Shown piece by piece: positions 1-57,635 of a DNA stretch of 57,635 nucleotides. Source of the DNA: Prevotella sp. (GTDB lineage Bacteria; Bacteroidota; Bacteroidia; Bacteroidales; Bacteroidaceae); NCBI GenBank assembly GCA_017474845.1, contig JAFVGS010000048.1:1-57635 (forward strand), in the 5' to 3' direction. The notes under the pieces are model-generated. The model saw nothing but the letters and a program-made list of their open reading frames with translations, searched no databases and was not told the origin of the DNA. The position numbers were made by a program, and so were the translations under genes. Each line of letters starts with the position of its first letter. The first letter of the stretch is position 1.

Positions 1-20
1 TTCTTTCTTTTTCGCACATA

Positions 21-51
21 CAAAGATACGAAAAATTACGCACATCTGCAA
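21..51 (-). promoter_or_regulatory. Bacteroidota-type promoter firing out of the window
   Basis: On the minus strand a TTG (complement of 49-51) is followed after 20 nt by TATCTTTG (complement of 21-28). This matches the Bacteroidota -33/-7 consensus. It points left, so it should drive a gene outside the window. The rest of 1-145 holds no recognisable gene. Confidence 0.6.
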
Positions 52-145
52 CTTTATCATGTTAACTAATGCATTGATTATCAGGAAGATAGTTAAATTT
101 TGTAATCATTTGTTACCACCCAAATTGACGCTGAACCCAAAAAAT

Positions 146-1528
146 CTACTTTCCCACGCAGAAATGAGTAAAGATATTTCCTAGCACTTCGTTGGTGAGA
201 ATGCGGCCTTGGCCAGTGATGTCGGCGAGGTCATCTAAGACGAGCCTTAGGTCCTCAGAGACAAGATCACCACTAAGGCCGGACTCCAGGCCAGACAACA
301 CGCGTGAGAGATTTTCGTGGGCACTGACTAAAGACTGGTATTGCCGTGATGAAGTAACGATGATGTCCTGCTCTGAGAGTTCAGGGATGTAGGCAGCTTC
401 GAATATCTCTCGTTCCAGCTTGTCAATGTTCGTGCCTTGCTTGGCAGAGATCTCGACAGTAGGGATGTCTTTCAGTCTCGAATCAGATATAGTGGATGTC
501 TCGGATTCTTGTATGATATCAATCTTGTTTCGTATGATAATCAATGATTTGGATTTGCATCGTTCGAGCATCTCTTGAATATCTTCCGTCGTTGGTTTCG
601 CATCGATGATCCACAGCACGATACGAGCTTTTTCGATAGCTGCGTAGGTGCGGTTGATGCCAATCTGCTCCACCTCGTCTGTGGTCTGCCGGATGCCAGC
701 TGTGTCGATAAATCTGAAGGTGACGCCGTTGAGGTCTATCGTATCTTCTATGGTGTCTCGAGTCGTTCCGTGTACTGAAGAGACGATTGCACGGTCATCA
801 CGAAGCAGCTTGTTTAACAGCGTTGATTTTCCTACATTTGTCTTACCTGCCAGAGCCACAGGAATACCATTCTTCAATGCCTGTCCAGTCTCGAAAGAGT
901 GGGCGAGTGTCGTAATGCGATTGTTGATTTTATTCGCAATGTCCAACAGCTCACTTCGGTCTGCAAATTCGAGGTCTTCGTGGTCGGAGAAATCGAGCTC
1001 GAGTTCTAAGAGTGAAGTAAGTTTCAGTAACTGTTCACGAAGGCGGGAAAGCTCTGACGAGACGTTGCCCCTGAGTTGCGACATGGCTATCTGATGGGTG
1101 GCTTTGTTGCCAGATGCTATGAGATCTGCTACGGCTTCAGCCTGCGAGAGATCCATCTTGCCATTGAGGAAAGCCCGCTGTGTATATTCTCCAGGATTGG
1201 CCATACGACAGCCGTTCTGGATAAGTAGTTCTAATACCTTATTTAATATGTAGCGGGAGCCGTGACATGAGATTTCTGCACAGTCTTCGCCAGTGTAAGA
1301 GTGCGGAGCGCGGAAGACGGAGACCAGCACTTCGTCGAGGATCTGTTGATGCTGCGGCACAGCATCGTACTCGACGATGTGGCCGTAGTGGATGGTGTTG
1401 GGCTGAGCCAGCGTGAGGTCTTTGGTGAAGATGCGGGAAAGAATCTCAAGCGACTGAGGGCCTGAGATGCGGATGATGCCGAGGGCTCCACCAGGGGCAG
1501 TGGCGAGGGCGCAGATAGTTTCGTTCAT
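146..1528 (-). CDS. mnmE: tRNA modification GTPase MnmE
   Basis: MnmE acts with MnmG to place the cmnm5 group on the wobble uridine of certain tRNAs. The 460-residue protein has the family's usual length. The N-terminal part (about 1-120) is the tetrahydrofolate-binding domain. The G domain sits in the middle, with the P-loop GKTNVGKS near residue 230, a DTAG motif and an NKID motif. The protein ends in CVGK, which fits the family's C-terminal CxGK signature carrying the catalytic cysteine. It lies 56 bp after the nucleoside phosphorylase gene on the same strand and is probably the last gene of the serS-led operon. A GC-rich hairpin repeat lies in that 56-bp gap. Confidence 0.97.
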   Translation of the reverse strand: MNETICALATAPGGALGIIRISGPQSLEILSRIFTKDLTLAQPNTIHYGHIVEYDAVPQHQQILDEVLVSVFRAPHSYTGEDCAEISCHGSRYILNKVLELLIQNGCRMANPGEYTQRAFLNGKMDLSQAEAVADLIASGNKATHQIAMSQLRGNVSSELSRLREQLLKLTSLLELELDFSDHEDLEFADRSELLDIANKINNRITTLAHSFETGQALKNGIPVALAGKTNVGKSTLLNKLLRDDRAIVSSVHGTTRDTIEDTIDLNGVTFRFIDTAGIRQTTDEVEQIGINRTYAAIEKARIVLWIIDAKPTTEDIQEMLERCKSKSLIIIRNKIDIIQESETSTISDSRLKDIPTVEISAKQGTNIDKLEREIFEAAYIPELSEQDIIVTSSRQYQSLVSAHENLSRVLSGLESGLSGDLVSEDLRLVLDDLADITGQGRILTNEVLGNIFTHFCVGK

Positions 1529-1536
1529 TGTTGATT

Positions 1537-1574
1537 GTTCAGACCACCCCTAACCCCTCCTGACTCAGGAGGGG
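1537..1574. repeat. GC-rich dispersed repeat, copy R1
   Basis: A short element with GTTCAGACC (1537-1545) followed by a hairpin of CCCCTCC (1554-1560) and GGAGGGG (1568-1574). The same components recur inside the DUF3987 gene near 11.1 kb and, in a related form, inside the helicase gene near 19.7 kb. Here it is intergenic, between the nucleoside phosphorylase gene and mnmE. Confidence 0.7.
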
Positions 1575-1584
1575 AAAGAGGTTA

Positions 1585-2460
1585 CTATATGCGGTCGAGG
1601 ACTTTGCTGATGAGGGTGTCGATCGAGTTCTTGTACTCGGTGTTCATCTCCGTGGTGTAACGGTTGGCGATGACCATGCAGCAGGTCATGGCACGATGGC
1701 CCAGAATGGAGGAGAGACCAGCAACGGCAGAGGATTCCATCTCGAAGTTACAGATCTTCATGCCCTCGTATTCGAAGGTCTCGATCTTCTCGTTCTGCTT
1801 AGGATCGGCAATCTCTGCACGCAGCATACGCCCCTGAGGACCGTAGAATCCTCCGCAGGAGACGGTGTAGCCACGCACCATATCGTCCTGGGCAATCTGG
1901 TTGATGAGTTCCTCGTCGGCGATGGACACGTAGGGCGCACCCTTGATGGGATCCCACTGCATGTGTTCGCAGAAGGCCTTCTCCATCGGAATGTCGCAGA
2001 CCACATTGCGGCCGGCGTAGTAGTTGAGCAGGCCGTCGAAGCCAATACTTTTCACACTGGCGATGAACGAGCCCGTGGGTGTGAAGGGCTGCAGGCCGCC
2101 ACAGGTGCCGATACGTACCATGGTGAGTGTGCGATGCTCGTCACGCTCCTCACGCGTCTGGTAGTCGATGTTGGCGAGGGTATCGAGTTCGTTGACCACG
2201 ATGTCGATGTTGTCGCAGCCGATGCCGTGACTCTGGCAGGTGATACGCTTGCCTTTGTACATGCCAGTGATAGTGTGGAACTCACGACTCGAGACCTCGC
2301 ACTCTTTCGAGTCGAAGTGGGCGGCGACAGTATCTACACGGGCAGGATCGCCCACGAGAATCACACGGTCAGCCAACTGTTCGGGCTTCAGATGGAGGTG
2401 GAAACAAGAGCCGTCGTTGTTGATGATCAGTTCTGATGCAGGAAATGTTCTCTTATTCAT
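1585..2460 (-). CDS. Nucleoside phosphorylase (uridine phosphorylase-like)
   Basis: This 291-residue protein belongs to the PNP/UDP family, which splits nucleosides with phosphate into base and (deoxy)ribose 1-phosphate for salvage. Visible family features are VILVGDPARVDTVA near residue 35, the ITGMYKGKRIT strand, the RIGTCGGLQP phosphate-binding segment and the NFEMESSA segment that contacts the ribose. The (V/I)RIGTCGG pattern and length point to a uridine phosphorylase-like enzyme, but the base preference cannot be read with certainty. It starts 12 bp after the upstream gene, so it is probably co-transcribed with it and with mnmE. Confidence 0.88.
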   Translation of the reverse strand: MNKRTFPASELIINNDGSCFHLHLKPEQLADRVILVGDPARVDTVAAHFDSKECEVSSREFHTITGMYKGKRITCQSHGIGCDNIDIVVNELDTLANIDYQTREERDEHRTLTMVRIGTCGGLQPFTPTGSFIASVKSIGFDGLLNYYAGRNVVCDIPMEKAFCEHMQWDPIKGAPYVSIADEELINQIAQDDMVRGYTVSCGGFYGPQGRMLRAEIADPKQNEKIETFEYEGMKICNFEMESSAVAGLSSILGHRAMTCCMVIANRYTTEMNTEYKNSIDTLISKVLDRI

Positions 2461-2472
2461 AGACTTAATGCT

Positions 2473-3639
2473 TTATTTGATATTGTTGTTTTCTTCGTTT
2501 CGGATCTGCTTCTCCAGGGCATGGATGGCGTTGTGGAGCTGCATGGCCTGCTCTTCGTTGTGGAGGATGACCTCACGGAGCAGACGGCGCCCGTCCTCGT
2601 CGGCAAGGGCATAGCGGTCGCGGGTCTTCTGGAGGTCGGCCTCGATCGTGGCCTGACGCTCACGGGCCTTCAGCAGCTCGCGGTAGTGGTCGGCAGCCTT
2701 GGGAGAACGGAAGTCGGCGGCGCTGGTGTAGGTCTGTCGGTCGTTGATGACGAGGACCGTATTCGTGGCCGATGCGTTCTCTGCGACAGGGCGTGCGTTG
2801 GTGGTTCCGACGGCCTTCAGGCGGTCGAGGGCAGCCTGGCGCTCGTTGCCGTTGCCCCAGGTGTCTGCGATGCGAGTGATGTCTGCATAGCCGCGTATCT
2901 GTTGTTCCGTGTATTTCGATGGATCGTAGGAACGGCGCGTCTCAGGCAGGATGAATACGTAGACACACACCTTGCCCTCAGGTTGGCGACGGTCGCTGAC
3001 GAAATAGCCGACGCCTGTCTCCTCGTCGGCGGCATACATGTAGTCGTTGGCCTCAGAGTTGAAGGGCATGCCGATGTTCTCAGGCTTGAGGAAACTGCCG
3101 CTGCGGGAGTCGTAACGGGTGAAGAATATGTCGTAACCGCCGATGCTCTCCTCGCCTTGAGCAGCGAAGTAGAAGGTGAAGCCGTCGTTCATCATGAACG
3201 GGTAGTTGGCATCTGTGATGCCATCTGAGAGTCCTTTCAGGGGAGTGGCCTCACTCCAGTCGGTGCCCAGCTTGTCGCTGGTGTAGAGGCGATGGATACT
3301 GTCTTCCGCAAGGCTGAAATAGACCTTGTTGCCCATCTCGTTGAGAAAGGCATAGCCGCTGAGGGAATTTCCAAAGAACTGCCCAGTAGTGGTCAGCGTG
3401 CCGGTCTCGGAAGAGAGACGATATTGTGAGAGGAAACTGTCCTTGTCTGTGACGATGCTGTCGATGAAGACGATCTGCTGGGTCATCTCACGCATGTTCG
3501 TGATGCGTGGATCCTCCTGCGGCTCCTCCACAACCTCCACGACGGGCTTCTTCACATGCCGCTTCTTTTTCTTCTGCGCATTCAGCGAGAACGGCAGAAG
3601 GAGCGCCAATGAGAGTATCGCAATCTTCCTGATGGTCAT
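2473..3639 (-). CDS. Secreted protein with PD40-like (WD40-type) repeats
   Basis: A 388-residue protein with a clear signal peptide (basic start, hydrophobic core, SLNAQ cleavage region) followed by a lysine-rich stretch. The middle has repeats of the PD40/TolB type: blades with GYAFLNEMGNKVYFS, DANYPFMMNDGFTFYFAA and GGYDIFFTRYD, and the phrase FNSEANDYMYAADEETGVGYFVSDR. The last 100 residues are charged and probably helical. Such proteins are common in Bacteroidota and are expected in the periplasm or on the outer surface; the exact job is unknown. The gene sits between the TtcA-like gene (4-bp gap) and the nucleoside phosphorylase gene (12-bp gap), so it is an operon member with no obvious functional link to either. 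Confidence 0.75.
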   Translation of the reverse strand: MTIRKIAILSLALLLPFSLNAQKKKKRHVKKPVVEVVEEPQEDPRITNMREMTQQIVFIDSIVTDKDSFLSQYRLSSETGTLTTTGQFFGNSLSGYAFLNEMGNKVYFSLAEDSIHRLYTSDKLGTDWSEATPLKGLSDGITDANYPFMMNDGFTFYFAAQGEESIGGYDIFFTRYDSRSGSFLKPENIGMPFNSEANDYMYAADEETGVGYFVSDRRQPEGKVCVYVFILPETRRSYDPSKYTEQQIRGYADITRIADTWGNGNERQAALDRLKAVGTTNARPVAENASATNTVLVINDRQTYTSAADFRSPKAADHYRELLKARERQATIEADLQKTRDRYALADEDGRRLLREVILHNEEQAMQLHNAIHALEKQIRNEENNNIK

Positions 3640-3643
3640 ATAT

Positions 3644-4453
3644 TCATTCTTCTATGAGTTTGTTTTCTGTTTCAAGGGCTCCCCAGATGCTGTAGCGCGC
3701 TTCGGGGTTCATCTCTTCGAGTTGGTCGTAGAGCCGCTTGATGTCCGTGCGGTGCGAGCTTGTCTCGTAGGGACAGAGCTTCTGCTGTTTCTGATAACCC
3801 TGCAGCTCAGCGTAGGCCTTGATATCTGACTCTGGGATAAGGCAGAGCGGACGGATGATCGTGAGTGGCATCTTGCGCATCGTCAGACGGGCCGGCATCG
3901 TGGCAAAACGAGCCTGATAGGTAAGGTTCATCAGCGCCGTATGGATGAGGTCATCCTGATGGTGGCCGAGGGCGATCTTGTTGCACCCGAGTTCCTGGGC
4001 GAGGTTGAAGAGCAGCTTGCGGCGGTTCCAGGAGCAGAGGAAGCAGGGCTGCTTCTGCTTGCGCAGACGGGCGGCGGACTCAGTGGGCTGCTGTGATACA
4101 GCAGTAGACTCGACGGAGGAGCCAACCTCTTGGGCAACCTCGAAATGTGTAGTCCTGATGTGGAGCCTGATGCCAAGGGAGTCGCAGAAGGCTTGCAGAT
4201 AGCTGGTGTCCGTCTCGTAGCGGATGTTCTCCATCCTCACGTGCAGGGCCTCGACGGTGAAGCGGGGATGCTGGATGAGAGAGCGCTTTGCCAGCAGTTC
4301 CGTCAGCAGGAGTGAATCCTTGCCGCCTGAGAGCCCTACGAGGATACGGTCATCATCTTCTATCAGATGATAAGTAGCCATCGCCTTGACGAACCGTTCT
4401 TTCAAACGACGTTCAAGGCGACGGCTCTCCATATCCTGATTATGCTTCTCCAC
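3644..4453 (-). CDS. TtcA-like tRNA 2-thiocytidine synthetase family protein
   Basis: A 269-residue ATP pyrophosphatase. Near residue 40 is the PP-loop motif SGGKDS, which binds ATP to adenylate the target base. CFLC (around residue 138) is the CxxC pair expected in TtcA-type enzymes that carry an iron-sulfur cluster, and a further cysteine in KLCPYE matches the third conserved position. GHHQDD is also typical. TtcA thiolates C32 of some tRNAs. Residues around 105-135 (GSSVESTAVSQQPTESAAR) look like a low-complexity insertion. The start overlaps the end of the next upstream gene by 14 bp, which suggests coupling. An alternative start at residue 8 is possible. Confidence 0.8.
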   Translation of the reverse strand: MEKHNQDMESRRLERRLKERFVKAMATYHLIEDDDRILVGLSGGKDSLLLTELLAKRSLIQHPRFTVEALHVRMENIRYETDTSYLQAFCDSLGIRLHIRTTHFEVAQEVGSSVESTAVSQQPTESAARLRKQKQPCFLCSWNRRKLLFNLAQELGCNKIALGHHQDDLIHTALMNLTYQARFATMPARLTMRKMPLTIIRPLCLIPESDIKAYAELQGYQKQQKLCPYETSSHRTDIKRLYDQLEEMNPEARYSIWGALETENKLIEE

Positions 4454-6800
4454 GCAGATGCTTGTCCATGTTCAGGGCAGCACGGCGGCCGTCGCCCATA
4501 GCGAGGATTACCGTAGCACCGCCACGCACGATGTCACCACCTGCAAAGATCTCAGCGCGAGAGGACTGCATCTCCTCAGAGACGGCAATCGTGTTCTTTC
4601 GACCCAGTTCGAGGCCAGGGATGGACTTCGGCACGAGCGGGTTGGGGGATACACCCACAGCCACGATGACCTGATCCACATCGAGCGTCACCGTCTTACC
4701 CTCTACGGGCACAGGCGAACGACGGCCTGAAGCATCAGGCTCGCCCAGCTCCATCACCTGAAGGATGGCTTGCTTCACGGCACCCGTCTCATCGGCGATA
4801 TACTCGATAGGATTGTGCAGCGTCAGGAAGTTGATACCCTCTTCCTTGGCATGCTTCACCTCCTCCAGACGGGCAGGCATCTCCACCTCAGAACGACGAT
4901 AGACGAGCGTGACCTCAGCACCCAGACGCTTAGCCGTACGGCAAGAGTCCATTGCGGTGTTACCACCACCCACCACGAGCACGCTCTTGGCAGGATTCAG
5001 CGGCGTATCGGTCGTCGGATTGGCAGCATCCATCAGGTTCACACGCGTCAGATACTCGTTGGAAGACATGATGTTGATGCTGTTCTCACCTGGGATATTC
5101 ATAAAGTTGGGCAGACCAGCGCCAGAGCCTACGAAGATGCCCTTGAAGCCTTGATCCTCAAGCTGCTCGACGCTGATGGTCTTGCCGACGATGACGTCAG
5201 TCTGGAAGTGAACGCCCATCTTGGCAAGGTTATCGATCTCGACGTCGACGATCTTGTTGGGCAGACGGAACTCGGGAATACCATATTTCAGCACACCGCC
5301 AATCTCGTGCAGAGCCTCGAAGACATACACGTCGTAACCTTTCTTCACCATATCGCCGGCGAACGAAAGACCAGCAGGACCTGAACCCACGACGGCGATC
5401 TTGATGCCGTTGGCAGGTGCAATCTCAGGCAGACTGATGTTTCCACTCTCGCGCTCGAAGTCTGCAGCAAAACGCTCCAGATAGCCGATGGCCACAGCAG
5501 GCTCGTTCATCTTCAGGTGGATACACTTGCTCTCACACTGCTTCTCCTGCGGACAAACACGACCACAGACGGCAGGTAGGGCAGACGTATCTTTCAGCAC
5601 CTTCGCAGCAGCGAGGAACTGGCCACGTTCGATGTTCTTGATGAACGACGGGATATTGATGTTCACAGGACAGCCCTCGACGCAGGTAGGCTTGGCGCAG
5701 TCCAGACAACGCTTGGCCTCAGTCATCGCCATCTCCTTAGTCAGGCCGATATTGACCTCTTCTGTACGGGTTGTAGCACGATAAACGGGGTCGAGCTCAG
5801 GCATGATGACACGCTCAATCTGCGTGCGCTCCTTCGGTTTCATCGAAGCACGGAGTTCCTTACGCCACTCAGCATCGCGATCGGTCAGGATGTCTATCGT
5901 GTCGTTGGTGGGATCTGAGTCCATCACGACATCGGTGACAGACTTCTCACTTTTCGCTTCTCCCTTTTCGCTACTATCCAGATGTTCCTCGTAGTGAGCC
6001 AACTCTTCCTGCTCCTCACGCTTGAAGGTGCCCATACGCTTGAACATCTCATCCCAGTCAACGAGTGCTCCGTCGAACTCAGGACCGTCGATGCAGACGA
6101 ACTTCGTCTTGCCACCAATGGTGAGTCGGCAGGCACCGCACATGCCAGTACCATCGACCATGATCGTATTCAGCGATACTTCACAGGGGATATTGTGCTT
6201 CTGGGCGGTGAGGTTCGAGAACTTCATCATGATGGGAGGGCCAATGGCGAATACCTTGTCGACATGCTCCTGCTCGAAGAACTTCTCCATACCGACGGTT
6301 ACTACGCCTTTCTCGCCGTACGAGCCGTCGTCAGTCATAATGATCACCTCGTCAGAGCTCTCGCGAACCTTGTCCTCAAGGATAATCAGATCCTTAGAGC
6401 GACCAGCCATTACAGACAGCACACGGTTGCCGGCAGCCTTCAGTGCCTGGATGATCGGCAGCATAGGGGCCACGCCCAGACCACCTCCGGCACAGACCAC
6501 GGTACCGTATTTCTCAATCTTCGTGGGATTGCCCAGTGGGCCCACCACGTCAGTCACATAGTCGCCTTCGTTGAGGGCACAGAGTTTCTTGGATGAGAGA
6601 CCCACCATCTGGACAACCAGCGTTATGGTGCCTTTCTCGATGTCGGCGGCGGCGATGGTCAGCGGCATACGCTCACCTTTCTTGCCCACGCGCACGATAA
6701 CGAAGTTGCCGGCCTTACGGCTCTTGGCAATCAGCGGAGCCTCGATCTCAAAAAGGAATACCTTCTCAGAGAACTGCTCTTTTCTTACGATTTTGTTCAT
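4440..6800 (-). CDS. Fused NfnA/NfnB-type oxidoreductase (glutamate synthase small subunit-like)
   Basis: A 786-residue fusion. The first ~260 residues are a ferredoxin-NADP reductase-like subunit (NfnA/SudB type) with FAD and NAD(P) regions and a [2Fe-2S] cysteine patch near 240 (MCGACR and FVCIDGPEFDG). Residues ~310-786 match the NADPH glutamate synthase small chain (GltD/NfnB/SudA): two [4Fe-4S] cysteine groups near 365-430 (CLDCAKPTC, CGRVCPQEKQC), an FAD motif VGSGPAG near 468 and an NADPH motif VGGGNTAMD near 605. In anaerobes such pairs act as NADH-dependent ferredoxin:NADP oxidoreductase; which reaction applies here is inferred. The linker between the halves, around residue 272-288, is lysine/glutamate-rich and encoded by a simple repeat (see findings). 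The stop overlaps the TtcA-like gene. Confidence 0.88.
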   Translation of the reverse strand: MNKIVRKEQFSEKVFLFEIEAPLIAKSRKAGNFVIVRVGKKGERMPLTIAAADIEKGTITLVVQMVGLSSKKLCALNEGDYVTDVVGPLGNPTKIEKYGTVVCAGGGLGVAPMLPIIQALKAAGNRVLSVMAGRSKDLIILEDKVRESSDEVIIMTDDGSYGEKGVVTVGMEKFFEQEHVDKVFAIGPPIMMKFSNLTAQKHNIPCEVSLNTIMVDGTGMCGACRLTIGGKTKFVCIDGPEFDGALVDWDEMFKRMGTFKREEQEELAHYEEHLDSSEKGEAKSEKSVTDVVMDSDPTNDTIDILTDRDAEWRKELRASMKPKERTQIERVIMPELDPVYRATTRTEEVNIGLTKEMAMTEAKRCLDCAKPTCVEGCPVNINIPSFIKNIERGQFLAAAKVLKDTSALPAVCGRVCPQEKQCESKCIHLKMNEPAVAIGYLERFAADFERESGNISLPEIAPANGIKIAVVGSGPAGLSFAGDMVKKGYDVYVFEALHEIGGVLKYGIPEFRLPNKIVDVEIDNLAKMGVHFQTDVIVGKTISVEQLEDQGFKGIFVGSGAGLPNFMNIPGENSINIMSSNEYLTRVNLMDAANPTTDTPLNPAKSVLVVGGGNTAMDSCRTAKRLGAEVTLVYRRSEVEMPARLEEVKHAKEEGINFLTLHNPIEYIADETGAVKQAILQVMELGEPDASGRRSPVPVEGKTVTLDVDQVIVAVGVSPNPLVPKSIPGLELGRKNTIAVSEEMQSSRAEIFAGGDIVRGGATVILAMGDGRRAALNMDKHLRGEA

Positions 6801-6816
6801 ATTTGTTTAGTGTTGA

Positions 6817-8136
6817 TTAATCGATGATGTCACAGCCCATGTAGGGTACGAGGGCAGCGGGAATCTTGATACCGTTCTCCGTCTGGTTGTTCTCCAGCAA
6901 GGCAGCCACAATGCGCGGCAGGGCCAGTGCTGAGCCGTTGAGGGTATGGCAGAGCTCAGGCTTCTTGCTGCCCTCAGGACGATAGCGGCACTTCAGACGG
7001 TTGGCCTGATAGGTGTCGAAATTGGATACAGACGATACCTCGAGCCAGCGGCCCTGAGCCTCAGAATAGACCTCGAAGTCGTAGCAGATGGCGCTCGTAA
7101 ACGACTGATCGCCACCGCATAACAGCAGAATCCTATAGGGAAGCTCCAACTTCTTCAGCAGACCCTCTACGTGCTCCAGCATCTCCTTGTGGCTCTGCTT
7201 CGAGTGCTCAGGCTTGTCGATGCGAACAATCTCAATCTTTGAGAACTCATGCAGACGATTCAGGCCACGCACGTCCTTGCCATACGAGCCAGCCTCACGA
7301 CGGAAGCACTCCGTATAGGCGCAGTTCTTGATGGGCAGATCCTTCTCGTCGAGGATCACGTCACGATAGATATTCGTCACAGGCACCTCTGCCGTCGGAA
7401 TCAGATAGAAGTCATCTACCTCGCAGTGATACATCTGACCTTCCTTATCGGGCAGCTGACCAGTGCCATAACCAGAGGCGGCATTCACCACTGTCGGCGG
7501 CATAATCTCCGTATAGCCGGCCTTGTTGGCCTCGGCGAGGAAGAAGTTAATCAATGCCCTCTGCAGCTGGGCTCCCTTGCCGATATAGACGGGGAAGCCT
7601 GCGCCTGTGATCTTCACGCCCAGATCGAAGTCGATGAGGTTGTATTTCTTGGCAAGTTCCCAGTGGGGCAGGGGATTCTGGATACCTAACGAGGGATTCA
7701 CGTCCCAGTTGCCTACGGTGTCGCCTTCCTTGCACTCACGCAGGTTCGACTTCACCACGTGGTTGTCCTCAGCAGCCTTGCCCTCGGGTACCTCGTCGTA
7801 GGGAATATTCGGAATCTGACAGAGCAGGGTGGTCATCTCTTCCTGAGCCTTTGCCATCTGCTCGTCCATCTGCTTTGAGATCTCCTTGAGTGCGGCCACC
7901 TGGGCCTTCACCTGCTCGGCCTCGTCCTTCTTGCCTTCCTTCATCAGACGGCCTATCTGACCTGAAAGCTGCTTCTGTTCGTTCAGCGATTTGTCAAGTT
8001 CCTGCTGGGCCTCACGGCGCTTCTTGTCGACGGCCAGCACGTTGTCGATAGCCTCCTTGGCATTGGGAAAATGCTTCTTCTCCAGGCCGCGGATCACGCG
8101 CTCGGTCTCGTCGTTGATAAGTTTGAGTGTTAACAT
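6817..8136 (-). CDS. serS: Seryl-tRNA synthetase
   Basis: Charges tRNA-Ser (and tRNA-Sec where present). The 439-residue protein begins with MLTLK, the normal start of this family, so I place the start here rather than ten codons upstream. Residues ~30-105 form the long antiparallel coiled coil that grips the tRNA variable arm. The class II core follows, with the TAEVP serine-pocket segment, motif 2 (FRREAGSYGKD) and motif 3 near the C-terminus (NGSALALPRIVAALLENNQ). It is the first gene of a leftward operon of six closely spaced genes ending in mnmE, and a good promoter lies just upstream. Confidence 0.97.
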   Translation of the reverse strand: MLTLKLINDETERVIRGLEKKHFPNAKEAIDNVLAVDKKRREAQQELDKSLNEQKQLSGQIGRLMKEGKKDEAEQVKAQVAALKEISKQMDEQMAKAQEEMTTLLCQIPNIPYDEVPEGKAAEDNHVVKSNLRECKEGDTVGNWDVNPSLGIQNPLPHWELAKKYNLIDFDLGVKITGAGFPVYIGKGAQLQRALINFFLAEANKAGYTEIMPPTVVNAASGYGTGQLPDKEGQMYHCEVDDFYLIPTAEVPVTNIYRDVILDEKDLPIKNCAYTECFRREAGSYGKDVRGLNRLHEFSKIEIVRIDKPEHSKQSHKEMLEHVEGLLKKLELPYRILLLCGGDQSFTSAICYDFEVYSEAQGRWLEVSSVSNFDTYQANRLKCRYRPEGSKKPELCHTLNGSALALPRIVAALLENNQTENGIKIPAALVPYMGCDIID

Positions 8137-8177
8137 GTTAAATACGTATTTATTTGTTGATTTCAATTTCTAAGGTG

Positions 8178-8208
8178 CAAAAGTACAAATAATCGCGCAA
8201 ATAGCCAA
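8178..8208 (-). promoter_or_regulatory. Promoter of the serS operon
   Basis: On the minus strand TTG (complement of 8206-8208), a 20-nt gap, then TACTTTTG (complement of 8178-8185). Transcription would start about 8170, some 35 nt before the serS start. It probably serves serS through mnmE. Confidence 0.65.
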
Positions 8209-8249
8209 GGGAATGAGGAAAAATCTGTGAAATCTGTGGCTATAAAAGC

Positions 8250-8275
8250 AGAAATCCCTCTCTCCGTAGGAGAGA
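8250..8275 (-). terminator. Possible terminator after rpmA
   Basis: A hairpin with arms TCTCTCC (8259-8265) and GGAGAGA (8269-8275) lies downstream of rpmA and, on the minus strand, is followed by a moderately T-rich tract. It would separate rplU-rpmA from the serS operon. Just left of it is an AATCTGTG repeat (8221-8240) that recurs near 31.58 kb. Confidence 0.45.
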
Positions 8276-8317
8276 AGGACTCTGTTGTTTGTTTGGAATA
8301 AGTGTTTTTTACTTTAA

Positions 8318-8581
8318 TTAGGCCTCAGCGTTTGGAATCACTGAAACAACGCTCTTGTTGCGTGCGCCCTTGTGGAACTGAACCGTTCCGTCGACGAGTG
8401 CGAACAAGGTGTCATCCTTACCGATGGCCACGTTGTTGCCAGGATTGTGCTTCGTACCGCGCTGGCGAACGATGATGTTGCCTGCGAGACACTTCTGACC
8501 GCCGAAAATCTTAATGCCGAGTCGCTGAGCTGCGCTCTCACGACCGTTCTTAGAACTACCTACACCTTTTTTATGAGCCAT
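8318..8581 (-). CDS. rpmA: 50S ribosomal protein L27
   Basis: An 87-residue protein with the conserved L27 N-terminus ([16 protein letters not shown]), whose tail reaches the peptidyl transferase centre, and the [23 protein letters not shown] core. The N-terminus starts directly with MAHKK, so there is no cleaved leader of the Firmicutes type. It follows rplU by 18 bp in the usual rplU-rpmA order. Confidence 0.98.
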
Positions 8582-8599
8582 TTCTAAGTCCTCCTTAAT

Positions 8600-8917
8600 T
8601 TAAGCGATTACTGATTTGATCTCCAGCTGGGTGAACTGCTCACGATGACCGTTGCGCTTACGAGAGTCCTTGCGGCGCTTCATCTTGAACACGATGACCT
8701 TGTCACCTTTTACCAGTGGATTCACTACCTCACACACTACTTTTGCCCCTTCTACGGTGGGAGCACCAACCTTTACTGCACCGTCAGCATCTACGAGCAG
8801 CACCTTGTCAAATTCAACAGTCTTGCCTTCCTCGGCATCCTTGATGTGATGCACAAAGAGCTTCTTGCCCTCTTCGGCCTTGAACTGCTGACCCTGAATT
8901 TCTACAATTGCGTACAT
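8600..8917 (-). CDS. rplU: 50S ribosomal protein L21
   Basis: A 105-residue protein starting [12 protein letters not shown], the standard L21 start. A longer open frame extends upstream, but its extra residues are encoded by intergenic repeats and the 9008-9039 promoter, so the start at 8917 is preferred. Conserved features include [20 protein letters not shown] and the basic [13 protein letters not shown] segment that binds 23S rRNA. It leads the rplU-rpmA pair. Confidence 0.97.
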
Positions 8918-9007
8918 TCTTTTTATATTGTATTTTAAGGGTTTTTTCCGCGAGGCGGCATACGTTCGTACACACTTCACTCTGCCCCAACGGACTCTAA
9001 CGGGGTG

Positions 9008-9039
9008 CAAAGATACTGCTTTTAATTGATAATTGACAA
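9008..9039 (-). promoter_or_regulatory. Proximal promoter of rplU-rpmA
   Basis: Minus strand: TTG (complement of 9037-9039), 21 nt, TATCTTTG (complement of 9008-9015). It overlaps an AATTGATAATTGACAATTG-type intergenic repeat (9021-9056), which supplies the -33 element. The leader would be about 80 nt. Confidence 0.6.
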
Positions 9040-9194
9040 TTGAGGATTGATAATTATGATCTGTTTTAGGAAAGTTTAACGATTGCAGCGGTAAGGGCAA
9101 AAAATAAAGCGACGACTTTCGCAAGCGATCGCTCCAAATCTTCAATAGGTATTAGCTTCTAAGGGTAAAAAGATTGTTTTCAGGATAACGGGTG

Positions 9195-9226
9195 CAAAGG
9201 TAGTCCTTATTTTCCGAACGTCCAAA
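9195..9226 (-). promoter_or_regulatory. Distal promoter of rplU-rpmA
   Basis: Minus strand: TTTG (complement of 9223-9226), 20 nt, TACCTTTG (complement of 9195-9202). The match is very good. It would give a leader of about 270 nt before rplU. The remainder of 9040-9360 holds no gene I can recognise. Confidence 0.6.
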
Positions 9227-9360
9227 CTTTTCTTGAACTTTTTTTTACTATTTTTCTCTGTGCACCCGCACAATCGCAAAATTTATCAAATGTTAACATA
9301 AAAATGTATGCAATCGATTGAAATTTGACCTATATCATTTAATTTTCAGGCGTCAAGACA

Positions 9361-9393
9361 ATCGCACAATAGGGACAGTCCCCATTGTGCGAT
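9361..9393. repeat. Palindromic REP-like element
   Basis: A 33-bp inverted repeat: outer arms ATCGCACAAT (9361-9370) and ATTGTGCGAT (9384-9393), with an inner GGGAC-A-GTCCC hairpin. It lies 47 bp downstream of the DUF3987 gene. It could end transcription of that gene. The GGGACAGTCCC core also resembles REP elements linked to IS200-like transposases, but no transposase gene is present here. Confidence 0.6.
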
Positions 9394-9404
9394 GCTGTGC
9401 GCGG

Positions 9405-9436
9405 AATATGACACTGTCATTTGTCATATTTGTCAT
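9405..9436. repeat. 32-bp TGTCAT repeat, copy 1
   Basis: Thirty-two bases identical to 13859-13890 in the same orientation. It contains TGACACTGTCA (palindrome) and two further TGTCAT blocks. It ends three bases from the stop codon of the DUF3987 gene, so the two copies bracket the whole accessory module (9.4-13.9 kb). Confidence 0.9.
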
Positions 9437-9439
9437 TTT

Positions 9440-11824
9440 CTAAGCCGCGTGCTTCTGATAATATACGTCTGTCTTGTAGAAGATGCCCTGCGCCTTGTCT
9501 TCCTCGATCCAGCCACGCTTCTTCCACTGCGACAGCAGATTGCTCGAGCTCTTCTTGAAGTCGGCCACTGAACCGCACTGCGCTTTGTAGAGCACTTCGT
9601 ACTCTTGACGGGTGAAGGAATCTCCAAGCAGCTCCAGCAGACACGGCACACCGGGTTTCATGATGCGATAGTCCTGTTCCAGCTTCGTGCTGATTTCCTG
9701 TCCGAGGATGCACATCTTCACCCAGAGGTCGTAGTCGAACGTCCACGTAATGAAGTCCTCGATCTCCCTGGTCCACTTCATGCCGTTCATGATGTACAGG
9801 ATGATGCTCTTTCGGAAGGCAATCTCTACGGCTCGGTACGACAGCTGCTGATAGCTCTCGTTACCCATCATCAGCGCACGCTCCTCACCACGGTCGAGCA
9901 GAGCCAATGCCAGCTTCTTGGCCTGCGGACAGACGATGGTGCCCTTGGCATTGTCCAGACGAGCCTGATAGACGGACAACTTTTTGTCGAAGGTCTCGTC
10001 GTACGACTTGAACATCGGGCGATGGTTCACATCTTCCTTCACGATGGTCGACAGGCTGAATCGCGAGAGTGTGCCGTTGTCGATGTTGCCGCCCAGGAAC
10101 TTCTTGGCCGTTGCGGGCGTGGTGGAGATGACCATGTTGTGACGCATCGTGGTGCGCGACTTGATGGACTGCGTGCCTACACGTTCCTGTCCGTAGGTAT
10201 CGGCATCAAAGATTCGTCGCAGAATCTCAGTCACCTCGGCTATCGAGCCGCCTGCCAGCTTCTTCAGCTGCTCAGCCTCGTCCATACGGGTGAAGAGTGC
10301 CTTGTTGCCTGCACGCTCGGCATCCTCCATGCGCTGGCAATAGGCAGCGTTGGTCATGTCCGAGTCCACCACCTGAACACAGATGTCCTTCGGACGCTCG
10401 GGCTTCTCCTTGTTGGCGCCTTTCGTGTTCGTCTCCTCGGCCCACTCCTTCTCACGCTGGCGGGCCAGTTTGTCGCGCTCGATGATAGGCTGGAGGATGT
10501 GGTTGATGGGCTCCTTGATGCTCGACTTACCGATCGACATGGGGGCAGCCAACATGTGCAGCTGGTTCATCTCCGTCAGCGTACCATTCCAGAACTCTGC
10601 CTTCACGCCTCCGATATAGGTGGCGAAGGCGGCGAAGGTGGTGTTGGCGATGGCAGGCCAATAGCCGCGAGGGGCCTTGGAGGTGATGAGCCGGATGGGA
10701 GCGGGCAGACGTTCGGGCATCTGAGGCTGGCGCATCAGCGAGGCTTCGTCCATACCATTCTCGATGTTCACGCGTTTGCGGGCGAGGTTGATGGCGTTCT
10801 TCACCTTCGTGGGAGTGGTCTGCGACTGCTGGCGTCGGCAGGCACTTTCGATGGTAGCGTTCACACGGTCCTGAGCTTCGCCGAAGTTGGGCAGGACCTG
10901 CTTAATCCACTGCGGATCATCGTTGCAGATGTGGCGCAGATGACAGGCCATCGTGAAGATGAACGGGTTGCGGTTGCCGTGCTCTGGCGCACCACCCAGC
11001 TGATCGGCCAACTCCTCGACGATGTAAGAGTAGGGGACACCCATGTAGTCCTGAGGGTAATCCCTTTCCCCTCCTGAGTAGGAGGGGTGCCCGAAGGGTG
11101 GGGTGGTCTGAACAGCCTCAGACACTCCCTCAGACATTCCCTCGTTCAGACCCCTCCTGGCCTCCCCTAACTCAGGGGAGGAAACAGATACCTTGCAACG
11201 CCCATCAATGCTGAGTCCGCGATCGGTATAGGCCTTGCGACGGGCTGCTACTTCTTCGTCCGAGAGCCTTGCATACCAACCATCGGCCGTATACAGCTGC
11301 GACTCGTCATCAGAAATGTAGATCATTCGCTCAGGAGAGCAACAGTCTCTGTCGAAATCTACACCCAGCGCCTTGGTATAGGCTCGCTGAGCCTCCTCGA
11401 TGGTCATGCCTATCGGCAGACGGATATCAAGGTGAAGCTTGCCCGAAGCCGATCGCTCCGCATGAAGCAGCATGCCCTGCCACTCACCCTCATTAGTATT
11501 AATAAGGTACGCGCGAGAGAGAGCCTGCTCCACCTGACTCATATCGTCGATATCCACGCAGGTCTGAAAAGTGAACTCTTCAGGGATGATGTTAGCCTGC
11601 GCACGACGGCCAGCCTTGAAGCTGAAATAGTGGGGGCAGCGGAAGGGCAGCTGGCTCTTCAGCTGACGGCGCTTGTCGGCATCGTCAGTGCTGCGGATCT
11701 CGGCGATGAGGCTTTTGACCTCGGGACTCCTGGTGGTGGCGAAGTAGGTCTCGATCGTCTGGTTAAAAACTTGTGCCTTTGAGGCGCGAACCTTTTGGTT
11801 CATCAGAATCATTCTTGTACTCAT
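9440..11824 (-). CDS. VirE_N / DUF3987 primase-helicase-like protein
   Basis: A 794-residue protein. The N-terminal ~200 residues resemble the VirE_N / BT4734-like domain (archaeo-eukaryotic primase-like fold), with segments such as FKAGRRAQANIIPEEFTFQ and DIDDMSQVE. After it comes a linker (about 206-262) encoded by a dispersed GC-rich repeat. Residues ~370-700 match DUF3987, a P-loop helicase-like domain with Walker A APMSIGKSS near 430 and a VVDSDMTNAAY segment. The last ~90 residues look like a winged helix. Such proteins occur in Bacteroidota mobile or accessory regions and probably act in DNA replication or repair. It has its own promoter and an unusual repeat-rich upstream region. No integrase or relaxase is nearby. 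Confidence 0.75.
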   Translation of the reverse strand: MSTRMILMNQKVRASKAQVFNQTIETYFATTRSPEVKSLIAEIRSTDDADKRRQLKSQLPFRCPHYFSFKAGRRAQANIIPEEFTFQTCVDIDDMSQVEQALSRAYLINTNEGEWQGMLLHAERSASGKLHLDIRLPIGMTIEEAQRAYTKALGVDFDRDCCSPERMIYISDDESQLYTADGWYARLSDEEVAARRKAYTDRGLSIDGRCKVSVSSPELGEARRGLNEGMSEGVSEAVQTTPPFGHPSYSGGERDYPQDYMGVPYSYIVEELADQLGGAPEHGNRNPFIFTMACHLRHICNDDPQWIKQVLPNFGEAQDRVNATIESACRRQQSQTTPTKVKNAINLARKRVNIENGMDEASLMRQPQMPERLPAPIRLITSKAPRGYWPAIANTTFAAFATYIGGVKAEFWNGTLTEMNQLHMLAAPMSIGKSSIKEPINHILQPIIERDKLARQREKEWAEETNTKGANKEKPERPKDICVQVVDSDMTNAAYCQRMEDAERAGNKALFTRMDEAEQLKKLAGGSIAEVTEILRRIFDADTYGQERVGTQSIKSRTTMRHNMVISTTPATAKKFLGGNIDNGTLSRFSLSTIVKEDVNHRPMFKSYDETFDKKLSVYQARLDNAKGTIVCPQAKKLALALLDRGEERALMMGNESYQQLSYRAVEIAFRKSIILYIMNGMKWTREIEDFITWTFDYDLWVKMCILGQEISTKLEQDYRIMKPGVPCLLELLGDSFTRQEYEVLYKAQCGSVADFKKSSSNLLSQWKKRGWIEEDKAQGIFYKTDVYYQKHAA
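11055..11185. repeat. GC-rich dispersed repeat, copy R2, inside the DUF3987 gene
   Basis: Within the coding frame lie CCCCTCC/GGAGGGG (11068-11074, 11081-11087), GGTCTGAAC (11105-11113), its inverse GTTCAGACC (11144-11152), and CCTCCCCT/AGGGGAGG (11161-11168, 11174-11181). The parts match R1 near 1.55 kb. The reading frame stays open across it, adding roughly 45 residues between the two domains. Confidence 0.8.
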
Positions 11825-11899
11825 TCTATTTTTTCTTCTACTTTGTTATTACTATTGTTAACTATTCACTGGTGCGAGAATTCCGGACTTCTCACACTG

Positions 11900-11930
11900 C
11901 AAAGTTACTAAGAATAATAATGTAAAACAA
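11900..11930 (-). promoter_or_regulatory. Promoter of the DUF3987 gene
   Basis: Minus strand: TTG (complement of 11928-11930), 20 nt, TAACTTTG (complement of 11900-11907). The start codon lies about 70 nt downstream. The phased CGGAA repeats begin 36 bp upstream of the -33 element, where an activator or repressor could bind. Confidence 0.7.
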
Positions 11931-11965
11931 GCCTTTCCCCCTCCTAACTTGCGCTTTTAGCTGTT

Positions 11966-12034
11966 CGGAAAGGAAACGGAAATAGATCGGAAAATGTCGG
12001 AAAAGTATTGGTCTTTTTCGGAATGTTCTCGGAA
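11966..12034. repeat. Phased CGGAA iteron-like repeats
   Basis: CGGAA begins at 11966, 11977, 11988, 11998, 12019 and 12030: steps of 11, 11, 10, 21 and 11 bp, so all copies lie on one face of the helix with one position missing. This lies directly upstream of the DUF3987 promoter. It looks like a protein-binding array, as in iteron origins or operator clusters. Function is inferred. Confidence 0.7.
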
Positions 12035-12078
12035 TACAATTGGGTTATTAACGACAAATAGCGATGGTTTTTATTAAC

Positions 12079-12176
12079 GACAACAATGACAACTTGGACA
12101 ACTTTTTTTGAGGCATCACTGCTGCCTATGGCGACAGTTGTCGCCAATAAATGTAGTCTTAGTTGTCTAAGTTGTC
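12079..12176. repeat. Inverted GACAAC clusters around a hairpin
   Basis: Three GACAAC copies at 12079, 12088 and 12097 (9-bp steps) face two GTTGTC copies at 12162 and 12171 (9-bp step). Between them is a palindrome GGCGACA-GT-TGTCGCC (12130-12145). The longer inverted match is 12086-12103 against 12161-12178, 16 of 18 bases. It sits between the DUF3987 promoter region and the 194-residue gene. Confidence 0.75.
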
Positions 12177-12221
12177 GTAAAGAATAAATTCTAAGTTGAC
12201 GTGAAAAATAAGATTTTGTCG

Positions 12222-12806
12222 TTAGTAGTCCATGATGATCTTCCGTCTAAGCACGGGCTGGAACTCGATGGCAATCATATTGCAGATCGTTCTGTCCTGA
12301 GCCTCTTGCGGATTCAGGTGACTCTGCTTCGTCCATTGCGTCCAAGGCTCATTGCGGTCAAGGATGTTGTAGTCTCCGTTCTTGCGCACATTATCTCGCC
12401 CCTTACCAGGCACCATCGCGCAGATCAGCTGGTCAAACTTGTTCGGCGTCGTGTTCGTCAGGATGATGCCCTCGTCGATCATCACCCGCATCACGTGCGC
12501 CCAATCCCAGTTATCCTCCTTCGCGGCTATCCGCTCGTCTATCTTCCGGATGATGTCTATCAGTGTCACGGCGATCGTCTCCGAACGGTAATAGGGCATG
12601 AACTCCCTCGGCATGTTGCCGGCGCTGATCACTTGTCCGCCCTGAATCTCAAGGATTGCCTTGACAGCTGCCTCCAGGTCGCCGCCGTTGTCTGCCCAGA
12701 AGCGGATCAGGTTCACGAACGCCTGCCTCCGAGCCTGAGTCGACTGCGCCTTCGCGTATTCCACGATAATGCCGAGGGGAATGCCCGTTTCGTTGTTGTC
12801 TGCCAT
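12222..12806 (-). CDS. Hypothetical protein (194 aa) of the accessory module
   Basis: I do not recognise this protein. It is 194 residues long, soluble, without a signal peptide or membrane segment. The N-terminal half is predicted helical (IVEYAKAQSTQARRQAFVNLIRF and LEAAVKAILEIQ), followed by RSETIAVTLIDIIRKIDERIAAKEDNWDWAHVM. It lies 21 bp after the next unknown gene and is probably co-transcribed with it. Its end lies about 45 bp from the inverted GACAAC clusters that precede the DUF3987 gene. Association with a primase-helicase-like gene suggests a role in the same module, but this is only context. Confidence 0.55.
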   Translation of the reverse strand: MADNNETGIPLGIIVEYAKAQSTQARRQAFVNLIRFWADNGGDLEAAVKAILEIQGGQVISAGNMPREFMPYYRSETIAVTLIDIIRKIDERIAAKEDNWDWAHVMRVMIDEGIILTNTTPNKFDQLICAMVPGKGRDNVRKNGDYNILDRNEPWTQWTKQSHLNPQEAQDRTICNMIAIEFQPVLRRKIIMDY

Positions 12807-12827
12807 TGCGCGCGTACCTTAATTATA

Positions 12828-13553
12828 TTACCATATATCCTTGTAGTCGGTCTCGATGCCCTGCTTCTTGTTCAGACGGTTGAATACGTCGGCCAGATAA
12901 CCGTCATTCGTGCTGAAATGGATGCTGCCGATGCTGTCGAGCAGATAGTAGCTGTAGACGGACAGCTGATAGCTCAGGTCGCTGAATATCTCGTCGGCTG
13001 TGCCCATCGACTCGAAATAGAAGCCGTTGGAGTGGTTACCCTTCACGATATACTCGCGCTCGCCCTCGAAGTGCCCCTTCTTCAGCGATACCCACAATGA
13101 GGCGTTGTAGTCCCACTTCGTGGTCATCACCTTCTTGCCGTTCTCGTCGAGTTCCGGCTTACCGTTCTCGTCCTTCACTTCCTCCTCAGGCAGCTTGATC
13201 TGGCAGTCGAGCAGTTGCAGGCGCTTCAGGATATACTCGGCCCCGCTCGGCTCCAGCTGCTGAAAGTCGTACTCGATGATGCCCGCCAGCCAGTAGAGGT
13301 TCGTGCCCGTGATGCCGTTCTTCGGGTTGTAGCTGCAGATCACGCGGCAGTCCTCGATCTCTGTGTTCACCAGCGTGCCTGCGGGGAATTCCTCGCCTTG
13401 GTCGATTATCGGATATTCGTGCGACTCCAGTATCTCCGCCGTGCCTTCCTCGTCCTCCTCCCATGTGAAGAGCGTCGCGATGTGCCGGCCTACCTTACCG
13501 CCGGCGTAGATCACCTTGTACGGCTCGTTGAGTTTCAACAGTTTGCTATTCAT
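12828..13553 (-). CDS. Hypothetical protein (241 aa) of the accessory module
   Basis: Unknown protein. The frame is open further upstream to 13655, but that would overlap the -7 element of a strong promoter at 13653-13683, so transcription starts inside the longer frame. I prefer the ATG at 13553 (MNSKLLKLNEP); starts at 13583 and 13625 remain possible. The protein is acidic, with likely beta-strand content in the first half (YKVIYAGGKVGRHIATLFTW) and a charged insertion PEEEVKDENGKPELDENGKK near 140. It has no signal peptide or membrane segment. It is the first gene of a two-gene leftward unit with the 194-residue gene. Confidence 0.55.
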   Translation of the reverse strand: MNSKLLKLNEPYKVIYAGGKVGRHIATLFTWEEDEEGTAEILESHEYPIIDQGEEFPAGTLVNTEIEDCRVICSYNPKNGITGTNLYWLAGIIEYDFQQLEPSGAEYILKRLQLLDCQIKLPEEEVKDENGKPELDENGKKVMTTKWDYNASLWVSLKKGHFEGEREYIVKGNHSNGFYFESMGTADEIFSDLSYQLSVYSYYLLDSIGSIHFSTNDGYLADVFNRLNKKQGIETDYKDIW

Positions 13554-13652
13554 TTCTTCGTGTTTGATTCGTTTGTATATCATCGCCAGTGCTTGCGAAT
13601 CAGTCCGCTTCTGTCTGCGGCGCATATCGTCTCTGCTGGCGATTTTCGTTTG

Positions 13653-13683
13653 CAAAGATAGCGCTTTTTTCTGATTCCTCCAA
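13653..13683 (-). promoter_or_regulatory. Promoter of the two unknown accessory genes
   Basis: Minus strand: TTG (complement of 13681-13683), exactly 20 nt, TATCTTTG (complement of 13653-13660). The match is close to ideal. It fixes the start of the downstream gene to one of the ATGs after about 13640. The left arm of the 178-bp symmetric element begins 30 bp upstream of the -33 box. Confidence 0.7.
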
Positions 13684-13712
13684 GCCTATAGCCCACAATC
13701 TTCGGCAAAAAA

Positions 13713-13890
13713 ATGACAATTATGACAAATGACAATTGTCATTTCCGTGCCCACACCTCCGCTAAAAAATCCTGATAAAAATCACTATATATATGAATAT
13801 GTATATTTATATATATAGTGAAATATTTCACACTTTTTTCTTCCACCTCCCTGCTCAAAATATGACACTGTCATTTGTCATATTTGTCAT
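13713..13890. repeat. 178-bp symmetric element (TGACA arms and AT palindrome)
   Basis: Left arm 13713-13744 and right arm 13859-13890 are inverted copies of about 32 bp with roughly 28 matches. Each has three or four TGACA/TGTCA blocks. In the middle is a 38-bp AT-rich imperfect palindrome (13783-13820). The two spacers are both 38 bp, so arms and palindrome share one centre at 13801.5. The right arm is the second copy of the 32-bp repeat at 9405-9436. Confidence 0.85.
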
Positions 13891-14006
13891 CTTTTTCTGT
13901 ACTGTTTCCGATAGCTAAACATATTGTTTGCGTTTCTTGTAAAATATATTCAAATCATATTTTTCTCGATTTTTGTCAAAAATCATCCAAAAACAGCCCA
14001 AAATTG

Positions 14007-14094
14007 CGCCTCTGACTTTGGACTATCCAAACTCCGAGTTTCCTTACTTTAAACTCCGAGTTTGCTTACTTTAAACTCCCAGCCTCCTTAGTCC
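14007..14094. repeat. 22-bp tandem array A (dyad AAACTC-C-GAGTTT)
   Basis: Units at 14029-14050 and 14051-14072 differ at one base and have a period of exactly 22 bp. A degenerate third unit follows (14073-14094) and a weak one may precede (14007-14028). Each good unit contains the 13-bp inverted repeat AAACTC-C-GAGTTT. It lies in a 770-bp gene-free stretch (13554-14324), 134 bp upstream of the BspA-like gene's promoter. Apart from this array, the symmetric element and two promoters, I see nothing else in that stretch. Confidence 0.8.
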
Positions 14095-14227
14095 TTCGTT
14101 TTAGGCAAATTCTGTATTTTATCATGTAAACAAATTTCGTACATTAATGTCTTCAAATTCTCAGTCGTTTTCTCCCACTTCTTTAAAGTCCGCTCCATTT
14201 CATGGCGATATTTTATTGGCCCAAAGC

Positions 14228-14258
14228 TTGCAAATCTCAGATTAATTGCCTAATTTTG
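14228..14258 (+). promoter_or_regulatory. Promoter of the BspA-like gene
   Basis: TTG at 14228-14230, a 20-nt gap, TAATTTTG at 14251-14258. The start codon is at 14325, giving a leader of about 60 nt. Confidence 0.7.
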
Positions 14259-14324
14259 CACTCTAAAATATGCTAAGGGCTATAAAATGCCCAAATGAAT
14301 AATTAACTATAAAACTTCGCAGAT

Positions 14325-16844
14325 GTGAAGAAGATATATTTTCTGTTCATCCTGGCTCTGCTGCCGATGGTGGTAAGTAGTAGTGTTAAGGCCGGTGTCC
14401 TCAGGTACAACCTAAATGCCGGTATGCTGACTGCAAATGAGACAGTAAGTGGCAAATGTGGCAGTAATGTCAATTATGTCTATAATAATGAGACTCATGC
14501 GCTAACTATCTCAGGCGAAGGACAAATATATGATTTTTATCCTAATGATGGGGAATATGCTCCATGGCGTCAATATGCAGGGGATATTCGTTCTTTATTT
14601 ATCGAGTCAGGTGTAACAGGCATCGGTAATTATGCTTTCTCTGAATGCTCAAACCTGAACTTCGTAACCATTCCGAATGGTGTGTCATACATTGGCAGAT
14701 GGGCTTTCTGCGGCTGTAGCAGTCTAACCACTTTGACAATCCCCAATAGTGTTGAGAAAATCGACTGGATGGCTTTCATGGGGTGTAGTAGTATGACTTC
14801 TTTGATCATCGGAAGCAGTGTGACAGATTTAAGTGAAGATACTTTCGATGGTTGTACTAACCTGAATGCTCTTTTTTGCCTTAATCCAGAACCGCCATCG
14901 TGTAATTATTCTTATAATGTAGACAAAGATAAATGTGTCTTGTGGGTACCGAAAGGGTGTGTAGAAGCATATAGGAATGCTAATGGATGGAAGGATTTCA
15001 AAAACATTGTTGCATTTAGTAAATCACCTGATGATGGTGAGAAAATATGTGGCAAATGCGGCAATAATGTCTATTATGCTTATAATAAAGAGACTCATGC
15101 GCTAACTATCTCAGGCGAAGGACAAATGGAAAGTTATGATCCTAATGATGTGGAATATGCTCCATGGTATCGATATGCAGGGGATATTCATTCATTAGTT
15201 ATCGAGTCTGGTGTAACAGGCATCGGTAATTGGGCTTTCTCTGAATGCTCAAATCTGAACTTCGTAACCATTCCAAACAGCGTGTCATACATAGGCAGAT
15301 GGGCTTTCTGCGGCTGTAGCAGTCTAACCACTTTGACAATCCCCAATAGTGTTGAGAAAATCGATTGGATGGCTTTCATGGGTTGTAGTAGTATGACTTC
15401 TTTGACCATCGGAAACAGAGTGACAGATTTAAGTGAAGATGCTTTCGATGGTTGTATTAGCCTGACTTCTATCAAAGTGGCAGATGGTAATCCGAAGTAC
15501 GACTCTCGTAACAATTGTAATGCGCTTATAGAGACGTCAACAAACACCCTCATTAAAGGATGTAATAACACCGTTATCCCTAACGGCGTGACATCCATCG
15601 GTGGTGGGGCTTTTTCTGGCTGCACAGGTTTGACCTCTGTCATCATCCCCAATGGCGTGACGTCAATAGGCTTTACTGCTTTCAGTGAATGCAGCGTTTT
15701 GTCTTCAGTGGTTATCCCAAACAGCGTAACCACCATCGGTGATGGTGCTTTCTCAAGTTGCAGCGGTCTGACCTCTGTCATCATCCCCAACAGTGTGACA
15801 TCCATTGGCTATGCCGCTTTCCAAAATTGTAGTGGTCTGATCTCCGTTATTTCTGAAATAGAGAACCCTTATGACATAGACAATCAAGTGTTTTCCGGCA
15901 TTTCTACGGATATCCAGTTAATAGTGCCAGGAGGTACAGCATCTGCCTATCAGTCTAAAACAGGGTGGAAGCAATTTACTTACATTGTAGAGACAAACGG
16001 CCAATGTGGTGAAAATGTATTTTATTCCTATGATGTATCGACTCAGACACTTACTATCTACGGTGAGGGAGCAATGTATGATTATGATTCATTTAATGCT
16101 GTAAAACCACCCCTTCCAAATGCCGCTAAATATATTATCATTGAACCTGGTGTGACCCGAATAGGCGATATGGCATTTTGCGGAAACACAAATCTGATTT
16201 CTGTCAGTATCCCCAATAGTGTGACCTCTATCGGTTATTCTTCTTTCTTCGGTTGCAGTAGCTTGTCATCATTGACAATCCCCAATGGTGTGACGTCAAT
16301 TGGCGACAATGCTTTCGGTGCTTGCAGCGGTTTGTCTTCCGTGATTATCCCCAACAGTGTAACCACCATTGGCGATTATGCTTTTGACGCTCTTGGATCA
16401 GTCACTATTGGCAAAAATGTACAATCCATAGGAAAATCTGCTTTTGGCATGCATTTAGAAGGCCCAACAAATGTTATCTCGAGGATAGAGAATCCATTCC
16501 CTATTCTTGGAGAATATTTAGGCGATTATAATAGTGAATTTACTTGGAGTACTTTCAGAAATGGTGTATTGTACGTACCTGCAGGTACTAAAGAAAAGTA
16601 TGAGGCAACGCAGGGATGGAACGAATTCCAAAACATCAAAGAGTATATTGATGGCGACGTGAATCTTGATAAAAAGATAGATTGGAATGATGTGAAAGCC
16701 TTGGTTGATTATATCATGGGTAATGCTGTGGATAATTTCTATGAAGGTTTTGCAGACCTGAATGGCGACGGCCATATAGATGCGGCTGATGTCGTGAAAC
16801 TTGTCGATATGGTTAACTCTTATGGTTTGGGTGCGGAATCATAA
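14325..16844 (+). CDS. BspA-like leucine-rich repeat surface protein with dockerin-like C-terminus
   Basis: An 839-residue secreted protein. The start is a GTG; an ATG two bases earlier reads straight into TGA and cannot be used. A signal peptide covers ~1-24. Three modules start with a G(K/Q)CGxNVxYxY ... LTIxGEG signature near residues 43, 243 and 560. Between them run LRR_5 (BspA/TpLRR) repeats of the form CSGLTSVIIPNSVTSIGxxAF. Residues ~775-835 carry two loops, DVNLDKKIDWNDV and DLNGDGHIDAADV, which fit a dockerin-like calcium-binding module. BspA-type proteins mediate binding to host or extracellular targets. A 600-bp direct duplication lies within the gene, and a coding-like tail continues in frame after the stop. 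Confidence 0.88.
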   Translation: MKKIYFLFILALLPMVVSSSVKAGVLRYNLNAGMLTANETVSGKCGSNVNYVYNNETHALTISGEGQIYDFYPNDGEYAPWRQYAGDIRSLFIESGVTGIGNYAFSECSNLNFVTIPNGVSYIGRWAFCGCSSLTTLTIPNSVEKIDWMAFMGCSSMTSLIIGSSVTDLSEDTFDGCTNLNALFCLNPEPPSCNYSYNVDKDKCVLWVPKGCVEAYRNANGWKDFKNIVAFSKSPDDGEKICGKCGNNVYYAYNKETHALTISGEGQMESYDPNDVEYAPWYRYAGDIHSLVIESGVTGIGNWAFSECSNLNFVTIPNSVSYIGRWAFCGCSSLTTLTIPNSVEKIDWMAFMGCSSMTSLTIGNRVTDLSEDAFDGCISLTSIKVADGNPKYDSRNNCNALIETSTNTLIKGCNNTVIPNGVTSIGGGAFSGCTGLTSVIIPNGVTSIGFTAFSECSVLSSVVIPNSVTTIGDGAFSSCSGLTSVIIPNSVTSIGYAAFQNCSGLISVISEIENPYDIDNQVFSGISTDIQLIVPGGTASAYQSKTGWKQFTYIVETNGQCGENVFYSYDVSTQTLTIYGEGAMYDYDSFNAVKPPLPNAAKYIIIEPGVTRIGDMAFCGNTNLISVSIPNSVTSIGYSSFFGCSSLSSLTIPNGVTSIGDNAFGACSGLSSVIIPNSVTTIGDYAFDALGSVTIGKNVQSIGKSAFGMHLEGPTNVISRIENPFPILGEYLGDYNSEFTWSTFRNGVLYVPAGTKEKYEATQGWNEFQNIKEYIDGDVNLDKKIDWNDVKALVDYIMGNAVDNFYEGFADLNGDGHIDAADVVKLVDMVNSYGLGAES
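14446..15460. repeat. Internal 600-bp duplication in the BspA-like gene
   Basis: About 415 bp from 14446-14860 recur at 15046-15460 with an offset of exactly 600 bp (200 codons) and high identity, for example identical sequence around 14701 and 15301. This indicates a fairly recent in-frame segmental duplication that added one LRR module. Confidence 0.85.
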
Positions 16845-16952
16845 CTGTATTTCGATAACGTTGGCGGTAACCTCGTGGTTTCATCTCTCTCATACACTCT
16901 GACCAATGATCGTGAAAAAATAATATGGCTTAGTACATACACTTTTCCTTGA
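16845..16952 (+). pseudogene. In-frame coding remnant after the BspA-like stop
   Basis: Directly after the TAA (16842-16844) the same frame stays open for 35 codons to TGA at 16950-16952. It reads LYFDNVGGNLVVSS then LSYTLTNDREK, which looks like protein sequence of Prevotella secreted proteins and not like random translation. I infer that the gene once continued, or that this is the scar of a lost downstream module. Confidence 0.4.
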
Positions 16953-16968
16953 TTACATAAATAGCAAC

Positions 16969-17484
16969 ATGAATAAACTGATATTGATAGCAATGGGACT
17001 ATTTACAAGTATTTTCTCTTTCGCAGAGAAAAGTGGTAAGGATGTTAAGATACCAGAAGAGAATTTTGTTGTGGTAGAAAGTTCTGCTGATGGCAAGCCA
17101 GCTGTTATAGCTGTGAACACAAGCCTTAGAAAGTTCAAGCACAAGGAACTCTATGGTTGGACTTGTTCGCTGGTAATTAAGTTCAAGGATATGGCAATAA
17201 ATGGTATGCCAACAACAGACGAAAGTAACTATGTCTTTGATTACATAGAGGAACTCGACAAGACGATTAAAGGCGACTCTATCCAACCAAATGCCGTTTA
17301 TTTAGCAAGGATAACGTGGAATGGGGCTTGTGAGGTTATATGGCAGGTCAAAGACCCTAAGGTCGTCCACGAATATCTTGGTGCTATTATCAATAACAAG
17401 ACTTATCCACGTGAGTTAGACTATAGAATAGAGTTTGATAAGAAATGGGAGAGAGTTTCTGTATACAATAAAATCAAGCCTTAA
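16969..17484 (+). CDS. Secreted or exported DUF695-like protein
   Basis: A 171-residue protein with a signal peptide (MNKLILIAMGLFTSIFSFA). The mature part resembles the DUF695 family: AVIAVNTSLRKFKHKELYGWTCSLVIKF, the NGMPTTDESNYVFDYIEELDK helix start, and YLARITWNGACEVIWQV. Family function is unknown to me. It lies 124 bp after the BspA-like gene on the same strand, with only the decayed tail in between. Its end faces the convergent barrel protein gene. Confidence 0.5.
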   Translation: MNKLILIAMGLFTSIFSFAEKSGKDVKIPEENFVVVESSADGKPAVIAVNTSLRKFKHKELYGWTCSLVIKFKDMAINGMPTTDESNYVFDYIEELDKTIKGDSIQPNAVYLARITWNGACEVIWQVKDPKVVHEYLGAIINNKTYPRELDYRIEFDKKWERVSVYNKIKP

Positions 17485-17530
17485 TTTGAGTACACACGGT
17501 GCCAGGAACGTCATGAATATTTTCATAAAA

Positions 17531-17562
17531 GAAAGAGTGCGCAGGATTTACAACCTACGCAC
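17531..17562 (-). terminator. Terminator of the barrel protein gene
   Basis: Stem GTGCGCAGG (17537-17545) and CCTACGCAC (17554-17562) with one mismatch, followed on the minus strand by TCTTTCTTTT. It lies between two convergent genes and probably serves the leftward one. Confidence 0.6.
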
Positions 17563-17615
17563 CCTCATGAAATCGAATCTCTCTCTATCTTATATGAATC
17601 TTTTGTCTCGATGGC

Positions 17616-18233
17616 TTAGAGGGGAATCTTGTAACCCAGGGTCACCATGATGACACCGTTCTTCTGTTTGAGGTTGCTGTCTTTGTTAATGCTCAGCAGG
17701 CCGAGGTTGTAGCGAGCGTCAATCACGAAGTCATTGAACTCGTAGCTCAGACCCATGGGAATCGAGAGATCGAACTTCTTTGCATCTTCAGTGCTAGTAC
17801 TTTCGTAGTCCTTCCAGCCAAAGTCGTCCATTGCTTGCCCCTTGCCCTTCAAGGAGAGCATGAATCCAGGCTGGATACCAGCCTTAATGGCGAGACCCTT
17901 GACGATGTAGTAATTTGCCATGATGGGCACGTTCAGATATGTCAGCGTGGTCTTGAAATCCCTCCAAAGTTGGGTATCCTCCATTTTTGAACCTTGCATC
18001 GACACGAGCAAGCCACCGGTCAGTGCGAACTGGTTTGTCACGTGGTATCCGAATTCAGCACCGCCTACGAGACCTATTTTCATTTTGGCATTATCTGCAT
18101 GTTCGCCTGTGATGGTGCTTAATGTGGCGCCCACCATCGGTTTCACGTACATGTCACCGGCTTCCTGATTCTGTGCATTTGCACTCAGCGTTGCTGCCAT
18201 CATGGCAGCGATCATCATCATCTTTTTCATCAT
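17616..18233 (-). CDS. PorT-family outer membrane beta-barrel protein
   Basis: A 205-residue protein with a signal peptide ending SANAQ. Residues ~28-205 show alternating strands typical of the PorT/OMP_b-brl_2 family: VKPMVGATLSTITG, KIGLVGGAEFGYHVTNQFALTGGLLVS, TLTYLNVPIMANYYIVKGLAIKAGIQPGFMLS, IPMGLSYEFNDFVIDARYNLGL and a final strand ending in GYKIPL. It is expected in the outer membrane; ligand unknown. It is a single gene with its own promoter upstream and a terminator downstream. Confidence 0.8.
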   Translation of the reverse strand: MMKKMMMIAAMMAATLSANAQNQEAGDMYVKPMVGATLSTITGEHADNAKMKIGLVGGAEFGYHVTNQFALTGGLLVSMQGSKMEDTQLWRDFKTTLTYLNVPIMANYYIVKGLAIKAGIQPGFMLSLKGKGQAMDDFGWKDYESTSTEDAKKFDLSIPMGLSYEFNDFVIDARYNLGLLSINKDSNLKQKNGVIMVTLGYKIPL

Positions 18234-18275
18234 CTTTTCTTTTCTCTAAAATTGTTTTGTTTAACTTTTCGGGTG

Positions 18276-18307
18276 CAAAGTTATGTCTATTATCGCACAC
18301 AGCCCAA
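18276..18307 (-). promoter_or_regulatory. Promoter of the barrel protein gene
   Basis: Minus strand: TTG (complement of 18305-18307), 21 nt, TAACTTTG (complement of 18276-18283). It lies just after the stop of the decayed XRE gene (18326). Confidence 0.6.
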
Positions 18308-18325
18308 CTTCCTCTGTACCTTTTC

Positions 18326-18619
18326 TCACTTCCCTCCGTTTCGTTGATAATTATCAATTGCGACTTGTATGATGGGAGCGCCAAGGGCATGCTCGATGGA
18401 TACGAGTGTGTCGATTGTGAAATTGTGTGTGCCACGCATCCATTTGCTGATTTCAGCCTTCTTCTTACCCAGTAGCAGAGCAAGGTCTTTCTGTCTGAGA
18501 CCCTTAGCCTAGAGAATCTCATAGATGCGGTCAACTATCTGGAAAGAAAGATCCACCCTCTGGCGCACTTCAGGATTAATCTGCTTGCGCCTTGCCTCAA
18601 TAATACTACTTCTCTTCAT
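18326..18619 (-). pseudogene. XRE-family HTH regulator interrupted by an amber codon
   Basis: Reading left from the ATG at 18619 gives MKRSSIIEARRKQINPEV, then RIYEIL, a TAG at codon 37 (18509-18511), then AKGLRQKDLALLLGKKK, AEISKWMRGTHNFTIDTL and EHALGAPIIQV, ending with TGA at 18326-18328. The second part is a textbook Cro/C1-type helix-turn-helix of the HigA-like kind. Both parts are in one frame, so a single base change explains the break. Its ATG overlaps the helicase stop (ATGA), indicating translational coupling to the helicase. It may be a pseudogene, or the HTH part may be made from an internal start. Confidence 0.75.
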
Positions 18620-20451
18620 TTCTTCTGGAGTTTTTTGAGGCGGCGGCGGGCATCGCCGGCATCGGGGTAGAGCTCGAGGGCTTTTTCGTAGTTGCGGATG
18701 GCGGCGTCGGTCATGTGTTCATGCTCGCACTCGCGGCCCATGATGGTATATTCGGCGGCAAGGCGTTTCAGAAGTTCGTTCTTGGCGTCGAGCTGGAACT
18801 GCAGGGACTGGATCTCTGACGCGTGTTTTTCCTGGAGTTCATAGATAGCTCGGCGCTGGCGGTTGATGATTTCCAGTTTGCGACGGATAAGTCGGCGGGC
18901 ATGGGGTTTTTCTATGTCGTAGCGGGCGTGGATGGCCAGGAAGAAATGGTTGAGGAAGGCCTCGAAGTCACCAAGGTCAAAGGCTCTGACAGCATCGTGG
19001 TATTCGCGGTCGGCCTTGCCCTCTTGCATGGCCTGCGCGATGAGCGAGGCATCGTTGTATCGGCTGGCAAACTGCACCACTTCGGCACGCACGAATACGT
19101 CACTCTGACGGATGGGCTCCTTGAGGGTGATACCTTCGAGAGAGGTGCATCGGGAGAGAGCCACGTAGGTCTGACCTCCTGCAAAGGCACCGCCTCCGCC
19201 GAAGTCGATGGCGACCTGCGAGAACGTCAGTCCCTGGCTCTTATGGACGGTGATGGCCCACGCCAGACGGATGGGGAATTGCGTGTAGGTACCTAATAGT
19301 TCTTCCTCAATCTTCTGCTCCTTTTCGTTGAACGTGTAGCGCATGTTCTCCCATACTTCGCGCTCGACATCGAACTCCTGACCTTGTTCGTTGATGATGC
19401 CAATTATGCCCTCCTCTTCATCGATGTAGTCGATGGTGCCCAGGGTGCCGTTTACCCAACGTTTCTCCTTGTCGTTCTTGATGAAGATGACCTGTGCACC
19501 AGGTTTCAGTTGCAGTTCCATCGGCGTGGGGAGCGAGGTCTCTGGGAAGTCGCCCGTGATGCTTCCGAAGAAGATGGATGGCGAGCCGTCGAGGGCTGAG
19601 AGGTGTTGCTCGTTGATGTAGTCGACGGTGTCGCGACGGGTGGCGAGAGTGATTAGGAACCCACCCCCAACCCCTCCCGAAGGGAGTGGGGCTTGATTTG
19701 TTTGGGTGCTTGATTGTGCGGATGGTGTATTCAGACTTCCCTCCCTTGGGGAGGGGCTGGGGGTGGGTCGAACTCTTGCGTTAAGGGCGGCGAGGTCTGA
19801 GGTGGTGGCGGTGTTGGTGCGGATGCGGTCGAGGATGGCGATGAAGGCTGGGTCGGACTGACGATAGACCTTGCGGAGCTCGATGGAGACGACGGGCATC
19901 TGCTGCCACACCTTCGCATTGAAGAAATAGGGCGAGGGGTAGAAGGGCTGTAACAGTTGGCGCTCATCGTCTTTAAGCACGGGCTCGAGCTGGAAGATGT
20001 CACCCACGAGCAACAGCTGTTTGCCGCCGAATGGCTCAGGGTTGCGGGTGTAGATGCGCAGCACCTTGTCGATGAAGTCGATGATGTCCGCACGCACCAT
20101 GGATATCTCGTCGATGATGATGAGTTCGACTTCACGTATCAGCTTGCGCTGGGCTCCTGTGTATTTCAGCGTCTCCTTGATGTGCCGACGGTCGTAGCGC
20201 GAATCGTTGGGCAGCAGGGGATGGAAGGGCAGACGGAAGAAACTGTGCAATGTGGAGCCTCCGGCATTGATGGCCGCGATGCCCGTAGGGGCGAGGATCA
20301 CGTGCTTCTTCTTCGTGTGCTTCGAGACGTATCGCAGAAAAGTGCTCTTGCCCGTGCCGGCCTTTCCCGTGAGGAAGAGCGAGCGACGGGTGTAGTTCAC
20401 GATCTGCAGGGCGTCTTGCCACTCCTTGTTGTCAAGGTCTAACGATTCCAT
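18616..20451 (-). CDS. Pif1/RecD-like ATP-dependent helicase
   Basis: A 611-residue helicase of superfamily 1. The N-terminus has Walker A TGKAGTGKST near residue 32 and Walker B IIIDEISMV near 115, both typical of Pif1/RecD2-like enzymes. LVGDIFQLEPV is motif III. Near 415 is the UvrD_C_2-type segment AWAITVHKSQGLTF with YVALSRC. The C-terminal ~150 residues are charged, with a coiled coil and a TPR-like segment (AIRNYEKALELYPDAGDARRRL). The start is the ATG at 20451; an upstream TTG is less likely. Residues ~228-264 are Pro/Gly-rich and come from a repeat insertion. The stop overlaps the XRE gene. Confidence 0.85.
   Translation of the reverse strand: MESLDLDNKEWQDALQIVNYTRRSLFLTGKAGTGKSTFLRYVSKHTKKKHVILAPTGIAAINAGGSTLHSFFRLPFHPLLPNDSRYDRRHIKETLKYTGAQRKLIREVELIIIDEISMVRADIIDFIDKVLRIYTRNPEPFGGKQLLLVGDIFQLEPVLKDDERQLLQPFYPSPYFFNAKVWQQMPVVSIELRKVYRQSDPAFIAILDRIRTNTATTSDLAALNARVRPTPSPSPREGSLNTPSAQSSTQTNQAPLPSGGVGGGFLITLATRRDTVDYINEQHLSALDGSPSIFFGSITGDFPETSLPTPMELQLKPGAQVIFIKNDKEKRWVNGTLGTIDYIDEEEGIIGIINEQGQEFDVEREVWENMRYTFNEKEQKIEEELLGTYTQFPIRLAWAITVHKSQGLTFSQVAIDFGGGGAFAGGQTYVALSRCTSLEGITLKEPIRQSDVFVRAEVVQFASRYNDASLIAQAMQEGKADREYHDAVRAFDLGDFEAFLNHFFLAIHARYDIEKPHARRLIRRKLEIINRQRRAIYELQEKHASEIQSLQFQLDAKNELLKRLAAEYTIMGRECEHEHMTDAAIRNYEKALELYPDAGDARRRLKKLQKK
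19659..19768. repeat. GC-rich dispersed repeat, copy R3, inside the helicase gene
   Basis: A 110-bp inverted repeat: 19659-19678 pairs with 19749-19768 at 19 of 20 bases, with smaller CCCCTCCC/GGGAG hairpins inside and TTCAGAC at 19730-19736. It looks like a small MITE-type element. It lies in the helicase coding frame without breaking it. Confidence 0.8.
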
Positions 20452-20490
20452 GTATGACAATTCTGACAATTATGACAAATGACAGTGTCA
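20452..20490. repeat. TGTCAT repeat, third copy (inverted)
   Basis: The reverse complement contains GACACTGTCATTTGTCATA followed by ATTGTCA, which matches the core of the 32-bp repeat at 9405-9436 and 13859-13890 with one change over about 26 bases. It lies directly in front of the helicase start codon, between the helicase and PBP1a genes. Confidence 0.75.
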
Positions 20491-20500
20491 GATTCTGCGC

Positions 20501-22999
20501 TTAGTCTTCATCTCTGGTGGCCTCCGTGTTCTCCGACTCCGCAGGTTCGGGCTGCGCCTCAGAATCTTCGTCCTGATGAGGCTGCGGCACGGGATTGCCC
20601 CATTGGTCGACAGCGGTGAATTCATCGATCTCGTCAACGTCGAGTGAGTCGATACTGATGGAGTCGGAGTCGGCAGGAGCACTGTAATAACCGCCGCAGT
20701 CATATTCTGTCGAATAGAGTGTCGTGTCGTGGTGCGGGTCGCTGAACTTGGCGCGATACTGCTTGTAGGCTGGATCGTTGAGTACGGAGCCGAGGAAGTA
20801 TCCGCAGATGGGCAGTGCCGTGCGGTTGCCTTGTCCGAGCATGCCTGTGCGGAAGTGGATGCTGCGGTATTCGCCGCCCACCCAGGCACCTACCACTAAT
20901 TTAGGAGTTGTGCCGATGAACCAGGCATCGGAGTGGTTGTTCGAGGTTCCCGTCTTGCCGCCGAAGTCGGTGTCGGCAGCCTTGTCGTAGCCCACGAAGC
21001 CCATCAGTCGTGAACTGGTGCCGCTCATGCCGCCTTTCAACAACTGCTGCACGAGGAAGGCTGAGCGATAGGGGATAACCTGCTTGGCTTCCGTCGGAGC
21101 CGTGTAGATCACGTTTCCGTCGCGATCCTCAATCCTTGCTACGAGAACAGGGTCAAGATGCTTGCCGTCGTTCACGGGCGTGCAATAGGCGTTCACCATC
21201 TCCAGGAGGTTCACGTCGCTGGAGCCGAGGGTGAGCGAGGGCGTGGGGTCGAGTTTCGACTTGATGCCCATGTTGTGGGCGGTGTTCACGATATTTTGGA
21301 TGCCGCACTCCTGTCCCAGACGGACGGCTACCGAATTGATACTCATGGCGAAGGCCTGCTTCAGGGTGATGTAGGCACCAGAGAAGTGTCCGTCGGCGTT
21401 GGTGGGTGCCCAGGTCACCTCCTTGCCGTGATCCATCACCTTCATGGCGAAGTATTCGTCCTTGCGGGTGTCGCAGGGTGAGATGCCCTGATTCATGGCC
21501 TCTGTATAGACGAAGAGCTTGAAGGTGGAACCAGGCTGGCGCATGGCCGTTACCTTATCGTATTTCCACGAGCGGAAGTCGATGTCTCCCACCCAGGCTT
21601 TCACATGACCCGTCTGGGGTTCCATCGCCACGAAACCACAGTGCATGAAGCGCACCATGTAACGGATGGAGTCCATCGTGGAGAGTTCCTTTACGACCTG
21701 TCCTTGTTCATAGTCGAACACCTTGACGGGGTGGGGCAGGTTCAGGTAGTAGTTGATGGAGTCTTCGTTGCCGTCGAATTTTTTCGTGAGATATTTGTAG
21801 ACGGGCTGCCGCTTGGCGATGTCCTCGATGAAGTTCTTGATCTCTATGTGGCGCTCGTCCTGCCAGGGATTGGTCGATCCCCAGTGATCGTTGAACGTCT
21901 TCTGCACCTGTTTCATCTGCTTGTAGGCAGCCTCCTCGGCATAGGCCTGCATGCGTGAGTCGAGGGTGGTGTAGATCTTCAGACCCTCGGTATAGAGGGC
22001 GTTGCGGTTGTCGAAGTATTCCTTGCACCAGTCCTTCAGATAGTCTGAGACGGCCTCACGGAAGTAGTTGGCATCGCCGTCGTAGGCTGATTCCACACTG
22101 TAGTCGAGCTTGATGTCGAGCTGTTTCAGAGAGTCACAGACTTCCTTCGAAATATGTCCGTGCTGCTGTGTGAGGTCGAGCACGATGTTGCGACGCTTGA
22201 GGGCGTTGCCGGGATTGATGAGGGGGTTGTAATAGGTGGTGGCCTTGAGCATGCCTACGAGGATGGCGGCGTTCTCTGGTGTCAGGTCTTTGGGCGCACA
22301 GCCGAAGTAGGTCTTGCAGGCGGTCTTGATGCCGAAGGCGTTGGAGCCGAAGTCGACGGTGTTGGCGTACTGTGTCAGGATCTCTTCCTTGGTGAAGAAG
22401 AACTCGAGCTTGTAGGCGGTGATCCACTCCTTGCTCTTCATGATGAGCATCTTCAGTCCGGGAATATTTCCCAAGAGTCCTGTGGAGTATTCAGAGCGGG
22501 TGCGGAAGAGGTTCTTGGCCAGTTGCTGGGTGATGGTCGAGGCACCACGGGCATCGCGATGCAGGATATAGTCCTTGGCGACGGCCACGAAGGCGGTGTA
22601 GTCGATGCCGTGGTGGTGATAGAAGTGTTCGTCCTCCGTCGAGATGAGGGCTTGCCAGAACACGGGATTCACCTCTTCGTAGGTTACGGGCGTGCGGTTC
22701 TCACTGAAGAACTTGCCTATCTGCTTGCCGTCAGCACTATAGATGATCGAGGCCTCTGCAGGGCGTTTGTTCTTGATGGTCGACATCGATGGCGACTTGC
22801 CGAAGAGCCACAGGAAGTTGATGTCTACGGCTCCTAAGTACAGGAAGAAAGCCACGATGAGGGAGACGATGGCCGAGAGGGTCTTGATGTACCAGGGACG
22901 GCCTTTGTAGAGGCATGTGTACCAATGCCAGACTGCCGCCAACTTCTGTCGGCACCACAGCAGGGCGCGGATTATGATGTTTGATGATTCGTTACTCAT
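20501..22999 (-). CDS. Penicillin-binding protein 1A (bifunctional)
   Basis: Polymerises and cross-links peptidoglycan. The 832-residue protein has a cytoplasmic N-terminus, one membrane helix (~37-60) and a GT51 transglycosylase domain with [12 protein letters not shown] (motif 1) and [14 protein letters not shown] (motif 2). The transpeptidase domain has GSTFK (SxxK, near 485), SINS (SxN, near 555) and KTGTSN (near 681). The C-terminal ~60 residues are acidic and low-complexity. It lies at the end of the miaA/lpx gene run and overlaps miaA by 8 bp, so it is likely transcribed with it. Confidence 0.95.
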
Positions 23000-23903
23000 A
23001 GTCTTTCGATATGAAGTTTATTATTGAATGCTTATCGTCTGGATGAAACCATCTGATCTGTTCGTCTTTCTTGTACCATGTTAGCTGTTTGCGGGCGTAG
23101 CGGCGGGTGTTGCCCTTGATGCGCTCCACAGCCTCTTTCAGAGGCCAGCGTCCGTCGAGATAGTCGAAGAGTTCTTTGTAGCCTACGGTGTTCAGCGCAT
23201 TCAGTTCCTTCTCCGGATAGAGTGCTTTCACTTCATCGAGCAGGCCGTCGCTCATCATCTTATCCACACGTGCGTTGATACGATTGTAAAGCTCTTCACG
23301 CGGACGGTCGAGGCCAATCTTGATGATGCGGAAAGGACGTTCTTTCTTGCTGCGCTTGCGGAACGAGGTGTAGGTCTTGCCAGTCATCACGCAGATCTCG
23401 AGGGCATGCACTACACGACGGGGGTTCTGTCGGTCGACGATCTCGTAGTATTCAGGGTCGAGCCTTTTCAACTCCTCAACGAGTGCCTCAAGACCTTCTT
23501 CTTTGAGTCGTTGCTTCATCAGGGCCCTGGTATCGTCGTCGATGGTGGGGATGTCGTCAATGCCGTCGCATACGGCGTCGATATACATCATGCTGCCACC
23601 AGAGAGTAAGGCGTAGTCGTGAGATTGAAACTCCTTGTCCAACAGCTCCAGCACCTGCTGTTCGTAGAGCGAGGCGCTGTAATAGTCGTCAATGCTCAGT
23701 GTTCCCACGAAATAGTGTCTCACCTCTTGCATCTCTGTCTCCGTGGGACGGGCTGTGCCGATTATCAGTTCCTTGAATATCTGTCGCGAGTCAGCATTGA
23801 TGACGGGGATGCCAAAATGCTTGGCAATGTCCAGACTGACGGCAGTCTTCCCGACGGCGGTGGGTCCGGTTAGGACAATGAGAGTCTTACCTGATGACAC
23901 CAC
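22992..23903 (-). CDS. miaA: tRNA dimethylallyltransferase
   Basis: MiaA adds an isopentenyl-type group to A37 of tRNAs that read UNN codons. The 303-residue protein has the P-loop [11 protein letters not shown] near the start, the NADSRQIF motif and the [10 protein letters not shown] motif. It overlaps the PBP1a gene by 8 bp and the lpxA gene by 17 bp, which shows tight packing in a leftward operon. Confidence 0.96.
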
Positions 23904-24660
23904 GCTTGGAGTTCTCGATGAACGAGCAGATATATTCCACTTCCTTCGAGTCGGGGAACTGTTCGCGGGCCATCGCCACGCCGTCTTTCAGTACTCCCTG
24001 AGAGTAGATGATGCGGTAGGCCTCGTGGATGGCTTCGATGGTCTCACGGGGGAAGCCTCTGCGGCGCAGGCCTACGAGGTTCACACCAGCAAAACGGACG
24101 GGCTCCTTGCCTGCCATTACGTATGGCGGAATATCCTGACTGGTGCGTGTGCCGCCCTGGAACATGATATAACTGCCCACGTGACAGAACTGGTGGAAGA
24201 GACAGGTGGCGGAGATAATAGCAAAGTCATCTACGATCACTTCACCAGCGAACTTTGTCGAGTTGCCGATGATGCAGCCATTGCCTATCACGCAGTCGTG
24301 GGCCACATGCATGTTCTCCATCAACAGGTTACCGTTGCCGACGACAGTCTTACCCTTTGAGGCCGTACCACGACTGATGGTCACGTTCTCACGGATAGAG
24401 TTGTTGTCGCCGATCTCGCACGTCGTATCCTCGCCTTGGAACTTCAGATCTTGTGGTTTTGTGGAGATCGAGGCACCTGGGAAGAACTCATTGCCGTTGC
24501 CGATACGGGCTCCGTAGTGGATGGTCACGTTGTTGAGGAACTTGTTGTTGTCGCCGATGACGACATTCTTGTCAATTACACAGAAAGGACCGATGATGTT
24601 GCCGTCGCCAATCTTGGCTTCTGGGTCAACGACTGCTAATGGATGTATCTGATTTGCCAT
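23887..24660 (-). CDS. lpxA: UDP-N-acetylglucosamine acyltransferase
   Basis: First step of lipid A synthesis: transfer of a 3-hydroxyacyl chain to O3 of UDP-GlcNAc in the cytoplasm. The 257-residue length is normal. Hexapeptide repeats of the left-handed beta-helix run through ~1-190 ([24 protein letters not shown]). The [11 protein letters not shown] segment contains the catalytic-type histidine, and [12 protein letters not shown] is a family marker. It lies 1 bp after lpxC-fabZ, forming the lpxD-lpxC/fabZ-lpxA run. Confidence 0.96.
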
Positions 24661-24661
24661 A

Positions 24662-26044
24662 TTATTTGTTCTTAACGATTTGTGCGGTGAATGTGGCTTC
24701 TGCTACCACGTGGTCGCCAACGAAAATGTAGCCCTTCATCGAAGAGATTCCGTGACGGACGGGGGCCAGCAGGTCGACCTTGAAGATGAGTGTATCGCCA
24801 GGCACCACCTTCTGACGGAACTTCACGTCGTCGATCTTCATGAAGTACGTACTCCACTTGCTGGGATCGTCGAGGGTGTTCAGCACCAGCAGACCACCGC
24901 ATTGTGCCATCGACTCGATCTGCAATACGCCAGGCATGACGGGCTCCTCAGGGAAGTGCCCCTGGAAGAAAGGCTCGTTGGCCGTAACGTTCTTGATACC
25001 CACGATGGTGTTGGCGCCCAAAGAGATGACCTTGTCTACCAGCTGCATCGGATAGCGGTGAGGCAGCAGTTCACGGATGCGGTTCACATCCATCACGGGC
25101 TCCTCATTGGGGTCGTAGAAGGGTGCCTGCACCTCATGCTTGCGGATCTCCTTGCGCATCAGACGGGCAAACTTATTGTTGATGGTATGTCCTGGACGGG
25201 TGGCGATGATGCGACCCTTGATGGGCTTGCCGATGAGGGCCATATCGCCGATGATGTCGAGCAGTTTGTGGCGTGTGCACTCGTTGTCCCACTGCAGGGG
25301 CTTGTGCTGGATATAACCCAGGTCTGTGGCGTCGCGATGCTCTACGTGCAGCATGTCTGCCAGCATGTCGAGACGCTCTTGGGTGGTCTGGCGCTCGTAG
25401 ATGACTATGGCGTTGTCGAGGTCGCCACCCTTGATGAGGTTGGCCTGCAACAAGGGCTCAATGTCGCGAACGAAGACAAACGTACGGGCGCTGGCAATCT
25501 CAGTATCGTAGGCATAGGGATTGTCGAGGGTGGCAAACTGCGAACTGATGAACTTCGACTCAAAGGAGCACATGGCTGTGATTGAGAAGTCCTCATCGGG
25601 CAGAATCGTGATACATGAGCCTGTGTTCTCATCCTTCACCTCAATCTTCTTGCGGATGACGTAGAAGTCCTTGGGGGCGTTCTGATCCTCCATACCGATC
25701 TCCTTGATCTTCTCCACATACTGGATGGCAGAGCCGTCGAGGATGGGGAACTCAGGACCGTTGACATGGATCATACAGTTGTCGATGCCCATGGCGTAGA
25801 GCGCAGAGAGGGCATGCTCGACGGTAGATACACGTGCATCGCCCTTACCCAGAACTGTGCCGCGCTGGGTGTCGACCACATTCTCTGCAATGGCGTCGAT
25901 AATAGGTTCGCCTTCCAAGTCGATACGTTGGATCTTATAGCCTGTGTTCTCTGGGGCAGGGTTGAATGTCACCGTCAGGTTCAAACCTGTATGCAGTCCT
26001 TTTCCGAAGAGGGAGAAACTGCCTTTGAGTGTCTTTTGCTTCAT
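24662..26044 (-). CDS. lpxC-fabZ: Bifunctional LpxC-FabZ
   Basis: A 460-residue fusion normal for Bacteroidota. Residues ~1-300 are LpxC, the zinc deacetylase that commits UDP-3-acyl-GlcNAc to lipid A: LHTG near 17, VEHALSALYAMGIDN near 75 and the metal-binding HKLLDIIGD region. Residues ~315-460 are FabZ, the 3-hydroxyacyl-ACP dehydratase of fatty acid synthesis: LPHRYPMQLVDK and FFQGHFPEEPVMPGV, with the catalytic His and Glu in those segments. The fusion joins the two uses of 3-hydroxyacyl-ACP. It lies between lpxD (23-bp gap) and lpxA (1-bp gap). Confidence 0.96.
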   Translation of the reverse strand: MKQKTLKGSFSLFGKGLHTGLNLTVTFNPAPENTGYKIQRIDLEGEPIIDAIAENVVDTQRGTVLGKGDARVSTVEHALSALYAMGIDNCMIHVNGPEFPILDGSAIQYVEKIKEIGMEDQNAPKDFYVIRKKIEVKDENTGSCITILPDEDFSITAMCSFESKFISSQFATLDNPYAYDTEIASARTFVFVRDIEPLLQANLIKGGDLDNAIVIYERQTTQERLDMLADMLHVEHRDATDLGYIQHKPLQWDNECTRHKLLDIIGDMALIGKPIKGRIIATRPGHTINNKFARLMRKEIRKHEVQAPFYDPNEEPVMDVNRIRELLPHRYPMQLVDKVISLGANTIVGIKNVTANEPFFQGHFPEEPVMPGVLQIESMAQCGGLLVLNTLDDPSKWSTYFMKIDDVKFRQKVVPGDTLIFKVDLLAPVRHGISSMKGYIFVGDHVVAEATFTAQIVKNK

Positions 26045-26067
26045 CTGAATATTTATGATTTACGAAA

Positions 26068-27108
26068 TTACGATTTACTATTTTTCAGTTCCTCTATCTC
26101 ACGCTGCAGCTGGGCTATCTGGCGATACATGTCCGGCAGTTTGGCATAGAGGGCCTTGGCCTTGAAGAACACCTTTGTGTCCATAGCGGGTGAGCCGATC
26201 AGCTGCTGACCGTTGCCCTTCGTGTTGCTGATCACACCACATTGGGCACCCACAAAGGTCTTGTCGGCTACCTGAATATGTCCGGCAAAGCCAGCCTGTC
26301 CGCCTACCATACACCAACTACCGATCTTCGTCGAACCAGCCAGTCCTACCTGGGCAGACATCACCGTGTTCTCACCAATCTCACAATTGTGGGCCACCTG
26401 AATCAGATTGTCGAGTTTCACACCCTTGTGGATGACGGTCTGACCCATTGTCGAACGGTCCACGCAGGTGTTGGCTCCAATCTCGACATTGTCCTCGATA
26501 ACGACAATACCAATCTGAGGAATCTTGTCGTAACCCTCTGCATTGGGGGCGAATCCGAAGCCGTCAGCTCCGATAACGCTACCTGCATGGATTGTCACGT
26601 TATTTCCTAATTTACATCCTTGGTAAACCGTTACGTTCGGATAGAGCAGACATTTCGTACCAATGGTCACGCCATCGCCGATGACGGTATGGGGATATAT
26701 CTGTGTGCCATCGCCAATGACAGCTCCGTCGCCGATAACCACAAAGGCACCGATATAGACGTCCTGGCCGATCTTCGCACTGGGCGATATGCTCGCCAGA
26801 GTGTCGATCCCCTTCTTGGCAGGCTTCATCGACTCATAGAGCTGCAACAGACGGGCGACACTCTCGTAGGCGTTCTTCACACGCACGAGCGTAGCTTCTA
26901 CAGGCTTCTCCAGTTCGACGTCTTCGTTAATAAGCACAATGCTCGATTTCGTCTCGTATAGATAGTGGGTGTATTTGGGATTTGATAGGAAAGAGAGGGC
27001 ACCAGGTGTCCCTTCCTCGATCTTTGCAAACGTGTGGACGGCGGCATTTTCGTTTCCTTCAACGTGGCCACCTACAAATTCTGCAATCTGTTTGGCTGTA
27101 AATTCCAT
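26068..27108 (-). CDS. lpxD: UDP-3-O-acylglucosamine N-acyltransferase
   Basis: Third step of lipid A synthesis: N-acylation of UDP-3-O-acylglucosamine. I choose the ATG at 27108 ([11 protein letters not shown]), the usual start, giving 346 residues; the upstream extension reads through the -7 element. The N-terminal uridine-binding domain covers ~1-100. A hexapeptide beta-helix follows ([22 protein letters not shown]), with the catalytic His in VAHNCEIG near 245. The C-terminus is a short helical stretch. It heads the lpx run and may have its own promoter at the end of the HD gene. Confidence 0.95.
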
Positions 27109-27130
27109 ATTCAGAGTTTTAATTATTTTG

Positions 27131-27138
27131 CAAAGATA
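27131..27138 (-). promoter_or_regulatory. Possible -7 element for the lpx operon
   Basis: TATCTTTG on the minus strand (complement of 27131-27138), about 23 nt before the lpxD start. A good -33 box at the usual distance is lacking, so confidence is low. Confidence 0.35.
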
Positions 27139-27145
27139 GCAAAAA

Positions 27146-28369
27146 TTATTCAAAACGTTGATAACAAAGATAATATTTTCTTATTTTTTTAGAAAGTAAT
27201 TGAACATTTAGCAATTCGGAAGCCTCAGAAATGTCCTTGATTTCTCCGTTTTTGTAAAGAATTGCGATACTGTCATCTTCCACGTTATACATGTCTTTTG
27301 AGATGGTGGAAAGGTTCATCAGGTAGTGGGCGTCTTCTATGGCGATGTCTAACTGACTGGCGATGTTTTCCTGTATCTGCCTGATGCGCTTTTCCTCAAC
27401 GGACTCCTCATGCACCTCCACCTTGAAGATCCTGCGGTCGAGCATATCGGAGGCGAGGGTGGAAAGGATTTTGTCATCGTGGTGCTTCCATACTTTCATG
27501 GCACTCCAGATGTCGGAGTCGTCGAGTTCCTCATAGTTCCTCAGTGCCTCCGGATGGCTGAAGAACCAGTCTCTGTCGACATAATTGCTGAGGAAATAGT
27601 AGAGGGCAGGTGTGGCGAATACCTCTTTACCCTGACGGATGAGGTCTTGGGCACGGAGCAGCATGTTGACCAGCACTTTCTCATAGGCCACACAAGTACG
27701 ATGCAAATACACCTGCCAGTACATCAGCCGGCGGGTGGTGAGATAGTTCTCTAATGAATAGATACCTTTCTGGTCGACCACCAGCGTATCGTCCACGACA
27801 TTCAGCATCTTGATGATGCGGGCAGAGCCGATGTTGCCTTCTGTGACTCCCGTATAGAAGGAGTCTCTGCGCAGATAGTCCAGACGGTCCATGTCGAGTT
27901 GCGAGGAGATGAGCTGATGGAGGAAGTTCTTGGGATAGTTGCCCTTGAATATGGAGATTGCGAGATTCAGCTGACCGTTGAAGTAGTCATTCATCTCCTC
28001 CATCATCATCAGTGAGATGTCCTCGTGTGAGATGCCGTGAATCAGCGTGTCTTCCAGCACATGTGAGAACGGTCCGTGCCCGATGTCGTGCATGAGGATG
28101 GCTGCCTGTACGGCCTCCGCCTCCGTATCGAAGATGAAGATGCCCTTCTGCTGGAGCGATATGATAGCCTCGCTCATCAGATGGAAGGCACCTAATGAAT
28201 GTTGGAATCGTGTGTGTCTGGCGCCTGGGTATACCACAGAGGCCAACCCCAACTGGTTGATACGGTTCAGACGCTGAAACAACGGATGCTCCACGATATC
28301 GTAGAGCAGTCCGCGTGGTATCTTGATGAATCCGAAAACCGGATCATTGATGATTTTTGCTTCTATCAT
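27146..28369 (-). CDS. HD-domain phosphohydrolase
   Basis: A 407-residue protein of the HD superfamily. [16 protein letters not shown] and, near residue 95, [14 protein letters not shown] carry the metal-binding H...HD...D residues; the second contains the HD pair. The [19 protein letters not shown] stretch is typical of SAMHD1/dGTPase-like bacterial proteins (YpgQ/HDIG type). The substrate is likely a nucleotide, possibly a dNTP, but is not certain. Just upstream are pyrF and prfA. Confidence 0.85.
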
Positions 28370-28388
28370 ATATCAAAGAAGGCAGGAC

Positions 28389-29246
28389 TTAGAATCCCAC
28401 CTTTTTCAGTTCTTCTGCCATTTGCTGCTGTAGCTCCTGGGCTTTCTGCGCAGCTACCTCAGCAAAGTCTTCACCGTTGGAGGCATAGATGATGCCACGG
28501 GAAGAATTCACGAGCAGTCCGCAGTCTTTAGTCATTCCGTACTTGCATACTTCCTCCAGACTGCCGCCCTGGGCACCAACGCCAGGTACGAGCAGGAAAT
28601 GGTTGGGGGCTACCTTGCGGATGTCCTCGAACATCTTGCCTTGTGTGGCGCCTACGACATACATCATATTCTCGTCATTGCCCCATTGCTGGGAGGTCTT
28701 CAGCACCTTCTCGAAGAGACGCTCACCCTGGGCATCCTCCGTTAACTGGAAATCGTATGAGCCTTTGTTCGAGGTCAATGCCAAAAGGATTACCCACTTA
28801 CCGTCATAACCCAAGAACGGTGTGACGGAATCTTCACCCATATAGGGGGCGACGGTAAGAGCATCCACATCGTACTGCTCAAAGAACGTCTTGGCGTACA
28901 TCTTCGACGTGTTACCGATATCCCCACGCTTGGCGTCGGCGATGATGAAGTGGTCGGGATATTCCTCCTTCAGATAATCGACGGTGGCTTCGAAGGCAAG
29001 GATGCCGTCCACACCGTATGCTTCATAGAAGGCGAGGTTGGGCTTGTAGGCGACACAGTAGGGGGCTGTGGCGTCGATGATAAGGGCGTTGAACTCGCAG
29101 AGTGCCCTGAAGAGATAGTCTTCGCCGTCTTTCTCCTTGGCCTCGTCGATGATGCACTTGGGTATCTTGTTGATGTCCGTATCGAGTCCCACGCAGAGGA
29201 AGCTCTGCTTCTCCTTGATTTGCGCAATTAATTCTTCTCTTGTCAT
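28389..29246 (-). CDS. pyrF: Orotidine 5'-phosphate decarboxylase
   Basis: Last step of UMP synthesis: OMP to UMP and CO2. The 285-residue protein is of the longer type-2 class common in Bacteroidota. Visible motifs are LCVGLDTD at the start, [12 protein letters not shown] and the catalytic DAKRGDIGN (Asp-Lys-Asp pattern) near residue 110. The end VPGVGAQGG binds phosphate. It is packed with prfA (23-bp gap) and the HD gene (19-bp gap). Confidence 0.95.
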
Positions 29247-29269
29247 ATTTACTTACTCCTTTACTCCTT

Positions 29270-30379
29270 CTATAACTCCGTTTCTTTCATTCTCTCTGCA
29301 TTCTCAGCCACCGTCAGGGCATCGATCATCGCCTGGATGTCGCCAGCGAGGAAACCTTGCAGGTCGTGCGTAGTGTAGCCGATGCGGTGGTCTGTCACAC
29401 GGCCCTGTGGGAAGTTATAGGTACGGATCTTCGCCGAGCGGTCACCTGTAGAGACAAGGCTCTTACGACGGCTGGCAATATCGTCCATATACTTCTGATG
29501 CTCCTTATCATATATAAATGTATATAGGCGCGAGAGGGCACGCTCCTTGTTCTTGGGCTGATCACGCGTCTCCGTACATTCGATGAGGATCTCTTCCGTC
29601 TCACCCGTGTTGGGGTTTTTCCACATATAGCGCAGACGGACACCAGACTCCACCTTGTTCACGTTCTGACCACCGGCACCAGAACTGCGGAAAGTATCCC
29701 ACTTGATCTCACCCTCGTTCACATGCACCTCGAACTTGTCTGCCTCAGGCAATACGGCCACCGTTGCCGCCGAGGTGTGCATACGTCCCTGCGTCTCTGT
29801 GGCAGGCACACGCTGCACGCGATGTACGCCCGATTCATATTTCAGCGTACCATAGACGTCTGCCCCTGAGATGGCAAAGTCGATTTCCTTATAGCCGCCA
29901 ACGGCACCCTCAGAGACGCTGGTGATCGACAACTGCCAACCTTTCGAGTCGCAGTAGCTCTTGTACATCTTGAACAGATCGCCAGCAAAGAGGCAGGCTT
30001 CGTCGCCACCAGTACCTGCACGGATCTCCATCTGCACGTTCTTCGCGTCCTCAGGATCCTTGGGGATAAGTGCAATCTTGATCTCCTCTTCCAGTTTGGG
30101 CTGCAGGGCCTCGTTGGTGGCAAGTTCCTCACGTGCCATCTCCTTCATCTCCGGATCGTCCTCATTGGCAAGGATATCCTTGGCCTCCTTGATGCCGTTG
30201 AGACAGGCGATGTAGCGTTTGCGGGCGTCCATGATGTCGCCCAGGTCCTTGTATTCCTTAGTCAGTTTCACAAAACGGTTCTGGTCGGCAATCACGTCTG
30301 GGTCGGTAATCAGCGTCGACACCTCCTCAAAGCGCGCCTCCAGGCCGTCGAGTTTTTGTAATATGCTGTTATTCTCCAT
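29270..30379 (-). CDS. prfA: Peptide chain release factor 1
   Basis: Terminates translation at UAA and UAG. The 369-residue protein has the GGQ motif (SSGAGGQNVNKV) near residue 235, which triggers peptide release, and the PAT tripeptide (RVPATETQGR) near 200, the stop-codon reading motif of RF1. It lies between the PurM-type gene and pyrF. UAG recognition by this gene fits the interpretation that the amber codon in the nearby XRE gene is a real stop. Confidence 0.97.
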   Translation of the reverse strand: MENNSILQKLDGLEARFEEVSTLITDPDVIADQNRFVKLTKEYKDLGDIMDARKRYIACLNGIKEAKDILANEDDPEMKEMAREELATNEALQPKLEEEIKIALIPKDPEDAKNVQMEIRAGTGGDEACLFAGDLFKMYKSYCDSKGWQLSITSVSEGAVGGYKEIDFAISGADVYGTLKYESGVHRVQRVPATETQGRMHTSAATVAVLPEADKFEVHVNEGEIKWDTFRSSGAGGQNVNKVESGVRLRYMWKNPNTGETEEILIECTETRDQPKNKERALSRLYTFIYDKEHQKYMDDIASRRKSLVSTGDRSAKIRTYNFPQGRVTDHRIGYTTHDLQGFLAGDIQAMIDALTVAENAERMKETEL

Positions 30380-30401
30380 TTCTTAATTTAAGAGTTGACT
30401 G

Positions 30402-31568
30402 TTAATATGTGAATTCTCCGAACTCACTCTTGATGGTCAGGCTCTTCTTGCCTTCCTCGATGTGGCCGACCACCTGGGCATCGACGTTGAAGCTCTTCGA
30501 GAGGGCGATGACCTGATCGGCTATCTCCGGACGCGCGTAGATCTCCATGCGATGACCCATATTGAACACCTGGTACATCTCTTTCCAGTCTGTGCCTGAG
30601 CACTCGTGGATGGCCTTGAACAGCGGCGGCACAGGGAACATATTGTCCTTGATGACACGGCAGTTGTCGCTTACGAAGTGTAGCACCTTGGTTTGGGCAC
30701 CGCCTGTGCAATGCACCATACCGTGAATCTCTGGGCGCAGATCGTCGAGCAGCTTCTTGATGACTGGGGCATAGGTGCGTGTGGGGGAAAGCACCAGCTG
30801 TCCTGCATCCACCGGCGAGCCATCAACAGCATCTGTCAGCTTGTATTTGCCGCTATAGACCAGCTCATTGGGTACGGCGTGGTCGTAACTCTCTGGATAA
30901 TTCTCTGCCAAGTATTTGGCGAAGACATCATGGCGGGCGGAGGTGAGGCCGTTCGAGCCCATACCGCCGTTGTAGCGCTTCTCATACGTGGCCTGACCTG
31001 TGGAAGAAAGACCGACGATGACATCGCCCGGACGGATGTTCGCATTGTCGATGACGTCAGAACGCTTCATGCGGCAGGTGACGGTTGAATCGACGATAAT
31101 CGTCCTCACGAGGTCGCCCACATCGGCCGTCTCACCGCCTGTGGGATAAATGCCGATGCCCATCTCGCGCAACTCTGCCAACAGCTCGTCCGTGCCGTTG
31201 ATGATTGCAGAGATCACCTCACCAGGCACGAGCATCTTGTTTCGTCCGATGGTACTCGAGACGAGGATGTTATCCACCGCACCCACACACAGCAGGTCGT
31301 CGGTATTCATCACGATGGCATCCTGAGCGATACCCTTCCACACGGAGAGGTCGCCCGTCTCCTTCCAGTACATATAGGCGAGGCTCGACTTTGTGCCGGC
31401 ACCGTCTGCATGCATGATGTTACAATACTCAGGGTCGCCGCCCAATATGTCGGGGATAATCTTGCAGAAGGCCTGTGGGAAGATACCCTTGTCGATATTC
31501 TTGATGGCGTTGTGCACGTCTTCTTTCGCTGCACTCACGCCTCGCATCATATATCTGTTGTCAGTCAT
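30402..31568 (-). CDS. purM: PurM-type AIR synthase (phosphoribosylformylglycinamidine cyclo-ligase)
   Basis: Fifth step of purine synthesis: ATP-driven ring closure of FGAM to AIR. The 388-residue protein belongs to the PurM/SelD/HypE fold: HADGAGTKSSLAYMYWKETGD near residue 55, MNTDDLLCVGA, a GGETADVGD phosphate-binding loop near 143, and GDVIVGLSSTGQATYEKRYNGG. This longer Bacteroidota form differs from the E. coli type, so the symbol is assigned by best fit. Neighbours are prfA and aroE. Confidence 0.88.
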   Translation of the reverse strand: MTDNRYMMRGVSAAKEDVHNAIKNIDKGIFPQAFCKIIPDILGGDPEYCNIMHADGAGTKSSLAYMYWKETGDLSVWKGIAQDAIVMNTDDLLCVGAVDNILVSSTIGRNKMLVPGEVISAIINGTDELLAELREMGIGIYPTGGETADVGDLVRTIIVDSTVTCRMKRSDVIDNANIRPGDVIVGLSSTGQATYEKRYNGGMGSNGLTSARHDVFAKYLAENYPESYDHAVPNELVYSGKYKLTDAVDGSPVDAGQLVLSPTRTYAPVIKKLLDDLRPEIHGMVHCTGGAQTKVLHFVSDNCRVIKDNMFPVPPLFKAIHECSGTDWKEMYQVFNMGHRMEIYARPEIADQVIALSKSFNVDAQVVGHIEEGKKSLTIKSEFGEFTY

Positions 31569-31597
31569 AATCTTTTTAAATCTGTGTAATCTGTGGC

Positions 31598-32350
31598 TTA
31601 TTTATCCTTTCCGTGCCAGAACTCCCAGGAGGCGAAGGCTTGCAGGAGCAGCATCTCAAGGCCGTTCTTCACATCGGCACCATGTTCAGCACCCTTACGC
31701 ATGAAGAGCGTCTGGTCTGGGTTGTAGATCAGATCGTAGAGGATGGTGTGGCTGTCCATTGCCTCATAGGGAAGCTGCGGACACTCCTCCGTTTTGGGAT
31801 ACATTCCCAATGGTGTGCAGTTCACGATGACGTTGTACTCCTTCACCACCTCTGGCGTGATCTTGTCGTACTGGATGGTACCAGGACGCTCGTATCGGCT
31901 GACGAAGACGGGTTCGATGCCCAGTGACTTCAGTCCGTAGTTGATGGCCTTCGATGCTCCGCCCGTTCCCAGGATGAGTGCCTTCTTGTGCCATTTCTTG
32001 TCGAGCATGGGTTCGATGCTCTGGGTGAAGCCGATTACGTCGCTGTTATATCCCTTCAGGATGGTGTCGTTCCCCTCGTGCTTGACGCGGATAACGTTCA
32101 CGGCTCCGATGGCCCTTGCCTCTGGCGAGAGGGAGTCGAGGAACGGGATCACTTTCTCCTTGTAGGGGATGGTGACGTTCAGCCCGCGCAGGTCAGGGTA
32201 CTTGTCGAGGATCTCCGGCAACTGATCGATGTCTGAGATCTCATAGTTCTCATACTTGGCATTGATCTTCTCATCGGCAAACTTCTGGTTGAAGTAGCTG
32301 ATGGAGAATGAATGCCCCAAAGGGTAACCGATTAAACCATACCTGTCCAT
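31598..32350 (-). CDS. aroE: Shikimate dehydrogenase
   Basis: Reduces 3-dehydroshikimate to shikimate with NADPH in aromatic amino acid synthesis. I use the ATG at 32350 (MDRYGLIG), because the longer frame begins with TTG; this gives 250 residues. Motifs: GYPLGHSFS (shikimate-binding serines), NVTIPYKEKV with the catalytic lysine near 65, and the nucleotide loop LGTGGASKA near 125. It lies 29 bp after the purM stop region in a packed leftward run; the gap contains an AATCTGTG repeat. Confidence 0.94.
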   Translation of the reverse strand: MDRYGLIGYPLGHSFSISYFNQKFADEKINAKYENYEISDIDQLPEILDKYPDLRGLNVTIPYKEKVIPFLDSLSPEARAIGAVNVIRVKHEGNDTILKGYNSDVIGFTQSIEPMLDKKWHKKALILGTGGASKAINYGLKSLGIEPVFVSRYERPGTIQYDKITPEVVKEYNVIVNCTPLGMYPKTEECPQLPYEAMDSHTILYDLIYNPDQTLFMRKGAEHGADVKNGLEMLLLQAFASWEFWHGKDK

Positions 32351-32360
32351 ATCCAAATTA

Positions 32361-33095
32361 CTATTTAGTTGCGAAATACATCGTACAGATGCCGAAAGTG
32401 AGGCGCTTGAAGCTGGCCTCGCTGAATCCGGCCTTGTGAAGGATCTCCACCATCTGCTCTCCCTGCGGGAAGGCCTCGATGGTCTTCGTCAGATAGCTGT
32501 AGGCGCTAGTGTCCTTGGAGATGATCCGTCCGTAGACGGGCAGCACCGTATGGCTGTACACGTGGAAGAGCTGTTTCATCGGGAAGCTGACAGGTGAGGT
32601 CAGTTCGACGATGCTCAGGTGTCCTCCCTCTTTCAGTACCCGCTGCATCTCTCGCAGTCCGCTGTCGAGACTGGCGAAATTACGGATGCCGAAGGCGGCC
32701 GTGACGGCGTCAAAACTCTCATCGGCGTAGGAGAGGGCCAGACAGTCCTCCTTGTCGAAAGAGATGATGTCCTGCAGTCCCTTCTGAAGGACTTTCTTCC
32801 GTCCTATCTCCATCATGCCCTCGCTGATGTCGGCTCCCACGAGTTTCTGCGGACGGAGCATCTCTGCGGCGAGGATGGCGAAGTCGCCAGTTCCTGTGGC
32901 GATGTCGAGCAGGGTCTGGGGCTTGAAAGGTGCCAGCTGTCGGATGGCTTTCCTTCGCCAGCCCTTGTCAATGTTCCACGACAGACGGTGGTTCAGCTTG
33001 TCGTAGGATGGTGCGATGTTGTCGAACATCTCCTCCACCTGCTTCGCCTTCTCGCCCTCGCCATAGGGCTTGATCACCTCCTGTCCGTAACTCAC
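32361..33095 (-). CDS. menG: Demethylmenaquinone methyltransferase
   Basis: SAM-dependent methylation that completes menaquinone. The 244-residue UbiE/MenG-family protein has [19 protein letters not shown] at the start, the SAM loop [10 protein letters not shown] near 65 and the family stretch [17 protein letters not shown]. Bacteroidota use menaquinone, so MenG rather than UbiE function is expected. The start codon is GTG. It lies close to purC, with a pyrimidine-rich repeat in the gap. Confidence 0.92.
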
Positions 33096-33115
33096 CTTTT
33101 CACCCTTTCACCTTT

Positions 33116-34075
33116 TTACCTCTTCTCAAACGCTTTCAGCCACGAGCTAACGTTCTTCTCGATACGTGTGGCGATGTCCTCATCGCTGGTCTCACGTTCA
33201 AAACGTTCACCTACGATATGCTCATAGAGCTCGATATAGCGGTCGCTAACGCTCTCTGCGTACTCGTCCGTGATCTCCGGCATCACCTGTCCGGGCTCGT
33301 TCATGAAGTTGTGCTCGATGAGCCACTGGCGCACGAACTCCTTTGAGAGCTGACGCTGGGGCTCGCCCTTTGCCAACTTCTCCTCATAGCCCTCAGCATA
33401 GAAATAGCGTGAGGAGTCGGGCGTGTGAATCTCGTCAATGAGATACACCTTGCCGTCACGCTTGCCGAACTCATACTTCGTGTCCACGAGGATCAGTCCG
33501 CGCTTGGCGGCGATTTCCTGTCCACGGGCGAAAATTTTGCGTGTATAGTCCTCCATCACGGCATAGTCCTCTGCCGACACCAGTCCCTGGGCGATGATCT
33601 CTTCCTTTGAGATGTTCATGTCGTGGCCTTCGTCGGCTTTGGTCGTCGGGGTGATGATGGGCTCGGGGAAGCGCTCGTTCTCCTTCATACCGTCTGGCAG
33701 CTTCACGCCACAGAGTTCACGACAGCCGTTCTTGTACTCTCTCCAGGCCGAACCCGTGAGGATTGATCGGATAATCATCTCTACGCGGAAACCCTCACAC
33801 TTCAGACCTACGGTCACCATCGGATCCGGGGTGGCTAACTTCCAGTTCGGGCAGATGTCCGTTGTGGCATCCAGGAACTTGGCGGCAATCTGGTTGAGCA
33901 CCTGACCCTTGAAGGGTATGCCCTTTGGTAGCACGACGTCGAAAGCTGAGATACGGTCGGTAGCCACCATCACCATCAGCTTGTCGTTGATGTTGTACAC
34001 ATCACGGACCTTGCCGTGATAAACGCTCTTTTGTCCTTCGAACTGGAACTCAGTTCTTGTTAATGCTTTGTTCAT
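33116..34075 (-). CDS. purC: SAICAR synthase
   Basis: Joins CAIR and aspartate with ATP in purine synthesis. The 319-residue protein is of the longer class. Motifs: [15 protein letters not shown] at the start (nucleotide loop), [20 protein letters not shown], and [27 protein letters not shown] in the C-terminal half. Its ATG overlaps the phoH stop (ATGA), so the two are translationally coupled. Confidence 0.96.
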
Positions 34076-35037
34076 ATGTCTTTAACTTCTTTAACTTCCT
34101 TAACTTCTTTATCGTATTCTTCGTATGCGTTTACTATTCTCGTCACTAACTTGTGGCGCACGATGTCCGAGCGGTCGAGGTTCACGATGCCGATTCCTTC
34201 CACATTATTTAATATATGTAGGGCCTCGATGAGCCCGCTCTTCGCCTTCGGCGGCAAGTCGATCTGCGTCATGTCGCCCGTGATAATCATCTTTGTATTC
34301 CAACCCATACGGGTGAGGAACATCCTGATCTGTGCAGGCGTTGTGTTCTGGGCTTCATCGAGGATCACCACCGCGTCAGAGAGTGTCCGTCCGCGCATAA
34401 ATGCCAGAGGCGCGATTTGTATCACGTGCTTCTCCATCATGTCCTGCAGCTTCACTTGTGGCAGCATGTCCTCCAGCGCATCGTAGAGTGGCTGCAGGTA
34501 GGGGTCGATCTTGTCCTTCATGTCGCCTGGTAGGAATCCCAGCTTTTCGCCGGCCTCCACGGCAGGGCGGGAGAGGATGATCTTCTTCGCCGACTTCTCT
34601 TTCAGCGCCTTCACGGCCAGGGCGATGGAGAGGTAGGTCTTGCCAGTGCCCGCAGGACCGACGGCAAACACCATGTCGTTCTGCTTGTAGGCCTCGATCA
34701 GCCGCTGCTGGTTCAGGCTCCGTGCCTTGATGGCACGGCCCGACATCGAGTAGCACACCACGTCGTCGGGCACCTCGTCACGTTGCTTTCCTTTTACGAT
34801 GTCGAGGATGTCCTCGTCTTTCAGGGCGTTGAACTGCAGCACGTGCTGGCGTATCTTCTCGGCCGTCTCCTCGAAGGCGGCCATCTGCTCTTCATCGCCC
34901 AGCACACGTATCACATTATCACGGGCCACTACCCGCAATTTCGGATACAGAGAGCGCAACATCTGCAGATGTACGTTACCAACTCCGTAGAACGTTACGG
35001 GGTCTATATCCTCCAATACGATATGTTTCTCGGTCAA
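34072..35037 (-). CDS. PhoH-family ATPase
   Basis: A 321-residue P-loop protein. Walker A is [12 protein letters not shown] near residue 130 and Walker B is VVILDEAQN near 228, followed by the [21 protein letters not shown] segment characteristic of PhoH. N-terminal residues ~10-100 are a KH-like region. PhoH proteins are linked to RNA metabolism; the exact role is not settled. The start appears to be a TTG at 35037. The C-terminal tail [12 protein letters not shown] is encoded by a simple tandem repeat. It is divergent from the M15-like gene, with promoters packed in about 80 bp. Confidence 0.9.
34076..34112. repeat. Short tandem repeat forming the PhoH tail
   Basis: Three copies of a unit near TTTAACTTC(C/T)T at 9-12 bp steps encode [10 protein letters not shown] at the C-terminus of the PhoH-type protein. 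Similar pyrimidine-rich simple repeats occur between genes at 33.1 and 47.17 kb. Confidence 0.7.
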
Positions 35038-35062
35038 TCTGTATACAAATTTTCTATTTTGG

Positions 35063-35094
35063 TTGCAAAATTACAAAAAAAGTTTGTAACTTTG
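35063..35094 (+). promoter_or_regulatory. Promoter of the M15-like gene, overlapping a divergent one
   Basis: TTG 35063-35065, 21 nt, TAACTTTG 35087-35094. On the other strand TAATTTTG (complement of 35066-35073) could serve phoH, though its -33 box is poor. The forward -7 box rules out the GTG at 35094 as a start of the downstream gene. Confidence 0.65.
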
Positions 35095-35117
35095 TGCCCG
35101 AAAAGAGAAAATTATTC

Positions 35118-35864
35118 ATGAGATTAACAAAAAAGACATATTTATTAGGATTTATGGCCGTCGTTTTGCTCCTTGCGTGCATCCGATGGACTTTCCCTCA
35201 GGTGGCCGTAGCGAGGAGTGTGGAGGGTGGCGTGAGGAGTGAGAATACTCTGGCGAAGCCCAAAATCGTAAATCGCAAATCCGTAAATCGTAAATATCAC
35301 AAGATTCGTTCCGTCGCTAACTACGCCGTCGCCTTCCCCGATACCAACGGCCTCCAGCTCACCGCCGCCAACCGCTGGGGTGTCACGCCTGTGGCAAACC
35401 GCGAGGATGCCGAGTCGCGCAAACGCGAACTGGTCTATGTCGGTGCAAACCCCTATTATCACGTCGACCCGCTCTATTCAAGTATTCCTTATCTTGTGCC
35501 GCGTGCCGCCGTATTGTTGCAGGACATCGGCCAGGCTTTCTTCGACAGCCTCTATGTCAAGGGCGTGCCCCTGCATAAGATCATCGTCACCAGCGTACTC
35601 CGTTCGCAGGAGGATGTGGCGAAGCTCCGTCGGCGCAACGGCAATGCAACGGAGAACTCCTGCCATCTTTACGGCACCACCTTCGACATCTGCTACAACC
35701 GCTACAAGACGGTCGAGAACCCCGACGGTCCCCATCGCCGTGAGGTGCGCAACGACACGCTGAAGTGGGTGCTCTCCGAGGTGCTGCGCGACATGCGAGA
35801 ACAAGATCGCTGCTACATCAAGTATGAGGTGAAGCAGGGCTGTTTCCATATGACAGTAAGATGA
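35118..35864 (+). CDS. DUF5715 / M15-like secreted protein
   Basis: A 248-residue protein starting at ATG 35118 (MRLTKKTYLL) with an N-terminal signal anchor. The end of the protein has SCHLYGTTFDI near residue 185 and a terminal CFHMTVR. The His, Asp and final His fit the S.H..G..xD and H pattern of the M15 D-Ala-D-Ala carboxypeptidase fold, and I recall this group being named DUF5715. A cell wall role is therefore likely but inferred. Residues ~33-66 (RSVEGGVRSENTLAKPKIVNRKSVNRKYHKI) are encoded by the dispersed repeat AAATCGTAAATCG also found in intergenic places, and are probably not functional sequence. Confidence 0.6.
   Translation: MRLTKKTYLLGFMAVVLLLACIRWTFPQVAVARSVEGGVRSENTLAKPKIVNRKSVNRKYHKIRSVANYAVAFPDTNGLQLTAANRWGVTPVANREDAESRKRELVYVGANPYYHVDPLYSSIPYLVPRAAVLLQDIGQAFFDSLYVKGVPLHKIIVTSVLRSQEDVAKLRRRNGNATENSCHLYGTTFDICYNRYKTVENPDGPHRREVRNDTLKWVLSEVLRDMREQDRCYIKYEVKQGCFHMTVR
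35262..35300. repeat. AAATCGTAAATC repeat inside the M15-like gene
   Basis: Four copies of a ~8-9 bp unit close to AAATCGTA/AAATCCGT. Related sequence lies between genes near 26.05-26.08 kb (inverted) and at 45.01-45.03 kb. Confidence 0.75.
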
Positions 35865-35917
35865 TTGAACATTGAAGATTGAACATTTAACATTATAAAC
35901 TTAAAAGCTTAAACATT

Positions 35918-36787
35918 ATGAAATTAGACGGAAGAAGAGAAAGTTCCAACGTGGAAGACCGCCGCGGAATTAGCGGAAAAGCAGTAGCTGGTGGTGGCAT
36001 CGGCGCAGTGATCATCGCAGCCCTGTTTGCCTGGATGAGTGGAGGTGACCCCCTCTCGGCTGGCCTGCAGGCAGCCCAGGAGCAGATGGCTCAGCGCACG
36101 GAGACCGTCGATGAGCAGAACTTCACTGAGGAGGAACAGGCGTTGGCTAGCGACTGTAAGAAGATCCTCGCCTCGACGGAAGACGTGTGGGGACCCGTGT
36201 TCGAACAGATGGGTGCCACCTACACATCTCCGACGCTTGTGCTCTTCACCAATCAGGTGAACTCTGCCTGTGGTAACGCCACGGCAGCCGTAGGTCCCTT
36301 CTATTGCTCTGGCGACCAGAAGCTATACATCGACCTATCATTCTTTACCCAGATGAAGCGCCAGCTTGGCGTCGAGGGCAACACCTTCGCCTATGCCTAC
36401 GTCATCGCCCATGAGATCGGACACCACGTGGAATATCTCACGGGTACCCTCTCGAAGGCCCATGCTCAGATGAATCAGACTGACAAGGTGAATGCTAACA
36501 AAATCAGCGTGCGCCTCGAGCTGTTGGCCGACTACTACGCCGGTGTCTGGGCCCACTACGAGGACAAGATGAACCACTCGATGGAGTATGGCGATCTGGA
36601 GAAGGGTCTCGAGCTGGCCAAGGCCATCGGCGACGACTGGCTGCAGAAGAAGGCCCAGGGCCGCGCCACGCCCGAGTCATTCACTCACGGCACCTCCGAC
36701 CAGCGCAAGCGTTGGCTGAAACGCGGCTATGAGACGGGCGACATGCGCACTTCGACCTTCAACGTACAGAATTACAACGATCTCTAA
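35918..36787 (+). CDS. YpfJ-type neutral zinc metallopeptidase
   Basis: A 289-residue protein of the YpfJ/KPN_02809 family. A short cytoplasmic stretch with the family-typical start (MKLDGRRESSNVEDRRG) is followed by a membrane helix (~25-42). The zinc motif HEIGHH lies near residue 165, with a glutamate-rich ELLADYYAGVWA segment supplying the third ligand region. The C-terminal GTSDQRKRWLKRGYETGD is also conserved. Substrate unknown. It is separated from the M15-like gene by a 53-bp TTGAACATT-type repeat and followed by a good terminator. Confidence 0.88.
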   Translation: MKLDGRRESSNVEDRRGISGKAVAGGGIGAVIIAALFAWMSGGDPLSAGLQAAQEQMAQRTETVDEQNFTEEEQALASDCKKILASTEDVWGPVFEQMGATYTSPTLVLFTNQVNSACGNATAAVGPFYCSGDQKLYIDLSFFTQMKRQLGVEGNTFAYAYVIAHEIGHHVEYLTGTLSKAHAQMNQTDKVNANKISVRLELLADYYAGVWAHYEDKMNHSMEYGDLEKGLELAKAIGDDWLQKKAQGRATPESFTHGTSDQRKRWLKRGYETGDMRTSTFNVQNYNDL

Positions 36788-36807
36788 TCGTATTATAATC
36801 ATCTGAT

Positions 36808-36840
36808 TCCCGGGGCGCATAACCGCTTCGGGATTTTTTT
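36808..36840 (+). terminator. Rho-independent terminator
   Basis: Hairpin TCCCG-G-GGCG ... CGCT-T-CGGGA followed by ATTTTTTT at 36833-36840. It ends the unit that includes the metallopeptidase. Confidence 0.8.
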
Positions 36841-36901
36841 ATGTCTGTTGATTGACAGTCCTTACGGATGAAACTGATGGCTTAGGCTGTTTAAACCGTT
36901 T

Positions 36902-36989
36902 GTCGACATATGTCAACCAATTAGTTGACTTAAGTCAGCGAACCAGTTGACTGGAGTCAGCCAATAAGTTGACATAGTGTCAGCAATTA
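36902..36989. repeat. 22-bp tandem array B (dyad GTTGAC-N4-GTCAGC)
   Basis: Four units of exactly 22 bp: 36902-36923, 36924-36945, 36946-36967 and 36968-36989. The consensus is close to GTTGACnnnnGTCAGC then CAATTA. Each unit has an inverted GTTGAC/GTCAAC-like dyad; in the last unit the second half shifts by one base. It lies between the terminator and the glmS promoter, in a 360-bp gene-free stretch (36788-37147). Confidence 0.85.
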
Positions 36990-37075
36990 GATTCTTTGAC
37001 ATGCAAATTGTTTCTTCATAACTATCATAGTGAAAAAAGTAGCAATAAACCTGAAAAAAAGTTCAGTATTTATGG

Positions 37076-37105
37076 TTGATAGTTGATAGTTTTTTAGTAA
37101 TTTTG
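37076..37105 (+). promoter_or_regulatory. glmS promoter
   Basis: TTG 37076-37078, 19 nt, TAATTTTG 37098-37105. The -33 region is part of a TTGATAG repeat (37076-37089). No glmS ribozyme is evident in the short leader. Confidence 0.65.
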
Positions 37106-37147
37106 CAGCCAAATTTAAAATATGTAGAACAAAACGGAGAGACAAGT

Positions 37148-38992
37148 ATGTGTGGAATCGTAGGATATATTGGTAAAAAGGATGCATATCCCATCCTCAT
37201 CAAGGGACTGAGACGGCTGGAGTATCGCGGCTATGATAGTGCCGGCGTGGCTCTGATCAATGCTGGCGGCGACCTGAACGTGTACAAGACGAAGGGCAAG
37301 GTGGACAACCTGACGGAATACTGTGCCGACAAGGACGTGAGCGGCTGCGTGGGCATCGCCCACACGCGCTGGGCCACCCACGGCGAACCCTCCAGCAGAA
37401 ACGCTCACCCGCACTATTCTGAGTCGAAGAACCTCGCCATCATCCACAACGGTATCATCGAGAACTATGCTGACCTGAAAACGAAACTGGAAGCGAAGGG
37501 CGTGCACTTCATCAGCGACACTGACACCGAAGTGTTGGTGCAGTTGATAGAGTATATCAAGGATCACAAGCAGCTCGACCTGCTGACGGCCGTACAGGTG
37601 GCGCTCTATCAGGTGATCGGCGCCTATGCCATCGCCGTACTTGACAAGAATGATCCCTCGCAGATCATCGCCGCCCGCAAGCAGAGTCCGTTGGTCGTGG
37701 GTATCGGCGAGGACGAGTTTTTCTTAGGCTCCGACGCCAGCCCCATCGTGGAGTATACGGACAAAGTTGTTTTTCTGGAGGACGGTAACATTGCCGTGAT
37801 CCGGCTGGGACAGGAACTGCACGTGGTGAACATCCTCGGCGAGGACCAGGAACTGAAGGTGAAGACCGTAGACATCGACCTCGGACAGATCGAGAAGGGC
37901 GGCTATCCGCACTTCATGCTGAAGGAGATCTTTGAGCAGCCGGAGTGCTTGACGAACTGCATGCGCGGCCGTGTGAACGTGGAGGCCGACCATGTGACGC
38001 TCTCGGCGCTGATAGACTACCGCCGTCAGCTGCTGGAGGCGAAACGTGTGGTAATAGTGGCCTGCGGCACATCGTGGCATGCCGGACTCATCGGCAAGCA
38101 GATCATTGAGACGCTCTGCCGCATACCCGTCGAGGTGGAATATGCCTCGGAGTTCAGATACAGGAATCCCGTAGTGGGCAAGGGCGACGTAGTGATTGCC
38201 ATCTCGCAGAGTGGTGAGACGGCCGACACGCTAGCCGCCGTGCAGCTGGCCAAGGAGAGAGGCGCTTTCATCTACGGCATCTGCAACGCCATCGGTTCGA
38301 GCATCCCCAGGGCCACGGACACAGGTACGTATATCCATGTAGGGCCGGAGATCGGTGTGGCTTCGACGAAAGCCTTCACGGGCCAGGTGACGGTGCTTAC
38401 GATGATTGCCTTAGCGATGGGCGAGGCAAAGGGTACGGTGAATCGCCAGGAGTATCTGAAGATCGTGAAGGGCCTGAGCGAGATACCCGTGAAGATCCGA
38501 GAGGTGCTGCAGACGAACGACAAGGTGGCCGACCTCGCACGCACCTTTACATACGCCCATAACTTCCTCTACCTGGGTCGCGGATTCTCCTATCCTGTAG
38601 CCCTTGAGGGAGCGCTGAAGCTGAAGGAAATATCATATATCCACGCTGAGGGCTATCCCGCCGCGGAGATGAAGCACGGCCCCATCGCACTCATCGACTC
38701 AGACATGCCCGTGGTGGTGATCGCAACGCACAATGCGATGTATGAGAAGGTGCTGTCGAACATCCAGGAGATCAAGGCACGGCATGGCAGGGTGATTGCC
38801 CTTGTGTCGAAAGGCGACGACGTGATAACGAAGATCGCCGACGAGGTGATTGAACTGCCCGACGTGCAGGAATGCCTGGAACCGCTGGTGGCCACAATCC
38901 CCCTGCAACTGCTGGCCTATCACGTGGCCGTTTGCAAAGGAAAGAACGTAGATCAGCCGAGAAACCTCGCAAAATCGGTGACTGTTGAGTGA
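37148..38992 (+). CDS. glmS: Glucosamine-fructose-6-phosphate aminotransferase
   Basis: Makes glucosamine 6-phosphate from fructose 6-phosphate and glutamine, the entry to peptidoglycan and lipid A sugars. I start at ATG 37148 so that Cys2, the glutaminase nucleophile, follows the initiator Met (MCGIVGYIG); the longer frame crosses the promoter. 614 residues. The glutaminase half has HTRWATHGEPSSRNAHPH. Two SIS isomerase domains follow, with CGTSWHAGL, SQSGETADT and the C-terminal LAKSVTVE. Confidence 0.97.
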   Translation: MCGIVGYIGKKDAYPILIKGLRRLEYRGYDSAGVALINAGGDLNVYKTKGKVDNLTEYCADKDVSGCVGIAHTRWATHGEPSSRNAHPHYSESKNLAIIHNGIIENYADLKTKLEAKGVHFISDTDTEVLVQLIEYIKDHKQLDLLTAVQVALYQVIGAYAIAVLDKNDPSQIIAARKQSPLVVGIGEDEFFLGSDASPIVEYTDKVVFLEDGNIAVIRLGQELHVVNILGEDQELKVKTVDIDLGQIEKGGYPHFMLKEIFEQPECLTNCMRGRVNVEADHVTLSALIDYRRQLLEAKRVVIVACGTSWHAGLIGKQIIETLCRIPVEVEYASEFRYRNPVVGKGDVVIAISQSGETADTLAAVQLAKERGAFIYGICNAIGSSIPRATDTGTYIHVGPEIGVASTKAFTGQVTVLTMIALAMGEAKGTVNRQEYLKIVKGLSEIPVKIREVLQTNDKVADLARTFTYAHNFLYLGRGFSYPVALEGALKLKEISYIHAEGYPAAEMKHGPIALIDSDMPVVVIATHNAMYEKVLSNIQEIKARHGRVIALVSKGDDVITKIADEVIELPDVQECLEPLVATIPLQLLAYHVAVCKGKNVDQPRNLAKSVTVE

Positions 38993-39018
38993 TTTTTTTG
39001 CAAAAAACAGCGCATTTG

Positions 39019-39050
39019 TTTGGAGATTTCAAATAATAGTGCTATATTTG
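39019..39050 (+). promoter_or_regulatory. Promoter of the receiver-kinase/nspC pair
   Basis: TTTG 39019-39022, 20 nt, TATATTTG 39043-39050, about 30 nt before the start codon. Confidence 0.65.
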
Positions 39051-39081
39051 CAACCGAAATTATGAACATTACTGACTGCAA

Positions 39082-40224
39082 ATGGATACAGTTGAGACGT
39101 TTGAAGCTAAATTAAATCCGAGCGATTACAAGATACTGATAGTCGACGATGTGGTCAGCAACGTGTTGCTGCTCAAGATTCTGTTGGCGAATCAGAAGTT
39201 TCAGGTGTGTACCGCCAACAATGGTACGACGTGCATCGAGATGGCTAAGAAGGAGCATCCCGACCTGATTCTGCTAGACGTGATGATGCCCGACATCAAC
39301 GGCTTTGACACGGCCGTCGTGCTGAAGAAGGACGATGAGACGAAGGAGATACCCATTATCTTCCTGACTGCTCTGAACACACCGCAAGATCTCGTGCACG
39401 GTTTCCAGGTGGGAGCCAGCGACTTCCTGACGAAGCCCTTCAACAAGGAAGAGCTCGTGATGCGTGTGACCCAGCAGATATCGCTCGTGGCTGCCAAGCG
39501 CATCATCGAGAAGCAGAACCAGGAACTGCGCGCCACGCTGAACAACCGCGACAAGATGTACTCCGTCATCGCCCACGACCTGCGCTCGCCCATGGCTAGC
39601 ATCCGTATGGTGCTGAACCTCGTGGTAGCTTCCGCCTCGCCTGAGACCGTGGGACCGGAGCTCTATATGTTGCTCGACCAGGCCAATCGCGAGTCGGAGG
39701 AAGTGCACGACCTGTTAGACAACCTGCTGAAATGGACGAAGAGTCAGACGGGCCGTCTGACGGTAGTGAAGCAGGAGCTCGACCTGAACGACATCATCCC
39801 CGGCGTGGTGGAGATCTTCGAAGCTATCGCTGCCACGAAGCATATCAAGCTGGACCTGCAACTGGTCGGGGGCTCGATGAAAGTGGAGGCGGACAACGAC
39901 ATGCTGAAGACCGTCGTGCGCAATTTCCTCTCTAACGCCATCAAGTTCTCGCCGGAGAATTCCTCCATCGAGATCATTATGGCTACGGAAGGCGACTTTG
40001 CCAAGGTCAGCGTCCGCGATCACGGCGTGGGTATCGCCGCTGACCGCCTCGGCAGCATCTTCCATAAAGGTGAAACTACTTATGGTACTGGCGGTGAGGA
40101 AGGTTCTGGACTGGGCTTGCAGCTCTGTCAGGACTTTGCCCGAAAGAATGGCGGCGATTGTACCGTCGAGTCCGTCGAGGGAGAGGGCAGTACGTTTAGC
40201 GTTCTCATTCCACTCAAACAATAA
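39082..40224 (+). CDS. Receiver-histidine kinase hybrid without membrane segments
   Basis: A 380-residue signalling protein with reversed hybrid order. Residues 15-130 are a receiver: acidic pocket VDD (21-23), phospho-acceptor Asp66 in LLDVMMP, Thr96 and Lys118 in TKPF. A coiled linker leads to a HisKA dimerisation segment with His165 in SVIAHDLRSP, then an HATPase domain (~270-378) with the N box near NFLSNAIKFSP, DHGVGI and GSGLGL. No membrane segment, so it is cytoplasmic and probably takes its input through the receiver. The stop overlaps the nspC start by one base, so the two are coupled. Confidence 0.88.
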   Translation: MDTVETFEAKLNPSDYKILIVDDVVSNVLLLKILLANQKFQVCTANNGTTCIEMAKKEHPDLILLDVMMPDINGFDTAVVLKKDDETKEIPIIFLTALNTPQDLVHGFQVGASDFLTKPFNKEELVMRVTQQISLVAAKRIIEKQNQELRATLNNRDKMYSVIAHDLRSPMASIRMVLNLVVASASPETVGPELYMLLDQANRESEEVHDLLDNLLKWTKSQTGRLTVVKQELDLNDIIPGVVEIFEAIAATKHIKLDLQLVGGSMKVEADNDMLKTVVRNFLSNAIKFSPENSSIEIIMATEGDFAKVSVRDHGVGIAADRLGSIFHKGETTYGTGGEEGSGLGLQLCQDFARKNGGDCTVESVEGEGSTFSVLIPLKQ

Positions 40225-41324
40225 TGCCGACACCTATTTATATTATAGAGGAGCAGAAACTTCGCCGCAACCTGACGCTTATCGCTGGAGTTGCGGCGAA
40301 AGCAGATATAGAGGTAATCCTCGCCTTCAAGGCCTTTGCCCTGTGGAAGACCTTCCCCATCTTCAGGGAGTATATCCGTTCGACCACCGCCAGTTCACTG
40401 GCAGAGGCTCGGTTGGCCTACGAGGCCTTTGGGGCACCGGCACATACCTATTCGCCTGCCTATACCGATGAGGAGTTCGATGCCATCGTCGCTTGTTCGT
40501 CTCACCTGACGTTCAACTCGCTATCGCAGTACGAGCGGTTCCACGAGCGGGCTGCAGGCGTGTCGCTGGGCCTGCGTGTGAATCCGGAGTATTCGGAGGT
40601 GGAGACGCTGCTCTATAATCCCTGCGCACCTGGTACGCGATTCGGCGTGACGGCTGACAAGCTGCCGGAGCAGTTGCCAGAGGATATCCGGGGTTTCCAT
40701 TGCCATTGCCATTGCGAGAGCGGGGCAGAAGTGTTCGAGCGCACACTCGGACATATCGAGGAGAAGTTCTCGCGCTGGTTCCCACAGTTGGAGTGGATCA
40801 ATTTTGGCGGCGGCCATCTGATGACACGCAAGGACTACGATGTGGACCTGCTCATCCGACTGATGCAGGGATTCCATGAGCGCTATCCGTGGCTGAAGGT
40901 AATCCTCGAACCTGGCAGCGCCTTCGCCTGGCAGACGGGGCCGTTGGTCTCGCATGTGGTGGATATTGTGGAGGACAAGGGCATCCGCACTGCTATCCTC
41001 GACGTCAGCTTCACCTGTCACATGCCCGACTGCCTGGAGATGCCGTACTTTCCAGAAGTGCGTGGGGCAGAGCATGGGGCGAGTGGCTATAGATTGGGCG
41101 GTAACAGTTGCCTGAGCGGCGACTTCATGGAGTACTGGCAGTTCGACCATGAACTGCAGGTGGGCGAGGAGGTGATCTTCGAGGATATGATTCACTACAC
41201 GACTGTGAAGACGAACATGTTCAACGGTGTGCGCCATCCCTCCATCGGGATGCTGCATGAGGACGGAAAACTGGAAATCCTGCGCGAATTTGACTACTCA
41301 GACTACAAAAATCGGATGGATTAG
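40224..41324 (+). CDS. nspC: Carboxynorspermidine decarboxylase
   Basis: PLP enzyme that decarboxylates carboxy(nor)spermidine in the alternative spermidine route used by Bacteroidota. The 366-residue protein is of the fold III decarboxylase class. The PLP lysine is in LAFKAFALWK near residue 36. HCHCHCESGAEVF and WINFGGGHLMT bind the cofactor phosphate, and CLSGDFM fits the substrate-binding cysteine region. It is translationally coupled to the receiver-kinase gene, an unusual pairing. Confidence 0.93.
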   Translation: MPTPIYIIEEQKLRRNLTLIAGVAAKADIEVILAFKAFALWKTFPIFREYIRSTTASSLAEARLAYEAFGAPAHTYSPAYTDEEFDAIVACSSHLTFNSLSQYERFHERAAGVSLGLRVNPEYSEVETLLYNPCAPGTRFGVTADKLPEQLPEDIRGFHCHCHCESGAEVFERTLGHIEEKFSRWFPQLEWINFGGGHLMTRKDYDVDLLIRLMQGFHERYPWLKVILEPGSAFAWQTGPLVSHVVDIVEDKGIRTAILDVSFTCHMPDCLEMPYFPEVRGAEHGASGYRLGGNSCLSGDFMEYWQFDHELQVGEEVIFEDMIHYTTVKTNMFNGVRHPSIGMLHEDGKLEILREFDYSDYKNRMD

Positions 41325-41355
41325 CAGTTTTTTTGAAAAAAAAACGTCCAAAAAG

Positions 41356-41386
41356 TTTGCCAGTTCCAAAAAAAGCATTACCTTTG
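41356..41386 (+). promoter_or_regulatory. Promoter of the tRNA cluster
   Basis: TTTG 41356-41359, 19 nt, TACCTTTG 41379-41386, about 65 nt before the first tRNA. Confidence 0.65.
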
Positions 41387-41451
41387 CACCGCATTTAGAG
41401 AAATGCACCTTCCGAAAGTCGGAATTCCGAACATATTTCGAAGGTAGACAA

Positions 41452-41524
41452 GCGGAAATAGCTCAGTTGGTAGAGCACAACCTTGCCAAGGTTGGGGTCG
41501 CGGGTCCGAGTCCCGTTTTCCGCT
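41452..41524 (+). tRNA. tRNA-Gly (GCC), copy 1
   Basis: 73-nt cloverleaf: acceptor GCGGAAA pairs with TTTCCGC, D arm GCTC...GAGC, anticodon loop with GCC, T arm with GTCCGAG loop, discriminator T. No CCA is encoded. Confidence 0.96.
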
Positions 41525-41574
41525 CACTTGTTGAACAAAAAAGAGACATCAGGGAATGGCCCTCATGTAAAAAT

Positions 41575-41656
41575 GCCCAGGTGGCGGAATTGGTAGACGC
41601 GCACGTTTCAGGTGCGTGTGCCGCAAGGCGTGCAGGTTCGAGTCCTGTTCTGGGCA
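41575..41656 (+). tRNA. tRNA-Leu (CAG)
   Basis: 82-nt class II tRNA. Acceptor GCCCAGG pairs with TCTGGGC, anticodon stem CACGT/GCGTG around loop TTCAGGT (CAG), a long variable arm, discriminator A. Confidence 0.95.
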
Positions 41657-41680
41657 CTCTTTTTTATTCAGCTCTTTGTT

Positions 41681-41764
41681 GGAGAGGTGGCGGAATTGGT
41701 AGACGCGCTACTTTGAGGGGGTAGTGTCAATTGCGACGTGGGAGTTCGAGTCTCCTCCTCTTCA
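41681..41764 (+). tRNA. tRNA-Leu (GAG)
   Basis: 84-nt class II tRNA. Acceptor GGAGAGG pairs with CCTCTTC (one G-T pair), anticodon stem CTACT/GGTAG around loop TTGAGGG (GAG), a long variable arm, discriminator A. Confidence 0.94.
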
Positions 41765-41775
41765 CACTTTTTAAT

Positions 41776-41848
41776 GCGGAAATAGCTCAGTTGGTAGAGC
41801 ACAACCTTGCCAAGGTTGGGGTCGCGGGTCCGAGTCCCGTTTTCCGCT
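41776..41848 (+). tRNA. tRNA-Gly (GCC), copy 2
   Basis: Identical over all 73 nt to the copy at 41452-41524. The two Gly genes flank the Leu pair as direct repeats 324 bp apart. Confidence 0.96.
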
Positions 41849-41876
41849 CTCTTATTAGGAAAACAACTTTTTTCAG

Positions 41877-42410
41877 ATGAATTTGTATCTTAGATATTTT
41901 GACCGTGAAACGTTCGTTTCCACAGTAGATGAGGCTATCGATTTCCTCAAATCTATTGACGAGATAGACATGACACCCGAGTTGGAGGCTGACGTCAGAG
42001 ATTATGCCGCCAGTGATGTTTATTATCCCAAGCGGTATAAGATTCACCCGAGGGTCTATTTCATCGTGATCAAGACCGAGGCTGCTACTATGCAGGATTT
42101 CAAAGAGAAAAAAGCTGTTCACGAAAGTCCGGCAGCAAAGGCTCAGTCGCCTGTACTGACACGTCTCAATGAGGTGTGCGAGGGTTGGTATGAGGGGTCG
42201 GTGAACTTCAAGCGTGTGCTGCTTGTGCCCGGAACAGGTAAGTTTCAGTACCGCGACACGCTGTTCGTGGCCCGTATGAAGGCTGCATCCGGCATGGACT
42301 GCTATGAGCGCATCATCGACTATCTGCGTGACCGTGTGGATGAGCGTAGCCAGTTCCCATCCGCCAAAGGAAAGAACTTCAAGTTCCGCTTCCTCGGCTA
42401 TGCTAAATAA
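41877..42410 (+). CDS. Conserved-looking hypothetical protein
   Basis: A 177-residue soluble protein that I do not recognise by function. It has no signal peptide. The first half is acidic and mixed helix/strand (YFDRETFVSTVDEAIDFLKSI, YYPKRYKIHPRVYFIVIKTEA). The second half, after a Pro/Ala-rich linker, has NFKRVLLVPGTGKFQYRDTLFVARM and a basic end KGKNFKFRFLGYAK. It begins 28 bp after the last tRNA and is followed by ssb after 21 bp, so it may be transcribed with both. Confidence 0.6.
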   Translation: MNLYLRYFDRETFVSTVDEAIDFLKSIDEIDMTPELEADVRDYAASDVYYPKRYKIHPRVYFIVIKTEAATMQDFKEKKAVHESPAAKAQSPVLTRLNEVCEGWYEGSVNFKRVLLVPGTGKFQYRDTLFVARMKAASGMDCYERIIDYLRDRVDERSQFPSAKGKNFKFRFLGYAK

Positions 42411-42431
42411 TCAATTCAAAGACTGAATGCT

Positions 42432-42839
42432 ATGAACAAGGTAATGTTGATAGGCAATGTCGGGCAGGAGCCCGAGGTGAGATATGTAGACCAGGGTGTG
42501 GCTGTCGCACGCATCCGTCTGGCAACGACAGAGCGTGGCTATACGTTGCAGAACGGCACGCAGGTGCCTGACCATACCGACTGGCACAACGTGATCCTCT
42601 GGCGCCGTATGGCCGAAATAATAGAGAAGTATGTGCATAAAGGCGACAAGCTCTACGTGGAAGGACGTATCCGTTATACGACATATGATGATAAACAGGG
42701 ACAGCGCCGCTATGCGACGGAGATCTGGGCAGACAACATAGAGTTGCTGTCGCCTAAGCCTGCGGCCGCAGGGGTTGTCAATGAACCGTTGGCTGCTCCT
42801 CAGCCAGATACTAAGCCTGACGAGGGACTGCCGTTCTGA
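42432..42839 (+). CDS. ssb: Single-stranded DNA-binding protein
   Basis: A 135-residue OB-fold protein. MNKVMLIGNVGQEPEVRY is the standard start; WHNVILWRRMAEIIEKYVHKGDKLYVEGRIRYTTYDDKQG contains the DNA-binding strands and hairpin. The acidic tail ends DEGLPF, the peptide that recruits partner proteins. The stop overlaps the gldE start. Confidence 0.96.
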   Translation: MNKVMLIGNVGQEPEVRYVDQGVAVARIRLATTERGYTLQNGTQVPDHTDWHNVILWRRMAEIIEKYVHKGDKLYVEGRIRYTTYDDKQGQRRYATEIWADNIELLSPKPAAAGVVNEPLAAPQPDTKPDEGLPF

Positions 42840-44182
42840 TGATGGACTATCTTCAACAACTCTTCAGCGAAGTTACTCTCTTGGTTCCCACAATAGGGTC
42901 AATCGTGTGTGCCATTCTGGCGTGCATACTCCTCGTTTTCTCCGGCTATGCATCAGGCTCAGAGATTGCCTTCTTCTCCCTCTCGCCCAAGGATCTCAAC
43001 GAACTTGACGAGGACAAGAACGATGCCGACCGTGTGATAACAGAGTTGCGTGGCGACTCGGAGCGTACGCTGGCTACGATACTTATCACGAACAACCTGG
43101 TGAACGTGACGATTATCATGCTCTGCAACTATGTCATCAGCCATGTCGTCGACTTCGGCAATGCCTATTGGTTGCAGTTTCTCGTCATCACCGTCTTGCT
43201 CACTTTCCTCCTACTTCTCTTCGGAGAGATCATGCCGAAGGTCTATGCCACACAGCATGCGCTGGCCTTCTGCCGTTTCTCTGCCCCTGGCATCAAACGG
43301 CTCCGTGGGGTGTTCTATCCACTGTCGTCCGTGCTCATCCGCTCAGGCATTCTGGCAGGGAAGGTGGTGCAAAAGGAGAACCACGTGCTGAGTGTCGACG
43401 ATCTGGAACAGGCGCTTGAACTGACCGATGAGGATGAGCTGCGTGAGGAGAAGAACATGCTCGAAGGTATAGTACGCTTTGGAGATGAGACGGCCAAGGA
43501 GGTGATGACCAGCCGTCAGGATGTGGTCGACCTCAACTTCCGCTCGACGTTCCCCGATGTGCTGAAGTGCATCGTAGAGAACAATTATTCGCGTATTCCC
43601 GTCTATCAGGGCTCCATTGACAACATCCGTGGCATCCTGTATATCAAGGATCTGCTTCCGCATCTCTCCAAACCGTCGTCGTTCCGATGGCAGTCGCTCA
43701 TCCGTCCGCCCTATTTCGTGCCTGAGACGAAGAAGATCGACGATTTGCTGCGCGATTTCCAGGAGAACAAGGTGCACATCGCTATCGTGGTCGACGAATT
43801 TGGCGGGACCAGCGGCATCATTACCCTGGAGGATATCCTCGAGGAGATTGTGGGGGAGATCAACGATGAGTACGACGAGGAAGAGAAGAGTTATACCCGC
43901 GTCAATGCCAACACCTTTGTGTTTGAGGGTAAGACGCTTTTGAGTGATTTCTTCAAGATCTTTGATCTTGACGATGATACGTTCGAGGATGTGGAAGGCG
44001 ATGCAGATTCGCTGGCAGGACTGCTGCTGGAGATCAAGGGCGACTTCCCTGAGCAGCATGAACGACTGAATTATAAGAACTTCACCTTTGAGGTGACAGA
44101 ACTCGACGGCCATCGTATTTCAAGGATCAAGGTAATTATTCACGATAAAGAGAATAAATATAACGAACAGAAACGAACATGA
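42839..44182 (+). CDS. gldE: GldE-like CNNM/CBS membrane protein
   Basis: A 447-residue protein with a CNNM (DUF21) membrane domain: a long first helix (~14-38), SGSEIAFFSLSPKDL, then helices around 85-150. Two CBS domains follow (~215-340, with DVLKCIVENNYSRIPVYQG and IAIVVDEFGGTSGIITLEDILEEIVGEI) and a C-terminal CorC/HlyC-type domain. In gliding Bacteroidota GldE works with the Gld/Por secretion proteins; in non-gliders a transport role is possible. It overlaps ssb and the lysozyme gene at both ends (coupled). Confidence 0.88.
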   Translation: MMDYLQQLFSEVTLLVPTIGSIVCAILACILLVFSGYASGSEIAFFSLSPKDLNELDEDKNDADRVITELRGDSERTLATILITNNLVNVTIIMLCNYVISHVVDFGNAYWLQFLVITVLLTFLLLLFGEIMPKVYATQHALAFCRFSAPGIKRLRGVFYPLSSVLIRSGILAGKVVQKENHVLSVDDLEQALELTDEDELREEKNMLEGIVRFGDETAKEVMTSRQDVVDLNFRSTFPDVLKCIVENNYSRIPVYQGSIDNIRGILYIKDLLPHLSKPSSFRWQSLIRPPYFVPETKKIDDLLRDFQENKVHIAIVVDEFGGTSGIITLEDILEEIVGEINDEYDEEEKSYTRVNANTFVFEGKTLLSDFFKIFDLDDDTFEDVEGDADSLAGLLLEIKGDFPEQHERLNYKNFTFEVTELDGHRISRIKVIIHDKENKYNEQKRT

Positions 44183-45012
44183 GAAAACTATATATACTGC
44201 TGGCGATGTTGGTAGCCATGATGGCGATTGGCGAAGTGTCTGCCCATCGGTCGAAAGTAAATAAGAGACGTCATACCAAGACACATAAGGTAGTCAAGAG
44301 ACATCATCTCAAGAAGGCCTCGCACAAGCGTACGGTTGTCATCCAGCCGGTAGACCCGCGACTGAACGACCCTGACTTCGATCCGAATATCATGTGTGAG
44401 GATACGTGTGGCCATGTGCACGGCATCGACCTGTCGCACTATCAGGGGCAGGTGTTCTGGGAAACGGTAGGTGAGAACACGAAGATGGCGTATGTCTATC
44501 TAAAGGCCACGGAGGGTGGCGACCGTATCGACGAGCGCTATGAGCGTAACATTGAACTGGCCCATCGCTACGGACTGAAGGTGGGATCGTATCATTTCTT
44601 CCGTCCGAAGACACCCCTAGCGCAACAGTTGGAGAACTTCAAGACACAATGCCTGCCAGGCGAGCAGGACCTCATTCCGATGATTGATATTGAGACGACG
44701 GGCGGACTTCCTGACAATGAGTTCTGCGACTCACTCTTCCGTTTCCTGGGAATGGTGGAGCGCACCTATCGCCAGCCGCCGCTGCTCTATACCTTCCGAA
44801 ATTTCTACAACAGGCATCTGCTGGGTCAGATTGACGATTACAAACTGATGATTGCGATGTACACGGAGGAAGAACCCGTACTGGCCGACGGCAGGGATAT
44901 CACCATGTGGCAGTACACGAGTAAGGGGCGTATCGTGGGTATCAGCGGCTATGTGGACAAGAGCCGTTTCATAGGGCGTCATGGCCTCCGAGAAATACGC
45001 TTCAGACATTAA
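44179..45012 (+). CDS. GH25 lysozyme-like secreted protein
   Basis: A 277-residue protein with a signal peptide, a very basic His/Lys-rich segment (~22-58), and a GH25 muramidase domain: GIDLSHYQG near 82, YVYLKATEGGDRIDERY, YGLKVGSYHFFRP and IPMIDIETTGG. The Asp and Glu of the GH25 active site are present. It should cleave peptidoglycan in the periplasm or outside. Its ATG overlaps the gldE stop (ATGA). Confidence 0.92.
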   Translation: MRKLYILLAMLVAMMAIGEVSAHRSKVNKRRHTKTHKVVKRHHLKKASHKRTVVIQPVDPRLNDPDFDPNIMCEDTCGHVHGIDLSHYQGQVFWETVGENTKMAYVYLKATEGGDRIDERYERNIELAHRYGLKVGSYHFFRPKTPLAQQLENFKTQCLPGEQDLIPMIDIETTGGLPDNEFCDSLFRFLGMVERTYRQPPLLYTFRNFYNRHLLGQIDDYKLMIAMYTEEEPVLADGRDITMWQYTSKGRIVGISGYVDKSRFIGRHGLREIRFRH

Positions 45013-45033
45013 ATCCGTAAATCGTAAATTTTT

Positions 45034-45867
45034 CTACTCTTCTATGTGCGAGAGCGAGTGGACGAACGATGAGAAGAAGTTCGTGACACTCTCCGAGGGA
45101 TAGTATTTGAAATATCGGGCAGAACGTCTGACATGACTAAATGTGGCCGATGAGTTAGTGTTGTGTACGAAGATACCACCGTCTTGCTGGGAAAAATACC
45201 AGTCCTGAGAACGGGTGTCCGTAAACTCGATCAGTTCCTGTGCGATACGGTCTATCCGCTTCTCTTTCCGATTATTTAGGAAGGGGATCTCGTCTTCTGT
45301 AAAACCGAACAATTGGATGAGAAATTCACCAGATAGTTGTGTCATCTGCGTGAGTCTCAGACGTTTTATCCATTTGTTAACATCTTGAAAATCAATCCGT
45401 TGTCTGCTCTTTCGCAGGAATATCCCGAGTTCAGTCAAATGGCGGATGGGCATGCCCTCATTGAACAGATGGCGTACCACGCGGATAAGGATCATCAGCA
45501 GCTGACGGTTGGTCACGTCGGAGTGCTCGTCATCGAGGATATCCTGCAGCCGTTTGTTGAGCAGGGGGTTCGTCAGACGGTCAGGACGCAGGAACTCGTC
45601 TTCTTCATCCTCGTTTTGCTTTCTCTCCTTTGCCCGATAGTCGGCGATGGCCTTCTCCCAATCTTTCTGCTGCTTCTCCGTTAGGTGCAAGAAGAACTGG
45701 TTCTTGTTGCGGATGATGCCGTCGTAGACGTATGGAACGATGTTGTGCATGACGGTCAGCTGATACAGACGTCCCCACTTAAAGGCCGACATAGGTTCTA
45801 AGTCTTCCGTCGTCTGGAAAGCACCGCTCCTCAGGAGCAGAAACAGGTTTCTCTGAACAATATCCAC
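45034..45867 (-). CDS. Hypothetical protein, possibly an NTP_transf_5-like remnant
   Basis: A 277-residue soluble protein with a GTG start. The ends resemble the nucleotidyltransferase family PF14907 as I remember it: an N-terminal helical part (LLLRSGAFQTTEDLEPMSAFKWGRLYQLTVMHNIVPYVYDGI) and, near 150-200, VRHLFNEGMPIRHLTELGIFLRKSRQRIDFQDVNKWIKRL. The middle, where the catalytic GSxxxD-type core would be expected, is missing and replaced by a charged stretch (~80-110). It may be a degenerate or divergent member; function unknown. It is convergent with the lysozyme gene and follows the NhaC-type gene by 24 bp. Confidence 0.45.
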   Translation of the reverse strand: MDIVQRNLFLLLRSGAFQTTEDLEPMSAFKWGRLYQLTVMHNIVPYVYDGIIRNKNQFFLHLTEKQQKDWEKAIADYRAKERKQNEDEEDEFLRPDRLTNPLLNKRLQDILDDEHSDVTNRQLLMILIRVVRHLFNEGMPIRHLTELGIFLRKSRQRIDFQDVNKWIKRLRLTQMTQLSGEFLIQLFGFTEDEIPFLNNRKEKRIDRIAQELIEFTDTRSQDWYFSQQDGGIFVHNTNSSATFSHVRRSARYFKYYPSESVTNFFSSFVHSLSHIEE

Positions 45868-45891
45868 AGGGCTAGTTTTTATTTACAATAT

Positions 45892-47166
45892 TTAAGAGTA
45901 GCGGCGAGGATAGCGCAGCAGGATCGACAGCAGGGCTACGACGCCTAACACGAACGGATAATAGAGGTAGGGGATGATGCTTACCGGACTCAGCGAGGCC
46001 AGTCCTGCGGCGATAAGTATTTGGGCACCGTACGGGAGCATCCCCTGGACGGTACACGAGAACGTGTCGAGGATTGAGGCGCACTTCCTGTTGTCTACGC
46101 CAAAGCGGTCGCCGATCTGTTTGGAGATATCTCCGACGGTCAGGATGGCCACCGTATTGTTGGCCGTACATACATTTACGAGCGACACGAGCACGGCGAT
46201 GCTCAGCTCTGCTCCCCGTTTGTTGCTGACGTGGCGTGTGAGCTGGCGGATGATGAAGTTGATGCCACCCTGCTGTCGGATGAGTTCGAGCATGCCGCCT
46301 GCCATCATCGTCACGATGATTAGTTCGCCCATCGAGAGGATGCCTTCACCCATACTGCCAAACCAACCGTAGAGGTCTATCGAACCTGTGAATATGCCGA
46401 TCACTCCTGTTAACAGGATACCCAGCGTGAGCACGGCCATCACGTTCATGCCGAAGATGGCGGTGATGAGCACGACGAGGTAAGGGATGACCTTCACCCA
46501 TTCCACCTGTGTCATCTTATCAGGTGGAGCCACAAGGTCGCCCATCAACAGATAACAGACGGCCACTAACAGGGCTGCTGGGAAGACGATGAAACTGTTC
46601 ACACGGAACTTGTCGCTCAGCCTACAGCCCTGTGTCTGCGTTGCCATGATGGTCGTGTCGGAGATGAACGAGAGGTTGTCGCCGAAGAACGAGCCGCCTA
46701 CGATGATGGCGGTCATCAGGGCCGGATCCGTATGCGTCTCGATGGCTGCGCCTACAGCGATGGGTACGAGGGCAGCGATGGTACCGACGCTGGTGCCGAT
46801 GGAAATCGACACGAAACAGGCCGCTAAGAACATTCCTGTCAAGATCATTTTGGGAGGTAACAGGGCGAATGTCAGGTTTACCGTGGCGTCGATACAGCCC
46901 ATCGCCTTGGCGGCGTGGGCAAAGGCTCCTGCCAGTATGAAAATCCAGATCATCAGCATCATCTGTTCAGTGGCCGCCCCACGGCTGAAGAGGTTGACCC
47001 TATGTTTCAGAGGCTTTCCTCTGAATGCCGCAATCGCATAGATGCTCGACGCCATGAACGCCACCGTGATGGGTATCTTGTAGAAGTCACCAGCGACAAT
47101 GCTGGTGACTAAATAGAAGGCGATGAACACCATCAACGGCGATAATGCGAACAGCCCTTTCTTCAC
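45892..47166 (-). CDS. NhaC-family sodium/proton antiporter-type carrier
   Basis: A 424-residue membrane protein with about ten to eleven hydrophobic segments. Features typical of the NhaC family are GTSVGTIAALVPIAVG, GGSFFGDNLSFISDTTIMATQ and the late VCTANNTVAILTVG. Members exchange Na+ for H+ or for organic acids (as in malate/lactate carriers). The start is GTG. It follows uxaA in the leftward unit led by the LacI regulator, so carriage of a hexuronate-related acid is possible but unproven. Downstream is the possible NTP_transf_5 remnant. Confidence 0.85.
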   Translation of the reverse strand: MKKGLFALSPLMVFIAFYLVTSIVAGDFYKIPITVAFMASSIYAIAAFRGKPLKHRVNLFSRGAATEQMMLMIWIFILAGAFAHAAKAMGCIDATVNLTFALLPPKMILTGMFLAACFVSISIGTSVGTIAALVPIAVGAAIETHTDPALMTAIIVGGSFFGDNLSFISDTTIMATQTQGCRLSDKFRVNSFIVFPAALLVAVCYLLMGDLVAPPDKMTQVEWVKVIPYLVVLITAIFGMNVMAVLTLGILLTGVIGIFTGSIDLYGWFGSMGEGILSMGELIIVTMMAGGMLELIRQQGGINFIIRQLTRHVSNKRGAELSIAVLVSLVNVCTANNTVAILTVGDISKQIGDRFGVDNRKCASILDTFSCTVQGMLPYGAQILIAAGLASLSPVSIIPYLYYPFVLGVVALLSILLRYPRRYS

Positions 47167-47192
47167 CTTTTTACCCTTTTACCTTTTCACCT

Positions 47193-48686
47193 TTACAAGG
47201 TTACTCCATTCTTGAAGATGGAGATTTCGCGATAGTCATTGGCCTCGTTGCGGGCCTGTTCGCCACTGGCGACGGCCAGCACCTTGTCGATGAACTCAGG
47301 CACAAGCTCCTGCATGGTACGGCCTTCGATAAGCTGACCTGCCGAGAAGTCGATCCAGTTCTGTTTGCGGCGTGCAAGGTCGGGATTGGTTGCGATCTTC
47401 ATCGTGGGCACGAACGTGCCGAAGGGCGTGCCGCGTCCCGTGGTGAAGAGCACGATATGACAACCGCATGAGGCGAGGGCAGTAGCCGCCACAAGGTCGT
47501 TGCCAGGAGCGGAGAGCAGATTCAGACCCGTGTTCTGCAGACGGTCGCCATACTCCATCACACCACTCACAGGGGCCTTACCGCACTTCTGCGTACACCC
47601 GAGCGCCTTATCCTCAAGGGTGGAGATGCCGCCAGCCTTGTTGCCCGGACTGGGATTCTCACCCACAGGCTCGCCATGCGAAAGGAAATACTCTTTGAAG
47701 TTATTGATCATCGAGACCGTTTGGTTGAACAACTCTTCCGTACGGCAGCGGTTCATCAGGATGGTCTCTGCACCAAACATCTCAGGCACTTCTGTCAGTA
47801 CCGAAGTACCGCCCTGAGCCACGAGCCAGTCGGAGAACTCTCCTACGAGCGGGTTGGCCGTGATGCCGGAGAAACCGTCGGAACCGCCACACTTCAGACC
47901 CACGCGGAGCTTGCTCACGGGCACCTCCTCGCGTTTGTCCTGCTTGGCGATGTCGTACAGTTCATGCAGGATGGCCATACCGGCCTCCATCTCATCGTCC
48001 ACCTTCTGGGTGACGAGCAGTTTGATATGGTCCTTGTCATAGTCGCCCAGCATCGCCATGAAGTCGTCAGGCTGATTGTTCTCGCAGCCGAGACTCAGCA
48101 CGAGCACGGCACCGGCATTGGGGTGCAGACAGATGTCGCGCAGCACCTTACGGGTGTTCTCGTGGTCGCCCGAGAGCTGCGAACAGCCGTAGTTGTGATG
48201 CCAGGCGTAGATGGCGTCAACACCCTCCTCATGGGTCTCGCGCTTCAGTTCTTTCACGAGGCGTTCGGCGATGCCATTCACACAGCCGACGGTAGGTACT
48301 ACCCAAATCTCATTGCGCACGCCTACATCACCGTTCTTACGCACATAGCCTTTGAAGGTGCGGTTCTCCTTCTTGATGCTAAGTTCTTCGTTTACAGGTT
48401 TGTACGTGTATTCGAGTGTGCCGGAGAGATTGGTCTTCAGGTTGTTCTCGTTCACCCAGTCGCCAGCCTTCAGATTCTCACGGGCGTGACCGATGGGATA
48501 GCCATATTTGATGATGTCTTCTCCCTTCTTCACATCCTTGATCAGCACTTTGTGTCCTGCTGGTGTGTCCTGACTGACGGTAATCTGCTGACCGTCCACC
48601 TCGATAATCTCACCCTTCATTTTCGCTTGCAGACAGACCACCACGCTATCTGCTGGATTAATCTTTAAATAAGTAGCTTGTTCCAT
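47193..48686 (-). CDS. uxaA: Altronate dehydratase
   Basis: Dehydrates D-altronate to 2-keto-3-deoxygluconate in galacturonate breakdown. The 497-residue protein has the N-terminal SAF domain (~10-90) and the large UxaA/GarD domain: GYVRKNGDVGVRNEIWVVPTVGCVNG, HNYGCSQLSGDHENTRKVL, GLKCGGSDGFSGITANP and CGCHIVLFTTGRGTPFG, with conserved Cys and His for the iron site. It lies between the LacI regulator gene and the carrier gene, and opposite kdgK and the aldolase gene, which complete the pathway. Confidence 0.93.
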   Translation of the reverse strand: MEQATYLKINPADSVVVCLQAKMKGEIIEVDGQQITVSQDTPAGHKVLIKDVKKGEDIIKYGYPIGHARENLKAGDWVNENNLKTNLSGTLEYTYKPVNEELSIKKENRTFKGYVRKNGDVGVRNEIWVVPTVGCVNGIAERLVKELKRETHEEGVDAIYAWHHNYGCSQLSGDHENTRKVLRDICLHPNAGAVLVLSLGCENNQPDDFMAMLGDYDKDHIKLLVTQKVDDEMEAGMAILHELYDIAKQDKREEVPVSKLRVGLKCGGSDGFSGITANPLVGEFSDWLVAQGGTSVLTEVPEMFGAETILMNRCRTEELFNQTVSMINNFKEYFLSHGEPVGENPSPGNKAGGISTLEDKALGCTQKCGKAPVSGVMEYGDRLQNTGLNLLSAPGNDLVAATALASCGCHIVLFTTGRGTPFGTFVPTMKIATNPDLARRKQNWIDFSAGQLIEGRTMQELVPEFIDKVLAVASGEQARNEANDYREISIFKNGVTL

Positions 48687-48721
48687 TTCCTTTTTTATTT
48701 GTTTTAGTAATCAATCTTATA

Positions 48722-49789
48722 TCATATTGCCGTTCTGCGATAGAAGTCCACGTTTTCCTTCGTCAGGATCTCGATGGGCATGTAGTTCACGGGATTCACC
48801 TGACGCTTCATCACGATGGCGTTGAACAGGGCATCGATACTGGCATAGCCCTGCTGGTAGGCGTGCTGGGCGATGAGGAACGAGATGCTGCCGTTGTGGA
48901 TGCACTCTACGTTCTTCGGCACCATGTCATAGCCCATGATCTGGATGTTCCTCCGGTTGGTCTTCTGCAGGAACGACCCCACGAGATGCGCCTTCGAGTT
49001 GAACGTGATGCAGTGGTGCACCTGCGGATGCTCCTTGAAGAACTTCTCCAGAATGCCGTCGTAGTCCTTCTTTTCCTCGTCCAACGGCAGGTCTACCTCA
49101 GTAATCTTGATTTCAGGGAAGTGGTCCACCATATAGTGACGGAAGCCCGTTTCACGGTTAGCCTGCTGCTTCGATCCCACGCGTCCGTCGCGTGTCTGCT
49201 TCATCAGAGCCACCTCCTTCTCCTTATTGGCAATGAGCATCAGCATCTTCGCTGCGAAGTATCCGCTGGCGAACGAGTCCTGTCCGAAAAACGTCAGCGG
49301 CTTCAGGTCGGGCATATACGAGTCGAGCAGCACGTAGGGTATCTGCCGTTCCGTCAACTTCTCCGTGAAACGGGCGGTCTGCTCCAGCGTTGTTGGCACG
49401 ATTACCACACCGTCAATTTTAGCCGAAAAGAACTCACGCACCATCCTGGTGAAGTTGGCGTTGTTGAAACGCTCGTAATACACGAACTTCAGGTTGATGC
49501 CGAAGTCCCTGCGGAAGTCGGTACAGGCCTGCGCACCCTCCTCGATCTCGTCCCAGTAGGCCTCCTGCTCGTGCTTCGGCAGCACCACGTAAAAGTTGTA
49601 GGTCTTGTTGTAGGCGAGGGCAGAGGCGTACATGTTCGGACGATAATCCAGTTCCTCCAGGGCCTTGTTCACTTTGTCGAGTGCCGACTTACTGACGTTC
49701 GGACGCTTGTGCAGCACACGGTCTACCGTTCCCGTCGACACACCTGCACGGGCTGCGATATCCTTGATGGTGATGATCTCTTTTGCCAT
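48722..49789 (-). CDS. LacI-family regulator of hexuronate catabolism
   Basis: A 355-residue regulator. I start at ATG 49789 (MAKEIITIKDIAARAG). Residues 6-55 are the LacI HTH: ITIKDIAARAGVSTGTVDRVLHKRPNVS with the hinge helix region after it. The rest is a periplasmic-binding-protein-like effector domain (NFYVVLPKHEQEAYWDEIEEGA, GVVIVPTT). Gene order (regulator, uxaA, carrier; divergent kdgK and aldolase) suggests that it controls this locus, with a hexuronate intermediate as effector. That is inference. Confidence 0.88.
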   Translation of the reverse strand: MAKEIITIKDIAARAGVSTGTVDRVLHKRPNVSKSALDKVNKALEELDYRPNMYASALAYNKTYNFYVVLPKHEQEAYWDEIEEGAQACTDFRRDFGINLKFVYYERFNNANFTRMVREFFSAKIDGVVIVPTTLEQTARFTEKLTERQIPYVLLDSYMPDLKPLTFFGQDSFASGYFAAKMLMLIANKEKEVALMKQTRDGRVGSKQQANRETGFRHYMVDHFPEIKITEVDLPLDEEKKDYDGILEKFFKEHPQVHHCITFNSKAHLVGSFLQKTNRRNIQIMGYDMVPKNVECIHNGSISFLIAQHAYQQGYASIDALFNAIVMKRQVNPVNYMPIEILTKENVDFYRRTAI

Positions 49790-49817
49790 TTTTATCAAAA
49801 TTGTTCCTAATTGTGTG

Positions 49818-49849
49818 CAAAGGTACGATAATTCCGCGAAATAAACAAA
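49818..49849 (-). promoter_or_regulatory. Promoter of the LacI-uxaA unit
   Basis: Minus strand: TTTG (complement of 49846-49849), 20 nt, TACCTTTG (complement of 49818-49825). Confidence 0.7.
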
Positions 49850-49868
49850 CTAAAAACGAAAATTGTGT

Positions 49869-49898
49869 ACGTAAACGAAATCATGTAATCGTTTCCGT
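49869..49898. promoter_or_regulatory. Candidate LacI-type operator
   Basis: Arms ACGTAAACGA (49869-49878) and TCGTTTCCGT (49889-49898) match as an inverted repeat at nine of ten positions, with a 10-bp centre. It lies between the two divergent promoters, 20 bp from the left -33 box and 28 bp from the right one, as expected for the regulator's own site. Confidence 0.55.
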
Positions 49899-49926
49899 AT
49901 TTTTTTCCTTTAAATCCCTTAAAATA

Positions 49927-49958
49927 TTTGTGTAAGTCAGAAATAGTTGCTAACTTTG
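49927..49958 (+). promoter_or_regulatory. Promoter of kdgK and the aldolase gene
   Basis: TTTG 49927-49930, 20 nt, TAACTTTG 49951-49958, about 55 nt before the kdgK start. Confidence 0.7.
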
Positions 49959-50019
49959 TGGTCGCAAACTGAAAATCAATTTATTTACATATTATAATAA
50001 TTAAAAAAGGAAAAAGAAA

Positions 50020-51042
50020 ATGGCTAAAATCGTAACATTGGGCGAGATCATGCTCCGCCTGTCTCCACAAGGAAACGACCGTTTCATCCAGAGTGAATCA
50101 TTCCGCATCATCCCCGGCGGTGGTGAGGCAAACGTAGCTATCTCGGTGGCTAACTACGGCCACGAGGCTTATTTCGTCAGCAAGCTGCCGAAGCACGAGA
50201 TCGGACAGATTGCCGTCAACGCCCTGCGCCGTTATGGCGTCAACACAGAGTTCATCGCCCGTGGCGGTGACCGTATCGGTCTGTACTATGCCGAGACGGG
50301 TGCCTCGATGCGCCCCTCGAAGGTGATTTACGACCGTGCACACTCATCCATCGCAGAGGCATCCCCCGCAGACTTCGACTTCGACAAGGTGATGGAAGGT
50401 GCATCCTGGTTCCATTGGAGCGGCATCACACCCGCCATCTCTGACAAGGCAGCCGAACTGACGAAGCTGGCCTGTGAGGCAGCCAAGCGTCACGGCGTGA
50501 CCGTCTCTGTTGACCTGAACTTCCGCAAGAAGCTGTGGACCTCAGAGAAGGCCATCAGCATCATGCGCCCGCTTATGAAATATGTGGATGTCTGCATTGG
50601 CAACGAGGAGGACGCAGAGCTCTGTCTCGGCTTCAAGCCCGACGCCGACGTTGAGGGTGGCAAGACCGATGCTGCCGGCTACGAGGGCATCTTCAAGCAG
50701 ATGATGCAGGAGTTTGGCTTCAAGTATGTCGTCTCTACGCTTCGTGAGTCGTTCAGTGCTACGTACAACGGCTGGAAGGCCCTGATCTACGACGGTAAGG
50801 AGTTCTATCAGTCTAAGCGTTATGAGATCAATCCGATCATTGACCGTGTGGGTGGTGGTGACTCGTTCTCCGGCGGTCTGATCCACGGTCTGCTGACAAA
50901 GGCTACCCAGGGCGAGGCTCTCGAGTTCGCCGTGGCAGCTTCTGCCCTGAAGCACACCATCAATGGTGACTTCAATCTCGTATCTGTAGATGAAGTAGAG
51001 AGTCTGGCTGGCGGCAATGCCAGCGGTCGTGTCCAGAGATAG
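50020..51042 (+). CDS. kdgK: 2-keto-3-deoxygluconate kinase (PfkB family)
   Basis: Phosphorylates KDG to KDPG with ATP. The 340-residue protein has the PfkB signatures: [28 protein letters not shown] near residue 30 and the ATP/catalytic motif [16 protein letters not shown] near 275, whose Asp is the general base. The KDG-type assignment rests on context: it is followed after 32 bp by a KDPG aldolase gene and faces uxaA. Confidence 0.9.
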
Positions 51043-51074
51043 TCCGATATTACATTATTGTTATTTCGATAATT

Positions 51075-51743
51075 ATGGCAAAGTTTGATAAGATAGCTGT
51101 CCTGAAGAAGATCGGTGACACTGGTATGGTGCCCGTCTTCTATCACAAGGACCTCGAGACTTGTAAGAATGTGGTGAAGGCCTGCTACGAGGGTGGCGTC
51201 CGTGCCTTCGAGTTTACCAACCGCGGCGACTTCGCCCACGAGATCTTCGGCGAGCTGGTGAAGTGGGCCGACAAGGAGTGCCCTGAACTGGCATTAGGTG
51301 TCGGTTCTGTGGTCGATGCTCCTACGGCTTCCCTTTACATCCAGCTGGGTGCCTGCTTCGTGGTGGGTCCGTTGTTCAATCCCGACATCGCCCCCGTATG
51401 CAATCGTCGTCTGGTGCCCTACTGCCCGGGTTGTATGACCGTGAGCGAGATCGGTAAGGCCCAGGAGTTGGGTTGCGACCTGACGAAGGTATTCCCCGGC
51501 GACGTGGTAGGTCCGAACATGGTGAAGGGTTTGAAGGCCCCGATGCCCTGGTCGAAGATCATGGTGACCGGCGGCGTGGCTCCAGAGGAGGAGAACCTGA
51601 CGAAGTGGTTCAAGGCCGGTGTGTTCTGCGTCGGCATGGGCTCGAAGCTGTTCCCCTCTGACAAGGTGAAGGCCGGCGACTGGCAGTACGTGACCGACAA
51701 GTGCAAGGAAGCGCTCGGCTACGTGGCCAAGGCCCGCGCATAA
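51075..51743 (+). CDS. eda: KDPG aldolase
   Basis: Splits KDPG into pyruvate and glyceraldehyde 3-phosphate. The 222-residue class I aldolase shows [35 protein letters not shown] (with the conserved Glu), [23 protein letters not shown], and [15 protein letters not shown] with the Schiff-base type lysine environment. Last enzyme of the hexuronate route encoded here. A terminator follows at once. Confidence 0.93.
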
Positions 51744-51753
51744 TAAACGTCTA

Positions 51754-51781
51754 TCCCCTCTGTCTCAATGGACAGGGGGGA
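51754..51781 (+). terminator. Terminator after the aldolase gene
   Basis: Stem TCCCCTCTGTC (51754-51764) with GACAGGGGGGA (51771-51781, one G-T pair), then TTCTATTCTT. It ends 14 bp before the next start codon, so that gene needs its own promoter or read-through. Confidence 0.65.
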
Positions 51782-51795
51782 TTCTATTCTTACTC

Positions 51796-54700
51796 ATGAA
51801 ATTCTGGCTATTCATCATATCAACCATTCTCATCTCAGCCTGTTCACGCCCAGACCGGGGCGCCGTGGACAAGTTGAATTCCCTCTCTTATGCTTTTCAT
51901 TACCGCAACATCGACTCGGCCCAGGCTTATGCCGTCAGGGCCTATAAACTGAGCGACGGTTACAGCGAGGGTAGGGCGGAGGCAAGTAACAATCAAGCCT
52001 TCGTCAGCATCGTCCGCATGCAGTACGACGATGCTGAGATGCTGCTGGATGAAGTGCTGGAGACGAGCGACAACCAGGTGGAGCGGATGGTGGCCTACGT
52101 GCAGCACATGCGGCTTTGTCAGCGCCGTTCGCGTAATCGTGAGTTCCATGAGTACCGTCAGCTGGCCGACGAGGCATTGAACCGCATCAACGAGGAGCGC
52201 CGTCAGCTCTCGCCCCGACAGCTGCGCCGTCTGCACTATGCCGAGAGCGAGTACGCCATCGTCAACTCCACCTATTATTATTATGTGGGTCTGGAGAAAC
52301 AGTCCATCGAGGCCCTCCACGCTATCAACCCCAACGAGGTGCAGCGCGACACCGCCCAGATGCTCAACTGGTTGTATAACATCGGAGCGGGCGGCATCAT
52401 CACTCAGGGCACGCAGCAGGAAATCAACCAGCAGGAGTTCGACCACCTGATGCGCTGCTTCCTCATCGCCCGGCAGGGCGACTACCCCTTCTTCGCCGCC
52501 AACGCCCTCGAGGCCCTCTCCGAGCACCTGATGGACCCAGACTACCGCCGTCAGCTGCTCGCAGACAACCTGCCCGCGATGAAGTTCATCAATCCCGAGG
52601 ACGTCGACGAGGATATGCTCTCGGGATGGCTCGCTGAGAACGCGCTCGCCATCTTCGAACAGTATGGCGATATCTACCAGATTGCCGGTGCCTACCGAAC
52701 CCTCGCCTCTTGCTACAGACAGATCGGCGACTACGAATCGGCACTCTACAACCTCGAACAGGCGCTCTCCGACTCACTCATCTATCAGGCTCCCGACCTC
52801 GTGGCGTCTATCCGTGAACAGCTCAGTGTGGCCTATGCCGCCATCGACGACAAGCAGCAGAGCGACTACAACCGCAACCTCTACCTCGACCTCCAGGAGA
52901 CTACCCGACAGGACCGTCAGCTTGAGGCTCGCGCCATACAGTATGAGAAGACCGCCGGGCAGCTGAACCTCATGCTGGGTGCCGTCGTCATCGCCATCAT
53001 CCTGTTGCTCTTCTCGCTTTGGCTCTTCAACCACATGAACCGCCGCAAGCGCCGTGAGGACATCCCCGACGACCTCTTCGAACAGAAGCGCGAACAGCTG
53101 GCCGTACAGCGCCTGCGGGTGGAGAACGGCGAACGCCTCAGCCTCGAACAGCGGGCGAAGATCTCGCTCGTCAACAGCATCACGCCCTTCATCGACCGCA
53201 TCATACATGAAGTAGGCGAGAAGGCGAGAAGGCGAGAAGGAGTAAGGAGTGAGGAGACGATGGACTACGTCCGCGAGCTGACCGACCAGATCAATGACTA
53301 CAACGAGGTGCTCACCTACTGGATACAGCTGCGTCAGGGAGACCTCAGCCTTCATATCGAGAGTTTCCCCCTGCAGTCGCTCTTCGACCTGCTGGGGCGC
53401 GGACGCACGTCATTCCAGATGAAGGGCGTCGACCTCGAGGTGCAGCCCACGGAAACCGTGGTCAAGGCCGACAAGGTGCTCACCCTCTTCATGCTCAACA
53501 CGCTGGCCGACAATGCTCGTAAGTTCACGCCCAAGGACGGCCGCGTCACCGTCTCTGCACGCGACCTCGACGACCGTGTAGAGATTGCCGTCGAAGACAC
53601 CGGCCAGGGCATGACGCAAGACCAGCTCGACCATCTCTTCGACCATAAGATAGAGGGCGGTCACGGCTTTGGCCTTCTCAACTGCAAGGGCATCATCGAG
53701 AAGTACCGCAAGGTCAGCCAGATCTTCTCCGTCTGTTCGATGGGCGCCACCAGCACCCTCGGCCGTGGCAGCCGCATCAGCTTCACCCTCCCCAAGGGAA
53801 TCATACGACTGTTGGTCGCTTTATTTCTTTTAGTCGCTTCGCTTGGTAATAGCTCTTACGCGAGGGGGACGCTTGCTACCGAAGGGACCCGGGAATTAGT
53901 AAAGGCCGAGGCTTTCGCCGACTCCGCCTATTTCTCCAATATCAACGGCACCTACGAGCGCACGCTCTTCTTTGCTGACTCCTGCCGCTACTATCTCAAC
54001 GCCCACTACCGCCAGCTGCACCCCCACGGCCGTTACCTCATGCGCCAGATGGGCAATCCCTCGCTGTTGGCCCCGGAGATCAAATGGTTCCACGACAGCC
54101 TGAAGACCAACTACCAGGTCATCCTCGACATCCGCAACGAGAGCGCCGTCGCAGCCCTCGCTCTCCACCAGTGGCAGCTCTACAGCTACAACAACCGCAT
54201 CTACACCCAGCTCTTCAAGGAGCTGTCGGCCGACAACACTCTCGGCGACTACTGCCGCACGATGCAGCAGTCGCAGACCAACAAGACCATCGCCGTCATC
54301 CTGCTCGTGCTCCTCTTGCTCGCCATCGTGCCAGCCTACTATCTGCTCTACTACCGCCACCGCCTCTACGACCGTTTCCTGCGCGAACAGCAGCGGCAGA
54401 ACAGCCTCGAGATGCTCGATGACGACATCCGCAAGGCAGAACTCGAAGACGGCAACCTGCACGTGTCGAACGCCGTGCTCGACAACTGCCTCTCCGCCCT
54501 GAAGCATGAGACAATGTACTATCCCTCGCGCATCCGTCAGCTGCTCGACGCCGGTGATGTGGAGGCCCTGGGCGAGGTCACCCGCTACTACCGCGAGCTC
54601 TACGGCGTGCTCAGCCGTCAGGCCATGCGACAGGTGGAGCGCGCCACGCTCCATCTCAAGCCCCTCGAGGGCGGCGTGCTGGGTGACGAGACGCTCATCC

Positions 54701-55020
54701 GCTACCTCTACGAGATCCTGCGCCGCCAGAACGGCCAGCAGCGACTCGACAAGCAGTTCACGCCCCGCGACGACCGTTACGTCGAGGTGCGCATCCCCAT
54801 GCCGCAGCTCCGGCTCACCCCTGAGCAGGCTGCCGATCTCTTCACGCCTTCCAAGGCGCACATCCCCTTCCTGCTCTGCCGTCAGATCGTCAGGGACCAC
54901 GGTGAGGCCACCAACCGTCGCGGCTGCGGCATCTTCGCCGAGCTCGCCGATGCCGTGACCACCATCGTCATCACCCTCCCAGCCGCTCCATACAGAGATG
55001 ATAATAAGAAACGAATTTGA
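51796..55020 (+). CDS. Double sensor histidine kinase-like lipoprotein (DUF5112/DUF5113-like)
   Basis: A 1074-residue protein. The N-terminus is a lipoprotein signal (ILISACSRP). Residues ~30-370 are helical TPR-like repeats. TM1 is ~390-413. A cytoplasmic kinase half follows: H-box-like IIHEVG near 470, N box NTLADNARKF, G1 DTGQGM and G2 GHGFGL (to ~665). TM2 is ~668-690, then a second extracytoplasmic part, TM3 ~830-853, and a second cytoplasmic half with an H-box-like LKHETMYYPSRI near 900 but no G1/G2 boxes. I recall Prevotella annotations naming such regions DUF5112 and DUF5113. The response regulator gene follows after about 27 bp. It could be a fusion of two once separate sensors. Confidence 0.75.
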   Translation: MKFWLFIISTILISACSRPDRGAVDKLNSLSYAFHYRNIDSAQAYAVRAYKLSDGYSEGRAEASNNQAFVSIVRMQYDDAEMLLDEVLETSDNQVERMVAYVQHMRLCQRRSRNREFHEYRQLADEALNRINEERRQLSPRQLRRLHYAESEYAIVNSTYYYYVGLEKQSIEALHAINPNEVQRDTAQMLNWLYNIGAGGIITQGTQQEINQQEFDHLMRCFLIARQGDYPFFAANALEALSEHLMDPDYRRQLLADNLPAMKFINPEDVDEDMLSGWLAENALAIFEQYGDIYQIAGAYRTLASCYRQIGDYESALYNLEQALSDSLIYQAPDLVASIREQLSVAYAAIDDKQQSDYNRNLYLDLQETTRQDRQLEARAIQYEKTAGQLNLMLGAVVIAIILLLFSLWLFNHMNRRKRREDIPDDLFEQKREQLAVQRLRVENGERLSLEQRAKISLVNSITPFIDRIIHEVGEKARRREGVRSEETMDYVRELTDQINDYNEVLTYWIQLRQGDLSLHIESFPLQSLFDLLGRGRTSFQMKGVDLEVQPTETVVKADKVLTLFMLNTLADNARKFTPKDGRVTVSARDLDDRVEIAVEDTGQGMTQDQLDHLFDHKIEGGHGFGLLNCKGIIEKYRKVSQIFSVCSMGATSTLGRGSRISFTLPKGIIRLLVALFLLVASLGNSSYARGTLATEGTRELVKAEAFADSAYFSNINGTYERTLFFADSCRYYLNAHYRQLHPHGRYLMRQMGNPSLLAPEIKWFHDSLKTNYQVILDIRNESAVAALALHQWQLYSYNNRIYTQLFKELSADNTLGDYCRTMQQSQTNKTIAVILLVLLLLAIVPAYYLLYYRHRLYDRFLREQQRQNSLEMLDDDIRKAELEDGNLHVSNAVLDNCLSALKHETMYYPSRIRQLLDAGDVEALGEVTRYYRELYGVLSRQAMRQVERATLHLKPLEGGVLGDETLIRYLYEILRRQNGQQRLDKQFTPRDDRYVEVRIPMPQLRLTPEQAADLFTPSKAHIPFLLCRQIVRDHGEATNRRGCGIFAELADAVTTIVITLPAAPYRDDNKKRI

Positions 55021-55047
55021 ATAATATGCATAATTTTGTCCACGAAT

Positions 55048-55767
55048 ATGAATAATTTTAAGGTAATTATCGTTGAGGACGTGCCCCTCGAACTTAAAGG
55101 CACCCTCGGTATCGTCCGCTCCGACATCCCCGAGGCGGAAGTGATTGGCACGGCTGACACGGAGCCTGCCTACTGGCGACTGCTCAAGCAGCAGATTCCC
55201 GACCTCGTACTCCTCGACCTCGGCCTCGGCGGCTCCACTACCGTCGGCGTGGAGATCTGTCGCCACACCAAGGAGCTCCACCCACAGGTGAAGGTGCTCA
55301 TCTTCACGGGTGAGATCCTGAACGAGAAGCTGTGGGTCGACGTGCTCGACGCCGGCGCCGACGGCATCATCCTCAAGACGGGCGAGCTGCTGACGCGCCG
55401 CGACGTGTCGGCCGTGATGGACGGCAAGCAGCTGGTGTTCAACGAGCCCATCCTCGAGAAGATCGTCGAGCGCTTCAAGGCCTCCGTCAGCGGCAGGATC
55501 GTGAAGCAGGAGGCGCTGGTGAACTATGAGATCGACGAGTACGACGAGCGTTTCCTCCGCCACCTCGCCCTGGGCTACACGAAGGAGCAGATCACCAACC
55601 TGCGCGGCATGCCTTTCGGCGTGAAGAGCCTTGAGAAGCGGCAGAACGAGCTCATCCAGAAACTCTTCCCCGAGGGCAACGGCGGCATCAACGCCACGCG
55701 CCTCGTCGTCCGGGCCATTGAGCTCCGCATCCTCGACATCGACAATCTCCACCCGGATGAAGAATAA
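55048..55767 (+). CDS. Response regulator (LuxR-like output, DUF5932-like)
   Basis: A 239-residue regulator. I start at ATG 55048 (MNNFKVIIVED); the longer frame starts with TTG four codons earlier. The receiver (~1-130) has the acidic VED pocket, phospho-acceptor Asp near 57 in LVLLDLGLGG, a TGE segment and ILKTGE with the conserved lysine. Residues ~165-225 form an HTH-type output (FLRHLALGYTKEQITNLRGMPFGVKSLEKRQNEL), similar to LuxR. It most likely receives phosphate from the double sensor encoded immediately upstream. Confidence 0.8.
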   Translation: MNNFKVIIVEDVPLELKGTLGIVRSDIPEAEVIGTADTEPAYWRLLKQQIPDLVLLDLGLGGSTTVGVEICRHTKELHPQVKVLIFTGEILNEKLWVDVLDAGADGIILKTGELLTRRDVSAVMDGKQLVFNEPILEKIVERFKASVSGRIVKQEALVNYEIDEYDERFLRHLALGYTKEQITNLRGMPFGVKSLEKRQNELIQKLFPEGNGGINATRLVVRAIELRILDIDNLHPDEE

Positions 55768-56425
55768 AGAGAAGGAGGCATCGAAGCGACGGATTCCGCT
55801 CCTAAGCAAGGAGAGGTTAGGCGCGGTAGGCCTCGTCCTCCTGTTGTCCGAGGCCCTGCTCTTCATCCTCTCGTGGCTGCTCTCTGCCACGAGGATGGAG
55901 GGCGTGCGCTCGCTGCTCTCCAGCGAGGGCATCCGCTGGTTCTTCGGTTCATGGCAGACGATCGTCGCCTCGCCGCTGCTCGTGTGGCTCCTCCTTGGTC
56001 TCATCGCCCTCGGCAGCCTCCAGAAGAGCGACCTGATCAGGAGTGGTCAGAATGGCGGTAGCCAATATTTCATTTTCCACTATTCACTTTTACCTTTCCG
56101 CGACCGCCTTGCCCTCCGCGTCTCGCTCGTCTTCCTGGCCATCTATCTCGTCATCCTGGCCCTGCTCACGCTGACGCCTCACGCCATCCTCCTCTCGGCC
56201 ACGGGCCATCTCTTTCCCTCGGCCTTCAGCCGCAGCCTTGTGCCGGTCATCGCCTTCGGGGTGTGCCTGGTCTCCGTCACCTTCGGCCTTGTGTCGGGAC
56301 GCCTGCGCAGCCTTGCCGACATCCTCGACGCCCTCAGTTCCGGCATCGTCCACGGCGCCCCGATTATCGTCGTCTACCTTTTCGCCGTCCAGCTCTACGC
56401 ATCCCTCCGCTTCGTCTTCGGCTGA
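55757..56425 (+). CDS. Multi-pass membrane protein
   Basis: A 222-residue protein with about five to six hydrophobic helices. The start overlaps the response regulator stop by 11 bp, so it belongs to the same operon. RSLLSSEGIRWFFGSWQTIVASPLLVWLLLGLIALGSLQKSDLI resembles the first part of AbgT/YfcC-type carriers as I remember them, but the length is less than half of such carriers, so I do not assign transport. Residues ~98-112 (GQNGGSQYFIFHYSLLPF) fall on a pyrimidine-rich repeat (56,050-56,096) like those seen between genes, probably an in-frame insertion. Confidence 0.6.
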   Translation: MKNKEKEASKRRIPLLSKERLGAVGLVLLLSEALLFILSWLLSATRMEGVRSLLSSEGIRWFFGSWQTIVASPLLVWLLLGLIALGSLQKSDLIRSGQNGGSQYFIFHYSLLPFRDRLALRVSLVFLAIYLVILALLTLTPHAILLSATGHLFPSAFSRSLVPVIAFGVCLVSVTFGLVSGRLRSLADILDALSSGIVHGAPIIVVYLFAVQLYASLRFVFG

Positions 56426-56485
56426 TGCTCACGTTGGCGCAGACGGTGACGATTTCCATTAAAACTTGTCACTTTTTCCGTGCGA

Positions 56486-56519
56486 TTGTCGTTTATTTAG
56501 AAAATAATGTGTATCTTTG
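56486..56519 (+). promoter_or_regulatory. Possible promoter of the antitoxin gene
   Basis: TATCTTTG at 56512-56519 is a good -7 box, with TTG at 56486-56488, but the spacing of 23 nt is longer than usual. Confidence 0.45.
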
Positions 56520-56545
56520 CAGGCGAAAGTTTAAATAAATGTATC

Positions 56546-56794
56546 ATGATAGGAACACTTAAAGCAAGTGATGTCTATATGGACATACTTGATACGTTGC
56601 CCAATGAGGATAAACTCGACTTGATTTCCAAACTTGTCAAGTCGATGAAGAAAGCCGTCACTGTGAAGAAAAAGCCGAAGGACGTCTTCGCCCGCTTCTC
56701 CAATGATTGGGGTGGGGACATGACTACCGAGGACTATGCCGATATGCTTCGTAGTGAGAACGTGGAGAGTACACGAACCGTTGAAACTTGGTAA
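56546..56794 (+). CDS. VapB-like antitoxin
   Basis: An 82-residue protein (start ATG 56546, MIGTLKASDVYMDILDTLPNEDKLDLISKLVKSM). The first half is helical, the second half acidic with WGGDMTTEDYADMLRSENVESTRTVETW, as in small antitoxins that bind PIN toxins. The next gene, six bases after its stop, is the start of a PIN-domain toxin, which supports the pairing. The antitoxin appears intact while its toxin is truncated. Confidence 0.65.
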   Translation: MIGTLKASDVYMDILDTLPNEDKLDLISKLVKSMKKAVTVKKKPKDVFARFSNDWGGDMTTEDYADMLRSENVESTRTVETW

Positions 56795-56800
56795 TCTGTT

Positions 56801-56932
56801 ATGCCTAAGTATCTGCTTGACACCTGTGTCTGTATCTCCATGTTCCGTAATGAGGGTAATGTTCGCGATACCCTTCGAAATGTAGGAGTTGAGAAAAAAA
56901 ATGATATAAGATATTATGGAAACAACAATTAG
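56801..56932 (+). pseudogene. Truncated VapC/PIN toxin
   Basis: ATG at 56801 opens a 43-codon frame, MPKYLLDTCVCISMFRNEG then NVRDTLRNVGVEKKNDIRYYGNNN, ending at TAG 56930-56932. The start (YLLDTCVC with the first PIN aspartate) is typical of VapC, which is normally about 130 residues. After VGVEK the sequence runs into the STAS gene, so most of the toxin is deleted. Only the first of the conserved acidic residues survives, so nuclease activity is unlikely. Confidence 0.75.
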
Positions 56933-57221
56933 AAAAGACGACGACAACCAGGTAACCTTGATACTTGACGGTTATCTCGACAACTCTGTCACCCCACAGA
57001 CCGAGAAGGAAGTGGAACCACTCTACGAGTTCTGCGACTGCGAGATTCTCATCGACTGCAGCCGGCTGGAGTACATCTCCTCCAGTGGCCTGCGACTGCT
57101 GATGACTATCAACCAGCGCTGCCGACAGAACCGCTGCAGCCTTTACATCAAGGGCTTGCAGGAGAAGGTGAAGGACGTGTTCCAGACCACAGGATTCATC
57201 AACCTGTTCGATTTCAAGTAG
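56916..57221 (+). CDS. STAS-domain protein (anti-sigma factor antagonist-like)
   Basis: A 101-residue single-domain STAS protein. IDCSRLEYISSSGLRLLM near residue 45-63 is the STAS signature, whose serine is the site phosphorylated in SpoIIAA-type proteins. It would take part in a partner-switching pathway, but no anti-sigma kinase gene is visible nearby. Its start codon lies inside the truncated VapC frame. Confidence 0.88.
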   Translation: METTIRKDDDNQVTLILDGYLDNSVTPQTEKEVEPLYEFCDCEILIDCSRLEYISSSGLRLLMTINQRCRQNRCSLYIKGLQEKVKDVFQTTGFINLFDFK

Positions 57222-57271
57222 CATTTTAATAGATCAAGTGACGGTTCTCTGATCCGTTAGATACGAAAACA

Positions 57272-57312
57272 GGAGGGCGGCGCTTCCGCCACGGCGGACG
57301 GCACCGCCCTCC
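57272..57312. terminator. GC-rich nested hairpin
   Basis: Outer stem GGAGGGCGG (57272-57280) with CCGCCCTCC (57304-57312) and an inner stem CCGCC (57286-57290) with GGCGG (57293-57297), followed by TTTCCCTC. It lies 50 bp after the STAS gene and may terminate it. The T-run is weak. Confidence 0.55.
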
Positions 57313-57413
57313 TTTCCCTCTGCCGACAGAAGAAAACAAGGAAGAAACGTGAGAGAAATATGAACATGTCTAACCATCAAGACAGTGGGCGCCCTCCGCC
57401 GGAATATCAGAGG

Positions 57414-57616
57414 TGATGCACATGGCCGGGAGCTTCCGTGAACATGAACGGAAACCGCCATGCATATGAACGGCGGCGGCCATGAGCATCACCAGAAACG
57501 GTCATGTATCATGACGGGAGCGAATCATGTATCATGAATGGACAGAATCATGTATCATGACGCGAGCAAATCATGTATCATGAACGGAGCAGGCCATGCA
57601 GATGGCGATTTCCAGA
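57414..57616. repeat. 22-23 bp tandem array C (dyad TCATG-TAT-CATGA)
   Basis: About nine units. The four clear ones are 57502-57524, 57525-57547, 57548-57570 and 57571-57593, each 23 bp, each starting TCATGTATCATGA and differing mainly in the last ten bases. Before them lie degenerate units of 22 bp at 57414-57435, 57436-57457, 57458-57479 and 57480-57501, and after them a degenerate one (57594-57616). Apart from this array and the hairpin, 57222-57635 holds no gene I can see. Confidence 0.85.
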
Positions 57617-57635
57617 CAACAAAAGTATTCACCAA

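What the first reader, a model, noticed from the sequence alone, without database searches (positions are those of the whole stretch)
14007..57616. Three unrelated tandem arrays share one design: 22-bp units with an internal dyad
Arrays at 14,007-14,094, 36,902-36,989 and 57,414-57,616 have different sequences (AAACTC-C-GAGTTT; GTTGAC-N4-GTCAGC; TCATG-TAT-CATGA), yet each has a period of 22 bp (22-23 in the third) and each unit has a short inverted repeat at its start followed by 6-10 less conserved bases. All are intergenic. A period of 22 bp is about two helical turns. Unrelated sequences with the same architecture suggest a common process that makes or uses such arrays: operators for different regulators, structured RNA, or a locus type that builds palindromic units de novo. 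I know of no named feature that fits.
Basis: seen in the sequence. Interest (0 to 1): 0.85.

Follow-up and report, generated by a model that had tools for sequence, protein, structure and literature searches.

The report
Dispersed palindrome arrays with HU partners
Short tandem arrays of small palindromes, spaced about 22 base pairs apart, are scattered between genes in Prevotella and related gut bacteria, and one type repeatedly sits beside, and changes in step with, the gene of an HU-like DNA-binding protein, which suggests they are that protein's own docking sites.

Summary
The three arrays are real and non-random, and their design (22-23 bp period, palindromic unit, unrelated sequences) is a class found across the genus: in 858 kb, tandem dyads peak at 21-23 bp (21 hits, 3 of them the window's own; 3 in five shuffles). 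Arrays 1 and 2 belong to families with up to 110 and 147 matches per genome; array 3 recurs at a second contig end. Six of six array-2 copies have four units, the last with a 5-bp centre. Arms do not covary as hairpins would, so a DNA site fits better than RNA. The new result is a partner: genes of one clade of HU-HIG proteins (HU fold plus a tail) have a 21-23 bp array within 350 bp in 14 of 30 loci, 23 of 30 with relaxed settings, against 18 of 545 random genes, in 19 of 20 gene neighbourhoods, and the motif follows protein clade and genome. Array 2's best match outside its two genomes lies beside such a gene, by one base over a copy that does not. Binding and function are inferred; partners of arrays 1 and 3 are not shown.

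The parts
14007..14094 (.). Array 1 (family AAASTC-S-GASTTT, 22 bp): two perfect units (14029-14041, 14051-14063) between degenerate ones; between a reading frame without a named family (12828-13655, minus strand) and a leucine-rich-repeat (BspA-like) gene at 14325
   Evidence: family elsewhere in this genome: C68, C83; 16 pair matches
36889..36901 (+). Leader GTTTAAACCGTTT, kept with changes in the six array-2 copies of G000 and G018 and in L153
36902..36984 (+). Array 2: four units (36902-36917, 36924-36939, 36946-36961, 36968-36984), the last with a 5-bp centre
   Evidence: copies C30 and C69 in this genome and three in G018
35918..36787 (+). Upstream gene: KPN_02809-family neutral zinc metallopeptidase
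   Evidence: 340 bits, cut-off 250
37148..38992 (+). Downstream gene glmS; array 2 ends about 160 bp before it
57387..57635 (.). Repeated element holding array 3 (57414-57610, 22-23 bp, TCATG-TAT-CATGA); runs off the contig; the same 249 bp ends contig C58

Best explanation
The arrays are dispersed DNA docking sites, one motif for each HU-fold DNA-binding protein. In the array-2 family the partner is a clade of HU-HIG proteins (HU domain plus a C-terminal tail, probably a winged helix). I propose that a dimer binds each GAC-N4-GTC palindrome; the 22-bp step (two helical turns) puts neighbouring dimers on one face, so three to seven units form a bent or wrapped complex. Because arrays lie between genes in any orientation, the effect is probably on chromosome folding rather than on one promoter. 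Arrays 1 and 3 would be sites of other paralogues (this genome has 15 matches to the HU-HIG model, classical HU possibly included). Shown: arrays, dispersal, gene-array linkage, co-occurrence, motif tracking the protein. Inferred: binding, geometry, function, and any partner for arrays 1 and 3.
For: Clustering of the neighbours of 119 array loci brought out HU-like genes without being asked for them; 13 of 119 loci hold one, 12 of the 13 within 11-166 bp of the array, from 11 different records. Pfam HU-HIG above cut-off in 5 of 5 proteins tested, one of them clade 1. Reverse test: clade-2 genes found by protein search in 249 genomes; array within 350 bp in 14 of 30 returned loci, within 450 bp in 15 of 30, relaxed settings plus eye 23 of 30; four more clade-2 loci 2 of 4; random genes 18 of 545, glmS 1 of 29 (the window's own). 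19 of 20 distinct neighbourhoods. Two protein subclades with 100/100 support carry their own motif types, with arrayless members among them. In 8 genomes with both kinds, the array at the gene resembles that genome's own scattered arrays best in 6 and second best in 2, permutation p 0.0002. Presence in 249 genomes: family 2 with clade 2, 18 of 44 against 14 of 205, p 8.5e-8; family 1 with clade 1, 18 of 24 against 29 of 225, p 2.5e-10; off-diagonal odds 1.1-4.4. Array 2's best match outside G000/G018 is the array beside a clade-2 gene in L153, 69 of 96 bases with the same leader and 5-bp last unit; shuffled queries reach 49.
Against: No binding was tested. G000 (59% complete) and G018 (90%) carry array-2 copies but no clade-2 gene at E 1e-25; G142, with 147 matches, has none either, and G235, with 96, only a weak one (2.7e-26). 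L164, a scattered copy with no HU gene found in it, matches array 2 almost as well as L153 (68 of 96). Clade-1 genes are not next to arrays more often than random genes (1 of 30), so that pair rests on co-occurrence, which shared descent can inflate. HU-HIG genes in general are only weakly linked: 3 of 30 top hits, 1 of 11 in this genome, 2 of 7 weaker relatives of clade 2, 0 of 2 others in G142. The tail scores as a helix-turn-helix only weakly, in 1 of 3 tails, below cut-off. Some off-diagonal tables are also enriched (p down to 0.0013).
Confidence: 0.55

Rival explanations
1. Non-autonomous mobile elements of the BrickBuilt type (a minisatellite inside a MITE), spread by a transposase; the HU gene is a passenger or host factor.
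For: Dispersed, intergenic, no gene-orientation preference (37 tandem, 23 divergent, 17 convergent, against 40, 21, 13 in control gaps; 77 of 119 loci usable). G142 copies have outer inverted repeats ending near GTGC/GCAC; a 31-bp inverted repeat flanks the array in L114 (by eye). Array 3's element is duplicated at 99%.
Against: IS5-like terminal repeats are at chance level in the window (6 against 5.1 expected) and none lies near an array; no inverted repeat of 12 bp or more encloses a window array; no target duplication seen by eye in 27 G142 copies with two good ends. Does not explain why motif and HU protein change together.
Confidence: 0.2
2. Ordinary operators: each array controls the gene beside it, and the HU protein represses itself and a regulon.
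For: In G000 and G018 several arrays lie upstream of a promoter-like TAnnTTTG box (by eye; the box is recalled). Arrays lie within 400 bp of the HU gene.
Against: Arrays lie 3' of the HU gene in 15 and 5' in 8 of 23 loci by the strands (the cruder strand test gave 14 and 9); in the named loci 4 are 3' and 8 are 5' (the far one left out). They occur between convergent genes (17 of 77) and show no orientation bias.
Confidence: 0.13
3. Structured RNA: each unit is a hairpin in a transcript.
For: Short arms with 3-5 nt centres would fit small stem-loops; G.U-like cells occur.
Against: In 50 G142 copies the variable arm pair does not covary: unit 2 has C.A 16, T.G 14, C-G 17, T-A 3. In 26 family-1 units positions 4/10 are C-G 10, G-C 2, G.G 8, C.C 6 (counted by eye). 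C.A is about as common as T.G, so no strand is favoured. No Rfam family in the window but tRNAs.
Confidence: 0.04
4. Strain-specific slippage minisatellites with no function.
For: Unit number varies in some families: 4, 6 and 7 in three G240 copies; 4, 5 and 4 in three G197 copies.
Against: Unit number is constant in others: four in 6 of 6 array-2 copies; three in 50 of 50 fetched G142 copies, each closed on both sides by nearly invariant AACTT/AAGTT, though the search pattern itself needs three units and would miss shorter copies. Same motif at dozens of separate loci. Period peak at 22 over unrelated sequences.
Confidence: 0.04

Closest known systems
BrickBuilt of Porphyromonas gingivalis (PMC4596501; abstract, sections 5, 7 part 1 and 8 read, passages elsewhere)
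   Same: Bacteroidales; 23-nt tandem units whose latter half is less conserved; intergenic, dispersed (19 copies), variable unit number; one of the 19 (BrickBuilt_14) lies beside a PF00216 (HU-family) gene
   Different: BrickBuilt has leader and tail with IS5-like terminal repeats and one sequence reported only from P. gingivalis and P. gulae; here many unrelated motifs share the design, no such terminal repeat was found at the window arrays, and unit number is constant in some families
REP/BIME elements with RAYT transposases (PMC3733652, passages read)
   Same: Short intergenic palindromes in many copies, clustered, with a linked protein gene
   Different: The one RAYT locus read in each of G000 and G018 has other palindromes beside it (by eye); the linked protein here is HU-fold, not a transposase; strict 22-bp phasing
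parS/ParB-type or matS/MatP-type chromosomal site-protein pairs (recalled)
   Same: Palindromic sites scattered in the chromosome, one set beside the protein gene
   Different: HU fold, three to seven units in 22-bp register, up to over a hundred copies, rapid motif turnover
IHF binding at E. coli BIMEs (recalled)
   Same: HU/IHF-fold protein on interspersed palindromic repeats
   Different: One general IHF there; here a clade-specific protein and motif

Membership tests
BrickBuilt MITE | 22-23 bp tandem units, intergenic, several copies per genome | tested here: met
BrickBuilt MITE | Terminal inverted repeats (IS5-like GAGACCTTTGCA) around the array | tested here: not met
   for the window arrays; other inverted repeats exist around arrays in G142 and L114
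BrickBuilt MITE | Leader and tail sequences shared between copies | tested here: inconclusive
   short leader shared in array-2 copies; no shared tail seen
REP/RAYT | Repeat flanks a RAYT gene of the same genome | tested here: not met
   one RAYT locus each read in G000 and G018, different palindromes; a second, weaker match in G000 (C55) was not read
REP/RAYT | GTAG or CGTC tag at one end of the palindrome | not tested
   no systematic test
HU-HIG site-protein pair (proposed) | Array beside the gene in many unrelated neighbourhoods | tested here: met
   (clade 2 only; clade 1 not met)
HU-HIG site-protein pair (proposed) | Array motif matches protein clade and the genome's own scattered arrays | tested here: met
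   (clade 2)
HU-HIG site-protein pair (proposed) | Protein binds the array | not testable with these tools
Structured RNA | Compensatory changes in arms | tested here: not met
   (50 copies, G142)

The most novel reading that the evidence does not exclude
Bacteroidales carry a chromosome-wide addressing system of many parallel channels: each HU-HIG paralogue reads its own 22-bp-phased palindrome array, scattered over the genome and renewed as protein and motif co-evolve, so that a single genome (here with 15 matches to the HU-HIG model and at least five array motifs seen) runs several separate nucleoid-organising codes at once.
Probability: 0.3. Interest if true: 0.92.

Novelty: new variant of a known kind. 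Interest (0 to 1): 0.75.

Why it matters
Genes matching the HU-HIG model are numerous in these gut bacteria (6 to 31 in the 14 genomes searched, classical HU possibly included because the model also rings in E. coli and others), and by title none of the four papers that contain the string HU-HIG concerns them (one, PMC11035120 on a Bacteroides vulgatus strain, was not opened). If each clade reads its own dispersed array, their role becomes testable site by site, unexplained minisatellites such as BrickBuilt gain a candidate partner, and the pairs give a natural series of co-evolved protein-DNA specificities. It would also mean that bacterial HU-fold proteins, usually treated as nearly sequence-blind (recalled), can have chromosome-wide sequence-specific addresses.

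Tried and rejected
RAYT/REP origin: RAYT genes found but with other palindromes beside the two read. RNA hairpins: no covariation. IS5-like terminal repeats: chance level. Target duplications in G142: none seen by eye in 27 copies. Array 3 upstream of a multicopy HU gene: no match between the contig end and the loci held, HU contigs among them. Gene orientation: as in control gaps. Position conservation before glmS: no array detected in the 29 other glmS loci fetched. General HU-HIG to array link: weak. Clade 1 beside family 1: not above background within 350 bp; family-1 arrays at about 490-600 bp in 3 further loci and at about 840 bp in one, of some 50 looked at. My first guess that the gene upstream of glmS is an aldolase was wrong. 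The synteny count was spoilt by antisense reading frames over the HU gene and was redone. A profile search of solved structures put WD-40 proteins on top through one 28-residue stretch that does not pass on its own; HU and IHF chains follow at 2.6e-5 and weaker. Literature: ten searches listed no paper that by title or abstract start describes this array class or HU-HIG with arrays; most subscription journals are missing from the library.
Full report
Observation. The three arrays exist as described. Array 1 has two perfect and two degenerate units, array 2 four units, array 3 four perfect 23-bp units with looser ones before them. A dyad detector (two units, at least 6 of 8 complementary arm pairs each, at least 11 of 16 tandem identity, at least 4 G+C) finds all three; 100 Markov shuffles of the window give one hit in all at 21-23 bp. 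Array 3 runs into the contig end, and the last 249 bp recur at 99% at the end of another contig.

A genus-wide class. I scanned 858 kb: the window plus 40 stretches of 20 kb at arbitrary coordinates from seven genomes. The selection is not fully blind: the window was picked for its arrays, and I knew the large contigs of these genomes from earlier hits. Hits by period are 15 at 22 bp, 4 at 21, 2 at 23, of which the window gives 2, 0 and 1; no other period has more than 2 except 18, 27 and 36 (9, 6, 7), and one search shows such hits in G187, whose arrays have a 9-bp period. Five shuffles of the whole set gave 3 hits at 21-23 bp. Six genomes of other families of the order gave 4 in 400 kb (1 in five shuffles); 100 kb of E. 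coli K-12 gave 0. The sequences are unrelated: GTCCAACGAATTGGAC, TTCTAGACCCTAGAA, TACGTCACGACGTA, GGAAGTATACTTTTACGG and others.

Families. A pair of array-1 units (3 mismatches allowed) matches in 24 of 249 genomes, up to 110 places per genome; the reversed control pattern matches in 15 genomes, in 13 of them once or twice but 23 and 25 times in two, one of which (G006) is also among the 24, so single hits and G006 are not evidence. Three units of array 2 match in 44 of 249 genomes, up to 147 places, against 10 genomes for the control, 11 places at most; many of the 44 have one match only.

Anatomy. The six array-2 copies found by similarity in G000 and G018 all have four units, the last with a 5-bp centre, after a GTTTAAACCGTTT-like leader; a further G018 array of the pattern, on C305, has another centre and was not examined. 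One of the six is orthologous between the two genomes by its flanks (by eye). In G142, 50 of 50 fetched copies (of 147 matches) have exactly three units, closed on both sides by nearly invariant AACTT/AAGTT, with outer inverted repeats that fade outward; the search pattern needs three units, so shorter copies would be missed. In G240 and G197 the number varies. Arm positions that vary do not covary, so the conserved thing is a half-site in DNA, not a stem. Arrays lie between genes: 77 of 119 named loci could be classed, 21 had the array inside a mechanical reading frame (mostly short ones) and 21 lay at an edge; orientation classes resemble those of other gaps.

A partner. All-against-all comparison of the neighbours of the 119 arrays brought out HU-like proteins as the one larger group lying mostly next to the arrays. 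Thirteen loci have one, twelve within 11-166 bp of the array, from eleven records; five of five proteins tested are Pfam HU-HIG, one of them clade 1. The profile of eleven of them (clade 2, A2) was searched in 249 genomes: 40 genomes at 1e-25, 32 below 1e-50. Of the 30 loci returned, 14 have a 21-23 bp dyad array within 350 bp under the strict detector; relaxed settings and reading by eye make it 23 (none in L370, L374-L377, L379, L380, of which L380 ends at a contig end). Other sets: four more clade-2 loci 2 of 4; weaker relatives 2 of 7; top HU-HIG hits of 14 genomes 3 of 30; clade 1, 1 of 30; HU-HIG genes of this genome 1 of 11 (of 15 matches); two others in G142 0 of 2; glmS 1 of 29, the window's own; random genes 18 of 545. 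With reading frames over the HU gene removed, the 30 loci fall into 20 neighbourhoods without a shared flanking gene within the fetched flanks (1.5 kb, less at contig ends); 19 contain a gene with an array by the relaxed count, so the pair is not one inherited locus. The array may be 5' or 3' of the gene (8 and 15 by strands; one search gave 9 and 14 from a cruder strand test).

Co-evolution. On the tree of 38 clade-2 proteins the CCACTTAAGTGG-type arrays occur only in one clade with 100/100 support (three of its eight members; none detected in the other five) and the GCGAC-type only in another (three of four) (labels by eye); two further loci, L484 and L485, not in the tree, carry the GCGAC type too. 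In eight genomes with both kinds, the array at the gene is most like that genome's own scattered arrays in six and second in two (permutation p 0.0002; six of the eight have only one scattered array in the test, and for G145 only one unit of the gene's array was used). Presence tables: family 2 with clade 2 (E below 1e-50, a cut chosen after seeing the list) odds 9.4, p 8.5e-8; family 1 with clade 1 (E 1e-25) odds 20, p 2.5e-10; off-diagonal odds 1.1-4.4 with p down to 0.0013. These tables assume that the four searches drew the same 249 genomes, and the p-values ignore phylogeny.

Link to the window. Array 2 (36889-36984) has its best match outside G000 and G018 in L153 (uncultured Prevotella, 69 of 96 bases, same leader, same 5-bp last unit), which lies beside a clade-2 gene; a scattered copy without a HU gene, L164, follows with 68. 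G000 itself shows no clade-2 gene; its assembly is 59% complete. For array 1 only co-occurrence of the clade-1 HU protein and the motif is known. For array 3 no partner is known. In this genome at least one HU-HIG gene (C78) has its own 21-bp array 66 bp away.

Verdict. A real, widespread class of phased palindrome arrays; for one family a strong computational case that the cognate protein is an HU-HIG protein. Binding and function remain to be tested.

Noticed in passing
G187, L266 and L267 (8.5-19 kb): Arrays of dyads with a 9-bp period (GTCGGACAA, GTCNGAC), a different spacing from the 22-bp class.
   Followed up: no
L153 about 4080-4175: A second, unrelated tandem array of about 22 bp (near CGGAGTAATCTGACTGTTTGCC, four units, by eye) directly abuts the array-2-type array beside the HU gene.
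   Followed up: no
G018 (13 genes), G160 (11), G107 (11); G000 contigs C19 and C68: Clade-1 HU-HIG genes are multicopy; two contigs of this genome start inside one, and one copy is followed by a small hydrophobic peptide gene.
   Followed up: partly
L477 (G000:C78), about 990-1050: 21-bp dyad array ATTCCAAGGCCTGAAATTTAT, three units, 66 bp from a HU-HIG gene of the window's own genome.
   Followed up: no
L288 (G000:C69:30001-50000), 7700-7790: Four near-identical 22-bp units with AAGTATACTT, a further array motif in this genome.
   Followed up: no
L326 (G142:C12) and L489 (G142:C26): Two other HU-HIG genes of one genome each have their own array: AGTGAGATGGCCTCACT (22 bp) and GTGTTAAACACCCATCGACAACA (23 bp, found with relaxed settings only).
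   Followed up: no
L063 (G000:C24), about 1345-1375 and 2240-2270: A RAYT-type Y1 transposase gene between inverted copies of a TGTAACAGAGGGACGGTTCTTTTGTTACA-like palindrome.
   Followed up: no
window 13770-13900 and L047 1300-1400: Near both family-1 arrays lies an AT-rich stretch with GAAATATTTC followed by TGACACTGTCAT repeats, perhaps another dispersed repeat or an orthologous region.
   Followed up: no
window 15573-16384: 69-bp and 138-bp coding repeats of the leucine-rich-repeat (BspA-like) gene downstream of array 1.
   Followed up: no
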